Of a DNA stretch of 64,000 nucleotides, positions 1 through 64,000 are shown one piece after another; within the stretch, counting starts at the first letter, position 1, and each line of letters opens with the position of its first letter. Made by a program: the position numbers and the translations under genes. The notes beneath the pieces are model-generated. The model was not told the DNA's origin, did not search any database, and saw nothing but the letters and a program-made list of their open reading frames with translations. Source of the DNA: Solirubrum puertoriconensis (GTDB lineage: Bacteria; Bacteroidota; Bacteroidia; Cytophagales; Hymenobacteraceae); NCBI RefSeq assembly GCF_001483135.1, contig NZ_LNAL01000008.1, positions 868,001-932,000 of the forward strand, written 5' to 3'.

Positions 1-581
1 ACAAGAGCGACCCGTACGTGGAAAGCGACAAGGCCCGACCGCTTAATGTGTATGGGCAAAGCAAGCAGCGCGCCGAGCGCGAAGTGCTTAAGCGCATGAA
101 AGATGCTTTGGTAGTGCGTACCAGCGCCTTTTTTGGCCCTTGGGATGAGTACAACTTCGTACACTTTGTGCTACGCTCAGCCCGTGAGGGTACGGCCTTC
201 GAGGCTGCCAACGATGTACAAATTGCGCCCACTTATGTGCCGTGCCTCGTCAATAACGCACTCGATTTGCTTATTGATGAGGAGCGTGGCATTTGGCACC
301 TGGCCAACCAGGGGTCGTGCACTTGGGCCGAACTTGCTTGCATGGCCGCCGAGCAGGCGGGCTACAGTTCCGATTTCGTGGTAGGCCGGCCGATGGGTTC
401 TTTCAATTTGCGCGCAGCTCGGCCGTTGCAAAGCGTGCTGAGCAGCGAACAAGGAATACTCTTGCCCCCACTAGAAGCCTCATTGCACCAATACCTGCTC
501 GACATTGGGCACCAGCCCAGCCACGACTTTGGCCTGCTCTCGGCCGGGTGTTCCGACAAGGGCACCAAAGTGCCTAGCTAG
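1..581 (+). CDS. NAD-dependent epimerase / dTDP-4-dehydrorhamnose reductase-like, 3' part
   Basis: The reading frame is open from the window edge, so the N-terminal Rossmann fold (GxxGxxG) lies outside. The visible part carries YGQSK about 15 residues in. This matches the catalytic YxxxK of extended short-chain dehydrogenases and is followed by an RTSAFFGP strand typical of RmlD-like sugar-nucleotide reductases. The middle part (APTYVPCLVNNALDLLI, GIWHLANQG) fits the substrate domain of RmlD, which reduces dTDP-4-keto-rhamnose in cell-envelope sugar synthesis. The exact substrate cannot be read from this fragment. A GTG at 18 could be taken as a start but would cut through the fold. A strong hairpin follows at 642-678. 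Confidence 0.75.
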   Translation, partial: KSDPYVESDKARPLNVYGQSKQRAEREVLKRMKDALVVRTSAFFGPWDEYNFVHFVLRSAREGTAFEAANDVQIAPTYVPCLVNNALDLLIDEERGIWHLANQGSCTWAELACMAAEQAGYSSDFVVGRPMGSFNLRAARPLQSVLSSEQGILLPPLEASLHQYLLDIGHQPSHDFGLLSAGCSDKGTKVPS

Positions 582-641
582 TCCTTGGTCTGACGTAGCC
601 GCCGACCGTTGGCGCCGCTACCTGACATCTTAACGTTCTGA

Positions 642-678
642 ACAAACCCCGCACTCTTTTTGAGGCTGCGGGGTTTGT
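642..678. terminator. Perfect 12-bp stem terminator
   Basis: Arms ACAAACCCCGCA (642-653) and TGCGGGGTTTGT (667-678) are perfect complements with a 13-nt loop. It ends the reductase gene and separates it from secA. Confidence 0.75.
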
Positions 679-777
679 CATTTCTAGGGCGCTTCTAGAT
701 GCGGTTAAGGCTTTTCCATCAAACCGCTTATTTTTGAGGTGCGCCCTTGGCGTTTTCAGCAAATTCTTCTACCCAGC

Positions 778-3700
778 ATGTTCGATTTTATCGGGAAGGC
801 CGTCACGAAAGTCTTCGGCACCAAGTCGGAGCGAGACTTAAAAGGCATTATCCCTTACGTGGCGACCATCAACGCCGAGTACGCCAAACTGGCAGGCATC
901 TCCGATGACGAGCTGCGCGGCCAGACAGACCAGGTACGGGCCCGCATCAGCGAATATTTGAAGAATATCGACGATCAGATTGCCGCCCTGCACCAGCGTA
1001 TCGCCGACGAGCCTAACCTCGATATTCAGCAAAAAGAAAACGTATTCGAGCAAATCGATGCGTTGGAAAAGCAGCGCAACACGCAGCTGGAAGAAGTACT
1101 GCTGGAAGTGCTACCACAGGCTTTTGCTATTGTTAAGGAAACCGCGCGCCGTTATAAGGAAAACGGCCAGCTGGTGGTAACCGCCAACGACAAGGACCGT
1201 GAATATGCCCGTCGGGCGCCGAACGTAACCATTACCCCCGATGGCAAAGCCGTATGGGCCAACCGCTGGATGGCTGCCGGCGCCGAGGTGGTGTGGGACA
1301 TGGTGCACTACGACGTACAGCTGATTGGTGGCGTAGTGCTGCACCAAGGCAAGATTGCGGAAATGGCCACCGGTGAAGGCAAAACGCTTGTTTCGACCTT
1401 ACCGGCGTTCCTCAACGCGCTGTCGAAGCGCGGCGTGCACCTAGTAACCGTAAACGACTACCTGGCCAAGCGCGATTCGGAGTGGAATGCGCCGCTGTTC
1501 GAGTTTCACGGCATTACCGTGGACTGCATCGACAAGCACCAGCCCAACACCGATGCCCGCCGCCGCGCCTACGCTGCCGATATTACCTACGGCACCAACA
1601 ACGAATTCGGCTTCGACTACCTGCGCGACAACATGGCGCGCGACCCGGAGGAGCTGGTGCAGCGCAAGCACCACTTCGCCATCGTCGACGAAGTTGACTC
1701 CGTACTGATCGACGACGCCCGTACGCCGCTCATCATTTCGGGCCCGGTGCCCAAGGGCGACGTGCACGAGTTTCTGGTGCTGAAGCCGCGCATCCAGCGC
1801 CTTGTAGATGAGCAGCGCAAGCTGGTGCAGCAGTACTTGCTCGATGCCAAGCGCCTGATCAAAGAAGGCAATGACGGCGCCAAAGAAGGGGAGGGCGGCC
1901 TAGCGCTGTTCCGCGCTTTCCGGGGCCTGCCCAAGAGCAAGCCGCTCATCAAGTTCTTGTCGGAAACCGGCAACCGCGCCATTCTGCAAAAGGTGGAGAA
2001 CTACTACCTGCAGGACAACTCGCGCCAGATGCCGCAGGCCGACAAGCCGCTGTTCTTCACCATTGATGAGAAGAACAACCAGATTGAGCTGACGGAGCGC
2101 GGCATCGACCTGATTACCGGTCAGGGCGAAGACCCGCACTTCTTTATCATGCCCGACATCGGCACCGAGCTGGCGCAGATTGAGAACAACAAGGCCATAA
2201 GCGCCGACGAGCGCCTGCACCAGAAAGAACACCTGATGCAGGACTATCAGGAGAAGTCGGAACGCATCCACACCGTAAACCAGCTGCTGAAAGCCTACAC
2301 CTTGTTCGAGCGCGATGACCAGTACATCGTGACGGAAGACCACAAGGTGAAGATTGTAGACGAGCAGACCGGCCGCGTAATGGAAGGCCGCCGCTACTCC
2401 GATGGCCTGCACCAAGCTATTGAGGCGAAGGAAAACGTGCGCATTGAAGACGCCACGCAGACCTACGCCACCGTAACGCTGCAGAACTACTTCCGCATGT
2501 ACCACAAGCTGGGTGGCATGACGGGTACGGCCGAAACGGAAGCCGGCGAATTCTGGCAGATCTACAAGCTCGACGTGGTGGTAATCCCCACCAATCGCGG
2601 CATTGCCCGCAAAGACCAGCACGACAAGGTTTACAAAACCACGCGCGAGAAGTACAACGCCGTGGCCGAGGAAATCCAGGAGCTGGTGAAAGCCGGCCGC
2701 CCGGTGCTGGTGGGTACTACTTCGGTTGAGAACTCCGAAATCATCAGCCGCTTGCTGAAGCTGCGCAAGATTCCGCACCAGGTGCTGAACGCGAAGCAGA
2801 ACCAGCGCGAAGCCGAGATTGTAGCCAACGCCGGTTATCCCGGTACCGTTACCATCGCCACCAACATGGCCGGCCGTGGTACCGACATTAAGCTGAAAGA
2901 AACCTCGAAGGAGTCAGGTGGTCTGGCCATTATTGGTACGGAGCGCCACGAGTCTCGCCGCGTCGACCGCCAGCTGCGTGGTCGTGCGGGCCGCCAAGGC
3001 GACCCGGGTACGTCGCAGTTCTTTGTTTCGCTCGAAGACAACCTGATGCGCCTGTTCGGCTCGGACCGCATTGCCCGCCTCATGGACCGCATGGGTCTGG
3101 AAGAGGGCGAGGTGATTCAGCACTCGATGATTACCTCGTCGATTGAGCGCGCGCAGAAGAAGGTTGAGGAAAACAACTTCGGCATTCGGAAGCGCCTACT
3201 CGAGTACGACGATGTGATGAACGCCCAGCGCGAGGTAGTATACCGCCGCCGCCGCAACGCGTTGTTCGGTGAGCGTTTGGAGCTCGACGTGTGGAACATG
3301 GTCTACGACGTATCGGAAGACATCGTGGCTGGTCATAAGATATCGGGCGACTACGCCGACTTCCAATTGGCCATTATCCGCGTATTCGGCTACGACACGC
3401 ACATTACTGCCGCCGAGTTTGCTGCTCAGCAGCCGGCGCAGCTCACGCAGCGCCTCTACGAGGAGGCCCTAGGTTACTACCACTCGAAGAACGAGGTGAT
3501 TGGCGAGTCGGCGCTGCCGCTCATCAACGACCTGATCGAGCAGAACGCTCCGTTCGAGAACATTGCCGTGCCGTTCTCCGATCAGCGCAAGCAAGTAACG
3601 GCTGTAGCTAACCTGCGTAAGGCGCAGGCCAGCAACGGCCAGGAGTTGATGCGCGCCATGGAGAAAGTGGTGGTGCTGTCGCTGATCGACGACGCCTGGA

Positions 3701-4191
3701 CGCAGCACCTGCGCCAGATGGACGACCTGAAGCAGGTGGTACAGAACGCCGTGTACGAGCAGAAAGACCCCCTGTTGGTGTACAAGTTCGAATCGTTCGA
3801 GCTGTTCAAGCGCATGATCAGCAAGGTGAACGAGGACACCGTAACCTTCCTGTTCCACGCCGATATTCCGGCGACGCAGGTAAGCGCTACGGCCGAGCCG
3901 GAAATCATGTTTGAGGAAGCGGTGGCGGCACCGCGTGCGCCGCAGCCTCGCCTGAAGGCCGAGAAGGAAGTGTCGACGTCGTCGTTGGGTGCAGGCCCCG
4001 AGGACCTGGACCAGGCCCACGACCTAGGCCTGGAGCCGCTCGAAAAGCAGCAGCCCGTACGCTCGCAGAAGGTTGCCAACCGCAACGACAAAGTGAGCGT
4101 GCAGTACATGGACGGCCGCATCGTGCGCGACGTGAAGTTCAAGAGCGTGGAAGAAGACGTGCTGAACAACCGCGCGGTTATCATCGATTAA
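778..4191 (+). CDS. secA: Preprotein translocase ATPase SecA
   Basis: This is the motor ATPase that drives secretory proteins through SecYEG at the inner membrane. The ATG at 778 (MFDFIGKAVTKV) is the natural N-terminus. The frame is open further upstream to a GTG at 739, but those residues do not resemble SecA. Visible motifs are Walker A GEGKT at about residues 199-203, DEVD at 304-307 and the helicase motif GRAGRQGDPG near 737. The 1137-aa length exceeds the roughly 900 aa of Escherichia coli SecA. The extra sequence lies in the first nucleotide-binding half (around residues 330-460) and is typical of Bacteroidota. The C-terminus ends in NNRAVIID with no CxCxSG..C(H/C) zinc tail, so binding of SecB through that tail is not expected. 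It is transcribed alone between two hairpins. Confidence 0.98.
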   Translation: MFDFIGKAVTKVFGTKSERDLKGIIPYVATINAEYAKLAGISDDELRGQTDQVRARISEYLKNIDDQIAALHQRIADEPNLDIQQKENVFEQIDALEKQRNTQLEEVLLEVLPQAFAIVKETARRYKENGQLVVTANDKDREYARRAPNVTITPDGKAVWANRWMAAGAEVVWDMVHYDVQLIGGVVLHQGKIAEMATGEGKTLVSTLPAFLNALSKRGVHLVTVNDYLAKRDSEWNAPLFEFHGITVDCIDKHQPNTDARRRAYAADITYGTNNEFGFDYLRDNMARDPEELVQRKHHFAIVDEVDSVLIDDARTPLIISGPVPKGDVHEFLVLKPRIQRLVDEQRKLVQQYLLDAKRLIKEGNDGAKEGEGGLALFRAFRGLPKSKPLIKFLSETGNRAILQKVENYYLQDNSRQMPQADKPLFFTIDEKNNQIELTERGIDLITGQGEDPHFFIMPDIGTELAQIENNKAISADERLHQKEHLMQDYQEKSERIHTVNQLLKAYTLFERDDQYIVTEDHKVKIVDEQTGRVMEGRRYSDGLHQAIEAKENVRIEDATQTYATVTLQNYFRMYHKLGGMTGTAETEAGEFWQIYKLDVVVIPTNRGIARKDQHDKVYKTTREKYNAVAEEIQELVKAGRPVLVGTTSVENSEIISRLLKLRKIPHQVLNAKQNQREAEIVANAGYPGTVTIATNMAGRGTDIKLKETSKESGGLAIIGTERHESRRVDRQLRGRAGRQGDPGTSQFFVSLEDNLMRLFGSDRIARLMDRMGLEEGEVIQHSMITSSIERAQKKVEENNFGIRKRLLEYDDVMNAQREVVYRRRRNALFGERLELDVWNMVYDVSEDIVAGHKISGDYADFQLAIIRVFGYDTHITAAEFAAQQPAQLTQRLYEEALGYYHSKNEVIGESALPLINDLIEQNAPFENIAVPFSDQRKQVTAVANLRKAQASNGQELMRAMEKVVVLSLIDDAWTQHLRQMDDLKQVVQNAVYEQKDPLLVYKFESFELFKRMISKVNEDTVTFLFHADIPATQVSATAEPEIMFEEAVAAPRAPQPRLKAEKEVSTSSLGAGPEDLDQAHDLGLEPLEKQQPVRSQKVANRNDKVSVQYMDGRIVRDVKFKSVEEDVLNNRAVIID

Positions 4192-4217
4192 TACGCTGGC
4201 TAACACAAGCCCCGTAC

Positions 4218-4246
4218 AACCGCCCCGGCCCTAGGTCAGGGCGGTT
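4218..4246 (+). terminator. Terminator after secA
   Basis: Stem AACCGCCC (4218-4225) / GGGCGGTT (4239-4246), followed by a T-rich run. The loop contains a CCTAGG motif. Confidence 0.65.
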
Positions 4247-4295
4247 TTGTTTGGAGCAGACAGCAAGGCCCAAGAGCCTACTGTACCAGCTTCGT

Positions 4296-4303
4296 TACCT
4301 TTG
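4296..4303 (+). promoter_or_regulatory. -7 box (TACCTTTG) of deoC, 4 nt before the ATG
   Basis: TACCTTTG matches the Bacteroidota -7 consensus TAnnTTTG. It ends 4 nt before the deoC ATG at 4308, so transcription would start at or next to the start codon and give a leaderless mRNA. No clear -33 TTG sits 19-21 bp upstream. Confidence 0.5.
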
Positions 4304-4307
4304 CGCC

Positions 4308-5006
4308 ATGCTGACCTCCGATCAATTAGCTGCCCGCATCGACCATACCTTGCTGAGGCAGGACTGCACGCACGAGCAAATCCAAAAGCTGTGCGCCGAA
4401 GCCCGCGAGCATGGCTTCGCCAGCGTGTGCGTACCGCCGTACTTTGTGCCGGTTGCGGCCGAGGCATTGCTGGGCTCCAGCGTGGCTGTGTGTACGGTTA
4501 TCGGGTTTCCTTTGGGTTACAGCACCACTGCCATTAAGGTGGCTGAGGCTAACGAGGCTTTGGCCATGGGTGCTATTGAGCTGGATATGGTGATGAACGC
4601 AGCGGCGCTAAAATCGGGCGAGGAGGCAGCCGCGCAGCACGATATCCGGGCACTGGCCGAGCTGTGCCACAGCCACCAAGCCATTCTGAAGGTGATTATT
4701 GAAACGGCGGTGTTGTCGAGTGAGGAAATTCGGCGGGCTTGCGACTTGTGCGCAACGGCTGGTGCGGATTTTGTGAAAACCTCGACGGGCTTTGCCAGCC
4801 GCGGGGCCTCGGTAGAGGATGTACGCCTGATGCGCGACCAACTGCCGAGCAACATCCGTATTAAGGCTGCCGGCGGTATCCGCACGCATGCGCAAGCCGT
4901 GGCGCTGGTGCTGGCCGGTGCCGACCGCCTAGGTGCCTCCGCCGGTGTGGCCTTGCTCACCCCTCCTCAGGACGACAACTCCGCCCATGAAACGTCTGCT
5001 TACTAA
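4308..5006 (+). CDS. deoC: Deoxyribose-phosphate aldolase
   Basis: This class I aldolase splits 2-deoxyribose 5-phosphate into glyceraldehyde 3-phosphate and acetaldehyde in deoxynucleoside breakdown. The 232-aa length is normal. The Schiff-base lysine is in DFVKTSTGF (Lys157). IELDMVMN and IKAAGGIRT carry the other active-site Asp and Lys. The ATG at 4308 is chosen because a TAnnTTTG box lies immediately upstream and the residues before it do not fit the family. Its last 20 bp overlap the next gene, which suggests translational coupling to an unrelated envelope lipoprotein. Confidence 0.95.
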   Translation: MLTSDQLAARIDHTLLRQDCTHEQIQKLCAEAREHGFASVCVPPYFVPVAAEALLGSSVAVCTVIGFPLGYSTTAIKVAEANEALAMGAIELDMVMNAAALKSGEEAAAQHDIRALAELCHSHQAILKVIIETAVLSSEEIRRACDLCATAGADFVKTSTGFASRGASVEDVRLMRDQLPSNIRIKAAGGIRTHAQAVALVLAGADRLGASAGVALLTPPQDDNSAHETSAY

Positions 5007-5559
5007 CGTGCTTTCGATTACCGCTTTGTTTGCGCTGGTTAGCTGTGCCGCTTCGGGGCCGGCCGCCACCACTTCCGCTCCCGATTCTTCGCGTACTACA
5101 TCGGCAACGGCTGTGGGTTCTGCCACCAAAGGCAAGGGCAAAGCTGCGCCGGCTGAGGACCTAAGCAAGTACCGCCCTAAGTTTACGCCGCCGCCCGCAC
5201 CTAAAGCCCTAGGTGCCAAAGCCTACGTAGCGCCTGCCAACCACGTAAACGTGCAAATAGACCAGCGCCTGCGCGACCAAGCCTACACCAACCAGAACGT
5301 GAAATACACCAGCGGTTGGCGCATTTTGGCTTACGTGGGGCTGGAGCGCGACCAAGCCATGGCTATTCGCCGCTCGGTTATCAGCCGCTACCCCGACGAG
5401 ACGGATTACGTCACGTTTAAGCAACCCATTTACCGGCTGTTTATCGGCGACTACACCACCCGCCTCGATGCCGAGCGCGCTATGCTGCGCATTCGCCCAT
5501 TGGCACCCAAGGCCGAGCTGCAGCCCACGCAGGTGCTCATCAACAAAACGCGCTTCTAG
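4987..5559 (+). CDS. SPOR-domain lipoprotein
   Basis: A 190-aa protein with a signal peptide ending in the lipobox LVSC, so the mature protein is lipid-anchored. A low-complexity Ala/Ser/Thr/Lys linker follows. The C-terminal half (about 105-190: GWRILAYVGLERDQAMAIRR, VTFKQPIYRLFIGDYTTRLDAERA) has the SPOR pattern. SPOR domains bind denuded peptidoglycan glycans at division sites, so a cell-wall or division role is inferred. It overlaps the end of deoC by 20 bp and is followed after 2 bp by the next gene, so the three genes form an operon. Confidence 0.8.
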   Translation: MKRLLTNVLSITALFALVSCAASGPAATTSAPDSSRTTSATAVGSATKGKGKAAPAEDLSKYRPKFTPPPAPKALGAKAYVAPANHVNVQIDQRLRDQAYTNQNVKYTSGWRILAYVGLERDQAMAIRRSVISRYPDETDYVTFKQPIYRLFIGDYTTRLDAERAMLRIRPLAPKAELQPTQVLINKTRF

Positions 5560-5561
5560 CT

Positions 5562-5954
5562 ATGCCGCTCATTCGTCAGCTGCAGTGGGATGAGCTCGAC
5601 CTGTTGCAGGGTCTGGAGGTGATACCCACGGAGTACGACGACGGCGCCGGCGTGCAGTACCGCGTGGAGAAGCAAGGTTTGGTGCTGCTCATCTCGCTCT
5701 GGCCGGCCACCGGCGTAGTCGATGTAACCCTGACGCACCCGGCCGCCAATGCCATTATGCTCGATTTACGCGTGGCCGTGCGGGGCACTGTGCGTTATAA
5801 CAACGACAAGCGCGGCGAATACCTCGAGTTTCCCGACTGCGTGCTGGTAAGCCGCCTAGGTTTAGGCGAAGAGGAAGCCGCCTTCAGCCCCAACTTGGCT
5901 GGCCGCTCCATGTTGGTAGCGGTGCGGCCGCACGTGAGTATCTTCTTAGAGTAA
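5562..5954 (+). CDS. Conserved hypothetical protein, 130 aa
   Basis: A soluble 130-aa protein without signal peptide or membrane segment. I do not recognise the family. It alternates short beta-rich stretches (GLVLLISLWPATGVVDVTL, RSMLVAVRPHVSIFLE) and looks like a small all-beta fold. It starts 2 bp after the stop of the SPOR lipoprotein, so it is the third gene of the deoC operon. A CCTAGGTGCC motif (5957-5966) begins right after its stop. Confidence 0.7.
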   Translation: MPLIRQLQWDELDLLQGLEVIPTEYDDGAGVQYRVEKQGLVLLISLWPATGVVDVTLTHPAANAIMLDLRVAVRGTVRYNNDKRGEYLEFPDCVLVSRLGLGEEEAAFSPNLAGRSMLVAVRPHVSIFLE

Positions 5955-5998
5955 GCCCTAGGTGCCGGGCTGCAGTAGCAGGGCAGGCAGCTGGGTTG

Positions 5999-6005
5999 TA
6001 CCTTG
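5999..6005 (+). promoter_or_regulatory. Near-consensus -7 box (TACCTTG) of the M20 amidohydrolase gene
   Basis: TACCTTG lacks one T compared with TAnnTTTG and ends 6 nt before the ATG at 6012. It is another case where the transcript would have almost no leader. Confidence 0.35.
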
Positions 6006-6011
6006 CGGGTT

Positions 6012-7202
6012 ATGCAGCAATTGCTTTCTCGCATTCAGGAACTAGCCGCCGCTCAGGCCACCGACGTGGTAGGGCTGCGCCACCATTTGCACGCTCATCC
6101 GGAGCTTTCGTTCAAAGAGTACCAAACGGCCGCGTTCGTAGCCGACGAGCTGCGCAAGCTCGGCCTCGAGCCGCAGCCGATTGCCAATACCGGCCTCGTG
6201 GCCCTTATCGAAGGTCGCAACCCTGGCCGCCGCACCGTGGCCCTGCGCGCCGACATGGACGCGTTGCCCATTCAGGAGCAAAACGATGTGCCATACCGCT
6301 CGCAGAATCCGGGCGTGATGCACGCCTGCGGCCACGACGTGCACACCTCCTCGTTGTTAGGAGTAGCCCGCATTTTGGTGCAACTCCGCGACGAGTTCGA
6401 GGGCACCGTGAAGCTCATGTTTCAGCCCGGCGAGGAGGTAGTGCCCGGCGGGGCATCCATCATGATTAAGGAGGGCGTGCTCGACAACCCTGCGCCGCAG
6501 ACGGTGCTCGGGCAGCACGTGTTTCCGCAACTGCCGGCCGGCAAGGTGGGCATTCACGCGGGGCGCTACATGGCCTCGGCCGACGAGCTGTACCTGACCA
6601 TCCGCGGCAAGGGCGGCCACGGCGCCATGCCCGATCTGAATATCGACACCGTGCTGGTAGCGGCCAACCTGATTGTGGCGGCTCAGCAGCTGGTAAGCCG
6701 CCGCGCCAATCCCAAAATTCCTTCGGTGCTGTCCTTCGGCAAAGTCATTGCCCAAGGCGCCACCAACGTCATTCCGAACGAAGTTTATATCGAAGGCACC
6801 TTCCGCACCATGGATGAACAGTGGCGCGAGCAAGCCCACGGGCACCTGCGCCAGCTTTGCGAAGGGTTGGCCACTTCGATGGGGGCAAGCTGCGAGCTGG
6901 AAATACGCCGCGGCTATCCTTGCCTCGACAACGATGTGACCGTGACACAACGGGTGCGAGCCGCCATGGTCGAATATCTCGGCGAAGAAAATGTCGTTGA
7001 CATTGATCAGTGGATGGCATCCGAAGACTTCGCTTTCTTCTCGCAGGCTGCGCCGTCGTGCTTTTACCGCCTCGGCACCCGCGCCCTCGACGGTCGGTAC
7101 GCCGCTTCCGTACACACGCCTACCTTCGACATCGAAGCCCACGCCCTCACGGTTGGGCCCGGCCTGATGGCCTGGCTTGCCCTGAACGAGCTGCAGGCCT
7201 AG
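6012..7202 (+). CDS. M20 family metallo-amidohydrolase (N-acyl-amino-acid hydrolase type)
   Basis: This 396-aa enzyme resembles N-acyl-L-amino acid / hippurate amidohydrolases, which remove an acyl group from amino acids or small peptides using a metal pair. HLHAHPELSFKEY lies near the start. RADMDALPI and the metal-binding HACGHDVHTSS (His104, Cys106, His108) follow. FQPGEE carries the general-base Glu, GGHGAMP starts the dimerisation domain and MASEDFAFF carries the last metal ligand. The ATG at 6012 is preferred over a TTG at 6003. The TAG stop lies inside a CCTAGGTGCC motif. Substrate is not deducible. Confidence 0.9.
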   Translation: MQQLLSRIQELAAAQATDVVGLRHHLHAHPELSFKEYQTAAFVADELRKLGLEPQPIANTGLVALIEGRNPGRRTVALRADMDALPIQEQNDVPYRSQNPGVMHACGHDVHTSSLLGVARILVQLRDEFEGTVKLMFQPGEEVVPGGASIMIKEGVLDNPAPQTVLGQHVFPQLPAGKVGIHAGRYMASADELYLTIRGKGGHGAMPDLNIDTVLVAANLIVAAQQLVSRRANPKIPSVLSFGKVIAQGATNVIPNEVYIEGTFRTMDEQWREQAHGHLRQLCEGLATSMGASCELEIRRGYPCLDNDVTVTQRVRAAMVEYLGEENVVDIDQWMASEDFAFFSQAAPSCFYRLGTRALDGRYAASVHTPTFDIEAHALTVGPGLMAWLALNELQA

Positions 7203-7238
7203 GTGCCGCAAGGCGTAGTTGCTACGAAGAGCTAACCT

Positions 7239-8018
7239 ATGAGTGTAAAGAAATTACTCTGCATGGCGGGGTTGTTGGTGCTGCCGGGCTTGGCCCTAGG
7301 TCAGCGGCGCATCCACAACCCCACGCAGCTGTGGCCCGAGCTGCAAGGCGAGCTGGCCCTGCAAAACAACTCGTATTTGTGGCTGAGCGCGCAAAATCAG
7401 CGGGCCGCCGAAAGCCGCTACAACAACGGCACCTTCGACTATGTGCTGCGTGCCGGCTACGAACGCTTTTGGAGCGAGCAGTGGAGCTGGGGCATAACCG
7501 GCCGCTACGCCGCCACCTCGGCCGGCGATAGTTTCACGCCCGAACTACTCCTGCGCCACCGCAGCCGCTTGCTGGGGCTTACCCTAGGGCAGCGCCTCAG
7601 CCTGGAGTACGCCTTGCAAGGGGGAGTAGCCCGCAACCTAGGTGCCACGCGCCTGCGCCTCGATGCCGAACGCATTATAACCGTTGGCAATATTGCGCTG
7701 CGGCCGCGCGTGGCTTGGGAAGGCGGCCTCAACCTTCGGTTGCAACCACCCGACGACCAGCCCGAAGAGCGAACTATCGATCAGGGCCGATTGCGAGCAG
7801 AAGTAGGTATCCGTTTGTCCGACCACTTCGACCTAACACCCTACTTCGCACGGCAGACCGATTTCACCGTCACGCAATTTCAGTTCGACGCCGATGGGAA
7901 CATCACTTCGGGCGGTCGTACCAACATCGTTTCGCCCATTATAGGGCTCGATGTTCGCTTTACCTTGTTTCAGGACAAGCAACCTTTCGAACGGATACAG
8001 TTGCCTACACAGCACTAA
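7239..8018 (+). CDS. Outer-membrane beta-barrel protein, DUF2490-like
   Basis: A 259-aa exported protein. The signal peptide ends at LALGQ. The mature part has the alternating aromatic and polar strands of a transmembrane barrel (YLWLSAQNQR, DYVLRAGYERFWSEQWSWG, GLDVRFTLFQ). The order LWPELQGELAL then an RAGYERF strand resembles DUF2490 proteins, which have no known function. It follows the amidohydrolase by 36 bp and may be cotranscribed. Family placement is moderate; an outer-membrane location is likely. Confidence 0.7.
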   Translation: MSVKKLLCMAGLLVLPGLALGQRRIHNPTQLWPELQGELALQNNSYLWLSAQNQRAAESRYNNGTFDYVLRAGYERFWSEQWSWGITGRYAATSAGDSFTPELLLRHRSRLLGLTLGQRLSLEYALQGGVARNLGATRLRLDAERIITVGNIALRPRVAWEGGLNLRLQPPDDQPEERTIDQGRLRAEVGIRLSDHFDLTPYFARQTDFTVTQFQFDADGNITSGGRTNIVSPIIGLDVRFTLFQDKQPFERIQLPTQH

Positions 8019-8019
8019 T

Positions 8020-8143
8020 AATGACTTTATGTCATTGCATGTGTCAAGGCGAAATCTGCATTTCAGACGATATGGTTAACTAAAGAGTAGAGTTGTGCAT
8101 ACCTGTTCGCAAAAGAGTAATGTGTATATAAGACATTTTGTCT
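8020..8143. promoter_or_regulatory. Two inverted repeats in the hsp20 upstream region
   Basis: AATGAC-N5-GTCATT lies at 8020-8036 and AGACA-TTT-TGTCT at 8131-8143. They sit in the 220-bp gap before the small heat-shock gene and could be operators for a heat or stress regulator. No TAnnTTTG box is obvious nearby. The classical CIRCE sequence is not present. Confidence 0.3.
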
Positions 8144-8238
8144 GGTAGATGCGAGTGGTACGGAATTTACAATAGGAGAGACGTCCAGCACGATGCAGGA
8201 CACCTTCCCACTCGAACTCAGACTACCTCCTTACAACC

Positions 8239-8682
8239 ATGGCAACCATGTTTAATTCGCTTCCAGCGGTTCGCAATGCTCGCAGCTTCGACTCGATCGT
8301 GAACCAGCTACTGAACGATACGCTGCCGGGCTTCACCACTACCGGCACCAGCTTTATGCCGGCTGCCGATGTGCTCGAAACCGCCAACGGGTTTGAACTG
8401 CTGCTTACCCTGCCCGGCGTACCCAAAGACGCCCTGCAGATCGACGTACTCGAAGGCACGCTCACGGTAAGCGGCGAGCGTAAGGCTCCGGCTACCGAAG
8501 GCGAAAACGCCCCCAAAGTGCGCCGCATCGAGTCGAGCTACGGCACCTTCACCCGCAAGTTCCGCCTGCCCGACACTGTAAACGCCGAAGCTATTGAAGC
8601 CGAACTGACCGACGGCGTACTGCGCTTGGTGCTTCCCTTCGACACGGTTAAAACCACCAAGCGTCAGATTGAGGTGCGCTAA
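8239..8682 (+). CDS. Small heat-shock protein, Hsp20 / alpha-crystallin family
   Basis: An ATP-independent cytoplasmic chaperone of 147 aa that holds unfolding proteins. The alpha-crystallin domain runs from about residue 42 (PAADVLETANGFELLLTLPGV) to 140 and includes GTLTVSGERK. The closing strand ADGVLRLV-type motif is present as TDGVLRLVLPF. The C-terminal RQIEVR carries the I-x-V oligomerisation motif. It is transcribed alone between a 220-bp regulatory gap with two inverted repeats and a strong terminator. Confidence 0.95.
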   Translation: MATMFNSLPAVRNARSFDSIVNQLLNDTLPGFTTTGTSFMPAADVLETANGFELLLTLPGVPKDALQIDVLEGTLTVSGERKAPATEGENAPKVRRIESSYGTFTRKFRLPDTVNAEAIEAELTDGVLRLVLPFDTVKTTKRQIEVR

Positions 8683-8700
8683 TTGCTAGCCCGTCTGCAA

Positions 8701-8729
8701 AAAAGGCACCCTTTGGCGGTGCCTTTTTT
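8701..8729 (+). terminator. Terminator after hsp20
   Basis: AAAAGGCACC (8701-8710) pairs with GGTGCCTTTT (8718-8727), 7-nt loop, then more T. Confidence 0.85.
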
Positions 8730-8815
8730 GTTGGCTCAAGTGTTGTTAGTATAGCAATGCAGATGCAACCCTGTACGAAGGCTGCTGTATCTTACGTTAA
8801 AGCCTCAGGCAAGCT

Positions 8816-8850
8816 TTTGAAGTTCACGAAAGCTTTCGTACTTTAACTTC
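8816..8850 (+). promoter_or_regulatory. htrA promoter with palindromic operator in the spacer
   Basis: TTTG (8816-8819), a 19-bp spacer and TACTTTAA (8839-8846) fit the -33/-7 layout of Bacteroidota promoters, with a weak -7 end. The spacer contains the perfect 14-bp palindrome ACGAAAGCTTTCGT (8826-8839). Outer arms GAAGTT (8819-8824) and AACTTC (8845-8850) flank it. A protein bound here would block polymerase, so this is a candidate operator for envelope-stress control of the protease. Confidence 0.5.
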
Positions 8851-8883
8851 AGACTCTCAACTTACTCAATACCTATCTTACCC

Positions 8884-10386
8884 ATGCAAGCCAAACAAAT
8901 GATGCTCGGCCTCATGGCCTCCGCCGTACTAGGTGGGAGCGTGGCCGTGGGCGGGTACAAGCTGCTGGAACCGGACCGCTCAACGGAGCCCCAATCGGTA
9001 GCTTCTGACCCAAACGTGCGCTACACCAGCGCCCTGCGGAATTCAACTTATAACGTGCCCGAGGGCCTAAACTTTGTAGCGGCCGCTTCGGCCGTTACAC
9101 CTGCCGTAGTACACGTAATGACCGAGTACGCCCCGAAGGTGGCCCAGAACGATGCCATTCGTATGGACCCGTTCCTGCGTCAGTTCTTCGGCGACGATTT
9201 TAACGGTTACCACTCGCCGCAACGTGGTCCGCAGGTAGGCTCGGGTTCGGGAGTAATCATTGCGGCCAACGGCTACATCGTTACCAACAACCACGTAATC
9301 GACAAAGCCGACAAGATTGAGGTAGTGCTCGACGACAAGCGCAAGTACAGCGCTACGCTCGTAGGTACCGACCCCACCACCGACTTGGCTCTGCTGAAAG
9401 TAAATGCCGACAACCTGCCCTACGTGCGTTACGGCAACTCCGACCAAGTGAAGGTAGGGGAGTGGGTGCTGGCTGTGGGCAACCCCTTCAACCTGAACTC
9501 AACCGTTACGGCGGGTATCATTTCGGCCAAAGGACGCAACATCAACATCCTGAGCCGCGAAGACCGCATGGGTATTGAGTCGTTCCTGCAAACCGACGCC
9601 GTGGTAAATCCCGGCAACTCGGGCGGTGCGCTCGTAAACCTGAACGGCGACCTGATCGGCATCAACTCGGCCATTGCTTCGCGCACGGGCTCGTTCGAGG
9701 GCTACTCGTTTGCCGTGCCTAGCTCCATCGTTAGCAAGGTGGTTGATGACCTGCTGAAGTATAAAGTGGTGCAGCGCGCTTTGCTGGGTGTGAACATCCG
9801 CGAGGTAGACGCCACCTTGGCTTCGGAGAAAAAGCTGAAGTCGCTCGACGGCGTGTATGTGGTGGGCCTGAGTAAGGGCAGCGCCGCTGCTGATGCCGGC
9901 CTACGCGAAGGCGACATCATCACCGAAATCAACGGTGTGAAGGTGAACACCTCGTCGCAGCTGCAAGAGCAGGTAGCCCGCTTCCGCCCTGGCGACAAGA
10001 TCAAGGTTACCTACGTGCGCGGCGACGACCGCAAGACCACCAACGCTACCTTACGCAACTCGGCCGGTACTACCGACATCGTGCGCGAGGAAACCGCTGC
10101 TACCGTGGAGTATGAAGGCGCCAAGTTCTCGCCGCTAAGCCGGCAGGAAATGAGCCGCCTCGACCTTGAAGGCGGTGCTAAAATCAGCGGCGTGCGTGGC
10201 TCCAACTTCCGCGAAACCGGCATCGGCGACGGGTTCATCATCACCCGCATCGACAAGAACAAGGTGAGTAAGCCGCAGGATGTGAAGCGCTTCCTCGAAG
10301 CCGCTAAGGACAACCAAGGCGCGCTGGTGGAGGGCGTGTACCCCGACGGCCGCAAAGCTTACTACCCCATTGGGCAAGTAGATTAA
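8884..10386 (+). CDS. Periplasmic serine protease / chaperone, HtrA (DegP/Do) family
   Basis: A 500-aa protease that degrades or refolds damaged envelope proteins. Residues 1-27 form a signal peptide or membrane anchor. The trypsin-like domain has the complete triad His137 (TNNHVID), Asp167 (PTTDLALLK) and Ser246 (GNSGGAL). PDZ1 covers about 300-390 (GLREGDIITEINGVKV). A second, more diverged PDZ follows at about 410-495 (FIITRIDKNKVSKPQDVKRFLE). It stands alone between a promoter with a palindromic operator and a strong terminator. Orthologs are often called degQ/degP, but I do not assign a specific symbol. Confidence 0.93.
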   Translation: MQAKQMMLGLMASAVLGGSVAVGGYKLLEPDRSTEPQSVASDPNVRYTSALRNSTYNVPEGLNFVAAASAVTPAVVHVMTEYAPKVAQNDAIRMDPFLRQFFGDDFNGYHSPQRGPQVGSGSGVIIAANGYIVTNNHVIDKADKIEVVLDDKRKYSATLVGTDPTTDLALLKVNADNLPYVRYGNSDQVKVGEWVLAVGNPFNLNSTVTAGIISAKGRNINILSREDRMGIESFLQTDAVVNPGNSGGALVNLNGDLIGINSAIASRTGSFEGYSFAVPSSIVSKVVDDLLKYKVVQRALLGVNIREVDATLASEKKLKSLDGVYVVGLSKGSAAADAGLREGDIITEINGVKVNTSSQLQEQVARFRPGDKIKVTYVRGDDRKTTNATLRNSAGTTDIVREETAATVEYEGAKFSPLSRQEMSRLDLEGGAKISGVRGSNFRETGIGDGFIITRIDKNKVSKPQDVKRFLEAAKDNQGALVEGVYPDGRKAYYPIGQVD

Positions 10387-10404
10387 CTGCCTGCCTCGCA
10401 TGCT

Positions 10405-10435
10405 AAAAGCCCCCGCCACCTAGGCGGGGGCTTTT
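10405..10435 (+). terminator. Terminator after htrA
   Basis: AAAAGCCCCCGCC (10405-10417) pairs with GGCGGGGGCTTTT (10423-10435). The 5-nt loop is part of a CCTAGG motif. Confidence 0.9.
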
Positions 10436-10589
10436 TTGTTAGCTTTGTTTCGACACCAAAACCCGCATTATGCTTCGCCTGGCCGGGAGCTTGCCACCCG
10501 TTTGTTCCTAGGTGTGTGGCCTGCCACCCCGCAGGAGGAGCCACCACCAGCTGGCGCAGCACAACTGCCGAACCATCACAATCCCACCC

Positions 10590-12188
10590 ATGAAACTCGC
10601 CATCGAAGAAGCCACCGCAACCGGCACCGACGTGCAAGACCACGACCACCACGGCATTCGTCAGGTGCTCCGCGAACTAGGTATTCAAGAAATCAACGCT
10701 GCCTACAGCACCGGCCTGCAATGGGGCGGCGAAGGCAACGAGCAAGTACGCAGCATTAGCTCGCCCACCGATGGTAAACTCATCGGCAAGGTGCGCATGG
10801 CCACTGCTCAGGACTACGAGCAGGTGGTGCTGCAAGCCCAGGAAGCGTTTAAAACCTGGCGCGAGGTACCGGCCCCGAAGCGCGGCGAAGTAGTGCGGCA
10901 AATCGGCAACAAGCTACGGCAGTACAAAGAGCCCCTAGGTAAGCTGGTGAGCTACGAGATGGGCAAGATTTTGCAGGAAGGCTTGGGCGAGGTGCAGGAG
11001 ATGATTGACATCTGCGACTTTGCCGTGGGTCTCTCGCGCCAGCTGCACGGCCTCACCATGCACTCGGAGCGCCCCGCCCACCGCATGTACGAGCAGTATC
11101 ACCCCCTAGGTGTTGTGGGCATCATTTCGGCCTTCAACTTCCCGGTAGCGGTGTGGAGCTGGAATGCCATGCTCGCGGCCGTGTGCGGCGACGTGTGCAT
11201 CTGGAAACCTTCCGAAAAAACGCCGCTGGTAGCCGTGGCGGTGCAGCACATCCTGCACGAAGTGCTGCAGGAAAACGAACTGCCCGAAGGCATCTTCAAC
11301 CTGATAGTAGGCGACGCTGAAATTGGCGCGCTGATGGCGGCCGACGAGCGTGTGCCACTGCTATCGGCTACGGGCTCTACCCGCATGGGCAAGAAAGTAG
11401 GAGCCGTAGTGGGTGCCCGCCTAGGCAAGGCGCTGCTCGAGCTAGGCGGCAACAACGCCATTATCCTCACCGCCAACGCCGACCTCGACATTGCCATCCG
11501 GGCGGTGCTGTTTGGCGCCGTGGGCACGGCCGGCCAGCGTTGCACCACCACGCGCCGCCTCATCATCCACGACTCGATTTACGACGATGTAAAGCAGCGC
11601 CTGCTGGCCGCTTACCCCAAGCTGCCCGTAGGCCACCCGCTGCAAGAGGGCAACCTCGTGGGTCCGCTGATCGACCAGGACGCCGTGCGTGGCTTTACGG
11701 AGGCCCTAAGTCGGGTGCAGCAGGAGGGCGGCAAGCTGCTCACGGGCGGCGAGGTACTCAGCGGTGCTGGCTACGAAACCGGCACCTACGTGCAGCCCGC
11801 GCTGGTAGAAGCCGAAAACCACTACCACACGGTGCAGGAAGAAACCTTTGCGCCCATTCTGTACCTCATCCGCTACTCCGGCGACGTGCAGAACGCCATC
11901 GAGCTACAAAACGGCGTACGCCAGGGCTTGTCGTCTTCGATCTTCTCGCTGAACATGCGCGAAACCGAGGCTTTCCTGGCAGCCACCGGCTCCGACTGCG
12001 GTATCGCCAACGTGAACATCGGCACCTCGGGTGCCGAAATCGGCGGGGCATTCGGGGGCGAAAAGGAAACCGGCGGCGGCCGCGAATCGGGTTCCGATGC
12101 TTGGAAAATTTACATGCGTCGCCAAACCAACACCATCAACTACAGCACGCAGCTGCCGTTGGCGCAGGGTATCAAGTTCGATATCTAA
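10590..12188 (+). CDS. Antiquitin-type aldehyde dehydrogenase (aminoadipate-semialdehyde dehydrogenase-like)
   Basis: A 532-aa NAD(P)-dependent aldehyde dehydrogenase. The catalytic Cys318 is in GQRCTTTRR and the general base Glu284 is in ELGGNN. ATGSTRMG is the cofactor-binding turn. The long N-terminus and the phrases NFPVAVWSWNAMLA and GEKETGGGRESGSD match the ALDH7 (antiquitin) branch. That branch oxidises L-2-aminoadipate 6-semialdehyde (piperideine-6-carboxylate) in lysine breakdown. The ATG at 10590 gives a normal N-terminus; upstream in-frame residues are Pro/Arg/His-rich and not family-like. No other lysine-catabolic gene is adjacent, so the substrate is inferred from family only. 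Confidence 0.9.
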   Translation: MKLAIEEATATGTDVQDHDHHGIRQVLRELGIQEINAAYSTGLQWGGEGNEQVRSISSPTDGKLIGKVRMATAQDYEQVVLQAQEAFKTWREVPAPKRGEVVRQIGNKLRQYKEPLGKLVSYEMGKILQEGLGEVQEMIDICDFAVGLSRQLHGLTMHSERPAHRMYEQYHPLGVVGIISAFNFPVAVWSWNAMLAAVCGDVCIWKPSEKTPLVAVAVQHILHEVLQENELPEGIFNLIVGDAEIGALMAADERVPLLSATGSTRMGKKVGAVVGARLGKALLELGGNNAIILTANADLDIAIRAVLFGAVGTAGQRCTTTRRLIIHDSIYDDVKQRLLAAYPKLPVGHPLQEGNLVGPLIDQDAVRGFTEALSRVQQEGGKLLTGGEVLSGAGYETGTYVQPALVEAENHYHTVQEETFAPILYLIRYSGDVQNAIELQNGVRQGLSSSIFSLNMRETEAFLAATGSDCGIANVNIGTSGAEIGGAFGGEKETGGGRESGSDAWKIYMRRQTNTINYSTQLPLAQGIKFDI

Positions 12189-12205
12189 GCTGCCCGCAAC
12201 GCGCC

Positions 12206-12268
12206 GCCACCGCTAAAAAACAAAGGGCTGCCCCGTATTGGGGCAGCCTTTGTTTTTTAGCGGTGGCG
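12206..12268. terminator. Very long bidirectional hairpin between convergent genes
   Basis: A stem of about 29 bp with a single one-base bulge (left arm 12205-12234, right arm 12240-12268) and a 5-nt loop. A-runs on the left and T-runs on the right let it end transcription from both sides, the aldehyde dehydrogenase (+) and the lipoprotein (-). Confidence 0.9.
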
Positions 12269-12296
12269 CACCTAGGATACTGGGCTTTGCGGCCAT

Positions 12297-12857
12297 TTAT
12301 TTGGCCAGCTCCACATCGCCGTGGCCTTTGCAGAGGTAGCCCAGTGCGCCGGAGTGCTCCTCGTTGTACATCACGTAGTACAGGCGGTAGGTTTTCCCTT
12401 TGTCGAGCTTGGGCGCGTCAAGCACCAGTGCGAAATCGAGCAGCAGGCCGGCGGCACCCGACACGGAGTTTTCGGAGCGCAGCGTGCCGGTTTGCATCAC
12501 GCGGTAGCGCTTATCCACGAGCACGTAGCGGATGCGCGGCCGCACGGGGCCATTAGGCTGAAAATCGGCAGCGAAGTTGGCGAACTTGGGAGCCGGGTTG
12601 GGGTAGAGTACAAACCGCGCGTTGCTGAGCCGCGGACTGTTGGGGCCATCAATGGCGAAAGACAAATCTTTGAACAGCTCCCGCTCCTGCTTATCCCAAC
12701 TCAGGTCGGTGGTCCACTCGCTGCTGTCGGTGCGGCCCGTGGTGCGGCCTTGGGCGTCGGTGCGCGTAATGCCGCCGTCGTCGCCAAAATCCAGTTTTTC
12801 GCAGCCAGCCAACGGCAAGGCCAGCAAGAGCAGGTATCCGAAAAAGCGAGTGCGCAT
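12297..12857 (-). CDS. Hypothetical lipoprotein, 186 aa
   Basis: A signal peptide of about 18 residues ends in the lipobox LAGC, so the protein is a predicted lipoprotein. A short Asp/Gly/Thr-rich linker precedes a beta-rich domain (RIRYVLVDKRYRVMQTG, KTYRLYYVMYNEEHSG). The C-terminus, GYLCKGHGDVELAK, contains a lone Cys and a KGHGD motif. No family is recognised. A decayed scrap of a paralogue of its C-terminus lies upstream at 13014-13091. Confidence 0.75.
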   Translation of the reverse strand: MRTRFFGYLLLLALPLAGCEKLDFGDDGGITRTDAQGRTTGRTDSSEWTTDLSWDKQERELFKDLSFAIDGPNSPRLSNARFVLYPNPAPKFANFAADFQPNGPVRPRIRYVLVDKRYRVMQTGTLRSENSVSGAAGLLLDFALVLDAPKLDKGKTYRLYYVMYNEEHSGALGYLCKGHGDVELAK

Positions 12858-13013
12858 ACGCCGGTGCGGTTACAGGTGAAACAAGCCGCCGGCCTAGTCG
12901 GCGGCAAACACAGCCGCAACTTACCCCGAGTTTGGCAACGTGCAAACACCCCCTAGGGCCAGCGTACAGGCTCCGTGTGGCGGGCACGCAGGAAAAGCTA
13001 TTAACAACTGATC

Positions 13014-13091
13014 TTACATGTCGCCGTGGCCTTTGAGGTGCAGTTGGTTCTTGGCGTCGGACACCACTTAGTACAAGCGGTAAAGCTTTCC
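13014..13091 (-). pseudogene. Remnant of a paralogue of the 12297-12857 lipoprotein C-terminus
   Basis: On the minus strand this stretch reads GKLYRLY, stop, VVSDAKNQLHLKGHGDM, stop. The intact lipoprotein has GKTYRLYYVMYNEEHSGALG..CKGHGD, so GK-YRLY and KGHGD line up in order with an in-frame stop (TAA) in place of a Tyr codon. Nothing resembling the rest of the gene was found upstream. It looks like the tail end of a duplicated gene that has decayed. Confidence 0.65.
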
Positions 13092-13265
13092 TAGCTAATG
13101 GGTTCATAAAATCAGATCTACAAAACGCTGCTTGCTGATGCGGTGAGCTCCGCAGAACAAATATGGTCGGCGGTACCTAGGGAACTTTCAAGCTCCGTGC
13201 AACCTCAAGTTAGGTGCAGGGTCTTTGGAGTGCTGATGATCAGGAGAGTGGAAAATATCCCGACG

Positions 13266-13895
13266 ATGTCCGACCTTTATCATCCACCTTCCGCCATTAG
13301 CGAACCTCCGCAACCAACTGCTGCGCCTATGGAAGCTGTTGCCTACGTTGATATTAATGCTCCCCTTGTGGAGCGCTGCCGCCTCGGCGACCGGCGCGCC
13401 CAAGCCGAGATTTACAAGCGCTACGCCAAAGCCATGTTCAACGCCTCGTTGCGCATAACCGGCGATTATGCCGAGGCCGAAGACGTGCTGCAAGAGTCGT
13501 TTTTGAGCGCGTTTCGCGAGCTACACACCTACAAGGGCGACTCGTCGTTCGGCTCGTGGCTGAAGCGCATTGTTATCAACAAAAGCATCAACTGTTTGCG
13601 CAACCGCCGCCTGCAGTTGGTGCCCCTAGCCGAGCAGCACGATGGTGTAGGTTCGGAGGAGGCCGTAACTCCGGGCGAGGTAGACGACGTACAGTGGCGG
13701 GCCGATGTGCTGCGCCGCTGCATACAGGAGCTGCCCGATGGCTACCGCCTCGTGCTGACGCTGTACCTGCTCGAAGGCTACGACCACGGCGAAATCGCCA
13801 CCATTCTGGACATTACCGAGTCTACTTCCAAGTCGCAATACAGCCGCGCCCGTAAAAAGCTTTTGGAGCTGGCGCGCGAACACGGCTTGTCTTAA
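13266..13895 (+). CDS. ECF-type RNA polymerase sigma factor
   Basis: A 209-aa sigma-70 family factor. Region 2 lies at about 35-100 (RRAQAEIYKRYAKAMFNASLRI, AEDVLQESFLSAF), and region 4 at about 145-205 (LPDGYRLVLTLYLLEGYDHGEIATIL, SKSQYSRARKKL), a helix-turn-helix for the -35 element. The ATG at 13266 is preferred; a second ATG at 13329 would also leave region 2 intact, and the frame is open upstream to 13143. Two cotranscribed genes follow, a single-pass membrane protein probably acting as its anti-sigma factor and an exported protein, so this is probably a small envelope-signalling operon. Confidence 0.93.
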   Translation: MSDLYHPPSAISEPPQPTAAPMEAVAYVDINAPLVERCRLGDRRAQAEIYKRYAKAMFNASLRITGDYAEAEDVLQESFLSAFRELHTYKGDSSFGSWLKRIVINKSINCLRNRRLQLVPLAEQHDGVGSEEAVTPGEVDDVQWRADVLRRCIQELPDGYRLVLTLYLLEGYDHGEIATILDITESTSKSQYSRARKKLLELAREHGLS

Positions 13896-13978
13896 TTGTT
13901 TCACTGAACAGCGGCCAGTAGGGCGCCCACCCAACCTCAACAGCGCCCCCGGCCGCGGGGAGCCACGTGCGAAAGACC

Positions 13979-14737
13979 ATGACTGTCATGAAACCTAACT
14001 CCGGACTAGAAGGCTTTGTGGAGCGGCACCGCGCCGACTTCGACAACTTCGAGCCGCGTGCCGACTTGTGGGACGCCATCGAAGCACGCCTGGATGAGCC
14101 GGCCGACGAGGACGAAACGCCCACCCACGTTTTGCCCCTCAACCCGACTGTTTCACCCACCCACCTCGATACTCCTGCCGCTACTACGCCCTCGTTTGCG
14201 TGGCAGCGCTACGTAGCCGCCGCGGCGGTTGCCATTACGCTGCTGGCCGGCGGCTACGGCCTGCGCCGTGCCGATGAGCTGAGCTCGTCGTCGGCCACGC
14301 TTGCCAGTGCTGCCGATGTACTGCCCGCCATGGAGCAACAGCCCAGTGCTGTGGCCGAGGTAGTAGGAGCCCCCGAGCCCATGGCTGTATCGGCTGGCCA
14401 ACCGGCCGAGCAACGCCTGGCTTCGTCGGTGCGCCGCATGGAGGCTTACTACGCTTCGCAGATTCTGGAAAAGCAACACGAGTTGCGCCAGCTCGACGAA
14501 AGCGCTGCGCCAGGCACCATGCCCCAGGCCGCCGACTGGATACACGAGCTGACGGCACTGGACTCGACCTACCGGCAACTGCGCACCGAGCTGTACCGCA
14601 ACCCCGACCCGGATGCGGTGCTCGAGGCCATGAACCGCAACCTGCAAATCCGGCTGGATATCCTGAACCAGCAACTCCGTACCCGCGAGCAAATTCGCCA
14701 GTACCACGACGAGTCATACGCCGAGGTATCCAAATAA
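13979..14737 (+). CDS. Single-pass membrane protein, probable anti-sigma factor
   Basis: A protein of about 252 aa with a cytosolic N-terminus (FVERHRADFDNFEPRADLWDAIEARL), one membrane segment at about 78-96 (YVAAAAVAITLLAGGYGL) and an outer coiled-coil-rich part (about 150-250) dense in Glu/Gln/Arg. This topology plus position 83 bp behind an ECF sigma gene suggests an anti-sigma factor. No zinc-binding HxxxCxxC is visible, so it is not of the classical ZAS type. Start codons at 13967 (GTG), 13979 and 13988 (ATG) are all possible. Confidence 0.65.
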   Translation: MTVMKPNSGLEGFVERHRADFDNFEPRADLWDAIEARLDEPADEDETPTHVLPLNPTVSPTHLDTPAATTPSFAWQRYVAAAAVAITLLAGGYGLRRADELSSSSATLASAADVLPAMEQQPSAVAEVVGAPEPMAVSAGQPAEQRLASSVRRMEAYYASQILEKQHELRQLDESAAPGTMPQAADWIHELTALDSTYRQLRTELYRNPDPDAVLEAMNRNLQIRLDILNQQLRTREQIRQYHDESYAEVSK

Positions 14738-14754
14738 TCCCGCTTACCCACGCC

Positions 14755-15999
14755 ATGCGTTCTTTGCTCCGACCTTCTTCGCGCTGGGCGCTGCCGTTGC
14801 TGGCTGCCCTGGCCGCCTTTGCCGCCCCGGCGGCAGCTCAGGTGCGGGCGTCGGCACTGGTAGGCGGCTTTGTGCAGCCTTGCCCCGAGGTCCGCTATTG
14901 GGATCAGCCCACGCCCGACGCGTTTTTTCAGCAGGTACAACAAAACGGCGCTCAGCCCGATCCGGCCGCGGCTCCACTGCCCGCCTTCGAGAAGAGCCGC
15001 AAAATCAGCCGCACGTTTAAAGCTGTTCCGGGCCGTCAGTTTACGCTCGATACCCGTTACGGCCGCGTGCAGGTGAATACCTGGAGCCGTAACGAGATCA
15101 AGACGGAGGTTGACATCATTGCCCGCGCCGAGGAAGAAGCCAAAGCGCAGCAACTGCTCGATATGATTCAGGTGCTGATGCAGGAGCAGCCCGGCCCCGA
15201 AGGCGGGGTGGTGGTACAAACCCGCTTAGGCGAAATGCCGCGCGAGTGCTACAGCCGCCAGCGTCTCTACGAAATCAACTACACGGTTTGGATGCCGAAG
15301 AACACGCCTTTGAAAGTGCGCAACAGCTTCGGCGACGTAAGCCTGACCGGCGACCTTACCGGCCCTGCCGACCTAAGCGTATGCTACGGCAGTCTGCGCA
15401 CGGCCCGGCTCGATGGGCCACGTAATAGTGTCCGCATCAACAACGGCGCCGCCGCGGTGCAATATGCGCGCCAAGCTACCCTCGAGGCCAACCACTCTCG
15501 CCTGCGCCTTGAAGAAGGCCAAGTGGTGGATTTGCGCAACAACGGTTCCGACATCGACATTGGAACCGTGGAAAGCTTGGCAGTGCACAGCAAGTACGGC
15601 GACGTGAACCTAGGCACCGTGCGCTCGTTGCAGGGCACCACCGGCTACTCGCGCTTCAGTGTGTATAAGGTTTCTGAGCAGCTCGACATGAAGGTGCAAT
15701 ACTGCCCTGCTTTTGAGGTGCGCACCACCGGCCCCAACTTCCGCCGCATCAACGTAGATGGCGGTTACAGCACCATCTTGTTGAACTTCCCCGACAACGC
15801 CGGCTTCGTGTTCGATGTAAATTCCGAAAACGGCAAGGTGCAGATGGACAAGCGCTTCGTGAAAGTAAGAACCGAGGAGAATAGCTCGTCGCTAACGGAG
15901 GTGCAAGGCCAGTACGGCGTGGTGCAAGCCCGCCCAACCCGCCCCGCGAGCAGCGTCAACATCAAAACCCGCTACAGCAACGTTAGCTTCAACCGCTAG
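14755..15999 (+). CDS. Exported repeat-rich beta protein (DUF4097-like)
   Basis: A 414-aa protein with a signal peptide ending at PAAAQ. The mature protein has many short repeated strands of the type YGRVQVNTW, FGDVSLTGDL, YGSLRTARL and YGDVNLGTV, spaced about 20 residues. This fits a solenoid or beta-helix like the DUF4097 adhesin-like family. It follows the anti-sigma-like gene by 17 bp and may be the envelope target or sensor of the sigma system. DUF4097 membership is a pattern-based call, not certain. Confidence 0.65.
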   Translation: MRSLLRPSSRWALPLLAALAAFAAPAAAQVRASALVGGFVQPCPEVRYWDQPTPDAFFQQVQQNGAQPDPAAAPLPAFEKSRKISRTFKAVPGRQFTLDTRYGRVQVNTWSRNEIKTEVDIIARAEEEAKAQQLLDMIQVLMQEQPGPEGGVVVQTRLGEMPRECYSRQRLYEINYTVWMPKNTPLKVRNSFGDVSLTGDLTGPADLSVCYGSLRTARLDGPRNSVRINNGAAAVQYARQATLEANHSRLRLEEGQVVDLRNNGSDIDIGTVESLAVHSKYGDVNLGTVRSLQGTTGYSRFSVYKVSEQLDMKVQYCPAFEVRTTGPNFRRINVDGGYSTILLNFPDNAGFVFDVNSENGKVQMDKRFVKVRTEENSSSLTEVQGQYGVVQARPTRPASSVNIKTRYSNVSFNR

Positions 16000-16031
16000 G
16001 CCATGGCCCTAGGTGGGCTACGTAGCAACCG

Positions 16032-16063
16032 AACCAAGAGCCGGCACCCGCCGGCTCTTGGTT
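16032..16063 (+). terminator. Terminator of the sigma-factor operon
   Basis: AACCAAGAGCCGG (16032-16044) pairs with CCGGCTCTTGGTT (16051-16063), then six more T. Confidence 0.9.
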
Positions 16064-16108
16064 TTTTTAGCTCTTGCTATTTGCGCCGCGGCGCATGAGC
16101 TTAGGCAG

Positions 16109-16116
16109 TAGCTTTG
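16109..16116 (+). promoter_or_regulatory. -7 box (TAGCTTTG), 4 nt before the ATG
   Basis: A perfect TAnnTTTG match 4 nt upstream of the start codon of the exported PCC-domain gene. It predicts a leaderless transcript, as for deoC. Confidence 0.5.
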
Positions 16117-16120
16117 CTGC

Positions 16121-16648
16121 ATGCGCTTATTCCTGCCGTTGCTTTGCCTGATGCTAGCTTTCGTAGCCGGGCACGCCCAAACCACTGCTGCCATGCAAAG
16201 CCCAACCGTTACCAAGTCGAGCATGCATACGCTAACGCTGCGCCTGCGGCCGGGCCAAGACCTCAGGCAGCAGCTCACGGCTTTGGTAAAGGCCGAAGGG
16301 ATTAAGGCCGGAGCGATGCTGACGTGCGTGGGGAGCCTTACGCAGGTAACCTTGCGCTTGGCCAACCAAGAAGTCCCAACGGAGTACCGCGGGCACTTCG
16401 AGATTGTGTCGTTGGTAGGTACGTTGGCCGAAAGCGGCAGCCATTTGCACCTATCGGTGGCCGACTCCACGGGGCGCACCAGTGGTGGCCACCTGCTCGA
16501 CGGTAACCTTGTCTACACCACCGCCGAGATTGTGGTAGGAGTGCTCGACGACGTAGAGTTCCGGCGCGAAGAAGACCCAATTTTCGGCTATAAGGAGCTC
16601 ACCGTACGGCCTAGGGCACACCGCAAAGCTGGTAAGCGCAAGCCTTAG
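16121..16648 (+). CDS. Exported PCC (DUF296)-domain protein
   Basis: A 175-aa protein with an N-terminal hydrophobic signal peptide (LFLPLLCLMLAFVAGHAQ). The rest, about 35-165, is a PCC/DUF296 domain, with motifs LRPGQDL, GAMLTCVGSLTQVTLRL, FEIVSLVGTLAESGSHLHLSV and GGHLLDGNLVYTTAEIVVG. PCC domains occur in cytosolic proteins and in plant AT-hook proteins as trimers. An exported version is unusual and its ligand unknown. The tail is Arg/Lys-rich. Its stop overlaps the end of the convergent lipoprotein gene by 4 bp. Confidence 0.8.
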   Translation: MRLFLPLLCLMLAFVAGHAQTTAAMQSPTVTKSSMHTLTLRLRPGQDLRQQLTALVKAEGIKAGAMLTCVGSLTQVTLRLANQEVPTEYRGHFEIVSLVGTLAESGSHLHLSVADSTGRTSGGHLLDGNLVYTTAEIVVGVLDDVEFRREEDPIFGYKELTVRPRAHRKAGKRKP

Positions 16649-17289
16649 TTGAGCGTGTAGCGCTCCAGTTCCAGCTTACGGTCGAGCATGTTCGAGTCGC
16701 GCTGGTAAATGTCGGTGCGCACCATCCCGATGTTGGGCTCTACGTACTCGTCGCGCTTGATAACCTGGGGCGTGGGGTTACCGGGGTATTCGTACTGGTA
16801 TTCCATGCCGAACCGGCGCGCCTGGTACGTGGTGCCGTTGCAGGCTACCGGTTGCAGTGCTTCGGCGCGCGTGGTAAACACCCACAGCTTAAAAGTGGGG
16901 TATTGGTAACCAACGCCTGCGCGAATGTTGTTGTACTGAGCGCCAGGGTAGATAATTACACTACCGTTATCAGCTTTGTTGAAGTACACGTAACCGTTGG
17001 CGTGGTTTTGCACGATGGATCGGTCGCTGAGGATAAACCACTGGCTTTTGTTAATGGTGGTGTCTTTCACAACCGAGCGCACGTAGCGGGCCTCGCGGTA
17101 CACGTCGCCGTTGCCGTCGTAATACGATACTTTGTACACCCATTCGTTGCCTACAGCTAGGGGCATGATTTGCTCTACGGGCGCAGGGTCGCGGTCTTTG
17201 TTGCAGGCCAGGGTACCTAGGGAAAGCAGCGCAAAAGCGGGTAAACGAAGCGAAGTAGGCGAGAATAGAGAACGTGCGGATGGTAGCAT
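16645..17289 (-). CDS. Hypothetical lipoprotein, 214 aa
   Basis: Signal peptide with lipobox LGTLAC, then a mature domain starting with an NEWVYKVSYYDGNGDV strand often seen in Bacteroidota lipoproteins of unknown function. The domain is rich in Tyr, Asn and Asp and probably beta-structured. The ATG at 17289 is chosen because it gives a proper signal peptide; the frame opens 14 codons earlier. It faces the PCC gene with a 4-bp overlap of stop codons. Confidence 0.7.
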   Translation of the reverse strand: MLPSARSLFSPTSLRLPAFALLSLGTLACNKDRDPAPVEQIMPLAVGNEWVYKVSYYDGNGDVYREARYVRSVVKDTTINKSQWFILSDRSIVQNHANGYVYFNKADNGSVIIYPGAQYNNIRAGVGYQYPTFKLWVFTTRAEALQPVACNGTTYQARRFGMEYQYEYPGNPTPQVIKRDEYVEPNIGMVRTDIYQRDSNMLDRKLELERYTLN

Positions 17290-17441
17290 TTGCAAGCTGA
17301 ATGAAGTAAGTAGAAGTGAATAGTGCCTCAAGGATACCCACTGCCGAGCTTTGGTTGCAAGTGGCTGCTGCTACTTAGGCCGCGAGTTTTTACCTAGGCT
17401 ATGCAAATGCCGCTTACCTTGGGTTATCATCCGTTACGCTC

Positions 17442-18020
17442 ATGAGCTCATCCGTACCTGCCGCTCCGGCGCCGCTCACCGATACCCCCCAATTGGCTGC
17501 ATTTCGGCGTCGGCTGCTCAGCCCTGTTAAGCAGCGCCTGTTCATGCTCTCGCAGCTACCAGCGGCGGGTATTGCGGGCGTACGCGTCGAGCGCATCAGC
17601 CTTGAGGCAGCTGCCGTTTCGGTGCCGTTTACCTACTTCACCAAGAATCCTTTTCGCAGCATTTACTTCGCGTGCCAAAGCATGGCGGCCGAAATGGCCT
17701 CGGGTGTATTAGCCATGATGCACGCTACCAGCGGCACACCGGTATCGATGTTGGTGGTAGGCATGGAGGCGGAATTCCACAAAAAAGCTACCTCGCGCAT
17801 TGTGTTCGAGTCGGTTGATGGGGCCGCAATTGCGCAAGCCGTGGCCGAGAGCCGCCAAACCGGCGAAGGGCGCACCGTGAGAACTGCGAGCACCGGCCGC
17901 GATGCAGCCGGAGATGTGGTGGCGGTGTTCTACATCACTTGGTCGTTTAGAGCTAAAAGGCGCTCATTTCGGGAAATAAAGCAGTTCGCTGTCAACTATT
18001 TTGGCTCATTTTCAGCCTAA
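17442..18020 (+). CDS. DUF4442 hotdog-fold protein (thioesterase-like)
   Basis: A 192-aa cytosolic protein. RNPFRSIYF-like FTKNPFRSIYFACQSMAAEM, near residue 70, is the helix and catalytic region of DUF4442 proteins, relatives of acyl-CoA thioesterases. VSMLVVGMEAEFHKKATSRIVFE and AVFYITWSFRAK form the later strands of the fold. Enzyme activity is not proven for this family. TACCTTG at 17415-17421 is a possible -7 box. A strong terminator follows. Confidence 0.8.
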   Translation: MSSSVPAAPAPLTDTPQLAAFRRRLLSPVKQRLFMLSQLPAAGIAGVRVERISLEAAAVSVPFTYFTKNPFRSIYFACQSMAAEMASGVLAMMHATSGTPVSMLVVGMEAEFHKKATSRIVFESVDGAAIAQAVAESRQTGEGRTVRTASTGRDAAGDVVAVFYITWSFRAKRRSFREIKQFAVNYFGSFSA

Positions 18021-18101
18021 GTACAACTAAGTTTATTGTGAGTATAAAATAGTATTCAATCCATCTAATGTTGTTGATGAGCTTGAGCAGAAATAACCAT
18101 A

Positions 18102-18138
18102 AAAAAAGCCCCTTGCTGCTGCAGCAAGGGGCTTTTTT
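18102..18138. terminator. Bidirectional terminator between convergent genes
   Basis: An 18-base arm (18102-18119, A6 then GCCCC..) pairs with 18121-18138 (..GGGGC then T6). It serves both the DUF4442 gene (+) and the DAC-like gene (-). Confidence 0.9.
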
Positions 18139-18159
18139 GTAAATATTAGAGAAACTAAA

Positions 18160-19701
18160 TCAATGCCGTTCGGGCAGGTTATCTTTGGTGAGTATATCCA
18201 CCAGACCATCTTCGCTTACCACAATGGCCATGCACGGATACGGACTGCTTTCCACGTAGCGAAGAGCTGAGTTGTAGCGGGCACCGCGCGTACTGGAGCC
18301 CCGGCCCGAAGCTTTGCCATCCAGAATAACGCCGATGGAGTAGCAATACGCCTCGGGGTCGATGAGCACAGCGCCATCAATGGCCGTTATCAGCCGCGTG
18401 ATAAGTGGCGTGAGCGGTACGGGTTCGATTAGGGTGCATTGCAGCTTCAAGCGGTCAGCTTCGGCTAGGGCTTCGGTGGTAATTACCACCAAGGTACCCG
18501 ATTGCTGCCGGCTGGCCTCTACGAGTACATCCCACAGGCGCTCTACTTTGGCTGGATCAGTAAGGCCAAACGTTTGGCGCAAGCCCTGCCGAAACTCGGA
18601 ACGGCTAAGGCGGGTTTGCGGCAAGCTTGGCTGCCCGTACGACGAGCGCATGATAACCTGGCCGCCGTGCCGGAACTCCCACACGTAGTGGTGCAGAAAG
18701 CTGATGACGAACAAATCCTCGCGGCTGCTGTCGTAGTTGCCCACGTGCCTACCTAGGGCATACACGTTTTCGCCATCGGAGAGCAGGCTTACGTCGTTGC
18801 TCGTCATCTGCAGCAGCTTGCGCACGGCCCGATAGTCGGAGAGCGGCGTGGGGCAGGTAAGGGCGAAAATCTCCTGCACGTTGGGGTGGCCGCGGCGCGC
18901 GAGCAGCACCTGGCCCACACCTGCCGTGCCCTCGTAACGCAACGACGACACCGTGTTCAGGGTGTTGAACAGCTTGGCGGCGGCGGGGTCCATACCCAGG
19001 GCCTGGGCAGGCGTATCCATCAGCAGCTTACCGGCCGAGCGCACTACTTCGTCGGTATCGCGCGGGCGCAACAGCAGGCCGGCGCCGGGGTCGGGCTCGG
19101 TGAGCGACTTGATGCACTCTTCGTGGAAGCGCCGAACGGCCGCCTCAATCAGCGACGAGGCCAACGGGCGACCATCGGTGTAAAAGCGGTTGGGCTGCAA
19201 CGCCGGGTGCGCCTTCAAAAACTTGCGGCGCACGCGCAGAATCGTAACGACGAAGAACTCCCCAATCAGCACGGGCCAGCCCGCAAACGAGCGCAGCGCC
19301 GAGTTTTTCTTTTCGAGCTCATCCAGCACCTCCTGCACGGCCAGGCGCAGCCCCATTCCCTCGAAGCGCCGCGTCATCATCTCGGTGGTGTAGCCTTCTG
19401 CCAGTGGCATGCTGGCCTCCTTGGCGCGGCGCAAAAACTGGCCGCGGGTCATCACCTCGCTGAACGCCTCGGCAGGCAAGCCGCATTGCTCGGGCTCGAG
19501 GCACACGGCCGGGCCGCCATCGTTCGGGATGCCCAACAGCATTACTTCGGGCTGCAAGTCCTGGTCGAGGTCGTCGAAGATACCATCGGCCATTACCTGC
19601 GCCGCCTGCTGAAAGCGGTGCTGATAGGGCCAGATGCTATATTCTAAAGCAGCAGGCACAATAATAGCCTGCGGCGAAACCACAGTGAGCGGACTAAACA
19701 T
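18160..19701 (-). CDS. Diadenylate-cyclase-like (DisA_N/DAC) protein with large N-terminal sensor region
   Basis: A 513-aa soluble protein. The C-terminal part (about 385-505) resembles the DAC domain that makes c-di-AMP from two ATP, with DGA at 442-444 (AIDGAVLID) and a second motif STRGARYNSA around 475. In known cyclases the second motif reads RHR; here it is Arg-Tyr-Asn, so chemistry may differ. The first 380 residues match no catalytic family I know and resemble the sensor region called DACNV in a family of putative nucleotide-signalling proteins (from memory). Cytosolic location is inferred from the lack of a signal peptide. It is monocistronic. Confidence 0.7.
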   Translation of the reverse strand: MFSPLTVVSPQAIIVPAALEYSIWPYQHRFQQAAQVMADGIFDDLDQDLQPEVMLLGIPNDGGPAVCLEPEQCGLPAEAFSEVMTRGQFLRRAKEASMPLAEGYTTEMMTRRFEGMGLRLAVQEVLDELEKKNSALRSFAGWPVLIGEFFVVTILRVRRKFLKAHPALQPNRFYTDGRPLASSLIEAAVRRFHEECIKSLTEPDPGAGLLLRPRDTDEVVRSAGKLLMDTPAQALGMDPAAAKLFNTLNTVSSLRYEGTAGVGQVLLARRGHPNVQEIFALTCPTPLSDYRAVRKLLQMTSNDVSLLSDGENVYALGRHVGNYDSSREDLFVISFLHHYVWEFRHGGQVIMRSSYGQPSLPQTRLSRSEFRQGLRQTFGLTDPAKVERLWDVLVEASRQQSGTLVVITTEALAEADRLKLQCTLIEPVPLTPLITRLITAIDGAVLIDPEAYCYSIGVILDGKASGRGSSTRGARYNSALRYVESSPYPCMAIVVSEDGLVDILTKDNLPERH

Positions 19702-19783
19702 GAGCGCGAGAGAAGGGGAGGGGTAAAGCTATAGTACCCGCCAAGCTAGGAATTGTTTGGTGGCCTACCGATGAGGCTAGGAG

Positions 19784-20605
19784 TTACAGCTGAAACACAA
19801 TGGGCAGCACCATCCTTTGCCGAATGGGTTGGCCTTTGTACTTGGCCGGCTCCCATTTGGGCGCCGTTTTGATAAGCCGAATGGCTTCTTCGTCGCAGCC
19901 CGAACCTAGGCGCTTCACGGGCTTGATATTGCTGAGCGTGCCGTCTTTCTCCACGGTAAACTCCATGGTTACCCGGCCCTCCACCTTGCGCTGACGGGCT
20001 TGCGCGGGATACTTCAGGTTTTGCTGCACCCACTCGAAAAAGGCATCGGTGCCGTTCACGGGGCGCGCGGGCTCGTCGGGCGTAATAGTTTCGAAGCCGC
20101 CGTTTGGGGCCGCCGCGCTGGTGGCTGGTGTGGCCTGCGGTTGAGCGGGGGCGCCGGCAGCTTGGGCCGTAGCGCCGGCGCCGGCCGGAATCTGAAACGT
20201 GATGGGCACCGTTACGCGCTGCCGCACCACGCCGCCGCGGTGCTGGGCGGGTTTCCACCTAGGGCCGGCCTTAATTAGGCGCAGGGCTTCGGCATCGCAC
20301 TCGGGCGAAAGGCTTTTGGTAACCTGCCACCCCGAGGTGTAGCCGGTTTTCTCCACCACAAACGTTACCTCGGCGGTGCCCTGTACGCCCGCCTGCAGCG
20401 CCGCCGTGGGGTAAGTAAGCTTATCGCCGAGGTAGCGACCGTAGGCCTCCACGCCACCTAGGGGCTCGGCGGGTTTTTCTACCGCGTCGTAAATGTCGGT
20501 GGGCGAGGCTTTGGGGTACTTTAGCTTTTGCTGAGCCAAGGCCGATGTTGCCGGGGCGGCACCTAGGCAAGCGAGCAGCAAAGCAAGGCGGAGCGTTTGA
20601 ATCAT
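19784..20605 (-). CDS. Exported protein with two TonB C-terminal-like domains
   Basis: A 273-aa protein with a cleavable-looking signal peptide ending at ALAQQ. Two copies of a TonB-C-like domain follow: about 48-133 (YPTAALQAGVQGTAEVTFVVEKTG, RWKPAQHRGGVVRQRVTVPITF) and about 190-272 (YPAQARQRKVEGRVTMEFTVEKDG, KWEPAKYKGQPIRQRMVLPIVF), joined by an Ala/Pro/Gln linker. True TonB has an uncleaved N-terminal anchor that contacts ExbB/ExbD. None is seen here, so it is probably a periplasmic TonB-like binding protein. Confidence 0.8.
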   Translation of the reverse strand: MIQTLRLALLLACLGAAPATSALAQQKLKYPKASPTDIYDAVEKPAEPLGGVEAYGRYLGDKLTYPTAALQAGVQGTAEVTFVVEKTGYTSGWQVTKSLSPECDAEALRLIKAGPRWKPAQHRGGVVRQRVTVPITFQIPAGAGATAQAAGAPAQPQATPATSAAAPNGGFETITPDEPARPVNGTDAFFEWVQQNLKYPAQARQRKVEGRVTMEFTVEKDGTLSNIKPVKRLGSGCDEEAIRLIKTAPKWEPAKYKGQPIRQRMVLPIVFQL

Positions 20606-20695
20606 AGCGGGGAGGATAAGGAATAGGCTGGGCTGTTGGGCTGAACAACGGTACCAGCCCCCCAGTGGGTTCAGGTGAAGCTAGGAAAAAGCCAT

Positions 20696-20702
20696 TATTT
20701 TG
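20696..20702 (+). promoter_or_regulatory. Weak -7 box (TATTTTG) of the RidA gene
   Basis: TATTTTG is one T short of TAnnTTTG and ends 5 nt before the ATG at 20708. It is listed because it repeats the close spacing seen at deoC and the PCC gene. Confidence 0.3.
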
Positions 20703-20707
20703 GGGCC

Positions 20708-21148
20708 ATGAGCCTGCCCGCAACCGATCCTTCCGCCCACAATTCGTCGCGCGCCCCCGAGCCGGTGGGGCTGTACCCACACGCCCGCCGCGTGGGCAAT
20801 TTGCTATTCTTGTCGGGGGTGGGGCCGCGGCAGCGCGGGCAAAAGCACGTGCCCGGCGTGGAGCTTGACGAAGACGGCAACATCCTGCGCTACGATTTCG
20901 AGAGCCAGTGCCACGCCGTGTTCCAGAACGTGCGCTACATCGTGGAAGAAGCCGGTGCTAGCTGGGAAGACATCGTGGACGTAACCGTGTTCCTGACGAA
21001 CATGCGCGACGATTTTCATACCTATAACCGGCTCTACGCGCAGTACTTTGGCACCAGCCAGCCCTGCCGCACCACCGTCGAGATAAACCGCCTGCCCACG
21101 CCCATTGCCATCGAGCTGAAGTGCATTGCCTGGGTAGGCGAGCGGTAG
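20708..21148 (+). CDS. RidA / YjgF-YER057c family deaminase
   Basis: A 146-aa protein of the RidA family, which hydrolyses reactive enamine/imine intermediates or deaminates 2-aminomuconate-type compounds. GNLLFLSGVGP, NVRYIVEEAGASWEDIVDVTVFLTNM and QPCRTTVEI give the fold. The Arg in PCRTTVE corresponds to the substrate carboxylate-binding Arg. The order of motifs is closer to 2-aminomuconate deaminases than to E. coli RidA, but no kynurenine gene is nearby. Start at 20708; upstream residues are non-family. Confidence 0.88.
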   Translation: MSLPATDPSAHNSSRAPEPVGLYPHARRVGNLLFLSGVGPRQRGQKHVPGVELDEDGNILRYDFESQCHAVFQNVRYIVEEAGASWEDIVDVTVFLTNMRDDFHTYNRLYAQYFGTSQPCRTTVEINRLPTPIAIELKCIAWVGER

Positions 21149-21642
21149 CCGCACCTAGGACGCAAAAACAACAAAACAGGGCCGCCGGAGCGCATCCGGG
21201 GCCCTGTTGCGCATTAACTGCTGGGTACAGCAAATGCAGTGCGACGGTAAAACCAGCCGAAGCAAATGCTCAACCGGCATATAGCCGCGTACCCGTAGCA
21301 AGTACCATATACCCCGTCGCGTGCTGAACGCTGGGCCGCAAGCTCACCTAATTAAACGAACAGAGTGGTGCAGGGCGTGCTGTGATTTATACGGGAATTT
21401 TGCCGGGTAAAACACGTAATATTTCTATTGCAAAGGCCTGTTGTACTACTTGCCAGCGGGGTGCGGCAAGCTCAAAAGGCCTTTCGCTGTGCTACTTGAA
21501 GCCCCAACGCCCTAGGTGCCGGCGGGGTAATTCCGGGCAGGGAGGCATCTGGGTTAAGTGAAAGCGCGGCGTTTGGTAAACCTTTGCCTGTGGCTTGGGC
21601 GTAAGAAATAACGCTCCACCAACGCTATGGAACAACGAAAAC
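21149..21642. other. Non-coding gap with one hairpin and one CCTAGGTGCC motif
   Basis: A terminator-like hairpin lies at 21175-21208 (AACAGGG..CCGGA / TCCGG..CCCTGTT, one bulge). CCTAGGTGCC lies at 21511-21520. AACCTTTG about 55 bp before the next start is a one-mismatch -7 box. Nothing coding is seen on either strand. Confidence 0.5.
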
Positions 21643-22539
21643 ATGCCAACCAGCAAAAAAAAGCCAACTAATCACAACTCGGGCGCCAGCTGCCCAGCGC
21701 CCAAGGGTATTCTGATAGCCATTGGCGGGCACGAGCAAAAGGGCGGTAACGGCAGCGAAAAAGCAACTGCCGCTGAGCACGAAGATTTTGTTTCCGACAG
21801 CATTTTGCAGCGCTTTGTGGATGAGTTGCGCGGCGACGGCCCGGTGGTTGTTATTCCAACGGCTTCGGAAGAGCCCGAGGCAGCGGGGCAGGATTACGTG
21901 AAGGTGTTTACCGACCTAGGCGTGAAACGCGTGGAGGTGCTCGATATCCGCTCGCGCGACGAAGTGGACACCGAAGAAAACATGCGCCTGATAGCCGAGG
22001 CGGCGGGCGTGATGTTCACCGGCGGCGACCAGCTTCGCCTAACGGCCATTTACGGCGGTACCGAGCTGCTCATCCGCATCAAGGAGCGCTACACCAAAAG
22101 CCACTTTGTAATTGCAGGCACCAGCGCCGGCGCAGCTGCCATGTCCACGCCCATGCTCTACCAGGGCCGCAACGACGCCGGCTACCTCAAAGACGAGATA
22201 CACGTGACCACGGGCCTGCAGTTTCTGCACGATGTGGCCATCGACACGCACTTTGTGGCGCGCGGGCGTATTGTGCGTATGGCCCAGGTTATTGCCACCA
22301 ACCCCTGCTGTGTGGGCCTGGGCCTTGAAGAGGACACCGCCGTGGTAGTAACCGACGGTACCGAGCTGGAGGTAATCGGCAACGGCATTATCGTGGTAGT
22401 TGATGGCCGCCAGTGCAACGGCAACACCATTCACCTGGTAAAGCCGGGCGAGGTGTTTTCGGTGCGCGACCTGCACGTGCACCTGCTGGCCCGCGGCGAG
22501 CGGTACACCCTGCCCATTGATGCGCACATGTACCGCTAA
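21643..22539 (+). CDS. Cyanophycinase-like S51 peptidase
   Basis: A 298-aa serine peptidase of family S51, which includes cyanophycinase (releases beta-Asp-Arg from the storage polymer cyanophycin) and dipeptidase E. GGHEQKGG opens the domain. GGDQLRL and the nucleophile elbow AGTSAGAAAMS (about 165-175) carry the catalytic Ser. DTHFVARGR follows. The N-terminus starts with a Lys-rich stretch (MPTSKKKPT). No cyanophycin synthetase is in the window, so the true substrate may be a different beta-linked peptide. Confidence 0.85.
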   Translation: MPTSKKKPTNHNSGASCPAPKGILIAIGGHEQKGGNGSEKATAAEHEDFVSDSILQRFVDELRGDGPVVVIPTASEEPEAAGQDYVKVFTDLGVKRVEVLDIRSRDEVDTEENMRLIAEAAGVMFTGGDQLRLTAIYGGTELLIRIKERYTKSHFVIAGTSAGAAAMSTPMLYQGRNDAGYLKDEIHVTTGLQFLHDVAIDTHFVARGRIVRMAQVIATNPCCVGLGLEEDTAVVVTDGTELEVIGNGIIVVVDGRQCNGNTIHLVKPGEVFSVRDLHVHLLARGERYTLPIDAHMYR

Positions 22540-22568
22540 AGACTGCCACACCACCTAAGGCACATAAA

Positions 22569-22600
22569 AAGCGGCCCCCGGAAACATCCGGGGGCCGCTT
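22569..22600. terminator. Bidirectional terminator
   Basis: AAGCGGCCCCCGGA (22569-22582) pairs perfectly with TCCGGGGGCCGCTT (22587-22600), 4-nt loop. It lies between the peptidase (+) and the KGG protein (-). Confidence 0.85.
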
Positions 22601-22632
22601 GGCATTCACAGCTCAGATAAGGCTAGCGGTAG

Positions 22633-22932
22633 TTACTGTTGCTTGTTGCGATTGGAGCCGCTTGCCTGCCCGCCTTTACGACCAGCCGCTCGCGCCTCCT
22701 CAGAGGTCCATTCGTGCCCACGCCCGCTGGCGTGCGATGCTTTGCCCCCTTCGGAGGCAATGCGCCGTTGTTGTTCGGGGTCCATGGAGGCAAAACCACG
22801 ATTGCTGCTGCCCGACTTCTGGGTGCTGCTTTGGGTGCTGCTCTGCGTGCTGCGGGCTTCGCCGCCCATCTTACCAGCTTTCGAGTGCTGCTCCGACGAG
22901 CCGCCGCGCATGTTTTGGTTGTTCGTTGCCAT
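22633..22932 (-). CDS. KGG-repeat stress protein (Con-10 / GsiB-like)
   Basis: A 99-aa hydrophilic, glycine-rich, disordered protein. It carries three variants of the Con-10/GsiB motif: KAGKMGGEA near 20, ASMDPEQQRRIASEGGKASH at about 48-67 and WTSEEARAAGRKGGQAS at about 74-90. Proteins of this type are induced by desiccation, general stress or starvation. The repeated TQSS stretch (28-37) is low complexity. An imperfect palindrome containing two TCTAGA sites lies 42 bp upstream of the start. Confidence 0.85.
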   Translation of the reverse strand: MATNNQNMRGGSSEQHSKAGKMGGEARSTQSSTQSSTQKSGSSNRGFASMDPEQQRRIASEGGKASHASGRGHEWTSEEARAAGRKGGQASGSNRNKQQ

Positions 22933-22973
22933 AGCTTGGGCAGTTTTGAGGGTTGGGTAATAGGTCAGGAAAA

Positions 22974-23019
22974 TCTAGAGTCCTTAAACGGCGTCTATCC
23001 GCTTAAGGCCGAGTCTAGA
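22974..23019. promoter_or_regulatory. 46-bp imperfect palindrome with two TCTAGA ends
   Basis: TCTAGA (22974-22979) and CCTTAA (22982-22987) are mirrored by TTAAGG (23003-23008) and TCTAGA (23014-23019). It lies between the KGG gene start and the end of the STAS-like gene, both read leftwards. It could be an operator of the KGG gene or a terminator of the STAS gene. Confidence 0.4.
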
Positions 23020-23116
23020 TGGGATTAAAATTTTGTTGACTGGGATTTTACCGGTTTTTACGCAGTTTGCATCCGTAAAAACCCCGATGAGCTTGGCCGC
23101 AAGAGGCTCTAATGGC

Positions 23117-23467
23117 CTAAGCAGCAGGTTGGAGCTCGGGCACGCGCAGCACGGGTACGTGCCGGTCGATGTCGAAAAGAGCGTGCAGCTTAAGCAGCTG
23201 CAGCAGGCGGTGCAGGTGGCGGCTTACGTTGCGCAGGCGCACGGGCACGCCGGCCCGCCGAATGTGCAACAGCCCCGTTACGAAATGGCCTACGCCATGC
23301 GTGCGCAGGCAGCGCAGGCTTTGGCAATCGACCTCAATGCAAAGCGGAATGCTGGGAATGTCGCGGTCCTGGGCCAGCGAACGAGCCAGCTGAACCGGAT
23401 CAACCGTGTTTAAATCAACCGAAAGAATGCGGACGTGGGGTAAGCGCTGAGAGGGGAAACCAAGCAT
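23117..23467 (-). CDS. STAS-like domain protein
   Basis: A 116-aa single-domain protein. The pattern VRILSVDLNTV, IPLCIEVDCQSLRCLRTHGVGHFV, LLHIRRAGVPVRLRNVSRHLHRLLQLLKLHALFDI follows the strand-helix order of STAS domains (anti-sigma-factor antagonists), with DCQSL where the phosphorylatable Ser often lies. Partner proteins would be serine kinases or sensor proteins, and none is adjacent. Similarity to the STAS-like protein at 37095 is limited to the fold and a VDC..L pattern. Confidence 0.55.
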   Translation of the reverse strand: MLGFPSQRLPHVRILSVDLNTVDPVQLARSLAQDRDIPSIPLCIEVDCQSLRCLRTHGVGHFVTGLLHIRRAGVPVRLRNVSRHLHRLLQLLKLHALFDIDRHVPVLRVPELQPAA

Positions 23468-23745
23468 ACTTTGGTGAGCTAGGGTGATACATGAGCGGCG
23501 GAGAAGAAAAAGAGACCGACACGCACCCCGGCGGAAGAAAGGGCGCTAGTTCAAGAGTAAGATCAAAATTATCTGGTTTACGTGCAAGGGGACTACGTGT
23601 AAATAACCATTTTACTTGTCGCGTTTGCCGCAGCGCGGTCCGTAGTACTGCTGAATCTGCACCGCAAGGCAGCATTTTTCTGGCGGTTGGCGTTAATGTT
23701 GTGTCGCATCTGCCCCAGCCCAAAGTTTATCTTTCCTTGCCTGCC

Positions 23746-24390
23746 ATGACACGTCTTATTCTTGCCGACGACCATGCCGTTATCCGCGACGGCATCAAAG
23801 CCTTACTAGCCGACGTGCCCGATTTTGAGGTAGTGGGGCTGGTAAGCAACGGGCAGGAACTGCTCGACCGCTTGGCCGACACACCCGCCGATATAGTGCT
23901 CATGGACTTGAACATGCCCGTATTGAGCGGCTTCGATACACTGCCCCTGCTGCGCGAGCGTTTTCCGGAGGTGCGGGTGCTCGTGCTGTCGATGCTCGAC
24001 CACGAAAAGTACGTGCACCAAGTGTTGGAGGCCGGGGCTATGGGCTATGTACTCAAAAACGCCGGCAAAGATGAGATTGTGTACGCCATTCGTACCGCAG
24101 CAGCCGGGCGGCAGTTTTTGTGCACCGAGTTGGGCATAGGTTTGTTGCACAAGCTGGTGCAAAACCCCAGCAGCACCCCAGCCGGCAAAAAAGCCACCGA
24201 CCTTTCGAACCGCGAAACCGAGGTGCTGCGCCTGATTGCCGAGGGCATGACCAACGCCGAAATTGCCGACAAGCTGTTTACCAGCAAGCGCACCATCGAA
24301 ACGCACCGGCAAAACATCATCGAGAAAACCAACGCCAAAAACACGGCGGCCCTCATCAAATACGCCATGGAAAACGGCCTGCTTGCCTAA
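23746..24390 (+). CDS. NarL/LuxR-type response regulator
   Basis: A 214-aa two-component regulator. The receiver domain (1-120) has the acidic pair DDH near residue 7, the phosphoacceptor Asp in VLMDLNMP (about 51) and Lys in YVLKNAG (about 103). The LuxR-type DNA-binding helix-turn-helix occupies about 150-212 (LSNRETEVLRLIAEGMTNAEIADKLFTSKRTIETHRQNI). The ATG at 23746 starts the receiver; the frame is open 85 codons upstream but does not look protein-like. TATCTTTC at 23728 is a possible -7 box. The seven-PAS kinase at 28888 is of the matching NarX/HisKA_3 class and is the likely partner. Confidence 0.93.
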   Translation: MTRLILADDHAVIRDGIKALLADVPDFEVVGLVSNGQELLDRLADTPADIVLMDLNMPVLSGFDTLPLLRERFPEVRVLVLSMLDHEKYVHQVLEAGAMGYVLKNAGKDEIVYAIRTAAAGRQFLCTELGIGLLHKLVQNPSSTPAGKKATDLSNRETEVLRLIAEGMTNAEIADKLFTSKRTIETHRQNIIEKTNAKNTAALIKYAMENGLLA

Positions 24391-24411
24391 CGCGCAGCGG
24401 CCCTAGGTGCC

Positions 24412-24464
24412 AAGCCCCGACAACCTACGCTGGCCTGTGCGGCCAAGCCAGGTTGCCGGGGCTT
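24412..24464. terminator. Hairpin between convergent regulator and CheB genes
   Basis: AAGCCCCGACAACCT (24412-24426) pairs with AGGTTGCCGGGGCTT (24450-24464) with one mismatch. It is flanked by three CCTAGG motifs (24402, 24480, 24489). No T-run follows. Confidence 0.5.
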
Positions 24465-24501
24465 GCGGCGTTGGTAGGCCCTAGGTCGCCTAGGTTGTTA
24501 C

Positions 24502-25518
24502 CTACGACGATACCTGCATGTCGCCGTGCTCGGCGGGGCGGCCGGCGGCGCCGTTCAGCAAAAACTGCCGCAACCGGTTGATGTGCACCTTTAGCTCCTC
24601 AATCCGCTCCTCCTGTTGTTTAGAGCTGAAGCCTTCGTTGCGGCGCGACATGCTGGCCAGCAGGTTTTTGCGCTCCTCGAGCATGCGTACGGCTACCCAC
24701 ATGCTTTCCTCGAGGCTTTCTTGGGTTACGCGCATCAGGCTATCGGCCGTAAACGCGTGGCCGGTGTGGCAGCGGTAGCGCAGCACCTCGCCGTGCTGCA
24801 TTTCCCACAGGCTGCCGCCGCAATCGGGGCAGGTAAGCGGTACCTGGCGCCCTAGCTTTTCTACATCATCGGTGCTTCCTACCACGCGTTCGGCAATTTG
24901 AGCTTCCAGTAAAATATCGGGCGGTATGGCCACTTGCTGCGGGGCGGGGGCCTGCGTAAGCTGTTGCAACAGCGGCCCCATGCTGCTTAGGGGCACCACG
25001 TGGTCGATTTGCACATTGCTGAGGGCGCTTTCGGGCATGCTCGAAAACTCGGCCTCTTGGGGATCTTGCACCACGGTAATGCCGCCGGCGCGCTTAATAA
25101 ACTCGAGCCCGGCCGTGCCATCGTGCAGCATGCCCGTGAGTACCACCCCAATGGTGCGCGCCCCGTACACCGCCGCCGCCGAGCGAAACAGCGCATCCAC
25201 GGCGGGCCGGTAGTGGTTTTCGCGCGGCCCTTTGGTGATGAACACGTGCCCATCCTTCACGAGCATGTGCCTATCGGCGGGGGCTAAGTACAGGTGCCCG
25301 GCGTGCAGGTGCTGCCCATGCGCCCCTAGGTGGCACACCAGCTCGGTTTGCTTGGCCAGCCGATCGACGAGGATTTGACCTAGGGAATCGGGGGCTAGGT
25401 GCTGCACCACCAGCACGGCCGCTTCGAGGCTGGCGGGGAGTTGCGCTACCAAACGGCCGAGGGCTGGCATGCCGCCGGCAGAAGTTCCGATTACAATAAG
25501 GCGCGGGGGTTGATGCAC
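24502..25518 (-). CDS. CheB-type protein-glutamate methylesterase domain protein with zinc-like motif
   Basis: A 338-aa protein. The CheB catalytic domain (1-190) has the triad Ser13 (GTSAGG), His40 (VVQHLAPD) and Asp133 (TGMLHDGTAG). CheB removes methyl esters from chemoreceptor glutamates. There is no receiver domain in front. A possible metal-binding set follows (Cys230, Cys233, Cys250, His254), then a helical, Glu/Arg-rich tail (about 265-325). Because there is no receiver, it must be regulated otherwise. It is transcribed divergently from the CheB-CheR fusion that starts at 25729. Confidence 0.88.
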   Translation of the reverse strand: MHQPPRLIVIGTSAGGMPALGRLVAQLPASLEAAVLVVQHLAPDSLGQILVDRLAKQTELVCHLGAHGQHLHAGHLYLAPADRHMLVKDGHVFITKGPRENHYRPAVDALFRSAAAVYGARTIGVVLTGMLHDGTAGLEFIKRAGGITVVQDPQEAEFSSMPESALSNVQIDHVVPLSSMGPLLQQLTQAPAPQQVAIPPDILLEAQIAERVVGSTDDVEKLGRQVPLTCPDCGGSLWEMQHGEVLRYRCHTGHAFTADSLMRVTQESLEESMWVAVRMLEERKNLLASMSRRNEGFSSKQQEERIEELKVHINRLRQFLLNGAAGRPAEHGDMQVSS

Positions 25519-25651
25519 AGGCTAATGAGCTAAACCAGCCCGGCACGGTGGCAACTGGGCTAGTAGGTGTCAGGAAAGAAGACGGGGTGCAGCAACGATT
25601 TGTATACGCAAGCCTGCGTAAAAGGACAATGGCACGCCACCCAAAAACGGG

Positions 25652-25659
25652 TACATTTG
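25652..25659 (+). promoter_or_regulatory. -7 box (TACATTTG) of the CheB-CheR fusion gene
   Basis: A perfect TAnnTTTG match, with a leader of about 65 nt before the ATG at 25729. No clear -33 TTG. Confidence 0.4.
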
Positions 25660-25728
25660 GCCGCCGCTTCCTCTTCTGTTTTCTCATTGCTGGTGCCCAT
25701 GCGGCCACTGGCTTAGGCAGCCGCACGC

Positions 25729-28700
25729 ATGCAACCCGATTCTTCTGGCGGTAACACCCCGCAGGCGCCTGCGCAAGGCACCAACCCACCCGAAGCGCCT
25801 TCGGCCGAACCCATAGCCGAGGAAATGGCCCCGGTGGTATCGGACGACGACGATGCCGACGACGCCGGACCCGACTCGGCGGAGGCAGCGCCTGCCGCCG
25901 GCGTACGGGCGCCCGCCGAAGCGGCCGAGCGTTTTCCGGTGGTAGCCCTAGGTGGCTCGGCCGGCTCTATGGAGGCGCTGGAAGAATTTTTCCGGCACTT
26001 GCCAGCCACTACCGGCGCCGCCTACGTGGTGGTTGTGCACCTAGCCCCCGATGCCGAAAGCCACCTGCCCAGCATTTTGCAGCAGCAAACCCCCATGCCC
26101 GTGCTGGAGGTAGAGGACGGCATGCGCATTCGGCCGAACCACGTGTTCGTGATACCGCCCGCCCACGACATGTGCCTCACGCACGGCGTGTTTGGGCTGC
26201 TCGAGCCCACGCAGCCGCGCGGCCACCGCTTGCCCATCGACCATTTTTTGCAGAGCCTGGCCAAAGATGTGCGCGCCCGCGCCGTGTGCATCATCCTCTC
26301 GGGCATGGGCTCCGATGGCACCATTGGCCTGAAAATGGTGATGGAAAACTTCGGGACGGTGATGGTGCAGTCGCCCGAAACCACCGCCTACGACGCCATG
26401 CCGCGCTCGGCCATTGCCACCGAGTTTGTGGATTACGTGCTGCCGCCCGCGCAGCTGGCCAACCAAGTGGTGGAGTACCTGCAGCAGCCGCTGGTGCGGC
26501 GCCCCCGCCGCGACGAGCCCGTGCCCACGGCCGCCCAGCCCAGCCACGCCCTGCAGAAGATCTTCCTGCTGATTCGCTCGCGCACCGGCCACGATTTTTC
26601 GCTGTACAAGCGCAATACCATTTTTCGGCGCATCGAGCGGCGCATGAACGCGCACCAAATCAGCGAGTTTACGCAGTACGTGCGCTACCTGCAGGACACC
26701 CCCCACGAGGTGGATTTGCTGTTCAAGGAGCTGCTCATTGGCGTTACCAAGTTCTTCCGCGACCACGAAGCCTTTGCCGCCCTGCGCCGGCACCTAGGGC
26801 CCCTGCTGCGCAGCAAAGCCCCCGATAGCACCGTGCGGGTGTGGGCCCCGGGCTGCTCTACCGGCGAAGAGGCCTACTCCTTGGCCATGGTGTTGCAGGA
26901 GTGCCTCGATGAGCTGCCCGAAAAGTACCTCAAGCTGCAGGTATTCGCCACCGACATCAACCCCGAGGCCGTGGAGTATGCCCGGGTAGGGGTGTACCCC
27001 GAAAACATTGTGGCCGATGTGAGCGAGGGGCAACTGCGGCGCTTCTTTCAGAAGCTCGACGGCAGCTACCAAGTACGCAAAGACCTGCGCGACACGGTGA
27101 TTTTTGCCGTGCACGACATCAACAAGGATGCGCCCTTCATCAAGCTCGACTTGCTCTGCTGCCGCAACCTGCTCATTTACTTATCGGCCGAGCTGCAGAA
27201 AAACCTGCTGCCGGTGTTTCACTACGCCCTCAACACCGGGGGGCTGTTGTTTTTAGGTCCTTCGGAAAACCTCACGGGCTTTCAGGATTTGTTTACGCCC
27301 TTGGAGGTGAAGTGGAAGGTTTCGCGCCGCAACGATGTGCCGTATTCCATGGCGCGCATCGTCAACTTTCCGTTCTCGCTTTCGCGCCAAGCGGCGGCCT
27401 CTATCAGCACTACCACCATGAATGCTCCTGCCCGGAAGGAAGGTCCGTTTGCCACGCTTGTCCAAAAAGCGCTGCTGCGCACATTTGCGCCGCCCGCCGT
27501 GGTTATCAATACCAAGGGCGAAATCCTGTTCGTGAACGGGCGCACCGGCAAGTACCTCGAGCCGGCGCCCGGCCTGGGTGCCATGAACGTGTTCGACATG
27601 GCCCGCGAAGAGCTGGGCTTTGAGATTAGCAGCGCCGTGCACCGGGCCAGCACCCAGCGCGAAGACGTGGTGGTGGAAAACGTGCGCCTGAAAACCGACA
27701 ACGGTTACCAGCTGCTGCGCCTCGCCGTGAAGTACCTCGACCAACCCGAGCCGCTGGCCGGGCTGATGCTGGTGGTGTTCGAGGAGGTGGCCCCGCCCCG
27801 CAAGCTGCGCCGCCGCCCCGCCCACCCCGACGACCTAGGCGCCGATACCATGGTGCAGGCCCTCGAGAAAGAGCTGCAATACACCAAGCAGCGCCTGCAA
27901 ACCACCATCGAGGAAATGGAGTCGTCGTTGGAGGAGCTGAAGAGCACCAACGAGGAGCTGCAAAGCACCAACGAAGAGGCCATGACGAACAAGGAAGAAA
28001 TGCAGAGCCTCAACGAGGAGCTGATGACCCTGAACGTGCAGTACCTCAACAAAACGGAGGAGCTGTCGCAGGCGGCCAACGACATGAAAAACTTGCTCGA
28101 TGCCACGGAAATTGCCACCATTTTCCTGAACCACGACCTGGTCATCACCCGCTTCACGCCTTCGGTAAGCCGCATTATTCCGCTGCTGCCCACCGATGTG
28201 GGCCGCCCCATTACGCACTTTGCCCACAACCTACGCCGCGAAACCCTCGCCCAGGACGTGCAGCAGGTGCTCGATCGGCTTACCCCGCTCGATACCTCCA
28301 TCCAAACCCACGGCGGCGAGTGGTTTGCCATGCGCATTATGCCCTACCGCACGCTCGATAACTACATCAGCGGAGCGGTAATCACCTTCACCGACATTAC
28401 CCTGATTAAGCGCATGGAGCAGCGCATGCAAACCAGCGCTGCCTTTGCCGAAAGCATCGTGGAAACTCTGCGCGACCCGCTGCTGGTGCTCGACGACGAG
28501 CTGCACGTGCTGATGGTGAGCCGGCGCTTCGGCGAGGCGTTTCAGGTGGAAAACCACCTCTGCCGCGGCCGCCGCCTCGATGAGCTGCACCAAGGCGCCT
28601 GGCGCATGCCGGGCCTGCAAACTGCCCTAGAGCAACTGCTGCGCACCGGCGAAGGCTTCGACGACTTGCCGCTGGAGGGGCACTTTGCCGGCCTAGGGCC

Positions 28701-28815
28701 CGTGCGCATGCTGCTTTACGGCCGGCGCATTACCAGCAAAGGCGCCGATACCGGCCAGTTGCTGCTGGGTATTAGCGAGCTGCACCTAGGCGCCAGCCAC
28801 ACCAGCCAGGTTTAA
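25729..28815 (+). CDS. CheB-CheR-PAS fusion protein
   Basis: A 1028-aa cytosolic signalling protein. After an acidic low-complexity N-terminus (1-68), a CheB methylesterase domain covers about 70-255 (Ser77 in GGSAGS; VVVHLAPD; SGMGSDG). A CheR methyltransferase covers about 280-540, with its AdoMet-binding VWAPGCSTGEEAYS near 370. A PAS-like region (about 575-680), a long coiled coil (715-800, ELKSTNEELQSTNEEAMTNKEE) and two PAS-like stretches follow (about 805-915 and 920-1015). Relatives often end in a histidine kinase, but this one stops after PAS. The seven-PAS kinase starts 72 bp downstream and may supply that function. Confidence 0.9.
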   Translation: MQPDSSGGNTPQAPAQGTNPPEAPSAEPIAEEMAPVVSDDDDADDAGPDSAEAAPAAGVRAPAEAAERFPVVALGGSAGSMEALEEFFRHLPATTGAAYVVVVHLAPDAESHLPSILQQQTPMPVLEVEDGMRIRPNHVFVIPPAHDMCLTHGVFGLLEPTQPRGHRLPIDHFLQSLAKDVRARAVCIILSGMGSDGTIGLKMVMENFGTVMVQSPETTAYDAMPRSAIATEFVDYVLPPAQLANQVVEYLQQPLVRRPRRDEPVPTAAQPSHALQKIFLLIRSRTGHDFSLYKRNTIFRRIERRMNAHQISEFTQYVRYLQDTPHEVDLLFKELLIGVTKFFRDHEAFAALRRHLGPLLRSKAPDSTVRVWAPGCSTGEEAYSLAMVLQECLDELPEKYLKLQVFATDINPEAVEYARVGVYPENIVADVSEGQLRRFFQKLDGSYQVRKDLRDTVIFAVHDINKDAPFIKLDLLCCRNLLIYLSAELQKNLLPVFHYALNTGGLLFLGPSENLTGFQDLFTPLEVKWKVSRRNDVPYSMARIVNFPFSLSRQAAASISTTTMNAPARKEGPFATLVQKALLRTFAPPAVVINTKGEILFVNGRTGKYLEPAPGLGAMNVFDMAREELGFEISSAVHRASTQREDVVVENVRLKTDNGYQLLRLAVKYLDQPEPLAGLMLVVFEEVAPPRKLRRRPAHPDDLGADTMVQALEKELQYTKQRLQTTIEEMESSLEELKSTNEELQSTNEEAMTNKEEMQSLNEELMTLNVQYLNKTEELSQAANDMKNLLDATEIATIFLNHDLVITRFTPSVSRIIPLLPTDVGRPITHFAHNLRRETLAQDVQQVLDRLTPLDTSIQTHGGEWFAMRIMPYRTLDNYISGAVITFTDITLIKRMEQRMQTSAAFAESIVETLRDPLLVLDDELHVLMVSRRFGEAFQVENHLCRGRRLDELHQGAWRMPGLQTALEQLLRTGEGFDDLPLEGHFAGLGPVRMLLYGRRITSKGADTGQLLLGISELHLGASHTSQV

Positions 28816-28887
28816 TTTGGTATATTATAGTAGCATGGCACGAGGCCGCACTCCGTCCATGGTTTCTTCGATTACTACGCCCATCCG

Positions 28888-31800
28888 ATGGAGCCGAATC
28901 ACGAACACCAGGCCGAAATGCAGCGGCGCCACCAAGAGCTGCGCGCCCGCGCCGAAAAACGGCGCAGCATAACCTCGGCCATCGTAAGCGAGCATACCCC
29001 CAGCGAAACCAGGCGGCTGGTGCAAGAGCTGCAAACGCACCAGATAGAGCTGGAAATGCAGTACGAAGAGCTGCTGCTGGCGCAGGAAGAATCGGAACGC
29101 ATGCGCCAGCAGTACACCGATTTGTACGACTTTGCCCCGGTAGGCTACTGCACGCTCAGTGCGCGCGGCACCATACAGCAGCTAAACCTTCGTGCCAGTA
29201 CCCTGCTGGGCTACGAGCGCGCAACCCTCAGGGGGCACGCCTTTCCGCTGTGCGTAAGCCCGGCCGAGCGGCCCAAGTTCTACGAGTTTCTGCAGCGCAT
29301 GCTGCATCAGGAGGCCACCCAGCACACCGAGCTGCAAGTGCAGCGGCCCGATGGCCGCACCCTGTACGTGCGCATCGAGGGGAGCCGCTTGCTCAGCGAA
29401 GACCAGGAGCCGCTGTTCCGGCTGGCTTTGTTTGATGACACCAAGCGGCACAACGCCATTCAACAAGTATCGGCCAGCGAGGCCCGCTTTCGTAAGCTCT
29501 TCGAGAAGTCGCGCGATGCCGTGTGCCTGGTAAAAGGCAGCACCTACATCGACTGCAACGAGGCCGCCGTACGCCTGCTAGGTGCCGAGCACAAAAACCA
29601 GATTGTGGGGCAGCCCATTGGCCTGCTTACGCCCGAGTACCAGCCCAACGGCCAGCGCTCCGCCGAGCTGCAACAAAACATACTAACCCAGTTGCAGTGG
29701 CAGGGCTCGTACCGCGGTGCGTGGTTGCGCCACCGCTTTTCGGGCGAGCCGATTTGGCTGGAGGTAGTCCTGACGCGCATCGAGCTCGACGGCGAGCCGC
29801 TCATCCACGTGGTGTGGCGCGACGAAACCCAGCGCAAAAAAGCCGAGCAAGCCCTGGCCGCCAGCGAAGCGCGCTTCCGTACCTTGTTCGAGCGCAGCAA
29901 CGACGGCATGCTGCTGCTGCAAAGCGGCCGCTACATCGATTGCAACGAGGCCGCTTTGCGCCTTATTGGCGCCACCAGCCGCGAGCAAATAGTAGGGCAG
30001 GTGGCTTCGGCTTTCACGCCCGAGGTGCAGCCCAACGGCCGCCGCACAGCCGAGTGGTTTGCCGAAAACGTGGCGCGCGCCATGCAAGAGGGCTCGTTGC
30101 GCTGCGAGGCCCAAATGTTTAAGCCCACCGACGAGGAAATTTGGATTGAGGCGGTGCTTACGCCCGTGCGCATTCCGGAGCATGAGCCCATCATTCACGT
30201 GGTGTGGCGCGATGTAACGCAGCGCCGCCGCAACGAGCAGCGCCTGCAAGAGGGCGAGCAGCGCCTGAAAACGGCCGTGCGGGCCGCCAACATGGGCATT
30301 GGCACCTGGGATTTTGCCACCGAGCGCTTTCATCTGGATGAGCGCGGCTGCCAGATGTTTGGCTTGCCGCTGCCCAGCGCCGACCTCACGCTGGCCGAGC
30401 TGATGCAGCCCGTGCACCCCGACGACGTGGAGCGGGCCACCGCCGAACTGCTCAAAGCGGCCGAGATCGGTAGCCTGGATGTGCAAGTGCGCGTGGTGCA
30501 CCCCAGCGGCGAGGTACGTTACGTGGTAGCCACGGGCCAGGTAATCCGTAACCTGCACGGCACCCCCGAGCGCATGAGCGGCGTGCTGCGCGATATTACC
30601 GAGCGCTACCTGGCCAACCTGCGCCTGCGCGAAAGCGAGGAGCGCCTGCAATTGGCCCTCAAAGCCTCGCATGCTGGCCTCTGCCACCTCGAGCTGGCCA
30701 CGGGCGTGCTGCACCTCGATGAGCAGGCCAACCGCATTTACGGCCGCCCCGCCGATGCCGGCCCCACCACTTGGGAGGACCTAAGCCAGCGCGTGCACCC
30801 CGACGACCTGGCCCGCGTGAACGCCGCCAAGCAGCGCAGCACCGAAACCCAGGAGCCCTTTAGCGAGGAGCACCGCGTGGTGTGGCCCGATGGTACCCTG
30901 CGCTACGTTGAAACCACCGGCAACGTGCAGCTCGATGGGCAAGGCCGCCAAGTGCGCCTGATTGGCTTGCTGCGCGACGTAACCACCCGCCGCGAAACGC
31001 AGCAGCAGCTCAATTTCAAGAACCGCCTGCTCGAGCACATTTTGCACAACATGCCCGTGGTGCTCACGCGCATCGCCGCCGATGGCGAGTTGCTCGAGGT
31101 GGCGGGAGCGGGGCTGCGCCGCCTAGGTGTGGCCGACAACGTCCTGAACGGGCGCAACGTGTACGAGGCCTATCCCATGCTTACCAACTCGATAAACAAG
31201 CTGCTAAGTGGCAACGAGGTGCGCTTTTTGGGCATGCCGCCGCGCCGCGAAGGCCAGGAGCAGATTTACTTTCAGAACTACGGCTTCTTCGATCGGGAGC
31301 AAAACGCCGGGGTGCTCTTCGCCATCGACGTAACGGATACCCAGCAGGCCAACGTGCAACTGAAGGCCGAGCGCGACTTTGTGAAAAGCCTGCTCGACCA
31401 CAGCGGCGACGCCATCATGGTGTTCGACCGCAACTTCTACATCACCGAGTGGAACCAGCGCGCCGCCGAGCTGACCCAGATACCGGCCGAAGACGTGCTG
31501 GGCAAGCGCATTTTCAGCGACATCCCGGCGTTTGATCGGCTGGAGTTCCGGCGCATTGCCGAGCGCGTGCTGGCTGGCACCACCGTAACGGAGTACAACA
31601 TTCCGTTTAAGCGGCGCCACGGCGCCTACGATGCCACCTTTGTGCCGCTTGCCGATGCCGAAGACCGCGTAGCCAACGTGCTGGGCGTGGTGCGCGATGT
31701 AACCGAGCGCAACCGCCTGATGGAGGAAGCTACCCGGCTGCGCCTCCAGCGCGAAAAGGAGGTGTTGAGCGCCATTATGCACACCCAGGAAGATGAGCGC

Positions 31801-32403
31801 AAGCGCATTGCCGAGGCCCTGCACAACGGCGTGGGCCAGCTGCTCTACGCCAGCAAGCTCCACCTCGACTCGACGCCCGTCGACGAAACCCACCGCACCG
31901 CCGCCATTGGCCTGCTCAACGAGGCCATTAAGGCCACGCGCACCATTTCGTTTGAGCTTACGCCCAACGTGCTCGAGGATTTCGGCCTGAAATCGGCCCT
32001 CGAAGAGCTGTGCAAGCGCATACCCAAGCACAACCTGCACGTGCACCTAAGCGTGGGCGAGCTGCCGCCGGCCATACCGCGCCTCGTGGAAACCGCGGCC
32101 TACCGCATTGCGCAGGAGTTGCTCAACAACGTCATCAAGCACGCCCACGCCCGCGAGGCATTTGTATACGTGGAGCTGCAAGGCAACAAGCTGCACCTGA
32201 GCGTGGAAGACGACGGCTGCGGCTTTGATGTGGAAAAAGCGCGCGAGAAGCGCGGGGGTATTGGGCTTTCGGGCATTCGCAACCGGGTGGGGCTGCTCGG
32301 CGGCGAGCTTACCATTCGCTCGCGGCAGGGCCTGGGTACTACCATCACGGTAGAGCTGCCCCTAGGTGAGGAAGTGAAGAAACGCAAAAACAGCAAGCCG
32401 TAA
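28888..32403 (+). CDS. Seven-PAS sensor histidine kinase, NarX/DegS class
   Basis: An 1171-aa cytosolic kinase. A coiled N-terminus (1-75) precedes about seven PAS/PAC units (near 78-190, 200-315, 325-440, 455-580, 590-705, 715-825, 835-950). HisKA_3 then carries the phospho-acceptor His979 in RIAEALHNGVGQ, and the ATPase domain has DDGCGFD and GIGLSGIRNRV. The H-box differs from the common LHD by an Asn (LHN). No transmembrane segment is visible, so ligands or redox state are probably sensed in the cytosol. The LuxR-type regulator at 23746 is the likely partner. Confidence 0.9.
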   Translation: MEPNHEHQAEMQRRHQELRARAEKRRSITSAIVSEHTPSETRRLVQELQTHQIELEMQYEELLLAQEESERMRQQYTDLYDFAPVGYCTLSARGTIQQLNLRASTLLGYERATLRGHAFPLCVSPAERPKFYEFLQRMLHQEATQHTELQVQRPDGRTLYVRIEGSRLLSEDQEPLFRLALFDDTKRHNAIQQVSASEARFRKLFEKSRDAVCLVKGSTYIDCNEAAVRLLGAEHKNQIVGQPIGLLTPEYQPNGQRSAELQQNILTQLQWQGSYRGAWLRHRFSGEPIWLEVVLTRIELDGEPLIHVVWRDETQRKKAEQALAASEARFRTLFERSNDGMLLLQSGRYIDCNEAALRLIGATSREQIVGQVASAFTPEVQPNGRRTAEWFAENVARAMQEGSLRCEAQMFKPTDEEIWIEAVLTPVRIPEHEPIIHVVWRDVTQRRRNEQRLQEGEQRLKTAVRAANMGIGTWDFATERFHLDERGCQMFGLPLPSADLTLAELMQPVHPDDVERATAELLKAAEIGSLDVQVRVVHPSGEVRYVVATGQVIRNLHGTPERMSGVLRDITERYLANLRLRESEERLQLALKASHAGLCHLELATGVLHLDEQANRIYGRPADAGPTTWEDLSQRVHPDDLARVNAAKQRSTETQEPFSEEHRVVWPDGTLRYVETTGNVQLDGQGRQVRLIGLLRDVTTRRETQQQLNFKNRLLEHILHNMPVVLTRIAADGELLEVAGAGLRRLGVADNVLNGRNVYEAYPMLTNSINKLLSGNEVRFLGMPPRREGQEQIYFQNYGFFDREQNAGVLFAIDVTDTQQANVQLKAERDFVKSLLDHSGDAIMVFDRNFYITEWNQRAAELTQIPAEDVLGKRIFSDIPAFDRLEFRRIAERVLAGTTVTEYNIPFKRRHGAYDATFVPLADAEDRVANVLGVVRDVTERNRLMEEATRLRLQREKEVLSAIMHTQEDERKRIAEALHNGVGQLLYASKLHLDSTPVDETHRTAAIGLLNEAIKATRTISFELTPNVLEDFGLKSALEELCKRIPKHNLHVHLSVGELPPAIPRLVETAAYRIAQELLNNVIKHAHAREAFVYVELQGNKLHLSVEDDGCGFDVEKAREKRGGIGLSGIRNRVGLLGGELTIRSRQGLGTTITVELPLGEEVKKRKNSKP

Positions 32404-32481
32404 GCTCGGCACCACGAACCCAGCAGTGCGGCCAGGCGTAAGCGAATAACATCCGTTATACGCTAACACCTGAGCCGCCCT

Positions 32482-34029
32482 ATGCTGAAACCCGACCAAA
32501 CCTCCGGCGCCAACACCACCTCGTGGCTTGCCACGGCCAACCGCCCAACGTTTGAACCGCTGAAGCGCAACCAAACCGCCGATGTGGTGGTGGTAGGGGC
32601 CGGCATAGCGGGCCTCACCAGCGCCTACCTGCTGGCCCGCGAAGGCAAAACTGTGGTGGTGCTCGACGACGGCGAAATTGCCTCGGGCGAAACCGGCCGC
32701 ACCACGGCCCATCTTTCCAACGCCCTCGACGACCGGTACTCCAACCTCGAGAGCTTGTTTGGCGAGGAAGGCGCCCGCCTAGCCGCCGACAGCCACGGCT
32801 CGGCCATCGACCGCATCGAGAGCATTGTGCGCGAGGAGAAAATCGATTGCGACTTTTCGCGCCTCGATGGCTACCTGTTTTTGCCGGCCAAAGGCACCGT
32901 AAAGGAGCTCGACGATGAGCTGGAAGCTGCCCACCGCGCCGGTCTAACGGGCGTAACCCGCCTGAAAGATGCCCGCGTGAAAGGTTTTAAAACCGGCGAG
33001 TGCCTGCGCTTTCCCAACCAAGGGCAATTTCATATTGTGCAGTATATCAACGGGCTGGCCAAGGCCATAACCCAGCGCGGCAGCCGCATTTTCACGCATA
33101 CCCGCGTGCTGGAGGTGCACGGCGGCGACGATGCCCGCGTGGTAACGGCCGATGGCCAGGAAGTGCGCGCCAAGCACATCGTGGTGGCCACCAACACGCC
33201 CTTCAACGACCGCGTGGTGATGCACACCAAGCAGGCACCGTACCGCACCTACGTGGTTACGTTCCGGGTGCCCAAGGGCAGCATCACCAAGGCGTTGTAC
33301 TGGGATACCGCCGACCCGTACCACTACATCCGCCTGCAAGAGCTAACCGACTCCGACACGCACGAGCTGCTGGTGGTGGGCGGCGAAGACCACAAAACCG
33401 GCCAGGAGAGCAACTACGAAGAGCGTTTCCGATGCCTGGAGGAATGGACGCGCGAAAACTACCCCAGCGTGCAGGAGGTGGAGTTTCGCTGGTCGGGGCA
33501 AGTGATGGAGCCCGTGGATAGTTTGGGCTACGCCGGCCGCAACCCCGTCGACAACGACAACGTGTTCATCATCACCGGCGACTCGGGCCACGGCATGACG
33601 CACAGCACCCTAGGTGCCATGATTGTGACAGACCTGATTCAGGAGCGCGAAAACCCCTGGGCCAAGCTCTACGACCCCGGCCGCGTAACGCTGAAGCCGA
33701 GCTCGATAAAGGAGTTCGTGATGGAAAACGTGAACGTAGCGGCCGAGTACACCGATTTGCTTACCGGCGGCGACGTATCGAAGGAAGAAGAAATACAGCC
33801 CGGCTCGGGCGCCGTGATTGGCCGCGGCCCGCTAAAAGTAGCCGTGTACCGCGACGAAAAAGGCAAAACCCACGAGTGCTCGGCCATTTGCCCGCACTTG
33901 CACTGCGTGGTGCACTGGAACAGCACCGAGAAAAGCTGGGACTGCCCCTGCCACGGTTCGCGCTTCGACCCCTACGGCGTGCTGCTCAACGGCCCCGCCG
34001 CCACCGATTTGCCGAAAGTGGAAGGGTAG
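32482..34029 (+). CDS. FAD-dependent oxidoreductase with C-terminal Rieske domain
   Basis: A 515-aa fusion. An FAD-binding DAO fold begins near residue 35 (VVVVGAGIAGLTSAYLL) and includes the FAD-contact GYAGRNPVDNDNVFIITGDSGHGMTH. A Rieske [2Fe-2S] domain covers about 425-513, with cluster ligands Cys470/His472 (CPHLH) and Cys488/His491 (CPCHG). The combination resembles glycine-type oxidoreductases that feed electrons through an iron-sulfur centre. The substrate is unknown, and the gene appears monocistronic. Confidence 0.88.
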   Translation: MLKPDQTSGANTTSWLATANRPTFEPLKRNQTADVVVVGAGIAGLTSAYLLAREGKTVVVLDDGEIASGETGRTTAHLSNALDDRYSNLESLFGEEGARLAADSHGSAIDRIESIVREEKIDCDFSRLDGYLFLPAKGTVKELDDELEAAHRAGLTGVTRLKDARVKGFKTGECLRFPNQGQFHIVQYINGLAKAITQRGSRIFTHTRVLEVHGGDDARVVTADGQEVRAKHIVVATNTPFNDRVVMHTKQAPYRTYVVTFRVPKGSITKALYWDTADPYHYIRLQELTDSDTHELLVVGGEDHKTGQESNYEERFRCLEEWTRENYPSVQEVEFRWSGQVMEPVDSLGYAGRNPVDNDNVFIITGDSGHGMTHSTLGAMIVTDLIQERENPWAKLYDPGRVTLKPSSIKEFVMENVNVAAEYTDLLTGGDVSKEEEIQPGSGAVIGRGPLKVAVYRDEKGKTHECSAICPHLHCVVHWNSTEKSWDCPCHGSRFDPYGVLLNGPAATDLPKVEG

Positions 34030-34054
34030 GAGTCCCGCCGCTTCGCTTTGCCAG

Positions 34055-34080
34055 CGCCACCTGCCTGCCGGTAGGTGGCG
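34055..34080 (+). terminator. Terminator of the FAD/Rieske gene
   Basis: CGCCACCT (34055-34062) pairs with AGGTGGCG (34073-34080), followed by TTGCTTTT. Confidence 0.6.
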
Positions 34081-34104
34081 TTGCTTTTCCGGACCTAGGG
34101 CAGC

Positions 34105-34292
34105 TTGTCATGTCGAGCGTGAGCGAGACATCAGGGGTAGGAATGCAGCGCCATCCGGAAAGCCTCAATCATTTGGTCGAAATCCAACCTCCGAAAGCCG
34201 CCTTGATGCCCTAAGTGCCGGACCCGCAAAGCCCAACGGGACGATGCGCATTCACAAGCCACTCAGATGTCTCGCTTCACTCGACATGACAA
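34105..34292. repeat. Inverted-repeat element, possible MITE or REP-like
   Basis: The 28-nt left end (34105-34132) and the 27-nt right end (34266-34292) are near-perfect inverted copies. They share TTGTCATGTCGAG and GCGAGACATC and differ by one base deletion and a few substitutions. The 133 bp between the ends is non-coding. No transposase is present. The form fits a short non-autonomous element or a large palindromic repeat. Confidence 0.6.
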
Positions 34293-34359
34293 AAGGAGGT
34301 CCACAGCCGGCATCCCGACCTAGGCGTGTATTTTCGGGCTTGCACTCCACGCTTTTTCT

Positions 34360-36186
34360 GTGCCTGTATCTTCCGCCACCCGCCCGCTGCGCGTTTCGCC
34401 TGCCGAGGTATTTGCCGATAACCTTACCACCTACGCCGCCGAGGAGCAGCACTTTGCCACGCGGCACCGTGCCGTAGGTTGGCTGCGGGTGTTCTTGTTT
34501 GTGGCAGGCGCGGGCGGCACGTGGTGGCTGTTTGAGCAGGGGCAGAATGCCGTGGCGGTAGGCTGGCTGGTGGTGGCGTACCTGCTGTTTTTGCTGGTGA
34601 TGCGCTGGCACAGCCGCATCGGCTACCAGCTGCGCCAACGCCTGCTGCTGCGCCTCATCAACCAAGAGGAGCTCGACCGCCTAGGTGGCAAGCTCGCCGG
34701 TTTCGACGAGGGGCAGCGCTACGCCGATACGGCGCACCCTTACACCGCCGACCTCGACGTGTTTGGCCCGCACTCGTTGTTTCAGTTGGTAAGCCGCACT
34801 ACCTCGCGCTTGGGCCAGGATGCGCTGGCCAGTTGGCTGCAAGCGCCCGCACCGCTCGAGCAGCTGTGGCTGCGCCAGCAAGCCGTAGCCGAACTTGCGC
34901 CCGATGTAGTGTGGCGGCAGCACTGGCAGGCCCGCGCCCGGCACTTTCCGAAGCAGTCCGACGACCCACGGCCTTTTTTGCAGTGGATGCACGCCCCCGA
35001 TTTCTACGCTAACCGCGGTTGGCTGCTGGGTTTGCTGCTGGTACTGCCGCCGCTGGCGCTGTTGGGCTCGGCGCTGTGGCTCACGGGGTGGTCGGGTTGG
35101 TTGGCGGGTGTGCCTTTCCTGATGATGTACGCGCTCAACTACCGCTTTCGGCAGGAGCGCGACGCCGTGTTCGAGCGTAGCATGGATATGTACGACGTGC
35201 TGCGCGCCTACCGCGACCAACTGCTGCACCTCGAGGACCGCCCTTGCACCACGCCTTACTTAACCAGCCTGCGCAACCGCCTGCTCGAGCGCGGCGCCCC
35301 GGCCTCGGGCTACGTGGCGCGGTTGGCGCGTATTGCCCAAAACTTTTCGCTGCGCTGGAGCACCCTGGCGGGCTTCTTTGCCAACAACCTGCTCATGTGG
35401 GACTTCTTTTGGATGTGGCGCCTCGAGCGGTGGAAGCACCAATTAGGCGGCGCGCTCGAGCCTTGGCTGGAGGTAGTAGCCGAAGTGGAAGCCTTGGCCA
35501 GCCTGGCCGCCACCCAATACGCCAACCCCGAGTGGGCCGTGCCCGAGGTGATGGAGGCGCCGCTAACGTTCGAGAGCGAAGCCTTGGCGCATCCGCTCAT
35601 CTTCAGCCCCGAGCGCGTGGCCAACAACTTTGGCACTGTGGGCGCCGGCCGCACCGCCCTCATCACGGGTTCCAACATGTCAGGCAAAACCACGTTTCTG
35701 CGCACGGTGGGCGTAAACCTGGTATTGGCTTTGGCCGGCGGCCCGGTGTGCGCCCGCAGCCTGCGTTGCGGGCCGGCGCAGCTTTTCACGGCCATGCGCA
35801 CGCAGGATAACCTGGCCGAAAGCACCTCCTCATTCTACGCCGAGCTAAAGCGCTTGCGCCAGCTGCTCGACCTCACCGAGCAAGGCCAGCCGGTGTTCTT
35901 CCTGCTCGATGAAATCCTGAAAGGCACCAACTCGCGCGACCGGCACGACGGCGCCCGCGGCCTCATCCGGCAGTTGCACCGCCGCCCCGCCAGCGGCTTC
36001 GTGAGCACCCACGATCTGGAGCTCGGTGACCTGGAGCAGGAGCTGCCGGGCTTCGTAACCAACTACAGCTTCAACAGCGAAATCATTGGCGACGACATCC
36101 GGTTCGACTATCGCCTCACGCCGGGGCTGTGCCGCGAGTTCAACGCCAGCAAGCTGATGGAGCTGATGGGTATCGGCACAAACTAG
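34360..36186 (+). CDS. Membrane-anchored MutS-family ATPase
   Basis: A 608-aa protein. The C-terminal 200 residues form the MutS ATPase: Walker A GSNMSGKTT at 437-445, LLDEI Walker B near 525 and STHD at about 560. The N-terminal mismatch-recognition domain of MutS1 is missing. Instead two hydrophobic pairs occur (about 41-57 and 64-81; about 222-240 and 244-260), so it is predicted to span the membrane. Similar short membrane MutS-like proteins occur in Bacteroidota with unknown function. A role in mismatch repair is doubtful. The only in-frame start upstream of the domain is GTG 34360. It follows the inverted-repeat element. Confidence 0.85.
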   Translation: MPVSSATRPLRVSPAEVFADNLTTYAAEEQHFATRHRAVGWLRVFLFVAGAGGTWWLFEQGQNAVAVGWLVVAYLLFLLVMRWHSRIGYQLRQRLLLRLINQEELDRLGGKLAGFDEGQRYADTAHPYTADLDVFGPHSLFQLVSRTTSRLGQDALASWLQAPAPLEQLWLRQQAVAELAPDVVWRQHWQARARHFPKQSDDPRPFLQWMHAPDFYANRGWLLGLLLVLPPLALLGSALWLTGWSGWLAGVPFLMMYALNYRFRQERDAVFERSMDMYDVLRAYRDQLLHLEDRPCTTPYLTSLRNRLLERGAPASGYVARLARIAQNFSLRWSTLAGFFANNLLMWDFFWMWRLERWKHQLGGALEPWLEVVAEVEALASLAATQYANPEWAVPEVMEAPLTFESEALAHPLIFSPERVANNFGTVGAGRTALITGSNMSGKTTFLRTVGVNLVLALAGGPVCARSLRCGPAQLFTAMRTQDNLAESTSSFYAELKRLRQLLDLTEQGQPVFFLLDEILKGTNSRDRHDGARGLIRQLHRRPASGFVSTHDLELGDLEQELPGFVTNYSFNSEIIGDDIRFDYRLTPGLCREFNASKLMELMGIGTN

Positions 36187-36249
36187 CACGGCATGCAACG
36201 CCGGCAGGGTGGGGTGGCTCTTGCCATAAACCACCAACCTATTGCCGCT

Positions 36250-36597
36250 ATGAAAACAACTGCTGTACTCGGCCGCCTGCTCGGGAGCTTGCTGCTACTC
36301 GCTCCCCTAGGTGCCTGCGAGAAAGATGACGACGCCAAAGCCAATGTGGGGGTAGCCTACGCGCAAACCTATTGCCTCGATTGGTGGGGAGGCGCTGCCT
36401 CCCCCGAAGAGCTGGTAGCCAAAGCCACCTCGTACCTGCAGCAGCGCGGCATCAGCTTAACCAATGCCCGGGCTGCTACCGAGCGCCCCGCCGAAGTTTG
36501 CAATGCCTGCTCGTGCAAGTCGGGCGTAATCCTGCGCGGCAGCGTGCGCGAGCAAGATGTACCGGCCCTCTTGGAACTGGGCTTCGAGCGTCAGTAG
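36250..36597 (+). CDS. Small Cys-rich lipoprotein, 115 aa
   Basis: Signal peptide with lipobox LGAC, then a short mature domain of about 90 residues that starts with an acidic stretch. Four Cys lie in it: YCLDWWGG, then VCNACSC near residues 88-93. LDWWGGAASPEELVAKATSYL is amphipathic. The Cys cluster could form disulfides or bind a metal. I do not recognise the family. The ATG at 36250 gives a normal signal peptide. CCTAGGTGCC (36306-36315) spans the lipobox codons. Confidence 0.65.
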   Translation: MKTTAVLGRLLGSLLLLAPLGACEKDDDAKANVGVAYAQTYCLDWWGGAASPEELVAKATSYLQQRGISLTNARAATERPAEVCNACSCKSGVILRGSVREQDVPALLELGFERQ

Positions 36598-37094
36598 CTT
36601 AAGCTCTACCGCCGTTAATCAGCTTGAGTTACCTAGGGCCAGCCACCTTTCTAGCGTAGCCAAACCCGGTGCTTTTGCCTGTCATTTTGTAAATGCCTCG
36701 CTTGGCGTGCAGCCACGGCGGGGCATTTGTGTATGTAGCAACATCCGTACTCGCCTAGGTGCTACAATATCGGGCGTAAGTACTTAACCTTCTGCCGCAT
36801 CGTAGCAAATACGTAATCTGCGGATTTCAAATGGTTTAGGTTATATAACTCTGGAACTATCCTTTTAACTTTAAAGTATGCATTGGAAATACACAGATGA
36901 GGGCAGCCTCAGCTGGTACTGGGCACGTTGAGTCGGTTTGAAGACAGAGAAGGAGGAAACTTCACGAGCCACTTACGCCTACCCTTACGTATAACAGTGG
37001 GCTCTGCGCCAGCCGGGCCCTGGACCGCGCGCCACGTTACCTCCACCAATCTGCCAACAACCGCTAATCTGCACCTACGCCAATTCTTTCACCC
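36598..37094. other. 497-bp non-coding gap with one hairpin
   Basis: A hairpin lies at 36691-36728 (AAATGCC / GGCATTT with an inner TGGC / GCCA), about 95 nt after the lipoprotein gene. 36780-36900 is clearly AT-rich compared with the flanks. A CCTAGG motif occurs at about 36632 and another at about 36754. No credible ORF was found; the 130-aa frame 36928-37320 overlaps the STAS-like gene out of frame. Confidence 0.5.
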
Positions 37095-37463
37095 ATGGAG
37101 GTTTACCGCGAAATATTGCCCGAAAGCTACTTGCTCATCCTCGCCGACGATATACCTGCCTCCGTGGATGACGAGGATGCCTTGGACCGTGCCCTGCGCC
37201 GAGCCAGCCGCAGCGGAAAGTCGAGCGTGTGGGTTGATTGCAGCCACTTGCACCACCTACCCCCCGATGCCGCCGAGCTGCTGGGTTATTACTACCAGCG
37301 CTTGGCCAAGCACGGCATGAGCTTAGTGCTGTGCCACCTGAATGCCGAAGTGCGCGCCGAGCTGGAGGTGCTAAGCGCTACGCCGCTGCCCATCGTTGAA
37401 ACCTTGCTCGACGCCGAAAAATACTGTCACCAAGAGCTGCAAAACCGGCGCTTATCGGCCTGA
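37095..37463 (+). CDS. STAS-like protein, 122 aa
   Basis: A single-domain cytosolic protein with the strand-helix pattern of STAS regulators: SYLLILADDIP, SSVWVDCSHLHHLPPDAAELLGYYYQRLAKHGMSLVLCHL, LPIVETLLDAEKY. WVDCSHL has a Ser where the phosphorylation site of anti-sigma antagonists lies. It is second of two STAS-like proteins in the window; no partner kinase is adjacent. The palindrome at 37497-37522 ends its transcript. Confidence 0.6.
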   Translation: MEVYREILPESYLLILADDIPASVDDEDALDRALRRASRSGKSSVWVDCSHLHHLPPDAAELLGYYYQRLAKHGMSLVLCHLNAEVRAELEVLSATPLPIVETLLDAEKYCHQELQNRRLSA

Positions 37464-37496
37464 TTGGTTTTGCTGAGCCACCCCTCCAATACGCGC

Positions 37497-37522
37497 AAAG
37501 CCCGGCCAATTGGCCGGGCTTT
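37497..37522. terminator. Perfect 26-bp palindrome, bidirectional terminator
   Basis: AAAGCCCGGCCAA / TTGGCCGGGCTTT (37497-37522) reads the same on both strands. It serves the STAS gene (+) and the outer-membrane gene (-). Confidence 0.8.
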
Positions 37523-37547
37523 GGTGTGTTTAGTGAGCCAGGTAGGC

Positions 37548-38120
37548 TTAGAAGGCAATACCTACCGTAAAGCCGGGGCGCAGGCCAAAACCGCTGAAGG
37601 TGCCGGCGTCGAGCTGATCTTCGTTGGAACCATCCTCAGCCTTGGCCGAACCACCGTTGTAGCCCAGGCCCAGGTACGGGTCGATGGTGATGCGGTCTTT
37701 AAACATCCACTGGCGGCCAACTGCCACGCCGGCACCAAACGTGGTGAGCCTGCCTTTGGCTTCGCGCTCCACGGTGGTGTCGGTAACGTAGTCGTAGTCT
37801 TCGTAGGTAGTCGACAGCGACATGCTTTGGAAGCGCAGGTACGGGCCTACGTAAAAGCCGTTCATCGACGTGCCAGAGAGGTAAAAGCGGTACTCCGGAG
37901 TAAGGATAATACCCGAAAGCTTGCTGTCGCCGGGCGTCCAGCTTGTAAAGGCAAAGCCAAGTTGTGCCGAGCTGGTTTCGGATACTTTGCGCTCGTAGAA
38001 GAACGAGCCGGTTTTTACAAGCGGACTAAAGATGTTGGCTTTGAAAGCGTTGCTGCTTTGGGCCGAGGCCGCAGTAGCGCTGGCAGCCAGTACTGCAAGG
38101 CTGAGGAGAGCCTTCTTCAT
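37548..38120 (-). CDS. Outer-membrane beta-barrel protein, DUF3575-like
   Basis: A 190-aa exported protein with signal peptide ending at ASAQ. The mature domain has barrel-like strands ILTPEYRFYLSG, GFYVGPYLRFQSM, GAGVAVGRQWMF, ITIDPYLGLGYN and PGFTVGIAF. The YGPYLR..GRQW order matches DUF3575. The ATG at 38120 gives the signal peptide; the ORF opens 18 codons earlier. A palindrome lies about 30 bp upstream of the start. Confidence 0.8.
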   Translation of the reverse strand: MKKALLSLAVLAASATAASAQSSNAFKANIFSPLVKTGSFFYERKVSETSSAQLGFAFTSWTPGDSKLSGIILTPEYRFYLSGTSMNGFYVGPYLRFQSMSLSTTYEDYDYVTDTTVEREAKGRLTTFGAGVAVGRQWMFKDRITIDPYLGLGYNGGSAKAEDGSNEDQLDAGTFSGFGLRPGFTVGIAF

Positions 38121-38149
38121 AACGGTATAGGTTGTTGAGGGAGAACGGA

Positions 38150-38167
38150 CGCGAAAACCTTTTCGCG
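38150..38167. promoter_or_regulatory. Palindrome CGCGAAAA-CC-TTTTCGCG in the outer-membrane gene leader
   Basis: Perfect 8-bp arms with a 2-bp centre, 30 bp upstream of the start of the DUF3575 gene. It could be a repressor operator or an mRNA hairpin in the leader. Confidence 0.45.
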
Positions 38168-38330
38168 GCAACAACGTTACAAAGAGATTTATCTATATCT
38201 AAGGATAATGTTATACAAATGATGTGATTGACATTGCCGACTTTTTTGCCTTTCGTGGCCCTTTCGAAAGCAGCCACTGAAGCTTGGCGGTAGCAAGCGT
38301 AAGGGACAGCGGCCCCTGGTACAATGCACA

Positions 38331-38372
38331 AAGCCCGGCCCTGCAGCACCTAAGCGCTACGGGGCCGGGCTT
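38331..38372 (-). terminator. Terminator of the DUF983 gene
   Basis: AAGCCCGGCCC (38331-38341) pairs with GGGCCGGGCTT (38362-38372), just beyond the DUF983 stop. Confidence 0.65.
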
Positions 38373-38403
38373 CGCACCTGACACCAAAAGCCAGAAAGCC
38401 GAC

Positions 38404-38790
38404 CTAGGCTACCGGCGGCCGCGATTCGACACCGCCAAACAAGTAGAGCATAAGGGCCCGCGAGTAACGAAATACCAGCGGGGTGGAGAGCAGCGCCGCG
38501 CCGCCCACCACCGAGATGTATACCCACAGCGGCGGATCGTTGGCGAGGTAATAGAGCAACACGCCCGATATCACGAAGATGGCCACCGTGAAACCGTAGC
38601 TGAAGTACATAGCGCCCCAGTAAAAGCCCGGTTCGGGTTCGTAGGCTTGCCCGCACACGGGGCAGGCCTCGGGCATATCGGCGAATTTGGAGAGGTTGAA
38701 GGCAGAACGCGAGAACAGCGGCCCCTCGTGGCAGCGCGGGCACCGAAGCCGCAGCAAAGCCCAAGTGGCCGACGATGCAGAATTAGCCAT
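38404..38790 (-). CDS. DUF983 membrane protein
   Basis: A 128-aa protein with a rubredoxin-like zinc-finger region (CPRCHEGPLF at about 17-26, CPVCGQAY at about 43-50) and two membrane segments (GFTVAIFVISGVLLYYL, VYISVVGGAALLSTPLVF). This arrangement defines DUF983, often linked to cytochrome oxidase or redox regions elsewhere, but no such genes are nearby. Function is unknown. The -7 box at 38814-38821 supports this start. Confidence 0.88.
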   Translation of the reverse strand: MANSASSATWALLRLRCPRCHEGPLFSRSAFNLSKFADMPEACPVCGQAYEPEPGFYWGAMYFSYGFTVAIFVISGVLLYYLANDPPLWVYISVVGGAALLSTPLVFRYSRALMLYLFGGVESRPPVA

Positions 38791-38813
38791 AGCAAAGCAG
38801 AATGTAACCGTGG

Positions 38814-38821
38814 CAAAGGTA
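38814..38821 (-). promoter_or_regulatory. -7 box (TACCTTTG) of the DUF983 gene
   Basis: CAAAGGTA on the plus strand is TACCTTTG on the minus strand, a perfect TAnnTTTG, with a leader of about 18 nt to the start at 38790. Confidence 0.45.
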
Positions 38822-38873
38822 CCGAAGCCTTATACGGGGAGTACTGCCTATTTCGGGGTAGTTACAGGACAAA

Positions 38874-39734
38874 TCAACGGCGGCCCCGGAAGGCCTCGGG
38901 CGTGAGGCCCGCGTATTTGCGGAAATACCGCGAGAAGTAGGAGGCGTCGTCGAAGCCTAGGTTGTAGGCTACCTCGGCTACCGAAAGGGCCGAATGGTGC
39001 AGCAGGCGCTTGGCTTCTACCACCACGCGCTCGTGTATCAGGTTGCTGGCGGTTTTGGCGAGCAGGCGGCGGCACAAGGCGTTGAGGTGGTTGGGCGTGA
39101 GGTGCAGCCACTCGGCGTAGTCGCGCACGGCTTTGTGCGTGCGGAAACGCTCGTTCAGCAACCGTTCGAAGGCCCGTAGCTGGTGCAGGCCGGGCTGCTG
39201 CCCCGCCGTGGGCTCGGGTTGGTGCTGCCGGGCCGCTAGCTCGAGCACCAAGTGCAGGTAAGAACGCAGCACCTCCTGTTGGTTGAGGCTGGGCATGGCG
39301 TGTTCCTGCTCCATGCGCCACAGCAGCGGGCCAATTAGCGGCTCATCGGGCGGCAGGTACAGCACCGGTTGCCCATGCGGCCCGAAGAAGGGGTAGGAGT
39401 AGAGGCGCTCGGCAGGGTGGCGCAGCAGGTAAAACGCCGGCGTAAAGAATATATCGATGCCGCGGGTGTCGTCCGACAACGACCAGCTGTGCACCTGCCC
39501 CGGTGTCAGGAAAAACAGCGCGCCCGGCCGTACCTCGTAGGTTACAAAGTCGATGGTGTGGGTGCCGTGGCCGTGGGTAAAGTAGAGCAGCACGTAGAAA
39601 TCGTGGGCGTGCGGCTCGTTTACATCAGCAAAACTGGCGCGTAACTCCTCGAGCCGCTGCAACCGAAACGGCGCTTGGGGCGGCGTCTGCGGAAAGGCAT
39701 CAATGCACAATACCGGTACGGCGGCGGGCTTCAT
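38874..39734 (-). CDS. AraC family transcriptional regulator
   Basis: A 286-aa regulator. The N-terminal cupin-like ligand domain (1-150) has HAHDFYVLLYFTHGHGTHTIDF and PGALFFLTPGQVHSWSL. The C-terminal two helix-turn-helix motifs cover about 190-286: AEWLHLTPNHLNALCRRLLAKT and SVAEVAYNLGFDDASYFSRYFRKYAGLTPEAFR. The ATG at 39734 is chosen; residues before it are out of family. It is divergent from the FUSC transporter gene, so it is a candidate regulator of that gene. A weak -7 box TATTTTG lies at 39761-39767. Confidence 0.92.
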   Translation of the reverse strand: MKPAAVPVLCIDAFPQTPPQAPFRLQRLEELRASFADVNEPHAHDFYVLLYFTHGHGTHTIDFVTYEVRPGALFFLTPGQVHSWSLSDDTRGIDIFFTPAFYLLRHPAERLYSYPFFGPHGQPVLYLPPDEPLIGPLLWRMEQEHAMPSLNQQEVLRSYLHLVLELAARQHQPEPTAGQQPGLHQLRAFERLLNERFRTHKAVRDYAEWLHLTPNHLNALCRRLLAKTASNLIHERVVVEAKRLLHHSALSVAEVAYNLGFDDASYFSRYFRKYAGLTPEAFRGRR

Positions 39735-39884
39735 GAGAGGGGTAACTACGGCGGCTCCGACAAAATACGGCAAAGCCCTCGGCTCAACAGGTATTATTTG
39801 CTTGCGTATGGCTACGTTGGCAAGGCCAAGCTGCCGGGCCCGGCTACCGCGCCTGCTACGCGGTGCCCGCCTCCGATTTCCACC

Positions 39885-42032
39885 ATGCGCAAACACGAAC
39901 GCACGCTTCAGTACTTTTTCTTCGGGCAAGACTTCGCCGACGGCCTGCGCGTGGCGCTCAGTATTCTGCTGCCCGGCCTCACATTGGCCCAGCTCGGGCA
40001 CTTCGACCTAGGCCTTACCGTGTCGTTGGGGGCGGTGTGTGCCAGCATCCCCGATGTGCCCGGCCCCATTGCCCACAAGCGCAACGGGCTGCTCGTTTGC
40101 AACCTGCTGGTGTTTGCGGTGGCCTTGCTCACGGGCGTGGCCCGTATGCACGTGCTTGCCCTAGGTGCCGAAATCGTGGCGCTAAGCTTCTTCTTCACGC
40201 TGGTATCGGTGTACGGGGTGCGGGCGGGTGCCATCGGCTCGGCCGGGCTGCTGATCTTGATTTTGACCATGGACCGCGACCTGACGCCCGCGCAGCTGTT
40301 GCAGTACAGCTTGCTGGTGCTGGCCGGTGGCTTGTGGTACACGCTGGTGGCCCTGTTGGCCTACCACGTGCAACCCTACCGCCCCGCGCAGCGAGCCTTG
40401 GGCGAATGCATTCATGCCATTGCCGAGTATTTTAGGCTGAAAGCCGAGTTCTACGACCCCGAAACCAGCCTCGAGAAGGATTACCGCCAGTTGCTGAAGC
40501 AGCAAGTGGTGGTAACCGAAAAGCAGGACGCCGCCCGCGAAATGCTGTTCAAAACCCGCCAGATTGTGCAGGATACCACCGGCTCCGGCCGGCGTTTGGT
40601 GCTCACGTTTGTAGATGCCATGGACCTGTACGAGCAAGTAGTAGCCGCTTACTACGACTACTCCTCGCTGCGCCAACGCTTCAACCACACCGGGGTGCTG
40701 GCCGATGTGGCCCGCCTGATCCGGCGCATGGCCGCCGAGCTCGACCACCTAGGGCTGGCCATCCAAAGCAACCGCCCTTATGCCCACCACACCGACCGCA
40801 CCACCGAGCTGGAGCAGCTAAAAGCCCGCATCGACCGCATTGGCGAGCAAGAGCCCGGCAGCAACTTGGTGCTGCGCAAACTGCTCGTGAACCTGCGCAA
40901 CCTGCACCAGCGCCTCGCCGACATCACCCGTTACGCCGACCCCGAGTACCGGGCCCCGCTGGCACCTAGGGCCGGCGAGTCGGACTACTCGCGGTTTGTG
41001 TCGCGGCAGTCGCTAAGCCCGGCCCTGCTCCGCGACAACCTCACCATCAACTCGGCTACTTTTCGGCACGCGCTGCGCGTAACGGTGGCTGCGCTCGTGA
41101 GCTTTGTGGTGGCCAAGCTGCTGAATTACGGCCACCACGGCTACTGGATTATGCTCACGGCCGTGTACATGCTCAAGCCCGGCTTCAGCCTCACCAAAGA
41201 GCGCAACCTGCAGCGCGTGTCGGGCACCTTGCTGGGCGGGGTGCTCGGCGTGGCTGTTCTGTACCTGGTGCCCAGCGAGGTGCTGCAGTTTGGTTTTTTG
41301 CTGGTGTTTATGATTGTGGCCTACAGCTTTCAGCGGCGCAGCTACATGGTAATGGTGCTGTTTCTGACGCCCTACGTGCTCATCCTGTTCCACTTCCTGG
41401 GTATCCAGTACGTCAGCGCTGCCGAGGAGCGCGTGGTTGACACGCTGATTGGCTGCGCCATTGCGCTTACCACCGGCTACCTGCTGCTGCCGCGCTGGGA
41501 GTCGGAGCAATTGGGCAACTACATGCGCGATGTGCTGCGGGCCAACCGCAACTACCTGCATCGCCTGGCCGATTACCTGGCCGGCGGCAGCCTCAGCGCC
41601 ATGGACTACAAGCTGGCCCGCAAGGAGGTGTACGTTAGCTCCTCCAACTTGGCAGCGGCCTTTCAGCGCATGCTATCAGAGCCCAAGCACAAGCAGCGCC
41701 ACGAGGCCGAGGTGCACCAGTTTGTGGTGCTCAACCTCATCTTATCGTCCAACATTGCCACGCTGGCTTCGGCGGCCCGCTCCAATGCCTTGCCGGCCAT
41801 ACCGCCCGAGGGCCTAAAACCCTTGCGACAATCGTTAACGCTGCTTTCGGAAAGCCTGCGCAAAGTAAGCCCCGACACTCTTTTGCCCGAGCTGCCGCCG
41901 TTGCCCAACTTCCTAGGTACCGAGGTTAAATCGGCCCCAACAGCCGAGGAAAAGCTATTGCTCGAGCAACTGGATTTTGTGCAGAAAGTAAGCGCCGATA
42001 TTCGGAAAGTAACCGATCTGGTAGCCGCCTAG
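39885..42032 (+). CDS. FUSC family membrane protein (YccS/YhfK-like putative efflux transporter)
   Basis: A 715-aa protein with two blocks of membrane segments. The N-terminal block (1-180) includes SILLPGLTLAQLGHFDLGLTVSLGA and LSFFFTLVSVYGVRAGAIG. The second block (about 395-530) has GYWIMLTAVYMLKPGFSLTKERNLQRVSGTLLGG, a hallmark of the FUSC/aromatic-acid-exporter fold. Cytosolic helices link and follow them. The family is linked to efflux of aromatic acids or drugs, but substrate is unknown. The AraC regulator faces it. Its TAG stop is inside a CCTAGGTG motif. Confidence 0.88.
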   Translation: MRKHERTLQYFFFGQDFADGLRVALSILLPGLTLAQLGHFDLGLTVSLGAVCASIPDVPGPIAHKRNGLLVCNLLVFAVALLTGVARMHVLALGAEIVALSFFFTLVSVYGVRAGAIGSAGLLILILTMDRDLTPAQLLQYSLLVLAGGLWYTLVALLAYHVQPYRPAQRALGECIHAIAEYFRLKAEFYDPETSLEKDYRQLLKQQVVVTEKQDAAREMLFKTRQIVQDTTGSGRRLVLTFVDAMDLYEQVVAAYYDYSSLRQRFNHTGVLADVARLIRRMAAELDHLGLAIQSNRPYAHHTDRTTELEQLKARIDRIGEQEPGSNLVLRKLLVNLRNLHQRLADITRYADPEYRAPLAPRAGESDYSRFVSRQSLSPALLRDNLTINSATFRHALRVTVAALVSFVVAKLLNYGHHGYWIMLTAVYMLKPGFSLTKERNLQRVSGTLLGGVLGVAVLYLVPSEVLQFGFLLVFMIVAYSFQRRSYMVMVLFLTPYVLILFHFLGIQYVSAAEERVVDTLIGCAIALTTGYLLLPRWESEQLGNYMRDVLRANRNYLHRLADYLAGGSLSAMDYKLARKEVYVSSSNLAAAFQRMLSEPKHKQRHEAEVHQFVVLNLILSSNIATLASAARSNALPAIPPEGLKPLRQSLTLLSESLRKVSPDTLLPELPPLPNFLGTEVKSAPTAEEKLLLEQLDFVQKVSADIRKVTDLVAA

Positions 42033-42035
42033 GTG

Positions 42036-43151
42036 CTAGCGGTAGTACTCGTACTGGTAACGGAAGAGTGTGGGTGCGCCGGTAAGCCCAGTGGTAGTCT
42101 CACCTTTAATTAGTCCTTCGGGTAGGTAGGCATACACGGTGTAGCTCGTGCGCGGGGGTATGCGTACAGATGAAACTGTTTCGCGGCGCCCGATCAGTTG
42201 GCCCAGGGCGTTGTAGGTATACAGGATTTCGGTGTGCAGTATTTGCGGCTCGGCGCCGTTGCCAATGCGGGTATTGGTTTGTTCTTGCAGCAGGCGTTGC
42301 TGCGCGTCGTAGCGCCAGCGGTGCAGTAGATCCAGGTTTTGCCCACGGCGCACGGCGTCCAGCAACGGCTCAAAAGCCACAGCCATGCTCTGGGCGGGGT
42401 TGGTGGCCAGGCGGCGGGCGGGTTTCAGGGCAGCGCGGGCAGCAATGCGGCCCTGCTCGGTGGGGCGCCCCTGGTGCAATACCCGGTACCGCGCCGACGA
42501 AAAATTGAGCTTGCTCGACGTGCCCACCGAGCTGTATTGTAGGTATATTACCGTATCGGGGTGGGGCGTGTAGGTGAAGCGGTGGTAGAAACCGTTGCCG
42601 CCCCGGTCGCTGCGCATGGGCACCTGCTCGTAGCTAAGCAGTGTGCTTTCGGGCGGCGCAGGGGCCGGAGCCACTGAGGCAGCGGGTGCCGTCGTGGCAG
42701 GTTGGGCAAAACTGCCACTCACGGAAGAATATCGAACAACCTGATGCGTGCCCATGGGCACGCTATGAATTCCCACCAAGCCAGCCAGTGCGCGTGTGTT
42801 CAGCTCGCTGTCCGTCCAGGCCCGTAACAGCTGGCCCTGCTGATCGAACTCCTGGTAAGCCACGGTATCGCCGAGTTGCCCCTCGTCGTCAATACTAACC
42901 TTTGCAATTCGCTTCACTTGTTTGCTCGCCAGCAGGCGTTGGTAAGCCGAATCGGGTACGGGCAAGGCAGGCCGCACCGTTCTGATGTAGGTAGTAGTGG
43001 TTCTGCCGGCCGGCAACGAGTTATCGTAGTACAACCAGCGCGGCTCGGGTACGCCACGTCTATTATAAGTCTGTTGTATTTGGGCCGTGGCAGTACGGGC
43101 ACCTAGTGCAGCCACTGCAACAAGAACACAAATGATTAAAAACGAACGCAT
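42036..43151 (-). CDS. Exported hypothetical protein, 371 aa
   Basis: Signal peptide ending at TATAQ, then a mature domain with Pro/Ala-rich linker near 150-170. The C-terminal part contains two RHS/YD-like phrases (RWRYDAQQRLLQEQT and YTYNALGQLIGRRETV), suggesting an antiparallel beta structure seen in YD-repeat proteins. The number of repeats is too small for an RHS toxin. No family is assigned. It ends 4 bp after the FUSC stop, convergent with it. Confidence 0.7.
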   Translation of the reverse strand: MRSFLIICVLVAVAALGARTATAQIQQTYNRRGVPEPRWLYYDNSLPAGRTTTTYIRTVRPALPVPDSAYQRLLASKQVKRIAKVSIDDEGQLGDTVAYQEFDQQGQLLRAWTDSELNTRALAGLVGIHSVPMGTHQVVRYSSVSGSFAQPATTAPAASVAPAPAPPESTLLSYEQVPMRSDRGGNGFYHRFTYTPHPDTVIYLQYSSVGTSSKLNFSSARYRVLHQGRPTEQGRIAARAALKPARRLATNPAQSMAVAFEPLLDAVRRGQNLDLLHRWRYDAQQRLLQEQTNTRIGNGAEPQILHTEILYTYNALGQLIGRRETVSSVRIPPRTSYTVYAYLPEGLIKGETTTGLTGAPTLFRYQYEYYR

Positions 43152-43279
43152 ACTCGATTAATTAGGGTAGTTGTGAATATAAAAAGCAACCCTTGCATCG
43201 GGCAACAAAATAAGTCAGCAAAATCTAAGCCGCGCTATATATGGAAAGCCTGCCGTATAGGGCAGATGTTCCAAAATGA

Positions 43280-43313
43280 CACAGCCGCAAGCGCCTAGGT
43301 GCTTGCGGCTGTG
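43280..43313. terminator. Hairpin beyond the S9 peptidase
   Basis: CACAGCCGCAAGC (43280-43292) pairs perfectly with GCTTGCGGCTGTG (43301-43313). The 8-nt loop holds CCTAGG. Confidence 0.65.
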
Positions 43314-43341
43314 TGGCTTAACAAAAGCTCATCAATTGATG

Positions 43342-45396
43342 CTATTTCGAAGCTTGCCCGTTGGGCTTCAGGTAGCGCCCCAGCCAATCGAAAAACACCC
43401 GATTCCAGAGCACCGAGTTTTGTGGTTTCTGAATCCAGTGGCCTTCGTTGGGGAAGTACAAGAAGCGGCTCGGAATGCCGCGCAGCTGCGCCGCCCCAAA
43501 CGCTTCCATGCCTTGGTTTTCGGGTACCCGGAAGTCCTTGCCGCCGTGAATAACCAGCATGGGCGTATCCCACTGGCCCACAAACTTCTGCGGATCGAAC
43601 TCTTGGTAGCTGCGGGCTAGCTGCTTATCCCACGGCGCGCCTTTCATTTCGTACTGCGCGAAAAAGGTCTCCTCGGTGGTAGGGTACCAACTGGCCAAAT
43701 CGTAGAGGCCGGCGTGCGAGATGAACGTTTTGAAACGGCCCTGGTGATGCCCGGCCAGGTAGTACACCGAGTAGCCACCGTAGGAAGCGCCTACGCAGCC
43801 GCGGCGGTCTTTATCCACATAGGGTTCTTTGCTGATTGCGTCGATAGCCGAGAGGTAGTCGCGGATGGGCTGGCCGCCCCAGTCGCCGCTGATGGCATCG
43901 TTCCACTCGCGGCCAAAGCCGGGTAAACCGCGGCGGTTGGGCGCTACCACAATGTAGCCTTGCGCGGCCATGAGCGGGAAGTTCCAGCGGTACGAGAAGC
44001 TCTGCGTGATGGGGCTTTGCGGGCCGCCCTGGCAGTACAGCAGCGTTGGATACTTTTTGTTCGGGTCGAAATCGGGCGGGTAGATGACGTACACCTGCAT
44101 CTGCTTGCCATCGGTGGTGGCCACGCGACGGTTTTCCACTTTGCCCAGCTTCACCGCGCCCATGATGTCCTGGTTGAGCTGTGTCAGCGGGGTTTCCTTG
44201 CCGTTCTTTAAGCTTACGCGGACCACCTCGGCGGGGCTTTGCATGGTGGTGCGGTTGCAAATGGCTACATCGGCGCCGGCTAGCTCAAAGGCATTGTAGT
44301 TCTGCAGCCCCTTGGTGATTTGCCGAATCTTGCCGCCCTTACTCGGCACCGAAAACAGCTGCTCGGCGCCTTCTGCCACCGCCACGAAGTAAATCGTTTT
44401 GCCATCGGCCGACCAGCGCACGTTTCCGGCGCTCAGCTCCGAACCCTTGGTAACGTCTTCGTGCCGGCCGGTTTTCAGATCGTGCACCACAATGGCGTTC
44501 CGGTCCGACTCAAAGCCGGGGGTAGCCATGCTCAACCACGCTACGCGCGTACCATCCGGCGAAAAAACCGGCTCAATGTCGTACCCTGCCAAACCTTGCG
44601 AGAGGTTTTTGGTAGAGTTGTCGCGCAGCGAGTACAAGTAAATATCCGAGTTGGTGCTTTGGGCTTCGGCTTTGCCCATGAGCTTGCGCGAGGTGTACGC
44701 CAGCAAGTAGCCATCGGGCGAAAACGCTAGCTGTTCCGAGCCGGCCAGCGGGCGTACGGGCGCGTCGTAAGGCTCCTTGTCCAGCACATCCTTGCCGTAG
44801 CCGGTGGGCTTGCCGTCGTCGCCCAGGGGCTGAAAGAACACGTGCGAAGCCTTTTCGTCTTCCCACGAGGTCCAGTGCCGGTAAAACAAATCGTCGTAAA
44901 GCTTGGCGTCGGCCTTGGGTAGGTCGGGGTAGAGGTCCTGCAAACCGGGGCGCACCTTTACATCCTGGGTGTACAGGATGAACTTGCCGGTAGGGGCGTA
45001 CTTCAGGTTACCTAGGCTTTCGTCGCCAAATTCGCTGAGCTGTTGCTTGCCCGAGCCGTCGGGGTTCATGGCGTACAACTGCGTGCTGCCACCTTCATCC
45101 GACAAAAACGTGAGTTTGCCGTCGGGGCGCCAGTTCAGGGTGTTTTCGCTGTTGGGCGTGTTGGTCAGCTGCTTCACGGCACCTCCGGCCACTGGCACGG
45201 TGTAAATGTCGGCGTTGCCGCGGTTGGCCATCAGGTCGTAGCGCGTTGCGGTGAAGGCCACCGTTCTGCCATTCGGCGACACCTGCATTTCACCTAGGCG
45301 CCCCAAGCGCCAAAGCAGCTCGGGTGTGAGTGTTTGCTGTGCCGTTGCAGCCAAGGATACACCGACCAATAGGGTCAGCAGCAGCGGTTTTTTCAT
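43342..45396 (-). CDS. S9 family peptidase (prolyl oligopeptidase / acylaminoacyl-peptidase-like), exported
   Basis: A 684-aa protein. A signal peptide (MKKPLLLTLLVGVSLAATAQ) sends it to the periplasm. The N-terminal half is a TolB-like beta-propeller (repeated SPDG, NWRPDGKLTFLSD). The C-terminal alpha/beta-hydrolase has the triad Ser538 (GASYGGYS), Asp621 (GGKDFRVP) and His653 (NEGHWI). The family cleaves short peptides or N-acyl amino acids. The ATG at 45396 is chosen for the signal peptide; the frame opens 34 codons upstream. Confidence 0.94.
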   Translation of the reverse strand: MKKPLLLTLLVGVSLAATAQQTLTPELLWRLGRLGEMQVSPNGRTVAFTATRYDLMANRGNADIYTVPVAGGAVKQLTNTPNSENTLNWRPDGKLTFLSDEGGSTQLYAMNPDGSGKQQLSEFGDESLGNLKYAPTGKFILYTQDVKVRPGLQDLYPDLPKADAKLYDDLFYRHWTSWEDEKASHVFFQPLGDDGKPTGYGKDVLDKEPYDAPVRPLAGSEQLAFSPDGYLLAYTSRKLMGKAEAQSTNSDIYLYSLRDNSTKNLSQGLAGYDIEPVFSPDGTRVAWLSMATPGFESDRNAIVVHDLKTGRHEDVTKGSELSAGNVRWSADGKTIYFVAVAEGAEQLFSVPSKGGKIRQITKGLQNYNAFELAGADVAICNRTTMQSPAEVVRVSLKNGKETPLTQLNQDIMGAVKLGKVENRRVATTDGKQMQVYVIYPPDFDPNKKYPTLLYCQGGPQSPITQSFSYRWNFPLMAAQGYIVVAPNRRGLPGFGREWNDAISGDWGGQPIRDYLSAIDAISKEPYVDKDRRGCVGASYGGYSVYYLAGHHQGRFKTFISHAGLYDLASWYPTTEETFFAQYEMKGAPWDKQLARSYQEFDPQKFVGQWDTPMLVIHGGKDFRVPENQGMEAFGAAQLRGIPSRFLYFPNEGHWIQKPQNSVLWNRVFFDWLGRYLKPNGQASK

Positions 45397-45502
45397 GGGA
45401 AGTGGGAGGGAGCGGGTTGACAACGGCAAGGTAGGCATGCGGCGCCTAGGTGCAGAAGGTGCAATGGGCAAAACAGGCAGCGCTTTTTCGGAGGGCATAA
45501 AA

Positions 45503-45545
45503 AAGCCCCGCTGCGCGGCTTCTGAAAAGCCAAGCAGCGGGGCTT
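45503..45545. terminator. Terminator between receptor and peptidase genes
   Basis: AAGCCCCGCTG (45503-45513) pairs with CAGCGGGGCTT (45535-45545). It terminates the TonB-dependent receptor transcript, read leftwards. Confidence 0.7.
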
Positions 45546-45567
45546 GCTTACCGCGGGGTGCAGTGAG

Positions 45568-48051
45568 CTACAGCTTCACTCCAACCGAGGCAAACCACGT
45601 GCGGCCATCGGCCGGCAGCAGGCCGGGGCCGGGGTAGCCGCCAGCACGGCGCGTGAAGTAGTACTTGTTGAAAACGTTGTTGACGCCGCCGCGCAGGGTA
45701 AAGCGTTTGGCAAAGCGGTACGTGGCTGATACATCCGTAACGGAGTAGCCTGGCACGCGGCCGGTAGTGGCGGCAGCGTTGGGCAGTACGGTGTTGTTGG
45801 CATCGGCAAACACGGCCGAAACGCGCGTGAGCTGGGCCGTGGCCGAGAAGCCGCGGTGCGCAAACGTGCCCCCAAAGCGGTGCGTGTACTTAGGCGCGTA
45901 CTCCACCCGGTTGTTTTTCAGGTCGCCTTCCTGAATGCCGCCATTTGCCAGCGTAGCCGTGCGCAGTTGGGTGTAGCGGGCATCTACCAGCGCCGACGAG
46001 GCAAACACATCGAAGTGCGGCCGGGTTTGGTCGCCGGTAAGGGCATGAATCAGGTCGAGCTCCACGTAAGCCTCCACGCCCTTGTGCACGCTGGTGCCAA
46101 TGTTGGTGCGGAATTGCTGCGTTTGGCCGGCCGTGCCACCGGGTACCGGGCGTCGGAGCGTGCCGATGCGGTCGTCGTAGCGCAACCAGAATGCGTCTAC
46201 ATCAAAAGTCAGCACATTGGCCCACGTGCCGCGGTAGCCTACTTCGGCATTGAAGCCGTTCGAGTCGCGCAGGTTGGAGTCAATCACGTCCGACGTAGCC
46301 GGCGGGGTCAGGTCGCCGAAGGTTACCGGGCGGAATGCGCGCGAGTAGTTGGCGTACAAGCTGGTTTGCTCGCTTACGCGGTATTCGGCGCCCGCACCGT
46401 AGAGGAGTACTTCGCGGCGCGAGTTCTGCGCAACGCGGTTTTCGGAGCCGTCGGCATTTAGGCTCAGGTAGCCGCGGCCTTCGTTGTCGATAACCTCCAG
46501 GCGCAAGCCCGGCGTGAACGTGAGGCGCGAACCCAGGCGGAAAATGTTCTCGGCGAAGGCAGCGTAATTGAGGGTGCGGAAGTGCAGCTCGCGGCCAAAG
46601 CGCGGAGCTTGCAAATCGAGGTTGAAGTCGGAGGTCGTATCGCCGCGGCCTTGCTGCTGGCGCCGCAGGTTGGCACCCGCCGCGCGCAAACCTACGGCCA
46701 GCGTGTGCTGCTGGCCCAGCAAGCCGTAGTCGGTAAGCAAGCGCAACTCGGAGCCTAGGTTGCGGTACCGGTCGCGGTCGATCTGCCGGTTGGCTTGCAG
46801 GCCGGTAGCGGGCAGTACGGCATCGGGCGTGTTCACGGCACCGGTAAAGCCGATGGAGTTACGCTCGCCGAGCAAACCAAAAGTTTTCAGGCTTAGGCGG
46901 GTGCGATCGGAGAACTGGTAATCGGCCGTGAAAGCGGGCACCGTCCAGGGTGTGCTAAACCAGTTGCGGTTGCGGCTGCTGCTGCGCAATTCGCCGCGGT
47001 TAAACTGCTCGTCGGTGAGGCCGCCAGGTTGCTGAATCACGTAGCTCAGGTGGCTGATTTCGGCTCCAAGGCGCAGCTTGCTGGTAGCCTGAAAATTGAC
47101 GTTGGCGTGGGCGTTGCGTACGTTGAACTCGGAGTTGTCGCGCCAGGCGCCACCTAGGCGCTGCTGGAAGTAGCCGTAGTAGTTTACCTTGCCCACGGTG
47201 CCGCCCAGCGAGTTGAAGGAGCTAAACAAGCCGTTGTTGCCCACGGTGTTGTTCGTTTCAAACTCGATTTTTTTGTCGCGCGGGCCACGCTTCAGCTCGT
47301 AGTTCAGCAACCCGCCGAACTGCGGCCCGTATTGCAGCGAGCCACCACCCCGAATGATCTGAATGCGCTCAACCGCCTCGAGGGGCGGGTTGTAGTACGC
47401 CTCGGGGTAGCCAAACGGGTCGGAGCTAATGTCCATGCCGTTTTGGCGCGTGTTGAATTCCCAGGAGCGGTTTGGCGACAAGCCGCGCGTAGCCACGTTA
47501 ATCTGTTGACCCGAGCCGTCGCTTTCCCACACCGTTACGCCCGGCACCTTCGCAAATACCTGGCGCGAGCTGTTCATTACCAAGTTAGCATCGAGCTTGT
47601 CGAGCTGAATTACTTCGTTTTTCTTGCCAGCCGTGAGGGTGGTGCCATCTACCTCCGGCGCGAAGGGCGTTGCCTTGGCCGTAACCGTAATGCCGGCCAG
47701 TTCGCGCACGCTCTCCTCAATGGTGAGCTGCAACGAGTGGGCTTTGCCGTTTTCCAGCGTAAGGGTTTGCGTTACGGGTTTAATGCTGAGCCCGGTTACG
47801 GTAACGGTGGCTTCGCCAGCAGGCAAGCCGTACAAACGGAAGCCGCCGCGCGCATCCGTTACCGTGGAGCGGTCGTGCACGCTTACCAGCACCCCTTCAA
47901 CGGGCTGGCCGCTGCGGTCGAGCACGGTACCCGTAAGCGAAGCGCCGCGCTCCGGCCCGTTAGTGAAAACATTCGAAGTAGTATAGGTAGCAGCCAAAGC
48001 TGGCGCGGTAGCGGCTAGTAAGCAAGAGAGCAGTAAAGGTGTTGTTGACAT
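45568..48051 (-). CDS. TonB-dependent outer-membrane receptor, FecA-like, with carboxypeptidase-like N-terminus
   Basis: An 827-aa receptor for active uptake across the outer membrane. After the signal peptide (to about 22) comes a carboxypeptidase-regulatory-like domain (about 42-120; VSVHDRSTVTDARGGFRLYGLPAGEA). A plug domain follows (about 135-250; VFAKVPGVTVWESDG, RGLSPNRSWEFNTRQNG, RIQIIRGGGSLQYGPQFGGLLNYE) and a 22-strand type barrel ending in TWFASVGVKL. The plug resembles FecA, the ferric-citrate receptor, so an iron-chelate substrate is likely but not proven. No fecIR genes are adjacent. Two TAGA-N5-TCTA boxes lie upstream, supporting metal-dependent repression. Confidence 0.92.
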   Translation of the reverse strand: MSTTPLLLSCLLAATAPALAATYTTSNVFTNGPERGASLTGTVLDRSGQPVEGVLVSVHDRSTVTDARGGFRLYGLPAGEATVTVTGLSIKPVTQTLTLENGKAHSLQLTIEESVRELAGITVTAKATPFAPEVDGTTLTAGKKNEVIQLDKLDANLVMNSSRQVFAKVPGVTVWESDGSGQQINVATRGLSPNRSWEFNTRQNGMDISSDPFGYPEAYYNPPLEAVERIQIIRGGGSLQYGPQFGGLLNYELKRGPRDKKIEFETNNTVGNNGLFSSFNSLGGTVGKVNYYGYFQQRLGGAWRDNSEFNVRNAHANVNFQATSKLRLGAEISHLSYVIQQPGGLTDEQFNRGELRSSSRNRNWFSTPWTVPAFTADYQFSDRTRLSLKTFGLLGERNSIGFTGAVNTPDAVLPATGLQANRQIDRDRYRNLGSELRLLTDYGLLGQQHTLAVGLRAAGANLRRQQQGRGDTTSDFNLDLQAPRFGRELHFRTLNYAAFAENIFRLGSRLTFTPGLRLEVIDNEGRGYLSLNADGSENRVAQNSRREVLLYGAGAEYRVSEQTSLYANYSRAFRPVTFGDLTPPATSDVIDSNLRDSNGFNAEVGYRGTWANVLTFDVDAFWLRYDDRIGTLRRPVPGGTAGQTQQFRTNIGTSVHKGVEAYVELDLIHALTGDQTRPHFDVFASSALVDARYTQLRTATLANGGIQEGDLKNNRVEYAPKYTHRFGGTFAHRGFSATAQLTRVSAVFADANNTVLPNAAATTGRVPGYSVTDVSATYRFAKRFTLRGGVNNVFNKYYFTRRAGGYPGPGLLPADGRTWFASVGVKL

Positions 48052-48094
48052 AGAAAGCGGCAACGGTTGCCCGCATGAAATGGATTTCTGGCCG

Positions 48095-48122
48095 CGAAAC
48101 TAATTAGAGTGATTCTAAACAA
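48095..48122 (-). promoter_or_regulatory. Possible promoter of the TonB-dependent receptor gene
   Basis: On the minus strand, TTG (48122-48120), a 17-bp spacer and TAGTTTCG (48102-48095) resemble -33 and -7 with one mismatch. One inverted-repeat box fills the spacer. The match is weak. Confidence 0.3.
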
Positions 48123-48145
48123 CGAAATTAAATAGAATTAATCTA
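48104..48145. promoter_or_regulatory. Pair of TAGA-N5-TCTA operator-like boxes
   Basis: TTAGA-N5-TCTAA lies at 48104-48118 and TAGA-N5-TCTA at 48133-48145, centres 28 bp apart. They sit 53-95 bp upstream of the FecA-like receptor start. The form resembles inverted-repeat operators of DtxR/Fur-type metal repressors. The region is AT-rich compared with its surroundings. Confidence 0.5.
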
Positions 48146-48277
48146 AATAGTTTTTGATGCACACATGCCACAGTCGTTGAGACTCATCTCTGTACAGCAC
48201 TGATCATCGCAGCTACAGCAGCACCCTAGGTGCTCTGGTGGATAAGACCGAACTACCAGCGGAGGCAGCAAGTCATT

Positions 48278-48284
48278 TACCTTG
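48278..48284 (+). promoter_or_regulatory. Near-consensus -7 box (TACCTTG) of the LysR gene
   Basis: One T short of TAnnTTTG and only 5 nt from the ATG at 48290; possible leaderless start. Confidence 0.35.
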
Positions 48285-48289
48285 CGCCC

Positions 48290-49207
48290 ATGTCCGATTT
48301 CCGCCTTCAAGTGTTTCAGGCAGTGGCCCGCCACCTCAGCTTTACCAAGGCCGCGCAAGAGTTGTTCATCACGCAGCCGGCCGTTACCAAGCACATTCGG
48401 GAGTTGGAGCGGAGTTATGATCAGCGTCTGTTCGAGCGGCGAGGCAACCGCGTTAGCCTTACCGAAGCTGGCCAATTGCTGCTGCGCTATGCTAACCACA
48501 TAAGCGAGCTGCACCACCAACTGGCCGAGCAACTGCATACGCTGCACGATACCACTGCCGGCCGCCTACGCCTCGGGGCTAGCTCCACGCTGGCGCAGTA
48601 CGTTATACCGCCTATTCTGCCGGGGTTTCAGGCCCGTTATCCGCGCGTCGAGCTGACCATGCACATTGGCAACTCCGAGCAGATTGCCGACGCCTTGCTG
48701 CGCGGCCAAATCGACCTAGGCTTTGTGGAGGGCCAGGTTAAAAACCGCGACCTGCACTACGAACTGCTGCTCCACGACGAGCTGGTAGCCGTGCGCTGTG
48801 CTTCGGCCGGCAAAGCGCCTGTTGCGCCGCTCTCTCTCGAAGCGGTGCTGCAACATCCGCTGGTGCTGCGCGAGCGGGGCTCGGGTACGCTCGAAGTGCT
48901 GGAGTTTGCCCTGCGGGCGCAAGGCATTCGGCTGGCACAATGCCGCGCCGCCATTTACCTCGACAATACTGAAGCCATTAAATCCTACCTAGGTGCCGCG
49001 CCCGAATGCATTGGGTTTGTGTCGGTGCGGGCCATCAGTAAAGAGGTAGCTGCAGGGCAGCTTGAGGTTGTGCCCGTGCAGGAGCTGCACCTAGCCCGCC
49101 ATTTCGAGGCCGTGTGGGTTCAGGGGCAGCCGCTAATCAAAGCGGCTCAGCGTTTTCTGAGCTACGCGCACCTCGAGTTCGGTACACCTGTCAATAACTT
49201 TAAGTAA
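48290..49207 (+). CDS. LysR family transcriptional regulator
   Basis: A 305-aa regulator. The winged helix (1-60) reads FRLQVFQAVARHLSFTKAAQELFITQPAVTKHIRELE. The effector domain (about 88-295; GRLRLGASSTLAQYVIPPIL, DLGFVEGQV) has the usual LysR two-lobed fold. It precedes a YeiH-like exporter gene in the same direction, the same pairing as E. coli yeiE and yeiH, so it most likely controls that gene. TGATAA repeats (49212-49217 and 49225-49230) between the two genes could be its site. Confidence 0.93.
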   Translation: MSDFRLQVFQAVARHLSFTKAAQELFITQPAVTKHIRELERSYDQRLFERRGNRVSLTEAGQLLLRYANHISELHHQLAEQLHTLHDTTAGRLRLGASSTLAQYVIPPILPGFQARYPRVELTMHIGNSEQIADALLRGQIDLGFVEGQVKNRDLHYELLLHDELVAVRCASAGKAPVAPLSLEAVLQHPLVLRERGSGTLEVLEFALRAQGIRLAQCRAAIYLDNTEAIKSYLGAAPECIGFVSVRAISKEVAAGQLEVVPVQELHLARHFEAVWVQGQPLIKAAQRFLSYAHLEFGTPVNNFK

Positions 49208-49251
49208 TTGCTGATAAATATTATTGATAACTGTGGGGCAGGGGAGGAGCG

Positions 49252-49259
49252 TATTTTTG
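49252..49259 (+). promoter_or_regulatory. -7 box (TATTTTTG) of the YeiH gene
   Basis: A perfect TAnnTTTG. TTG at 49224-49226 lies 25 bp upstream, slightly farther than usual. Start of the gene follows at 49287. Confidence 0.45.
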
Positions 49260-49286
49260 CATACACACTCCTGCTCCCGCCCACCC

Positions 49287-50312
49287 GTGAAATTCTCCTC
49301 AGCACACCTACCTGCGGCCCCAGCCGAAGAAGATTGTAGTAGCACCGTTCGCTTTTGGCACCGCCCACTGCGGGTTTGGCAGTGGTTAATTACACCGCAA
49401 CAACTATTATTTGGCTTAGCACTGCTGCTGTGCTTAAGCCCGTGGGGCTCGGCCCCGCTTGCGCTTGCCTTAGGTCTGGCAGTGGCCTTGCTTGTAGGCA
49501 ACCCCTTTCCGGCGCAAAGCAAGCGCTACACCAGCAAGCTGCTGCAGTGGTCGGTGGTCGGGCTGGGTTTCGGGATGAACGCCCATGCCGCTTGGCAAGC
49601 AGGCCAGGAGGGGCTGCTCTTCACCGTGGCTTCAATCCTGAGTACGCTGGTAGTAGGCTACTTCGTAGGGCGCTGGCTGGGCATTGCTCGTAATACCTCG
49701 CACCTGATTGCCAGCGGCACAGCTATTTGCGGCGGCAGCGCCATTGCGGCGGTGGGCCCAGTAGTAAAAGCTTCCGACGAAGAAATGTCGGTAGCCCTAG
49801 GTACGGTGTTCGTGCTCAATGCCATTGCCTTGTTTGCCTTTCCCATCATCGGCGAAGCGCTGGGCCTTTCGCAAAACCAGTTTGGTCTGTGGGCCGCCAT
49901 TGCCATCCACGATACCAGTTCGGTGGTAGGTGCCGCCAGCCATTACGGCGACGAAGCTTTGCAAGTAGCTACCACCGTGAAGCTGGCCCGTGCCCTGTGG
50001 ATTATACCCGTTGCCCTAGGTACCGCTGCGCTGTTTCGCACCCCGGGGGCCAAGGTTAAGCTTCCGTATTTCATCCTAGGATTCGTGGGTGCCATGCTGC
50101 TGGCTACTTACGTGCCGGCGTTGCAGCCTTTTGCCGGTGTAGCAGTCAAACTCTCGAAGCTCGGGCTTACACTAACCTTGTTTCTAATCGGCGCCAGCTT
50201 ATCCAAGCAGGTTCTCAGGGCTGTAGGGCCCAAGCCCTTTATGCAAGGTGTGCTGCTATGGTTGAGTATTTCGGCCGCTTCGTTGTGGGTGATTTTGCAC
50301 GCAGTTAGCTGA
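49287..50312 (+). CDS. YeiH family putative sulfate exporter
   Basis: A 341-aa membrane protein with about 9-10 hydrophobic segments. GTAICGGSAIAAVGPVVKA near the middle is the hallmark of the YeiH/Cons_hypoth698 family. IHDTSSVVGAASHYG, LARALWIIPVAL and LGLTLTLFLIGASLS follow. The family is annotated as sulfate exporter by homology, with weak experimental support. GTG at 49287 is proposed as start, downstream of a TAnnTTTG box; a TTG at 49224 lies upstream of that box. It is preceded by the LysR regulator. Confidence 0.88.
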   Translation: MKFSSAHLPAAPAEEDCSSTVRFWHRPLRVWQWLITPQQLLFGLALLLCLSPWGSAPLALALGLAVALLVGNPFPAQSKRYTSKLLQWSVVGLGFGMNAHAAWQAGQEGLLFTVASILSTLVVGYFVGRWLGIARNTSHLIASGTAICGGSAIAAVGPVVKASDEEMSVALGTVFVLNAIALFAFPIIGEALGLSQNQFGLWAAIAIHDTSSVVGAASHYGDEALQVATTVKLARALWIIPVALGTAALFRTPGAKVKLPYFILGFVGAMLLATYVPALQPFAGVAVKLSKLGLTLTLFLIGASLSKQVLRAVGPKPFMQGVLLWLSISAASLWVILHAVS

Positions 50313-50495
50313 TACAGCTCTTCGCACGGCTTCGCTACTGCAATTGCGGACTTTTTCTGATTCGCCAGGTGTTGGTAGCTGATTGCCGCCGGGCTTCGGT
50401 TCAACCCCGAAGCCGTACCTTCGTCGGCCTTTCTCCTTTCGTTGCGTACTGCCTCAAGCAGCCACGGCAGCGAAACCCGTCTGACTCAGCTATTC

Positions 50496-51209
50496 ATGAA
50501 GCTGCCCGCATTCAAAGACCTCATCATCTACGAAGACGATAACTACATCGTCATCAATAAACCGCCGTTCCTGGCTACGCTCGACGAACGTATTGGCACC
50601 GCGCCCAACATCTTGCGCCTCGCCCGCGAGGAGTATGACGACGTGCAGGCTTGCCACCGCCTCGATAAGGAAACCTCCGGCGCTTTGGCATTGGCCAAGA
50701 ACCCCGACGCTTACCGTCACCTCTCGATGCAGTTCGAAAACCGCGAGGTGAAGAAGGTGTATCACGCCGTAAGCTGGGGCGTACACAACTACGAAGGGCT
50801 GCGCGTTGAGCGTAACATCGAAACCACTACCAAGGGCAAGGCCCGCTTGGCCGTGAGTGGCAAACCCGCCGAAACGCTTATCCGCACCCTCGAAACGTAC
50901 ACCAAGCATACGCTATTCGAGTGTTTGCCCGTAACGGGCCGCATGCACCAGATTCGTTTGCATCTGATGTACCTCGATGCGCCCATTGTGGGCGATAAGA
51001 TGTACGGCGGCGACGATTTCTACCTGTCTTCGCTCAAGCGCAAGTTCAATATGAAGCAGGGCGAAGAGGAGCAGCCGTTTATCAAGCGTTTTGCCCTGCA
51101 TGCCCGGCAACTCACCTTTACGGGGCTGGAAGGCGAAACCATCAGCGTGGAGGCCGAATACCCAAAAGACTTCCGGGTGCTGGTTGAAAACCTGCGGCAA
51201 TACAGCTAG
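50496..51209 (+). CDS. RluA-family pseudouridine synthase
   Basis: A 237-aa enzyme that converts uridine to pseudouridine in rRNA or tRNA. The catalytic Asp is in ACHRLDKETSG (about residue 60). GRMHQIRLHLMYLDAPIVGDKMYGG is the family signature further on, and FALHARQLTF closes the fold. There is no S4 domain, so it is a short RluA/RluC-like enzyme. Target uridine is unknown. It lies just before the ribosomal cluster. The ATG at 50496 is chosen because residues upstream are out of family. Confidence 0.93.
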   Translation: MKLPAFKDLIIYEDDNYIVINKPPFLATLDERIGTAPNILRLAREEYDDVQACHRLDKETSGALALAKNPDAYRHLSMQFENREVKKVYHAVSWGVHNYEGLRVERNIETTTKGKARLAVSGKPAETLIRTLETYTKHTLFECLPVTGRMHQIRLHLMYLDAPIVGDKMYGGDDFYLSSLKRKFNMKQGEEEQPFIKRFALHARQLTFTGLEGETISVEAEYPKDFRVLVENLRQYS

Positions 51210-51269
51210 ATAGGTATCTCGAGTAATGCAATGGGGCTGCGCCAATCATACAAGCTTTCAGCCACTGCA

Positions 51270-51299
51270 TTGCATATCAAGGAAAAAGCACTAATTTTG
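51270..51299 (+). promoter_or_regulatory. Promoter of the rplM-rpsI-rpsB operon
   Basis: TTG (51270-51272), 19-bp spacer, TAATTTTG (51292-51299). Both elements and the spacing match the Bacteroidota consensus TTG-N19..-TAnnTTTG. This is the best promoter in the window. The start site would be near 51305, leaving a leader of about 80 nt. Confidence 0.65.
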
Positions 51300-51310
51300 T
51301 GTCCGTTTTT

Positions 51311-51343
51311 CCCGAGCCATATGCTTTCAGCGGCTGGCTCGGG
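51311..51343 (+). ncRNA. Leader hairpin of rplM, candidate autoregulatory element
   Basis: CCCGAGCCA (51311-51319) and TGGCTCGGG (51335-51343) form a perfect 9-bp stem with a 15-nt loop. It begins about 6 nt after the predicted start site and ends 42 nt before the rplM ATG. Ribosomal protein operons often carry leader structures bound by their own products. It is a structural candidate only. Confidence 0.4.
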
Positions 51344-51385
51344 ACTGACTTGCAAATACTTACCCAACCCACAAGAAACTGATCC

Positions 51386-51838
51386 ATGGATCATCTGAGC
51401 TTTAAAACGCGCTCGGTGAACAAAGCCTCGGCCGAGAAGGCCTGGGTTATTGTTGACGCTAGCGCCGGCACGCTCGGGCGAGTAGCCAGCCAGATTGCTA
51501 ACATTCTGCGCGGCAAACACAAGCCCTCGTTCACGCCGAACGCCGATTGCGGCGACAACGTCATCGTCATCAACGCCGACAAACTGCGCGTTACTGGCCG
51601 TAAGATGACCGACAAAATCTACCTCCGCCACACCGGCTACCCCGGCGGTCAGCGCAGCATCAACCTGCGCGACAAAATGGCGAAGAACTCGGCTTCGGTT
51701 ATCGAGCACGCTGTGAAAGGCATGCTGCAAGGCAACCGCCTTGGCCGTGAGCAGTTCCGCAACCTGTTCGTGTACGCCGGTGCTGAGCACCCCCACGAGG
51801 CGCAACAGCCCACCGAGCACAAGCTCACCAACCTGTAA
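51386..51838 (+). CDS. rplM: 50S ribosomal protein L13
   Basis: A 150-aa ribosomal protein of the large subunit. AWVIVDASAGTLGRVASQIANILRGKHKPSFTPNADCGDNVIVINADKLRVTG is the typical L13 start. YPGGQRSINLRDKMAKNSASVIEHAVKGMLQ and RNLFVYAGAEHPHEAQQP complete it. It heads the operon rplM-rpsI with rpsB close behind, the usual order in Bacteroidota. The leader carries a strong promoter and a hairpin. Confidence 0.98.
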   Translation: MDHLSFKTRSVNKASAEKAWVIVDASAGTLGRVASQIANILRGKHKPSFTPNADCGDNVIVINADKLRVTGRKMTDKIYLRHTGYPGGQRSINLRDKMAKNSASVIEHAVKGMLQGNRLGREQFRNLFVYAGAEHPHEAQQPTEHKLTNL

Positions 51839-51897
51839 GAAACGACGTCGCCCTTCATCCATAAGGGCCGCGTTTTCATCGATTGATTGTTCAACTC

Positions 51898-52284
51898 ATG
51901 GAAATCACCAACACTTCTGGTAGAAGAAAAACCTCGGTGGCTCGCGTGTATGTGCAAGCCGGGCAAGGGAATATCACTATCAACGACCGGGACGCGAAGT
52001 CTTACTTCAGCAACGAACTGCTAGAGGCTATCGTTAACCAGCCCTTCACCACGCTTGATGCCGTGGGTAAGTACGACGTGCGCGTAAACGTGCGCGGCGG
52101 AGGCATCAGCGCTCAGGCCGAAGCAATTCGCCTGGCTATTTCGAAGGCCTTGGTTGCCGAAAACGCCGAAGTTCGCCCTGCCCTCAAGAAGGAAGGCTTC
52201 CTGACGCGCGACCCCCGCATGGTGGAGCGCAAGAAGTACGGCAAGCGCAAGGCTCGTCGTTCGTTCCAGTTCTCGAAACGTTAA
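51898..52284 (+). CDS. rpsI: 30S ribosomal protein S9
   Basis: A 128-aa small-subunit protein with the S9 signature GGGISAQAEAIRLAISKAL and the C-terminal basic tail GKRKARRSFQFSKR that contacts P-site tRNA. It follows rplM by 59 bp and precedes rpsB by 21 bp. ATG at 51898 (MEITNTSGRRKTSVARVYV) is the natural N-terminus. Confidence 0.98.
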   Translation: MEITNTSGRRKTSVARVYVQAGQGNITINDRDAKSYFSNELLEAIVNQPFTTLDAVGKYDVRVNVRGGGISAQAEAIRLAISKALVAENAEVRPALKKEGFLTRDPRMVERKKYGKRKARRSFQFSKR

Positions 52285-52305
52285 TCTACCAGAAGAGCTC
52301 AAGTT

Positions 52306-53070
52306 ATGGCATTGCCTACCTATAAAGATCTGCTGGATGCTGGTGCCCACTTTGGTCACCTCACCCGCAAGTGGGACCCGAAAATGGCGCCGTACATCTT
52401 CATGGAGAAGAACGGCATCCACATCATCGACCTGAACAAGACGCTGGCTTCGCTGGACCAGGCCTCTTCGGCCATCCGCAACATCGCCAAGTCGGGCCGC
52501 AAAATCATGTTTGTAGCCACGAAGAAGCAGGCTCAGGAAATCGTTTCGGACGAAGCGAAGCGCCTGAAAATGCCCTACGTGACCGACCGTTGGTTGGGTG
52601 GCATGCTCACCAACTTCGCGACCGTTCGTAAGTCGCTGAAGAAGATGAGCACCATCGACAAGATGGTAAAAGAAAACACGGCTTACGCTGCTATTGCAAA
52701 GCGCGAGCGTCTCATGCTGTCGCGTGAGCGTGAGAAGCTGGAGCGCGTACTGGGCGGCATCGCCGACCTGAGCCGCCTGCCTGCTGCTCTGTTCATCGTT
52801 GACGTGAAGCGCGAGCACATCGCCGTGAAAGAAGCTCAGAAACTGGGCATCCCGGTGTTTGCTATCTGCGACACGAACTCGAACCCCGAGCTGGTAGACT
52901 TCCCAATCCCTGCTAACGACGACGCCTCGAAGTCGGTGCAGCTGATCATCAACACGATCGGCAAGGCTATCGAAGAAGGCCTGTCGGAGCGCAAGGTTGA
53001 CAAGGAAGACGCCGACCGTAAGCAAGCCGAAGAAGAAGGCATCCAGGAGAAGCAGAACGCCGACGAATAG
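52306..53070 (+). CDS. rpsB: 30S ribosomal protein S2
   Basis: A 254-aa small-subunit protein. [20 protein letters not shown] near the start, [16 protein letters not shown] in the middle and [47 protein letters not shown] are classic S2. The C-terminal tail (about 225-254) is highly charged (Glu/Lys/Asp) and lineage-specific. It is followed by a hairpin and then tsf. Confidence 0.98.
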
Positions 53071-53096
53071 TCCCGCACTGCCCCTGATTTGAGAGG

Positions 53097-53133
53097 AGGG
53101 AACATTCGAAGCACTAGGGCTCCGGTGTTCCCT
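53097..53133 (+). terminator. Hairpin between rpsB and tsf, terminator or attenuator
   Basis: AGGGAACA (53097-53104) pairs with TGTTCCCT (53126-53133), extendable to about 11 bp with one wobble, then CTTCTTCTTT. It may reduce read-through from rpsB into tsf. A second inverted pair AGTTGCCA (53142-53149) / TGGCAACT (53209-53216) follows in the tsf leader. Confidence 0.5.
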
Positions 53134-53260
53134 TCTTCTTTAGTTGCCAAGTGTGAGATGTCGGCAGCCAAAGCCTAGGTGCTGTGTGCATTCCCGACAA
53201 CCATCAGCTGGCAACTGCCCCTACCGAGAAACACTCATCAACCTCCCTAATTTCACAGCA

Positions 53261-54097
53261 ATGGCAATTACCGCCCAAGACGTGAACAAGCTGCGCGCTA
53301 TGACTGGCGCTGGCATGATGGACTGCAAGAAGGCTCTGACCGAAGCCAACGGTGACTTCGAGCAAGCAAAAGACATCCTGCGCAAGCAGGGTCAGAAAAT
53401 TGCCGACAAGCGTTCTGAGAATGCTACTGCTGAAGGCCTGGTACTGGCAACCGTTAGCGAAGACGGCACCAATGGCAAACTGGTAGCTCTGGCCTGCGAA
53501 ACTGAGCCGGTAGCGAAAGTTGCTGACTTCAAAGCTCTGGCCCAACTGGCCATCGAATCGGCTGTGAAGAGCAACGCTGCTACCAAAGAAGATCTGCTGG
53601 CTGCCACGCAAGAAGATGGCCGTTCGCTGCAGGAGCACATCACCGACCTGATGGGCAAAATCGGCGAGAAAATCGATGTGGTTGCTTACGAGTCGCTGAC
53701 GGCTGAGAAAGTAGCTTCGTACATCCACTCCGACAACAAGAAGGGTGTACTGGTAGCCCTGAAGAACACCGGCGGTGTTGACGTAGCTGGCGTAGGTCGC
53801 GACGTGGCGATGCAAATCGTAGCCATGAAGCCCGTAGCCGTTGACAAAGACGGTGTTGATTCGGCTACCGTTGAGCGCGAAATCGAAATCGGCAAAGAGC
53901 AAGCTCGCGCCGAAGGCAAGCCGGAGGCTATGCTCGAGAAAATCGCTCAGGGCAAGCTGAACAAGTTCTACAAAGAGAACACCCTGCTGAACCAGGAGTT
54001 CGTGAAAGATAGCTCGGTGACCATCGCTCAGCTGCTCGACAAGACGTCGAAAGGCATGACGGTAACCGACTTCAAGCGCGTTGCTATCGGTGCTTAA
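53261..54097 (+). CDS. tsf: Translation elongation factor Ts
   Basis: A 278-aa nucleotide-exchange factor for EF-Tu. The N-terminal UBA-like part (VNKLRAMTGAGMMDCKKALTEANGDFEQAKDILRKQG) and the core SENATAEGLV, IAMQIVAMKP-type DVAMQIVAMKP motif are clear. The end LLDKTSKGMTVTDFKRVAIG is normal. It lies downstream of rpsB, as in most bacteria, but separated by 190 bp with hairpins. Start at ATG 53261 is set by family alignment. Confidence 0.98.
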   Translation: MAITAQDVNKLRAMTGAGMMDCKKALTEANGDFEQAKDILRKQGQKIADKRSENATAEGLVLATVSEDGTNGKLVALACETEPVAKVADFKALAQLAIESAVKSNAATKEDLLAATQEDGRSLQEHITDLMGKIGEKIDVVAYESLTAEKVASYIHSDNKKGVLVALKNTGGVDVAGVGRDVAMQIVAMKPVAVDKDGVDSATVEREIEIGKEQARAEGKPEAMLEKIAQGKLNKFYKENTLLNQEFVKDSSVTIAQLLDKTSKGMTVTDFKRVAIGA

Positions 54098-54114
54098 TTC
54101 GCTTGCAAGTGTGT

Positions 54115-54151
54115 AAAAAAGCCTGCTGGCGCAATGCCAGCGGGCTTTTTT
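54115..54151 (+). terminator. Terminator after tsf
   Basis: AAAAAAGCCTGCTGGC (54115-54130) pairs with GCCAGCGGGCTTTTTT (54136-54151) with one mismatched pair; T-run inside the right arm. Confidence 0.85.
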
Positions 54152-54187
54152 GTTTTGTTCTTCAGGAGTAGCCTAGGTCAATAATCC

Positions 54188-55237
54188 TTATTGTGCTTGC
54201 TGCCGCTGCCAGGCTTGCACCCGCGCTACAGCATTGCGGCGCACGTTTAGATAGTATAAGCCGTAGTCGACGACGTGGAAGGAATGACGTAACTCGGCCC
54301 GGCCCGGTAGGTAAAAGCGCACATAGCCTTGTGGCTTAGGGGGGTGTACCCACAAAATGCCGTTGTGCACCTTGGCATCGGCCACGTGCGCATCAACTCT
54401 ATCGAAGCCATAGGGCACGCTGCCACGATTTACCGCAGCCGAAGCTTGGGCCGTGTCGCTCGTCCAGGTTAGGGGGTTAACAACTGTGGCACCAGCGTAC
54501 GGAGGGTAATCGATGCCCCACTCCGCGGCATTCCAACTTACGTAACAGCCGGTTTGCAGCGAATCTTGGCACGGACGAATTACCTGGTACGAACTAGGCT
54601 GAACCTTCAGGCCGACTAAGTAGGCCGCCACGAGGCGTTTGCGCAGCTCCGGATCTTTATCGAAGAACTCGCGCAGCAGGCGTTGCGCGTGGTAAGTGCC
54701 CTGGCTGTGCCCGGCTAGAATAATCGGCCGGCCTTGGTTATAGTGCTTGAGGTAGTACTCGAAAGCGGCCTTAACATCGGTGTAGGCAAGGGCTAATGCT
54801 TGCTTGCCATTGGCCGTGCTATCGAAGAACGCGTACAGAGCCGCCTGGCGGTAGCGCGGGGCATACACGCGGCCCGCCGCATTAAACACCGATGCCTGCT
54901 TGCGGATGCTAAACTGATCGGTAAAACGGTTGAGCTGCGCGTCGCCTAGGTCGCCATTCCACGCTTTGGGCTGAATGAGCGTGGTTAGGTGCACGAAGAA
55001 CACATCGGCAGGGGCAGTGGCTTGCCCATCGCGCAGGCCAGAGTTGCGCGGCACGGCGTCGGCAGAATCGAGGCGCGTGGGCAGTGCGGCCCAACTGGTG
55101 GGTAAACTGTAATCGGGTGCCGCTGCCGGGGCACGCCGCACGTACTCGCCCTGCGGCTTGATAACTTTGATACAGCTACCTAGGCCGCTAGCTAGCACAA
55201 GCAGCAGAACGACCAAAGACCGGGTAAGGGTATGCAC
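54188..55237 (-). CDS. DUF3089 alpha/beta-hydrolase-like lipoprotein
   Basis: A 349-aa lipoprotein (lipobox LGSC) with an alpha/beta-hydrolase fold. GRPIILAGHSQGTYHAQRLL is the nucleophile elbow (Ser in GHSQG). ADVFFVHLTTL and the late HSFHVVDYGLYYLNVRRN match DUF3089. It is probably a lipase/esterase-like enzyme on the periplasmic side. GTG at 55237 is chosen because it starts a proper lipoprotein signal and follows the upstream gene's stop by 4 bp; ATG at 55297 would overlap it. Confidence 0.82.
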   Translation of the reverse strand: MHTLTRSLVVLLLVLASGLGSCIKVIKPQGEYVRRAPAAAPDYSLPTSWAALPTRLDSADAVPRNSGLRDGQATAPADVFFVHLTTLIQPKAWNGDLGDAQLNRFTDQFSIRKQASVFNAAGRVYAPRYRQAALYAFFDSTANGKQALALAYTDVKAAFEYYLKHYNQGRPIILAGHSQGTYHAQRLLREFFDKDPELRKRLVAAYLVGLKVQPSSYQVIRPCQDSLQTGCYVSWNAAEWGIDYPPYAGATVVNPLTWTSDTAQASAAVNRGSVPYGFDRVDAHVADAKVHNGILWVHPPKPQGYVRFYLPGRAELRHSFHVVDYGLYYLNVRRNAVARVQAWQRQQAQ

Positions 55238-55241
55238 GCGA

Positions 55242-56426
55242 CTACTCTTGGGGCGGAGTGGTTTCGGGGGAGGCAGGGGCCGCAGCCGGTGCTGCATCGG
55301 TAAAGGTGTTTTCGAGCAAGCGCTCCTGACGGAAGTAGGTAAGCTTGCCGTTGCGGTCGATGCGGGCTCGTACCTGCGCCAAAGTTTGCTGGTACTGGTT
55401 GCGCGATTTCCGCAGCGAGCGGCCACGTTCGTTGTAAGTCACCGTAACGGTGCCATCTTCGGTTACGGGGCTGATCTGGAGCGAAGCTGGATCGAAGCTG
55501 ATTTGGCTTTCGGTAAACTCCGGAAAGTGGCTGCGGTTCAGCTCGGCCTCAATTGCACTGGGCGTGGTGTTTTGCAAGGTGTAAAAGCGCTCCACTTCGG
55601 AGGCGAAATGCTGGCTGGCATTGAAAGGAGCTGCCTGCATGTCGTTGTACAAGGCCGTGAGGGCGCGCTGTACGCGGCTACGAATAGCCGCCTCAGATGC
55701 GGCCGGGTCGACAACCGCATCTGAGGCGCTAGCACCAATTGGCGTTGTGGCCGAATCGGTGGGTTGGGCAGTTACCGGAATGTTGGGTTGTACCCGTATG
55801 GTTTCGGGGGCAGCGGCCGGCGGCAAGTCTAGCTGCTCGGCTTGTGGTCCTTCTTCAATTTGTACGGCCGTGGTATCGGCAGCTGTAATGGAGTTGCTGG
55901 TTAGGCGCTCCGATTCACGGTTGCCGAGCAACAGGTAGCCAATGATAGCTAACAAGGCAAGTACCCCAACTACAATAAGAACCGTGGCGAGCGGCTGACG
56001 ACGTGGTTCGTCGGCGGGGCCGTCCAGCACTTCATCGTCAGCGGGTGGCACGCTGGTGTTGGGCGGAGTAACAACGGACTCGCGGCGGAAGTAATCTTCC
56101 TTAAGCACCACGGGCTCTACACGAGTGGCAGGCTCGTCGGTTACCACAGGCGGCAACAGTGGGTCATCTACCGGAGGCGGCGTAACATGGTGCTCAACGG
56201 TTGGCGGCACAACAGCCGCTGCAGGAGGCACGATGCTCGGCGTAGGCGGAGTTGCCGGAGCTACCGGCTCGGGGGACGTCGGTAGGCTAGGTGGCGTAGG
56301 CGAGTTTTCGCTGAAGAGGAGCTTGCGTTTAAGCGTCTCGAACTCTTGTGGCGTAATAGTACCCGCATCGAGCCATTCTTTGAGCTGGCGTAGGGTATCG
56401 AGCGGAGAAGCGTCGTTGTTATCCAT
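55242..56426 (-). CDS. SHOCT-domain single-pass membrane protein, Pro-rich
   Basis: A 394-aa protein. The N-terminus (6-40: SPLDTLRQLKEWLDAGTITPQEFETLKRKLL) is a SHOCT short helical domain. A long Pro-rich stretch (about 43-140) follows, then one membrane segment at about 147-167 (TVLIVVGVLALLAIIGYLLLG). The periplasmic part has a beta-type domain (about 255-375; VTVTYNERGRSLRKSRNQYQQTLAQVRARIDRNGKLTYF). Function unknown; it lies between the coiled-coil gene and the DUF3089 gene and is probably cotranscribed with the latter. Confidence 0.7.
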   Translation of the reverse strand: MDNNDASPLDTLRQLKEWLDAGTITPQEFETLKRKLLFSENSPTPPSLPTSPEPVAPATPPTPSIVPPAAAVVPPTVEHHVTPPPVDDPLLPPVVTDEPATRVEPVVLKEDYFRRESVVTPPNTSVPPADDEVLDGPADEPRRQPLATVLIVVGVLALLAIIGYLLLGNRESERLTSNSITAADTTAVQIEEGPQAEQLDLPPAAAPETIRVQPNIPVTAQPTDSATTPIGASASDAVVDPAASEAAIRSRVQRALTALYNDMQAAPFNASQHFASEVERFYTLQNTTPSAIEAELNRSHFPEFTESQISFDPASLQISPVTEDGTVTVTYNERGRSLRKSRNQYQQTLAQVRARIDRNGKLTYFRQERLLENTFTDAAPAAAPASPETTPPQE

Positions 56427-56459
56427 TGGTAGAGCAGAGGAGTAGCCTGCGGATCAGTG

Positions 56460-57203
56460 CTACTTACTACGATCGAGAGCCGAAAGCCGGTCGCGGCGGC
56501 GTTGCAGTATTACTTTGCGGCGCTCGGTTTCGGTGGCGTTTTGCACCAGTTTTTGCTGGTTTTCCTTAATGTGGGTAGCGTGTTGCACGTTTTGCTCCTG
56601 CAGCTGTTTGATGCGGGCAATGTTGCTCACGGTGTCGGCAGCCAAGGTTTTGATTTCCTTTTCGAGGCGAAGCTTTTCTTTTTCGGCCTCTTGCAGCTGC
56701 TTTTCGGCTTGCTCAATGGCCATGCGCGCGTAGCGTGGGCGGTAGGCTTTAGCGTAGCCCTGCACCATGGTGCGCAGTGCCGAAAACTCCGAAGCGGTTT
56801 TGTCGGGGTCGAGCCAAGTAGTGCCATTATCAAAAGCAGCAAACACTTGCACCTCGGCGGTGCTATCGGAGGGCGCTACCACGTTGGTGTACAGATCGAG
56901 CAGTTTGCCCGAAATGCTCGAAACGGGCGTTTGCTTGGCCAGCATCACTTCTTTGTTGCCGCCAATGCCCAGTACCCCGCCCGATTTAATCCTGATGTTG
57001 TAACTCTCCTTCAGGTACTGCTGCCAGTACTCGCGGGCTTCCTTGGCGCTGCCTTCTACTTGTACCTTCAGCGCGGGTCGTTCGCGCTTATCAATATTGA
57101 TGGTGCTGGTGCGCACATCGTAGAGCTGAGCATGGGCGCTACCTAGGGGCAGTACGAGAGCGGCCACGCACACCAGCAGCCAACGGGTAAGCAGATTAAG
57201 CAT
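56460..57203 (-). CDS. Exported coiled-coil protein, 247 aa
   Basis: A signal peptide (to about AHAQ, residue 26) is followed by a globular part (about 27-150; INIDKRERPALKVQVEGSAKEAREYWQQYL). A long coiled coil rich in Glu/Lys/Gln then runs over about 160-240 (QAEKQLQEAEKEKLRLEKEIKTL, NVQHATHIKENQQKLVQNATETERR). Unknown family; the position suggests an envelope role with the two genes that follow it. The ATG at 57203 is used; a TTG two codons earlier also exists. Confidence 0.7.
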   Translation of the reverse strand: MLNLLTRWLLVCVAALVLPLGSAHAQLYDVRTSTINIDKRERPALKVQVEGSAKEAREYWQQYLKESYNIRIKSGGVLGIGGNKEVMLAKQTPVSSISGKLLDLYTNVVAPSDSTAEVQVFAAFDNGTTWLDPDKTASEFSALRTMVQGYAKAYRPRYARMAIEQAEKQLQEAEKEKLRLEKEIKTLAADTVSNIARIKQLQEQNVQHATHIKENQQKLVQNATETERRKVILQRRRDRLSALDRSK

Positions 57204-57239
57204 AATCAAAGCTGGAAGAGGGGGGAAAGCAAACGGCAG

Positions 57240-57491
57240 CTATACCAAATCCTGTCGCTCAAGCGCGGCGGCAAAGTCGGCGCGCATTTCGGCAAAGCGG
57301 CGCAGCACGGCTGCCACAAAAGCGTCATCGAGCAGCTTAGGTAGTTCGGCATCAGAGCCCAGCAGGTCCATTTCGCTCACCTTGTAGGTTTGCTCCAACG
57401 AGCCCTGCTCGCACTTCAGCAAATACTTGCCGTTCCACGCCAGCAGCGTGAGTTTCATGTCGGGGTGTGGGATGTCGGCAACGTGGCGCAT
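57240..57491 (-). CDS. Small conserved protein, 83 aa
   Basis: A short cytosolic protein, MRHVADIPHPDMKLTLLAWNG onwards, with an acidic middle (KVSEMDLLGSDAELPKLLDD) and an amphipathic C-terminal helix (AAVLRRFAEMRADFAAALERQ). It is a plausible real gene because of good length conservation in style and no overlap, but no family is assigned. It precedes the coiled-coil protein gene by 37 bp. Confidence 0.6.
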   Translation of the reverse strand: MRHVADIPHPDMKLTLLAWNGKYLLKCEQGSLEQTYKVSEMDLLGSDAELPKLLDDAFVAAVLRRFAEMRADFAAALERQDLV

Positions 57492-57619
57492 AAGCAGCAA
57501 TTATGAGGCGAAGATACCACGCCGTCGCTGAGTTGCCCTAGGTACTACAACTTGCTTGCGGCCCTGGCGTAAAAAGCATAGCCGCATACCTGTATGTCTC
57601 ATCACCAACACCTACAGCC

Positions 57620-57805
57620 ATGCCACAAGGAGATAAATCGAAATACACCGATAAGCAAAAGCGCCAGGCCGAGCACATCGAGGAAAGCTACGAAAAGAAG
57701 GGCCTCTCGGAAGACGAAGCCGAGCGCCGGGCCTGGGCTACCGTGAACAAGCACGACGGTGGCGGCAAGAAGCCGGGCGGCTCGGGTCGCCAGACCAATA
57801 AGTAA
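57620..57805 (+). CDS. Small hydrophilic KGG-like stress protein, 61 aa
   Basis: A 61-aa, highly charged protein: KYTDKQKRQAEHIEESYEKKG, SEDEAERRAWATVNKHDGGG. Similar small proteins are sometimes labelled plasmid-stabilisation-like, which I regard as misleading. The RRAWATVNK stretch ends in a Gly/Lys-rich tail like that of stress proteins. Alone, with a terminator 27 bp downstream. Related in character, but not sequence, to the KGG protein at 22633. Confidence 0.75.
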   Translation: MPQGDKSKYTDKQKRQAEHIEESYEKKGLSEDEAERRAWATVNKHDGGGKKPGGSGRQTNK

Positions 57806-57831
57806 GCCTAGGTAATTTGGGCTTGAAGCGC

Positions 57832-57860
57832 AGCGGCCACCCACATTGTGGGTGGCCGCT
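57832..57860. terminator. Bidirectional terminator between small stress gene and histidine kinase
   Basis: AGCGGCCACCCA (57832-57843) pairs perfectly with TGGGTGGCCGCT (57849-57860), 5-nt loop. Confidence 0.8.
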
Positions 57861-57863
57861 TGC

Positions 57864-58949
57864 TTATGCCTGCTCGTGTTCGGGTAAGGCGTTTTTGGCG
57901 CGAGGCAGCTTAAACTCGAGTGTGGTGCCTTCGCCCACTGCGCTGCGCACTTTGATGGTGGATTTGTGCGCCTCTACAATGTGCTTGCTGATAGCCAAGC
58001 CTAGGCCTGAGCCCCCCGCATCGGCCGCGCCGCGCGCCCGGCTTTTGTCGATGCGGTAAAAGCGCTCAAAAATGCGGTTTTGGTGCTCCTTGGGTATGCC
58101 CTCGCCATCGTCTTGCACGGCAATGCGTACGGCTTTGGCCGAAGTACGCAGTTGCACCGTAATGTTGCCCTGCTCGCGCCCGTACTTAATAGCATTGTCG
58201 ATAAGGTTGATGAGTACCTGCCGAATGCGGTTGCGGTCGGCTAGCACCTGCACGCCCTCAACGGGCAAGTCGTTGGGCAGCAGGTGCAGCGTCATTTGCC
58301 GTTTGGTGGCTTTCAGCTCTAGTTGGTCGAAGATTTCGTGCACGAGCAGCACTAGGTCGAAGCGTTGCTTGCGCATACGCACCACGCCTTTTTCGAGCTG
58401 CGAAATGGTAACAAGGTCTTGCACCAAAGCATCGAGCGCATCGAGGGCCGAGGCAGCCTTCAGCAAAAACTTCTCGCGGATAAACTCTTCGTCTTCGCCG
58501 GCATCGAGCACGGTATACACGAAGCCTTGCGCCGCGAAAATGGGCGTTTTCAGCTCGTGTGATACGTCGGCCAAAAAATCGGAGCGCAACTGCTGCAGGC
58601 GCTTCAAATCGTCGAGCTCCTTTTGGCGCCGCACGGCCATGTCGAGGATTTCCTCCCGAATGCGCTTCAGTGGCTCGGGCCGAAACAAAAAACGGTTGGA
58701 GAGCTTCCGAAACTCCTTGCGCTTTACCAGCTCGAGGCCCGCGTAGATGTTGTTGATTTCGCGAAACAACAACGCCTCGAACGACAAATACAGCAGCAGA
58801 AAGCAAGCCGCAATGGTTACGCCGCCCGCCAGCACGGCCTGCTGAAAGGGCAGGGTAGGGGCCGCAAAGGCAAACGTAGTAAGTACCCCCGCCACCAACA
58901 CGGCAATGATGATGGCAATAGTGCGGGAGGAAAGATTAAGGTTGAACAC
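57864..58949 (-). CDS. PhoR-like sensor histidine kinase
   Basis: A kinase of about 361 aa with two membrane segments (about 8-26 IAIIIAVLVAGVLTTFAF and 36-55 AVLAGGVTIAACFLLLYLSF), a short linker, HisKA with SDFLADVSHELKTPIFAAQ (His phosphoacceptor) and an ATPase (LINLIDNAIKYG, DDGEGIP, GSGLGLAISKHIVEAH). GTG at 58949 is preferred because it starts just before the first membrane helix; a GTG at 59099 would add 50 unstructured residues. It follows the PhoB-like regulator, and the two form a two-component pair. Confidence 0.9.
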   Translation of the reverse strand: MFNLNLSSRTIAIIIAVLVAGVLTTFAFAAPTLPFQQAVLAGGVTIAACFLLLYLSFEALLFREINNIYAGLELVKRKEFRKLSNRFLFRPEPLKRIREEILDMAVRRQKELDDLKRLQQLRSDFLADVSHELKTPIFAAQGFVYTVLDAGEDEEFIREKFLLKAASALDALDALVQDLVTISQLEKGVVRMRKQRFDLVLLVHEIFDQLELKATKRQMTLHLLPNDLPVEGVQVLADRNRIRQVLINLIDNAIKYGREQGNITVQLRTSAKAVRIAVQDDGEGIPKEHQNRIFERFYRIDKSRARGAADAGGSGLGLAISKHIVEAHKSTIKVRSAVGEGTTLEFKLPRAKNALPEHEQA

Positions 58950-59132
58950 AAACGGAAGCGCTGATTCCCGAGCAGAAAACAACGCGCCTTTGCGCTGGGG
59001 TTCAGCGGAGCCGGCAACTGCAGCTGACGCAGCTCGGTGGTTGTTTTTCACCGCTAAGATGGCAATTCCGATTGGGTTGGCTAAGAACGCAGCCGCCACG
59101 AGGCACCTAGGGCGCCCACGCCGCCTACAATC

Positions 59133-59849
59133 TTAATTATCGAGGTTGAACTTGTAGCCCACACCCTTGATGGTTTGGATGTGGTGTTCGCCCACCTTTT
59201 CGCGCACTTTGCGCACGTGCACATCTACGGTGCGGGCCAGCACAAATACATCGTTGCCCCAGATGTTCTGCAGCAGTTCGTCGCGGCCAAACACTTTGTG
59301 AGGTGAAGCGGCCAGGAAGGCCAGCAGTTCGAATTCCTTTTTGGGTAAGCTGATTTTGCGGCCGTCCTGGTACACGGCAAAGCCTGTGCGGTCGATGCGC
59401 AAACCGTTGATGTCGATAACGTCGGAAGTGGGGGCGCCGGTAGGCTCCAGGTCGCGCCGAACCACGGCGGCCAAGCGGCTCATCAGCGCCCTAGGTTTGA
59501 TGGGCTTGCTGAGGTAGTCGTCGGCGCCGGCATCAAAAGCGGCCACCTCCGAAAACTCCTCCGAACGAGCTGTCAGGAACAGGATGTAGGTATCCTTGAA
59601 CTTGGGCATGGCGCGCAGCTCGCGGCAAGCGGCAATGCCGTCGAGGTGCGGCATCATCACGTCGAGCAGCACGATATCGGGCGAAAACTGCTGCGCTACT
59701 TCCAGGGCCTTGCGGCCATCGGGGGCGGTAGCTACGTCGTAGCCTTCCTTGCGCAGGTTATACTCGAGCAACTCCACGATGTCGGGGTCGTCGTCCACTA
59801 CCAGAATTTTGTAGGCAGTAGTGGCAGCAGAAGCGGCGGGCTGTTGCAC
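59133..59849 (-). CDS. OmpR/PhoB-type response regulator
   Basis: A 238-aa regulator. The receiver (about 13-130) has DDDPDI, the phospho-acceptor Asp in VLLDVMMP and Lys in YLSKPIKP. The winged-helix DNA-binding domain (about 145-238) reads EFELLAFLAASPHKVFGRDELLQNIWGND, RTVDVHVRKVREK, IQTIKGVGYKF. It is upstream of the PhoR-like kinase and probably cotranscribed with it. It starts with GTG at 59849. The pair resembles phosphate-limitation regulators, but no pho genes are nearby. Confidence 0.94.
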   Translation of the reverse strand: MQQPAASAATTAYKILVVDDDPDIVELLEYNLRKEGYDVATAPDGRKALEVAQQFSPDIVLLDVMMPHLDGIAACRELRAMPKFKDTYILFLTARSEEFSEVAAFDAGADDYLSKPIKPRALMSRLAAVVRRDLEPTGAPTSDVIDINGLRIDRTGFAVYQDGRKISLPKKEFELLAFLAASPHKVFGRDELLQNIWGNDVFVLARTVDVHVRKVREKVGEHHIQTIKGVGYKFNLDN

Positions 59850-59890
59850 AGGAGTAAAAGGCTAAGTGAATACCAAACGCATTACGGCTG

Positions 59891-59898
59891 CAAAAGTA
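59891..59898 (-). promoter_or_regulatory. -7 box (TACTTTTG) of the two-component pair
   Basis: CAAAAGTA on the plus strand is TACTTTTG on the minus strand, a perfect TAnnTTTG, 41 nt before the GTG start. Confidence 0.45.
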
Positions 59899-59971
59899 CC
59901 GTTTGCATCAACAGGCGGCGTATTACCTTTTTGTGAAGCACCAAGGCCTTAGGTAACAGCCCCTAAAACAA

Positions 59972-59998
59972 CAGCGCCGCCCTAGGTGGGCGGCGCTG
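59972..59998 (-). terminator. Terminator of the DUF3108 gene
   Basis: CAGCGCCGCCC (59972-59982) pairs perfectly with GGGCGGCGCTG (59988-59998). The 5-nt loop is part of CCTAGG. Confidence 0.7.
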
Positions 59999-60000
59999 CG

Positions 60001-60828
60001 CTAGTTTTTGGCGACCATGGCCAGCTTATGTTTCAGGCCGCTATACTTGTACATGTCAATCTTCACCGAGCCCACAAACATTTCGGCCTCGAAGAGCACC
60101 GGAATCTTGTTGCGGTCGTCGGAGAAGTACACCGAAATGGCGTCTTCGCCACGGAAGAGCTTGTTTTTGGGCATGCGGGGCACTAGCCGAATGGCCCGTA
60201 CCACACCGGATTTGGTTTCCACGTTCTGGCGGCCTTTGTAGGTCACCGTCATGTCAAATACCTCGTCGTCGAAGAAGCCCTGCACCTTAATCTGCTCGCC
60301 TACGCGGCGGTTGCTGAAGTCGACGGTACGCAGGAAGTAAAAGCCGCTTACCAAGTCCTGCACGTTGTCGGGCACTTTGTAGCTGCCGCGCTTTACGTCG
60401 TTCTTGTTCTTCTTGTGCGATTCTACAGCGGCCATGTCGCGGTAGTGGTCGAAATCGATGGTTTCGCGCTTGCGGTAGCTGTTTTCCTCGATGTTGCGGT
60501 AAAAGCGCTGCGGCAAAATGCTGGCCGTGTCGATGTAAGAACGCCAGGTGTCGCGCACCTTCAGAAACATATCAAATGAGCCGTTGGTACGGCCCGTAAC
60601 AGTGGCACGGTAGCAGGGCCGGTCGTTTACGCGGTGGATATCGTCGGATACCTCAATGGTAGCCTCGGCAGCGTTGATGAGGCCGTAGTGAACTTTGTAT
60701 TGCACCACCTCGCCGCGCCCAAAGCTTTCGTTACGCACGGTACGCGGCGCCTCGGTGGGCGCAAAAGCCGTAAGCCCCACGCTCAGCAGAACGGGCAAGG
60801 AAAGCAAAAGCCAGCGGCGACGTTTCAT
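60001..60828 (-). CDS. DUF3108 exported protein
   Basis: A 275-aa protein with a signal sequence (RRRWLLLSLPVLLSVGLTAFA) and a periplasmic beta-rich domain. FGRGEVVQYKVHYGLINAAEATIEV, YRATVTGRTNGSFDMFLKVRDTWRSYIDTASILPQRFYRNI and AISVYFSDDRNKIPVLFEAEMFVGSVKIDM are the DUF3108 landmarks. Function unknown; the fold resembles lipocalin-like or LolB-like barrels. ATG at 60828 is chosen for the signal peptide. Confidence 0.88.
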   Translation of the reverse strand: MKRRRWLLLSLPVLLSVGLTAFAPTEAPRTVRNESFGRGEVVQYKVHYGLINAAEATIEVSDDIHRVNDRPCYRATVTGRTNGSFDMFLKVRDTWRSYIDTASILPQRFYRNIEENSYRKRETIDFDHYRDMAAVESHKKNKNDVKRGSYKVPDNVQDLVSGFYFLRTVDFSNRRVGEQIKVQGFFDDEVFDMTVTYKGRQNVETKSGVVRAIRLVPRMPKNKLFRGEDAISVYFSDDRNKIPVLFEAEMFVGSVKIDMYKYSGLKHKLAMVAKN

Positions 60829-60892
60829 GTGAAGTAAAAAGAAATCCAATAAGAAGGGTGCTAACAGGTTACTACGCAAAGCGGGTGCCAAG

Positions 60893-60900
60893 CAAATATA
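60893..60900 (-). promoter_or_regulatory. -7 box (TATATTTG) of the DUF3108 gene
   Basis: CAAATATA on the plus strand is TATATTTG on the minus strand, a perfect TAnnTTTG, about 64 nt before the start at 60828. Confidence 0.4.
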
Positions 60901-61063
60901 CCAAGCACCCCGAGCTAAGAAAAGAGCTCCATAGGCTTACGGCCCGAGAAAGTATGTAGCGTAACGGCAGGCGCCAAGGTTATCGTTCGAGCTGTGCGCA
61001 AATTGCTGTTTTAGTGCAAGTTGCTCTGTAATGGTAACAAACACCTAGGCTTTGGGTGCAACA

Positions 61064-61095
61064 AAAAAGCCCGCTGCAAGGGCAGCGGGCTTTTT
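61064..61095 (-). terminator. Terminator of recA
   Basis: AAAAAGCCCGCTGC (61064-61077) pairs with GCAGCGGGCTTTTT (61082-61095), 4-nt loop. Confidence 0.85.
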
Positions 61096-61122
61096 CAATT
61101 TAATGGGCAGAACAAGCGCGGC

Positions 61123-62211
61123 TTAGAGGGTGTCTTCGCCGTCTTCGGGGCCGCTCATGTCAACCGGAATAGCAGCTTCCAGTGCTTCGGGCTCGCCCTT
61201 AGCCATGGCGCGTACTTTGGCTTCGATTTCGTCGGCCAGCTCGGGGTTGTCCTGCAGGATGGTTTTCACACCCTCGCGGCCTTGGCCCAAGCGGTTGCCG
61301 CCGTACGAGAACCACGAGCCCGACTTTTGGATGATGCCCATGTCGGTGGCGAGGTCGAGGATTTCGCCCACTTTCGAGATGCCCTCGCCGTAGATGATGT
61401 CGAACTCAACCACCTTGAAGGGCGGTGCTACTTTGTTCTTCACCACCTTCACCTTGGTGCGGTTACCGGTTACGTTGTCTTTGTCTTCTTTGATCTGGCC
61501 AATGCGGCGGATGTCGAGGCGTACCGAAGCGTAGAACTTCAGGGCGTTACCACCGGTGGTGGTTTCGGGCGAGCCGAACATTACGCCGATCTTTTCGCGC
61601 AGCTGGTTGATGAAGATGCACAAGCAGCCGGTTTTGTTAATAGTACCGGTGAGCTTACGCAGGGCCTGGCTCATCAGGCGGGCGTGCAAGCCCACTTTCG
61701 AGTCGCCCATGTCGCCTTCCAGTTCGCCTTTCGGCACCAGGGCAGCAACGGAGTCGATTACGCAGATGTCGATGGCACCCGACGAAATCAGCTGGTCGGC
61801 GATTTCGAGGGCTTGCTCACCGTTGTCGGGCTGCGAGATGATCAGGTTTTCGGTGTCGATGCCCAGCTTTTGGGCGTAAATGGGGTCGAAGGCGTGCTCG
61901 GCGTCGATGAAGGCCGCAATGCCACCCTTTTTCTGGGCTTCGGCAATAGCGTGCATCGTGAGCGTGGTTTTACCCGACGATTCCGGACCGTAAATCTCAA
62001 CGATACGGCCTTTGGGCAAACCGCCAATACCCAGCGCAATGTCGAGGCCAAGCGAACCGGTGCTGATAGCGGGGATGTCGCCCACTTTGTTGTCGCTCAG
62101 CTTCATCACAGTGCCCTTGCCGTAGGCCTTGTCGAGCTTGTCCATCGTGAGCTGAAGCGCCTTGAGTTTCTCGGCGTTCTGGTTCACCGTTTTGTCAGTG
62201 GTTGCAGCCAT
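61123..62211 (-). CDS. recA: Recombinase RecA
   Basis: A 362-aa strand-exchange ATPase central to homologous recombination and the SOS response. Walker A GPESSGKT is at 75-82. Further hallmarks are [69 protein letters not shown] and the DNA-binding loops. The C-terminus is acidic ([10 protein letters not shown]). No LexA-type box is seen upstream, so SOS control is not evident. It stands alone. Confidence 0.99.
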
Positions 62212-62371
62212 TTGTGCGTGCTTTGTGGAGATATGATGTAGGTTTGATGTCGCTGTTGGGCGATGCCGCCACTTCAGTTACTAAGACTGGGAAAACCCCG
62301 CTAGCGTCCGTTGCAGGCAGCTTTTTCTAACACAGCCGAACCCCGTTTTGTGCCGACTTGGCAATAAATAT

Positions 62372-63517
62372 ATGAGAAAATATTTGCTAAAACTATTAGC
62401 CACTGGGGTTCTGTGTTTTATAAACTTATTAGCATGGGCGCAGCTAGATAACCGAGCGTTTCAGTACCGTATGACTGTACGTGCCGAGCACAATAGTCAG
62501 TTGCGCTTAGCGGTTCAGGCATTTCTTTTCTCCAAGGACAACGAGTATTTCAACAAGATATTCGAAGGCCGCACGTACTACGGCACGCAATTGGCGCCGC
62601 GCTTGGTGTACTACCCAAGTCCGAAGCTGAGGCTCGAGGCCGGCATCTTTCTGTGGAAAGATTATGGCACTCCACGCCTGCGCCAGGTACGGCCATTGTT
62701 TACGGCGTTGTACCAAACGGGCCCGCACCGCTTCTTGTTCGGCAATATCGAAGGCCACCTGAACCACGGCTACATCGAGCCCATCTTCGATTTCGAGCGT
62801 GTGATGCTAAACCGCTTGGAAGAGGGCATTCAGTACCAGCTAAAAACCCACCGCTTCAACGTAGATGCCTGGGTGGACTGGCAACGGCAGCAGTACCGGT
62901 TTAGCAACTTTCAGGAGGAGGTAGCCGGCGGTTTGGTGGCCGATGTAAACGTGGTGCGCGATACCACCGCTGGTTGGTTGGTGCGCGTGCCGCTGCAGTT
63001 TTTGGCTACCCACCGCGGCGGACAAATTGATACCATCGAAAAACCCCTGCAAACCTTGTTTAATGTAGCCAGCGGTTTGCGCGTGCGCAAAGAGCTGGGC
63101 GGTTCGTTTCTGCACAGCCTCTACGCCGATGGCTACGGAGTTTACTTTCACGATTACTCTTTCACGCGTGAGCTGGCCTTCAAGCGTGGCACGGGTTTGT
63201 ACCTCAACCTAGGTGCCGATACCCGTCTGAGCAAAGTGCAGGTAAGCTACTGGCGTGGCAACGGGTTTGTGGCCCCGCAGGGCGGGCCGCTGTACCAGTC
63301 TATTTCTTATACTGTAAACGATGCCGATTACACCGAGCGCAACCGGCAGCTACTGATTCTGCGCTTTTTCAGCGACTACAAGCTTACCGACGGGCTAACG
63401 CTCTCGACGCGCTTCGAACCGTTTTATGACTTTACCAGCCGACAAGTAGAGTTTTCCTTTGGGGCATACATCAACTTCAACCGCGAGTTTTTCATCGCAA
63501 CCCTGCAACGCGATTAG
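62372..63517 (+). CDS. Outer-membrane beta-barrel protein, hypothetical
   Basis: A 381-aa protein with a signal peptide (LLKLLATGVLCFINLLAWAQ). The mature part is rich in amphipathic strands ending in aromatic residues (YRMTVRAEHNSQLRLAVQAFLF, LRLEAGIFLWKDYG, YGVYFHDYSF, GLYLNLGADTRLSKVQVSYW), and ends in LQRD. It is predicted to be a transmembrane barrel, but no family is recognised. The ATG at 62372 is preferred over 62348. Its stop overlaps that of the convergent GNAT gene by 4 bp. Confidence 0.7.
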   Translation: MRKYLLKLLATGVLCFINLLAWAQLDNRAFQYRMTVRAEHNSQLRLAVQAFLFSKDNEYFNKIFEGRTYYGTQLAPRLVYYPSPKLRLEAGIFLWKDYGTPRLRQVRPLFTALYQTGPHRFLFGNIEGHLNHGYIEPIFDFERVMLNRLEEGIQYQLKTHRFNVDAWVDWQRQQYRFSNFQEEVAGGLVADVNVVRDTTAGWLVRVPLQFLATHRGGQIDTIEKPLQTLFNVASGLRVRKELGGSFLHSLYADGYGVYFHDYSFTRELAFKRGTGLYLNLGADTRLSKVQVSYWRGNGFVAPQGGPLYQSISYTVNDADYTERNRQLLILRFFSDYKLTDGLTLSTRFEPFYDFTSRQVEFSFGAYINFNREFFIATLQRD

Positions 63518-64000
63518 AACGCTGCGTGCCCTAGGTAACTCGTGCGGCTAAGGGTGTAGTGCCAAATGCTGGCGTCGATGTCGGCGGCGCGGCGGAAGCC
63601 GATGGCCTCGGCCGTGGCTTGGCTACGTACGTTGGCCGCACGGCAACGCAGCGTGAGCTGGCGCGCCTCGAGTTGCTCAAAGGCATAATCTACTACGGCA
63701 CGCAAGGCCTCGCGAGCGTAGCCAAAGCCCTCGGCTGCGGCGGCCAGGTAGTAGCCAATTTCGCCCGAACGAATGCGGGGCGAATCGGGCTGCAGGCTGA
63801 TGTCGCCTAGGTAGCAAGTGGCCGTGCTGTTCCAGATGCCCCACACCAGCAGGCGCCGCTGGCGCCAATTGTCGTGAAAGGTGCGCAGCGTACGTTCGGC
63901 GTCGGCCAGGGTACGAACCGACGTAACCCGACGCGGAAAGGCCGGCTCGAGGCGGTAGCGCTCGGCATTAAGCAAGGCAAAAAACGCCGGGGCATCGGAA
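63514..64000 (-). CDS. GNAT acetyltransferase, RimJ/RimL-like, 5' end beyond window
   Basis: The reading frame continues past the right window edge: residues SDAPAFFALLNAERYRL are read before the first internal TTG. The visible part contains GEIGYYLAAAAEGFGYAREALRAVVDYAFEQL, the acetyl-CoA-binding motif A of RimJ/RimL-type enzymes, and RCRAANVRSQATAEAIGFRR. These enzymes acetylate N-termini of ribosomal proteins or small amines; substrate not deducible. The downstream end overlaps the barrel-protein stop by 4 bp. Confidence 0.85.
   Translation of the reverse strand, partial: SDAPAFFALLNAERYRLEPAFPRRVTSVRTLADAERTLRTFHDNWRQRRLLVWGIWNSTATCYLGDISLQPDSPRIRSGEIGYYLAAAAEGFGYAREALRAVVDYAFEQLEARQLTLRCRAANVRSQATAEAIGFRRAADIDASIWHYTLSRTSYLGHAAF

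Follow-up and report, generated by a model that had tools for sequence, protein, structure and literature searches.

A CCTAGG-centered word repeated throughout Solirubrum puertoriconensis may be one dialect of a genome-wide word system in Hymenobacter

The window that we analyzed is a 64,000-nucleotide stretch of the Solirubrum puertoriconensis genome (G000). Copies of a word with the core CCTAGG are scattered across it. Table 1 lists the copies of CCTAGGTGCC and the related sites at a stop codon or in hairpins, along with the fate of each core in two sister genomes, G005 and G006. An Rfam search of the window gave no match.

Table 1. CCTAGG-centered sites in the window. Positions are those of the window.
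Feature	Positions	Strand	Context	Core in sister genomes
CCTAGG cores, 86 (72 are ACCTAGGS, either orientation)	3468..63811		genes and gaps, 1.34 per kb; first 3468-3473, last 63806-63811	
CCTAGGTGCC	4928..4937	+	within gene	kept in G005 and G006
CCTAGGTGCC	5208..5217	+	within gene	kept in G005 and G006
CCTAGGTGCC	5957..5966	+	intergenic	kept in G005 and G006
CCTAGGTGCC	7198..7207	+	TAG is stop codon of called gene 6012-7202	kept in G005 and G006
CCTAGGTGCC	7637..7646	+	within gene	kept in G006, not G005
CCTAGG	10419..10424		center of T-tailed (terminator-like) hairpin 10405-10435	kept in G005 and G006
CCTAGGTGCC	20558..20567	-	within gene	kept in G005, not G006
CCTAGGTGCC	21511..21520	+	intergenic	kept in G005 and G006
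CCTAGGTGCC	24402..24411	+	starts 12 bases past stop of called gene 23701-24390	kept in G005; G006 unaligned
CCTAGGTGCC	26789..26798	-	within CheB-CheR-PAS gene	kept in G005; G006 unaligned
CCTAGGTGCC	33609..33618	+	within gene	kept in G005 and G006
CCTAGGTGCC	36306..36315	+	within gene	kept in G005, not G006
CCTAGGTGCC	40160..40169	+	within gene	CGCTGGGG in G005, CCCTGGGG in G006
CCTAGGTGCC	40961..40970	-	within gene	kept in G005 and G006
CCTAGGTG	42028..42035	+	TAG is stop codon of called gene 39885-42032	kept in G005 and G006
CCTAGGTG	43294..43301	+	center of intergenic hairpin	
CCTAGGTGCC	48988..48997	+	within gene	kept in G005 and G006
CCTAGGTGCC	59102..59111	-	intergenic	kept in G005 and G006
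CCTAGGTG	59981..59988	+	center of intergenic hairpin	
CCTAGGTGCC	63208..63217	+	within gene	kept in G005; G006 unaligned

The original prediction was that the window holds 16 exact copies of CCTAGGTGCC, 12 forward and 4 reverse, where about 0.2 would be expected by chance. We found the same 16 (from 4928-4937 to 63208-63217), and dinucleotide shuffles of the window had a mean of 0.15 copies and reached 16 in 0 of 100 cases. The claimed excess of shorter words was also confirmed, but their counts had been too low: there are 41 copies of CCTAGGTG or CACCTAGG (about 39 were claimed; shuffle mean 1.75) and 86 of CCTAGG (about 75 were claimed; shuffle mean 13.3). Across the 4.80 Mb genome, CCTAGGTGCC occurs 567 times (312 + 255), versus 0 + 0 times for the reversed letters. 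The over-representation is real and is even stronger than first claimed.

CCTAGGTGCC is the most frequent variant of a shorter unit, the asymmetric 8-mer ACCTAGGS, which reads SCCTAGGT on the opposite strand. G000 contains 4,831 copies of this unit, or about 1 per kb. In the window, 72 of the 86 CCTAGG sites match it, with 31 on one strand and 41 on the other. In a sample of the G005 genome, 469 of 561 CCTAGG sites match it, and only 15 are the palindrome ACCTAGGT. A mobile-repeat or REP-like origin was rejected, as flanking conservation at the G005 sites stops after about 3 bases.

The motif was said to lie in genes and gaps alike. It is present in both, but its density is not even: 2.50-2.81 per kb in the gaps versus 1.12-1.13 per kb in genes, which is a 2.2-2.5-fold difference. 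At about 89-90% identity to the sisters, 14 of the 17 non-coding sites that align in both G005 and G006 keep the core in both, as do 18 of the 42 coding sites. (These counts exclude sites without an aligned counterpart and three gene-edge sites.) The word is also unevenly spread along the genome. Among 39 stretches sampled from G000 and G005, two are cold, with 7 and 4 cores versus 18-40 in the other 37, and these two carry accessory-type genes. Two stretches that are rich in ATP-synthase and translation genes have 18 cores each, versus a mean of 27.7.

ACCTAGGS is clade-specific. The three sister species G000, G005, and G006 have 4,558-4,831 copies each, another five genomes searched within the genus have 25-67, and the eight richest of 204 genomes have 1,824-4,831. 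Other lineages of Hymenobacter have their own iterated words, namely ACCTAGGT, CCCTAGGG, GGCTAGCC, CTAGGCCA, and CTACCCC. All of the dialect words contain CTA/TAG, except for GGGGCCCC. ACCTAGGT, CCCTAGGG, GGCTAGCC, and GGGGCCCC are palindromes, unlike those of classes A, C, E, and G, though the class C word overlaps with palindromic ones. The distribution of the dialects follows the SecA tree, with mostly one word per clade. Enriched words that are nearly exclusively intergenic were set aside as terminators or repeats (for instance, AAAAGCCC in L046 and L070, or CCTAAACG in L053), and no dialect was given to L041, which has a weak excess of CCTAGG, or to L028 and L036, which have a weak CTACCCC-type excess. 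Our best reading takes ACCTAGGS for one dialect of an iterated-word system found genome-wide in Hymenobacter.

To our knowledge, iterated genome words this strong are known mainly from DNA uptake by type IV pili and from HIP1. DUS sites are free in orientation. ACCTAGGS is likewise found in both orientations (272:258 in 20 stretches of G005) and at permissive sites, and the orientation of CTAGGCCA in G164 is 108:112. Like the DUS of Neisseriaceae and the USS of Pasteurellaceae, ACCTAGGS has thousands of copies, far above chance and far above the 25-67 of the five same-genus genomes, at about 1 per kb, in permissive and intergenic sites; it has clade dialects with a common trinucleotide, and some genomes of the family have none (PMC3630211, PMC2397512). 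DUS and USS are also poor in acquired DNA (PMC3630211, PMC2397512); here, the two cold stretches with accessory-type genes and nine motif-poor methyltransferase loci may point the same way. The DUS dialects of Neisseriaceae have 943-5,918 copies, follow the phylogeny, and share CTG (PMC3630211). In contrast, the Hymenobacter words other than GGGGCCCC share CTA/TAG, and ACCTAGGS is shorter than DUS and USS (8 bp versus 10-12 bp) and has a near-palindromic core. Its coding copies also seem to turn over faster than DUS, for which exact conservation over six genomes is reported as 71% (PMC2397512).

A DNA-uptake signal was one of the meanings originally proposed. It gives the best fit to the distribution, but a machine of the Neisseria/Haemophilus type was not found: none of 29 genomes had a match over the cut-off to the type IV pilus ATPase (PF00437; T2SSE/PilB/PilT), and G060 had one match below it. 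The known DUS/USS machinery was therefore not found in these genomes. ComEC is present in all 29, including all of the word-free genomes that we searched, so it does not discriminate. A literature search found no paper on the transformation of a Hymenobacter.

Our best reading is that ACCTAGGS is a genomic tag resembling DUS or HIP that comes in clade dialects and was spread, by drive or by selection, via a putative DNA-reading protein; it resembles a "self" tag read by a putative DNA-handling protein. A sequence-specific reader would favor word-bearing DNA, and because of this preference, copies of the word would spread and persist through molecular drive or selection. We tentatively favor the idea that the word is read at the uptake and/or recombination of self DNA, as DUS are, by a hypothetical receptor other than type IV pilus/ComP, though at somewhat less than even chances. 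The copy number (within the Neisseriaceae DUS range), the free orientation, the permissive sites, the pull of the word on Leu codons, the persistent non-coding copies, the dialects that track SecA, and the presence of ComEC would all fit such a role. The non-discriminating ComEC, the lack of a pilus ATPase match, the turnover of coding copies, and the several palindromic dialects speak against it. More tentatively still, we speculate that Hymenobacter carries at least seven clade-specific CTA/TAG watermarks, read by a putative receptor distinct from type IV pilins and from the common DNA methyltransferases. This would be a form of self-DNA recognition in Bacteroidota whose dialect changes from one species to a related one and which other species have lost. 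The word turns over among close relatives (three sisters have it, five genomes of the genus are nearly without it, and other clades have other words) without a shared enzyme of the kinds we searched for. With carriers and non-carriers this closely related, looking for the reader becomes a direct comparison of gene content, which may reveal how Bacteroidota recognize their own DNA.

An unlikely alternative to a word read at uptake or recombination is that DNA modification or mismatch repair at the word both creates and maintains it, as in Elhai's model of HIP1, with another enzyme behind each alternate word in the relatives. HIP1 of cyanobacteria (GCGATCGC and its alternates) is palindromic, occurs near 1 per kb, and is sporadically replaced by alternate words in relatives; its role is still debated (PMC4390886). 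The Hymenobacter words resemble it in density, in the palindromic CCTAGG core, and in their sporadic alternates (PMC4390886), and the several palindromic dialects are typical of HIP, not of DUS. Unlike HIP1, the word has a CTAG-type core, which is not among the cores that PMC4390886 lists for cyanobacteria. Also, ACCTAGGS itself is asymmetric and is denser between genes, and the words of four classes in all are not palindromic.

The search for an enzyme bears on this alternative and on the original suggestion of a methylation site, which it disfavors. We searched for five Pfam families of DNA methyltransferases (PF01555 in 30 genomes, PF00145 in 20, and the other three in 16), and none of them reached its cut-off in all three of G000, G005, and G006. 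Over the cut-offs, G000 has a single match, to PF01555, and G005 a single one, to PF02384. Beyond dialect A, families of this kind are common (PF02384 in 14 of 16 genomes, PF07669 over the cut-off in 11 of 16), whether or not a genome has a word. PF07669 was over the cut-off in seven of the eight word-bearing genomes searched outside dialect A (G125, G140, G070, G076, G158, G109, and G032, but not G083), and its locus in G070 is rich in the motif (1.3-1.4 per kb), so a resident enzyme is possible in the G070 clade. However, PF07669 does not track the word: it is in three of the five word-free genomes of the genus and not in G000 or G005. Nine methyltransferase loci measured in the three carriers (two of which overlap) have just 0-0.28 cores per kb, versus 1.5-2.3 at comEC. 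Vsr-type repair, with matches in 6 of 29 genomes (G001, G006, G063, G070, G098, and G172), does not track the word either and is absent from G000 and G005.

A Chi-like signal had also been proposed, here taken as a recombination signal for AddAB or RecBCD; we consider it improbable. Chi sites are short, over-represented, asymmetric, and polar along replication. ACCTAGGS has the first three properties, and it is sparse in the two island-like stretches, but besides its balanced orientation, no replication polarity was found: the best two-arm leading fraction is 0.54 for G005 (p = 0.44), and for CTAGGCCA in G164 it is also 0.54 (p = 0.84). Polarity of the Chi/KOPS type was not seen in either dialect examined. 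Also, the word is on or off between close species, and its near-absence from five of eight same-genus genomes would be unexpected for core repair machinery.

Improbable as well, in our judgment, is a binding site for an abundant nucleoid or chromosome-organizing protein whose specificity changed between clades. The number of sites per 20 kb in G005 is under-dispersed (variance/mean 0.39; 19 of 20 stretches), and gaps shorter than 20 bases are scarcer than in simulations, but the counts in G000 are not under-dispersed (0.95; 18 of 19 stretches). Strictly regular spacing was weakly supported, with a gap CV of 0.93-0.96 versus 1.01-1.02 simulated, and we set it aside. The spacing, shuffle, codon-context, and dispersion statistics were computed without L089 and L110.

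The word could also arise with no reader at all, from a context-dependent mutation bias such as C-to-T changes that turn CCCAGG or CCTGGG into CCTAGG. Where a sister lacks the core at a coding site, it often has CCTGGG or CCCAGG instead, and ACCTGGGS is depleted in genes, to 0.23-0.47 of expectation. The codon context makes this very improbable. Genic copies had been described as mostly Leu-Gly written CTA-GGT. The Leu-Gly part holds: of the 399 CCTAGG sites that lie wholly in coding sequence in the G000 sample, 363 are in the frame C-CTA-GGN (28 further sites straddle gene borders), and 313 of 344 in the G005 sample encode Leu-Gly; CTA-GGT accounts for 202 of the 363. CTA makes up 106/142 of the Leu codons in AC-Leu-GGS and 150/176 in SC-Leu-GGT in G005, and 109/126 and 171/205 in G000, so that the word takes 75-87% of the eligible Leu codons. 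Leu codons other than CTA and CTG are just 16/142 and 13/176 in these contexts in G005, and 12/126 and 13/205 in G000, versus 176/405 and 236/479 in the non-C contexts of these two genomes. Because codons that would need transversions or two changes are displaced too, no single substitution type explains the word. Glycine is pulled to GGT as well (205 and 176 cases of SC-Leu-GGT in the carriers, versus 3 in a word-free sample about a third as large), and the flank is specified to 8 bp. The word behaves as an attractor in Leu contexts: ACCTAGGS is written thousands of times, at most places that proteins permit.

Finally, we dismiss the proposed codon-pair or dipeptide bias, despite the Leu-Gly frame of most coding sites, because gaps show the larger excess, at 30-36 times the dinucleotide expectation, because the word still reaches 21-23 times a synonymous-codon shuffle within genes, and because Leu-Gly dipeptides are hardly enriched (O/E of 1.04-1.06 in carriers versus 0.82 in word-free genomes).

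Local phylogenies of the three carriers form a patchwork that resembles recombination. Word-free trios are likewise patchy (heterogeneity chi2/df of 1.36-2.37 against 2.49-2.54), so the mosaic is not specific to carriers, and we did not use it as evidence.

Two local features noticed at the outset are also present: the motif supplies the TAG of two stop codons and lies at the center of three hairpins (Table 1). In 904 kb from three carrier genomes, intergenic hairpins with a stem of at least 7 hold 20 of 1,224 sites, and 14 of 131 terminator-like hairpins have the motif at their center.

The window contains 16 copies of CCTAGGTGCC (12 forward and 4 reverse), exactly as originally counted, while dinucleotide shuffles predict 0.15. 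By the same measure, CCTAGGTG occurs 41 times (1.75 expected) and the core, CCTAGG, 86 times (13.3 expected). CCTAGG is the top 6-mer of the window under maximal-order and second-order Markov models alike. The excess extends to the entire 4.80-Mb genome (G000), which has 567 copies of CCTAGGTGCC and 0 of the reversed control. The word is real, strong, genome-wide, and clade-specific, and it is one of several dialects in Hymenobacter.

To define the unit, we considered the pair of bases flanking each of 561 CCTAGG sites in the sister genome G005: A.G (292), A.C (177), A.A (29), C.C (24), A.T (15), G.C (14), and others (10). Because one flank is usually A/T and the other S (C or G), we take the unit to be ACCTAGGS. 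Outside it, G is weakly preferred on both sides, and the palindrome ACCTAGGT is rare in the clade of G000, G005, and the other sister, G006. These three genomes contain 4,831, 4,682, and 4,558 copies of ACCTAGGS, versus 25–67 in five other genomes of the genus. Among 204 genomes of the family, just five others exceed 1,000 copies: G125 (4,541), G140 (4,613), G076 (2,241), G158 (2,227), and G070 (1,824). The remaining 196 have 16 to 581 copies each.

The original prediction allowed that the motif might reflect an extreme codon-pair bias, but the excess survives synonymous-codon shuffling and the motif is denser between genes. Using a purpose-made, simple codon-usage caller, whose gene borders are approximate, we found 2.50 and 2.81 cores per kb between genes (G000 and G005, respectively) and 1.13 and 1.12 within them. 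With the two cold stretches (L089 and L110; see table) excluded, ACCTAGGS exceeds a within-gene synonymous-codon shuffle by 21-fold and 23-fold, and intergenic copies exceed a dinucleotide shuffle by 30-fold and 36-fold. Fully coding sites are usually in the frame C|CTA|GGN (363/399 in G000 and 313/344 in G005). CTA accounts for 75–87% of leucine codons where the neighbors allow the word and for 6–13% after a codon that does not end in C. Congeneric genomes that lack the word use CTA for 1/23 and 0/3 of the leucine codons in word-permitting contexts. In these contexts, every other leucine codon is reduced, not only CTG, which argues against a single type of substitution as the cause.

We compared the window to the sisters (54–57 kb aligned, at 90% identity to G005 and 89% to G006). 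The core is retained at 59/77 aligned sites in G005 and 46/70 in G006, versus 58% and 54% for all 6-mers and 37% and 21% for other NCTAGN words. Its retention is not at the very top: it ranks 72nd of 452 frequent 6-mers (G005) and 150th of 387 (G006). Of the sites aligned in both sisters, 14/17 intergenic but only 18/42 coding ones are retained in both, which indicates turnover of coding copies at a similar total in the three genomes. The flanks frequently swap C and G. Spacing is near random, with very short gaps under-represented.

Other Hymenobacter lineages have different iterated words (see table). Against a null model that preserves codon usage, we searched 20–64 kb per genome and 7–23 kb for each of 74 loci found with the window's CheB-CheR-PAS protein (73/74 from Hymenobacter, Rufibacter, or Hymenobacteraceae); by our judgement, 14 of the 74 were assigned a word. 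CTAGGCCA, which overlaps likewise enriched palindromes (for example, TAGGCCTA), gives a weak signal over the initial 20 kb of G164 (z = 6) and a clear one over 20 stretches (z = 46). CTA/TAG is present in every dialect except GGGGCCCC. In a SecA tree of 30 genomes, 14 of which lack any word at the sampled size, the carriers of each recurring word group as a clade, except for those of CTAGGCCA, which lie inside one unresolved clade of six genomes that includes two word-free ones.

Dialect words and located features
Word or feature	Carriers or location	Observation
ACCTAGGT	G070, G076, G158	
CTAGGCCA	G080, G172, G082, G164, H. wooponensis, H. fodinae	
CCCTAGGG	G109, H. polaris	
CCTAGG	G125, G140, H. 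setariae	Mixed flanks
GGCTAGCC	G032, Hymenobacter sp. CA2-7 and BT559	
CTACCCC	G083, H. ginkgonis, sp. UV11, H. sediminis, sp. HSC-4F20, an uncultured one (L033)	
CCCTACC	G060, H. citatus	Perhaps a variant of CTACCCC
GGGGCCCC	H. nivis, H. coccineus (L048, L058)	GGGCCCC at ~4.8 per kb, far above other dialects
Cold stretch	L089:1-20000	7 cores; C39-peptidase ABC exporter and MvdD-like ATP-grasp gene (peptide-export cluster)
Cold stretch	L110:1-20000	4 cores; resolvase with HSDR_N, DUF5131, and RHS/LRR genes
Word-centred terminator-like hairpin	Window 10405-10435	14/131 such hairpins word-centred in 904 kb of G000/G005/G006; 0/16 in 140 kb of word-free relatives
Sensor gene	Window 18160-19683 (-)	DACNG and DACNH sensor domains, DisA-type nucleotide-binding domain
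CheB-CheR-PAS fusion, then multi-PAS histidine kinase	Window 25729-32403 (+)	
GATC depletion	Window 1-64000	68 sites; ~233 expected from base composition

The 8-bp word lies on both strands and in permissive places, takes most of the eligible codons, forms clade dialects, and is on or off among close relatives. A putative sequence-specific reader would recognize it, and drive or selection would accumulate it. Our first-ranked reading, held tentatively, is that the word may serve the uptake or recombination of self DNA. It resembles DUS/USS in its orientation, intergenic preference, and dialect behavior, and perhaps in its poverty in islands. The known DUS/USS uptake machine was not found: ATPases of the type II/IV secretion and pilus kind are above the cut-off in 0 of 29 genomes. 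ComEC is found in all 29.

A HIP-like word tied to DNA modification would fit the density, the palindromic core, and the alternate words in relatives. We consider it less likely: it needs a methyltransferase common to the carriers, and among five families (PF01555, PF00145, PF02384, PF02086, and PF07669) no match above the cut-offs is common to G000, G005, and G006. This is one reason that we rank uptake or recombination first; the other is that 4 of the 9 word classes include non-palindromic words. Above the cut-offs, G000 has one PF01555 match and none to the other four families. G005 has one PF02384 match above the cut-off, one PF07669 match below it, and none to the other three. PF07669 is above the cut-off in 7/8 word-bearing genomes outside the ACCTAGGS dialect and also in 3/5 word-free ones. 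Vsr is found in 6/29 genomes and in neither G000 nor G005. Replication-arm bias was not found for the word in G005 or for CTAGGCCA in G164.

Iterated words of this kind are known; what is new here is the setting, the CTA-based set of dialects, and the finding that no enzyme of the usual kinds, among the five families, is common to the carriers. In the open-licence literature, where absence is weak evidence, we found nothing on the Hymenobacter methylome, natural transformation or DNA uptake, or CTAG, nor on an overrepresented DNA uptake sequence in Bacteroidetes. For uptake signal sequences in Bacteroidetes, nothing relevant by its listing came up, no highly iterated palindrome paper was about Hymenobacter by its title, and among the top-listed papers of a broader search, only one on Bacteroidetes LexA named Hymenobacter. 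Elsewhere in the Bacteroidota, one report describes Riemerella anatipestifer as transforming via ComEC, DprA, ComF, and RecA, and also via proteins without known homologs among transformation machinery (PMC8459023). R. columbina is reported to prefer its own DNA; in part of that paper's table, the frequent k-mers are A/T-rich, and its authors did not settle what role they play (PMC7965970).

Core density varies across loci. Of 39 sampled 20-kb stretches from G000 and G005, 37 have 18–40 cores and two are cold. At 18 cores each, two stretches that contain ATP-synthase, ribosomal-protein, and rpoB-like genes (named by eye) are likewise below average. The comEC loci of the three sisters have 1.5–2.3 cores per kb, and their nine methyltransferase loci (two overlapping) have 0–0.28. 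The sole methyltransferase match of G000 among the five families lies in a 3.7-kb locus (L145) whose density of 0.27 cores per kb would fit a recent acquisition. By contrast, a PF07669/PF02384 locus of G070 is rich in the motif, at 1.3–1.4 per kb.
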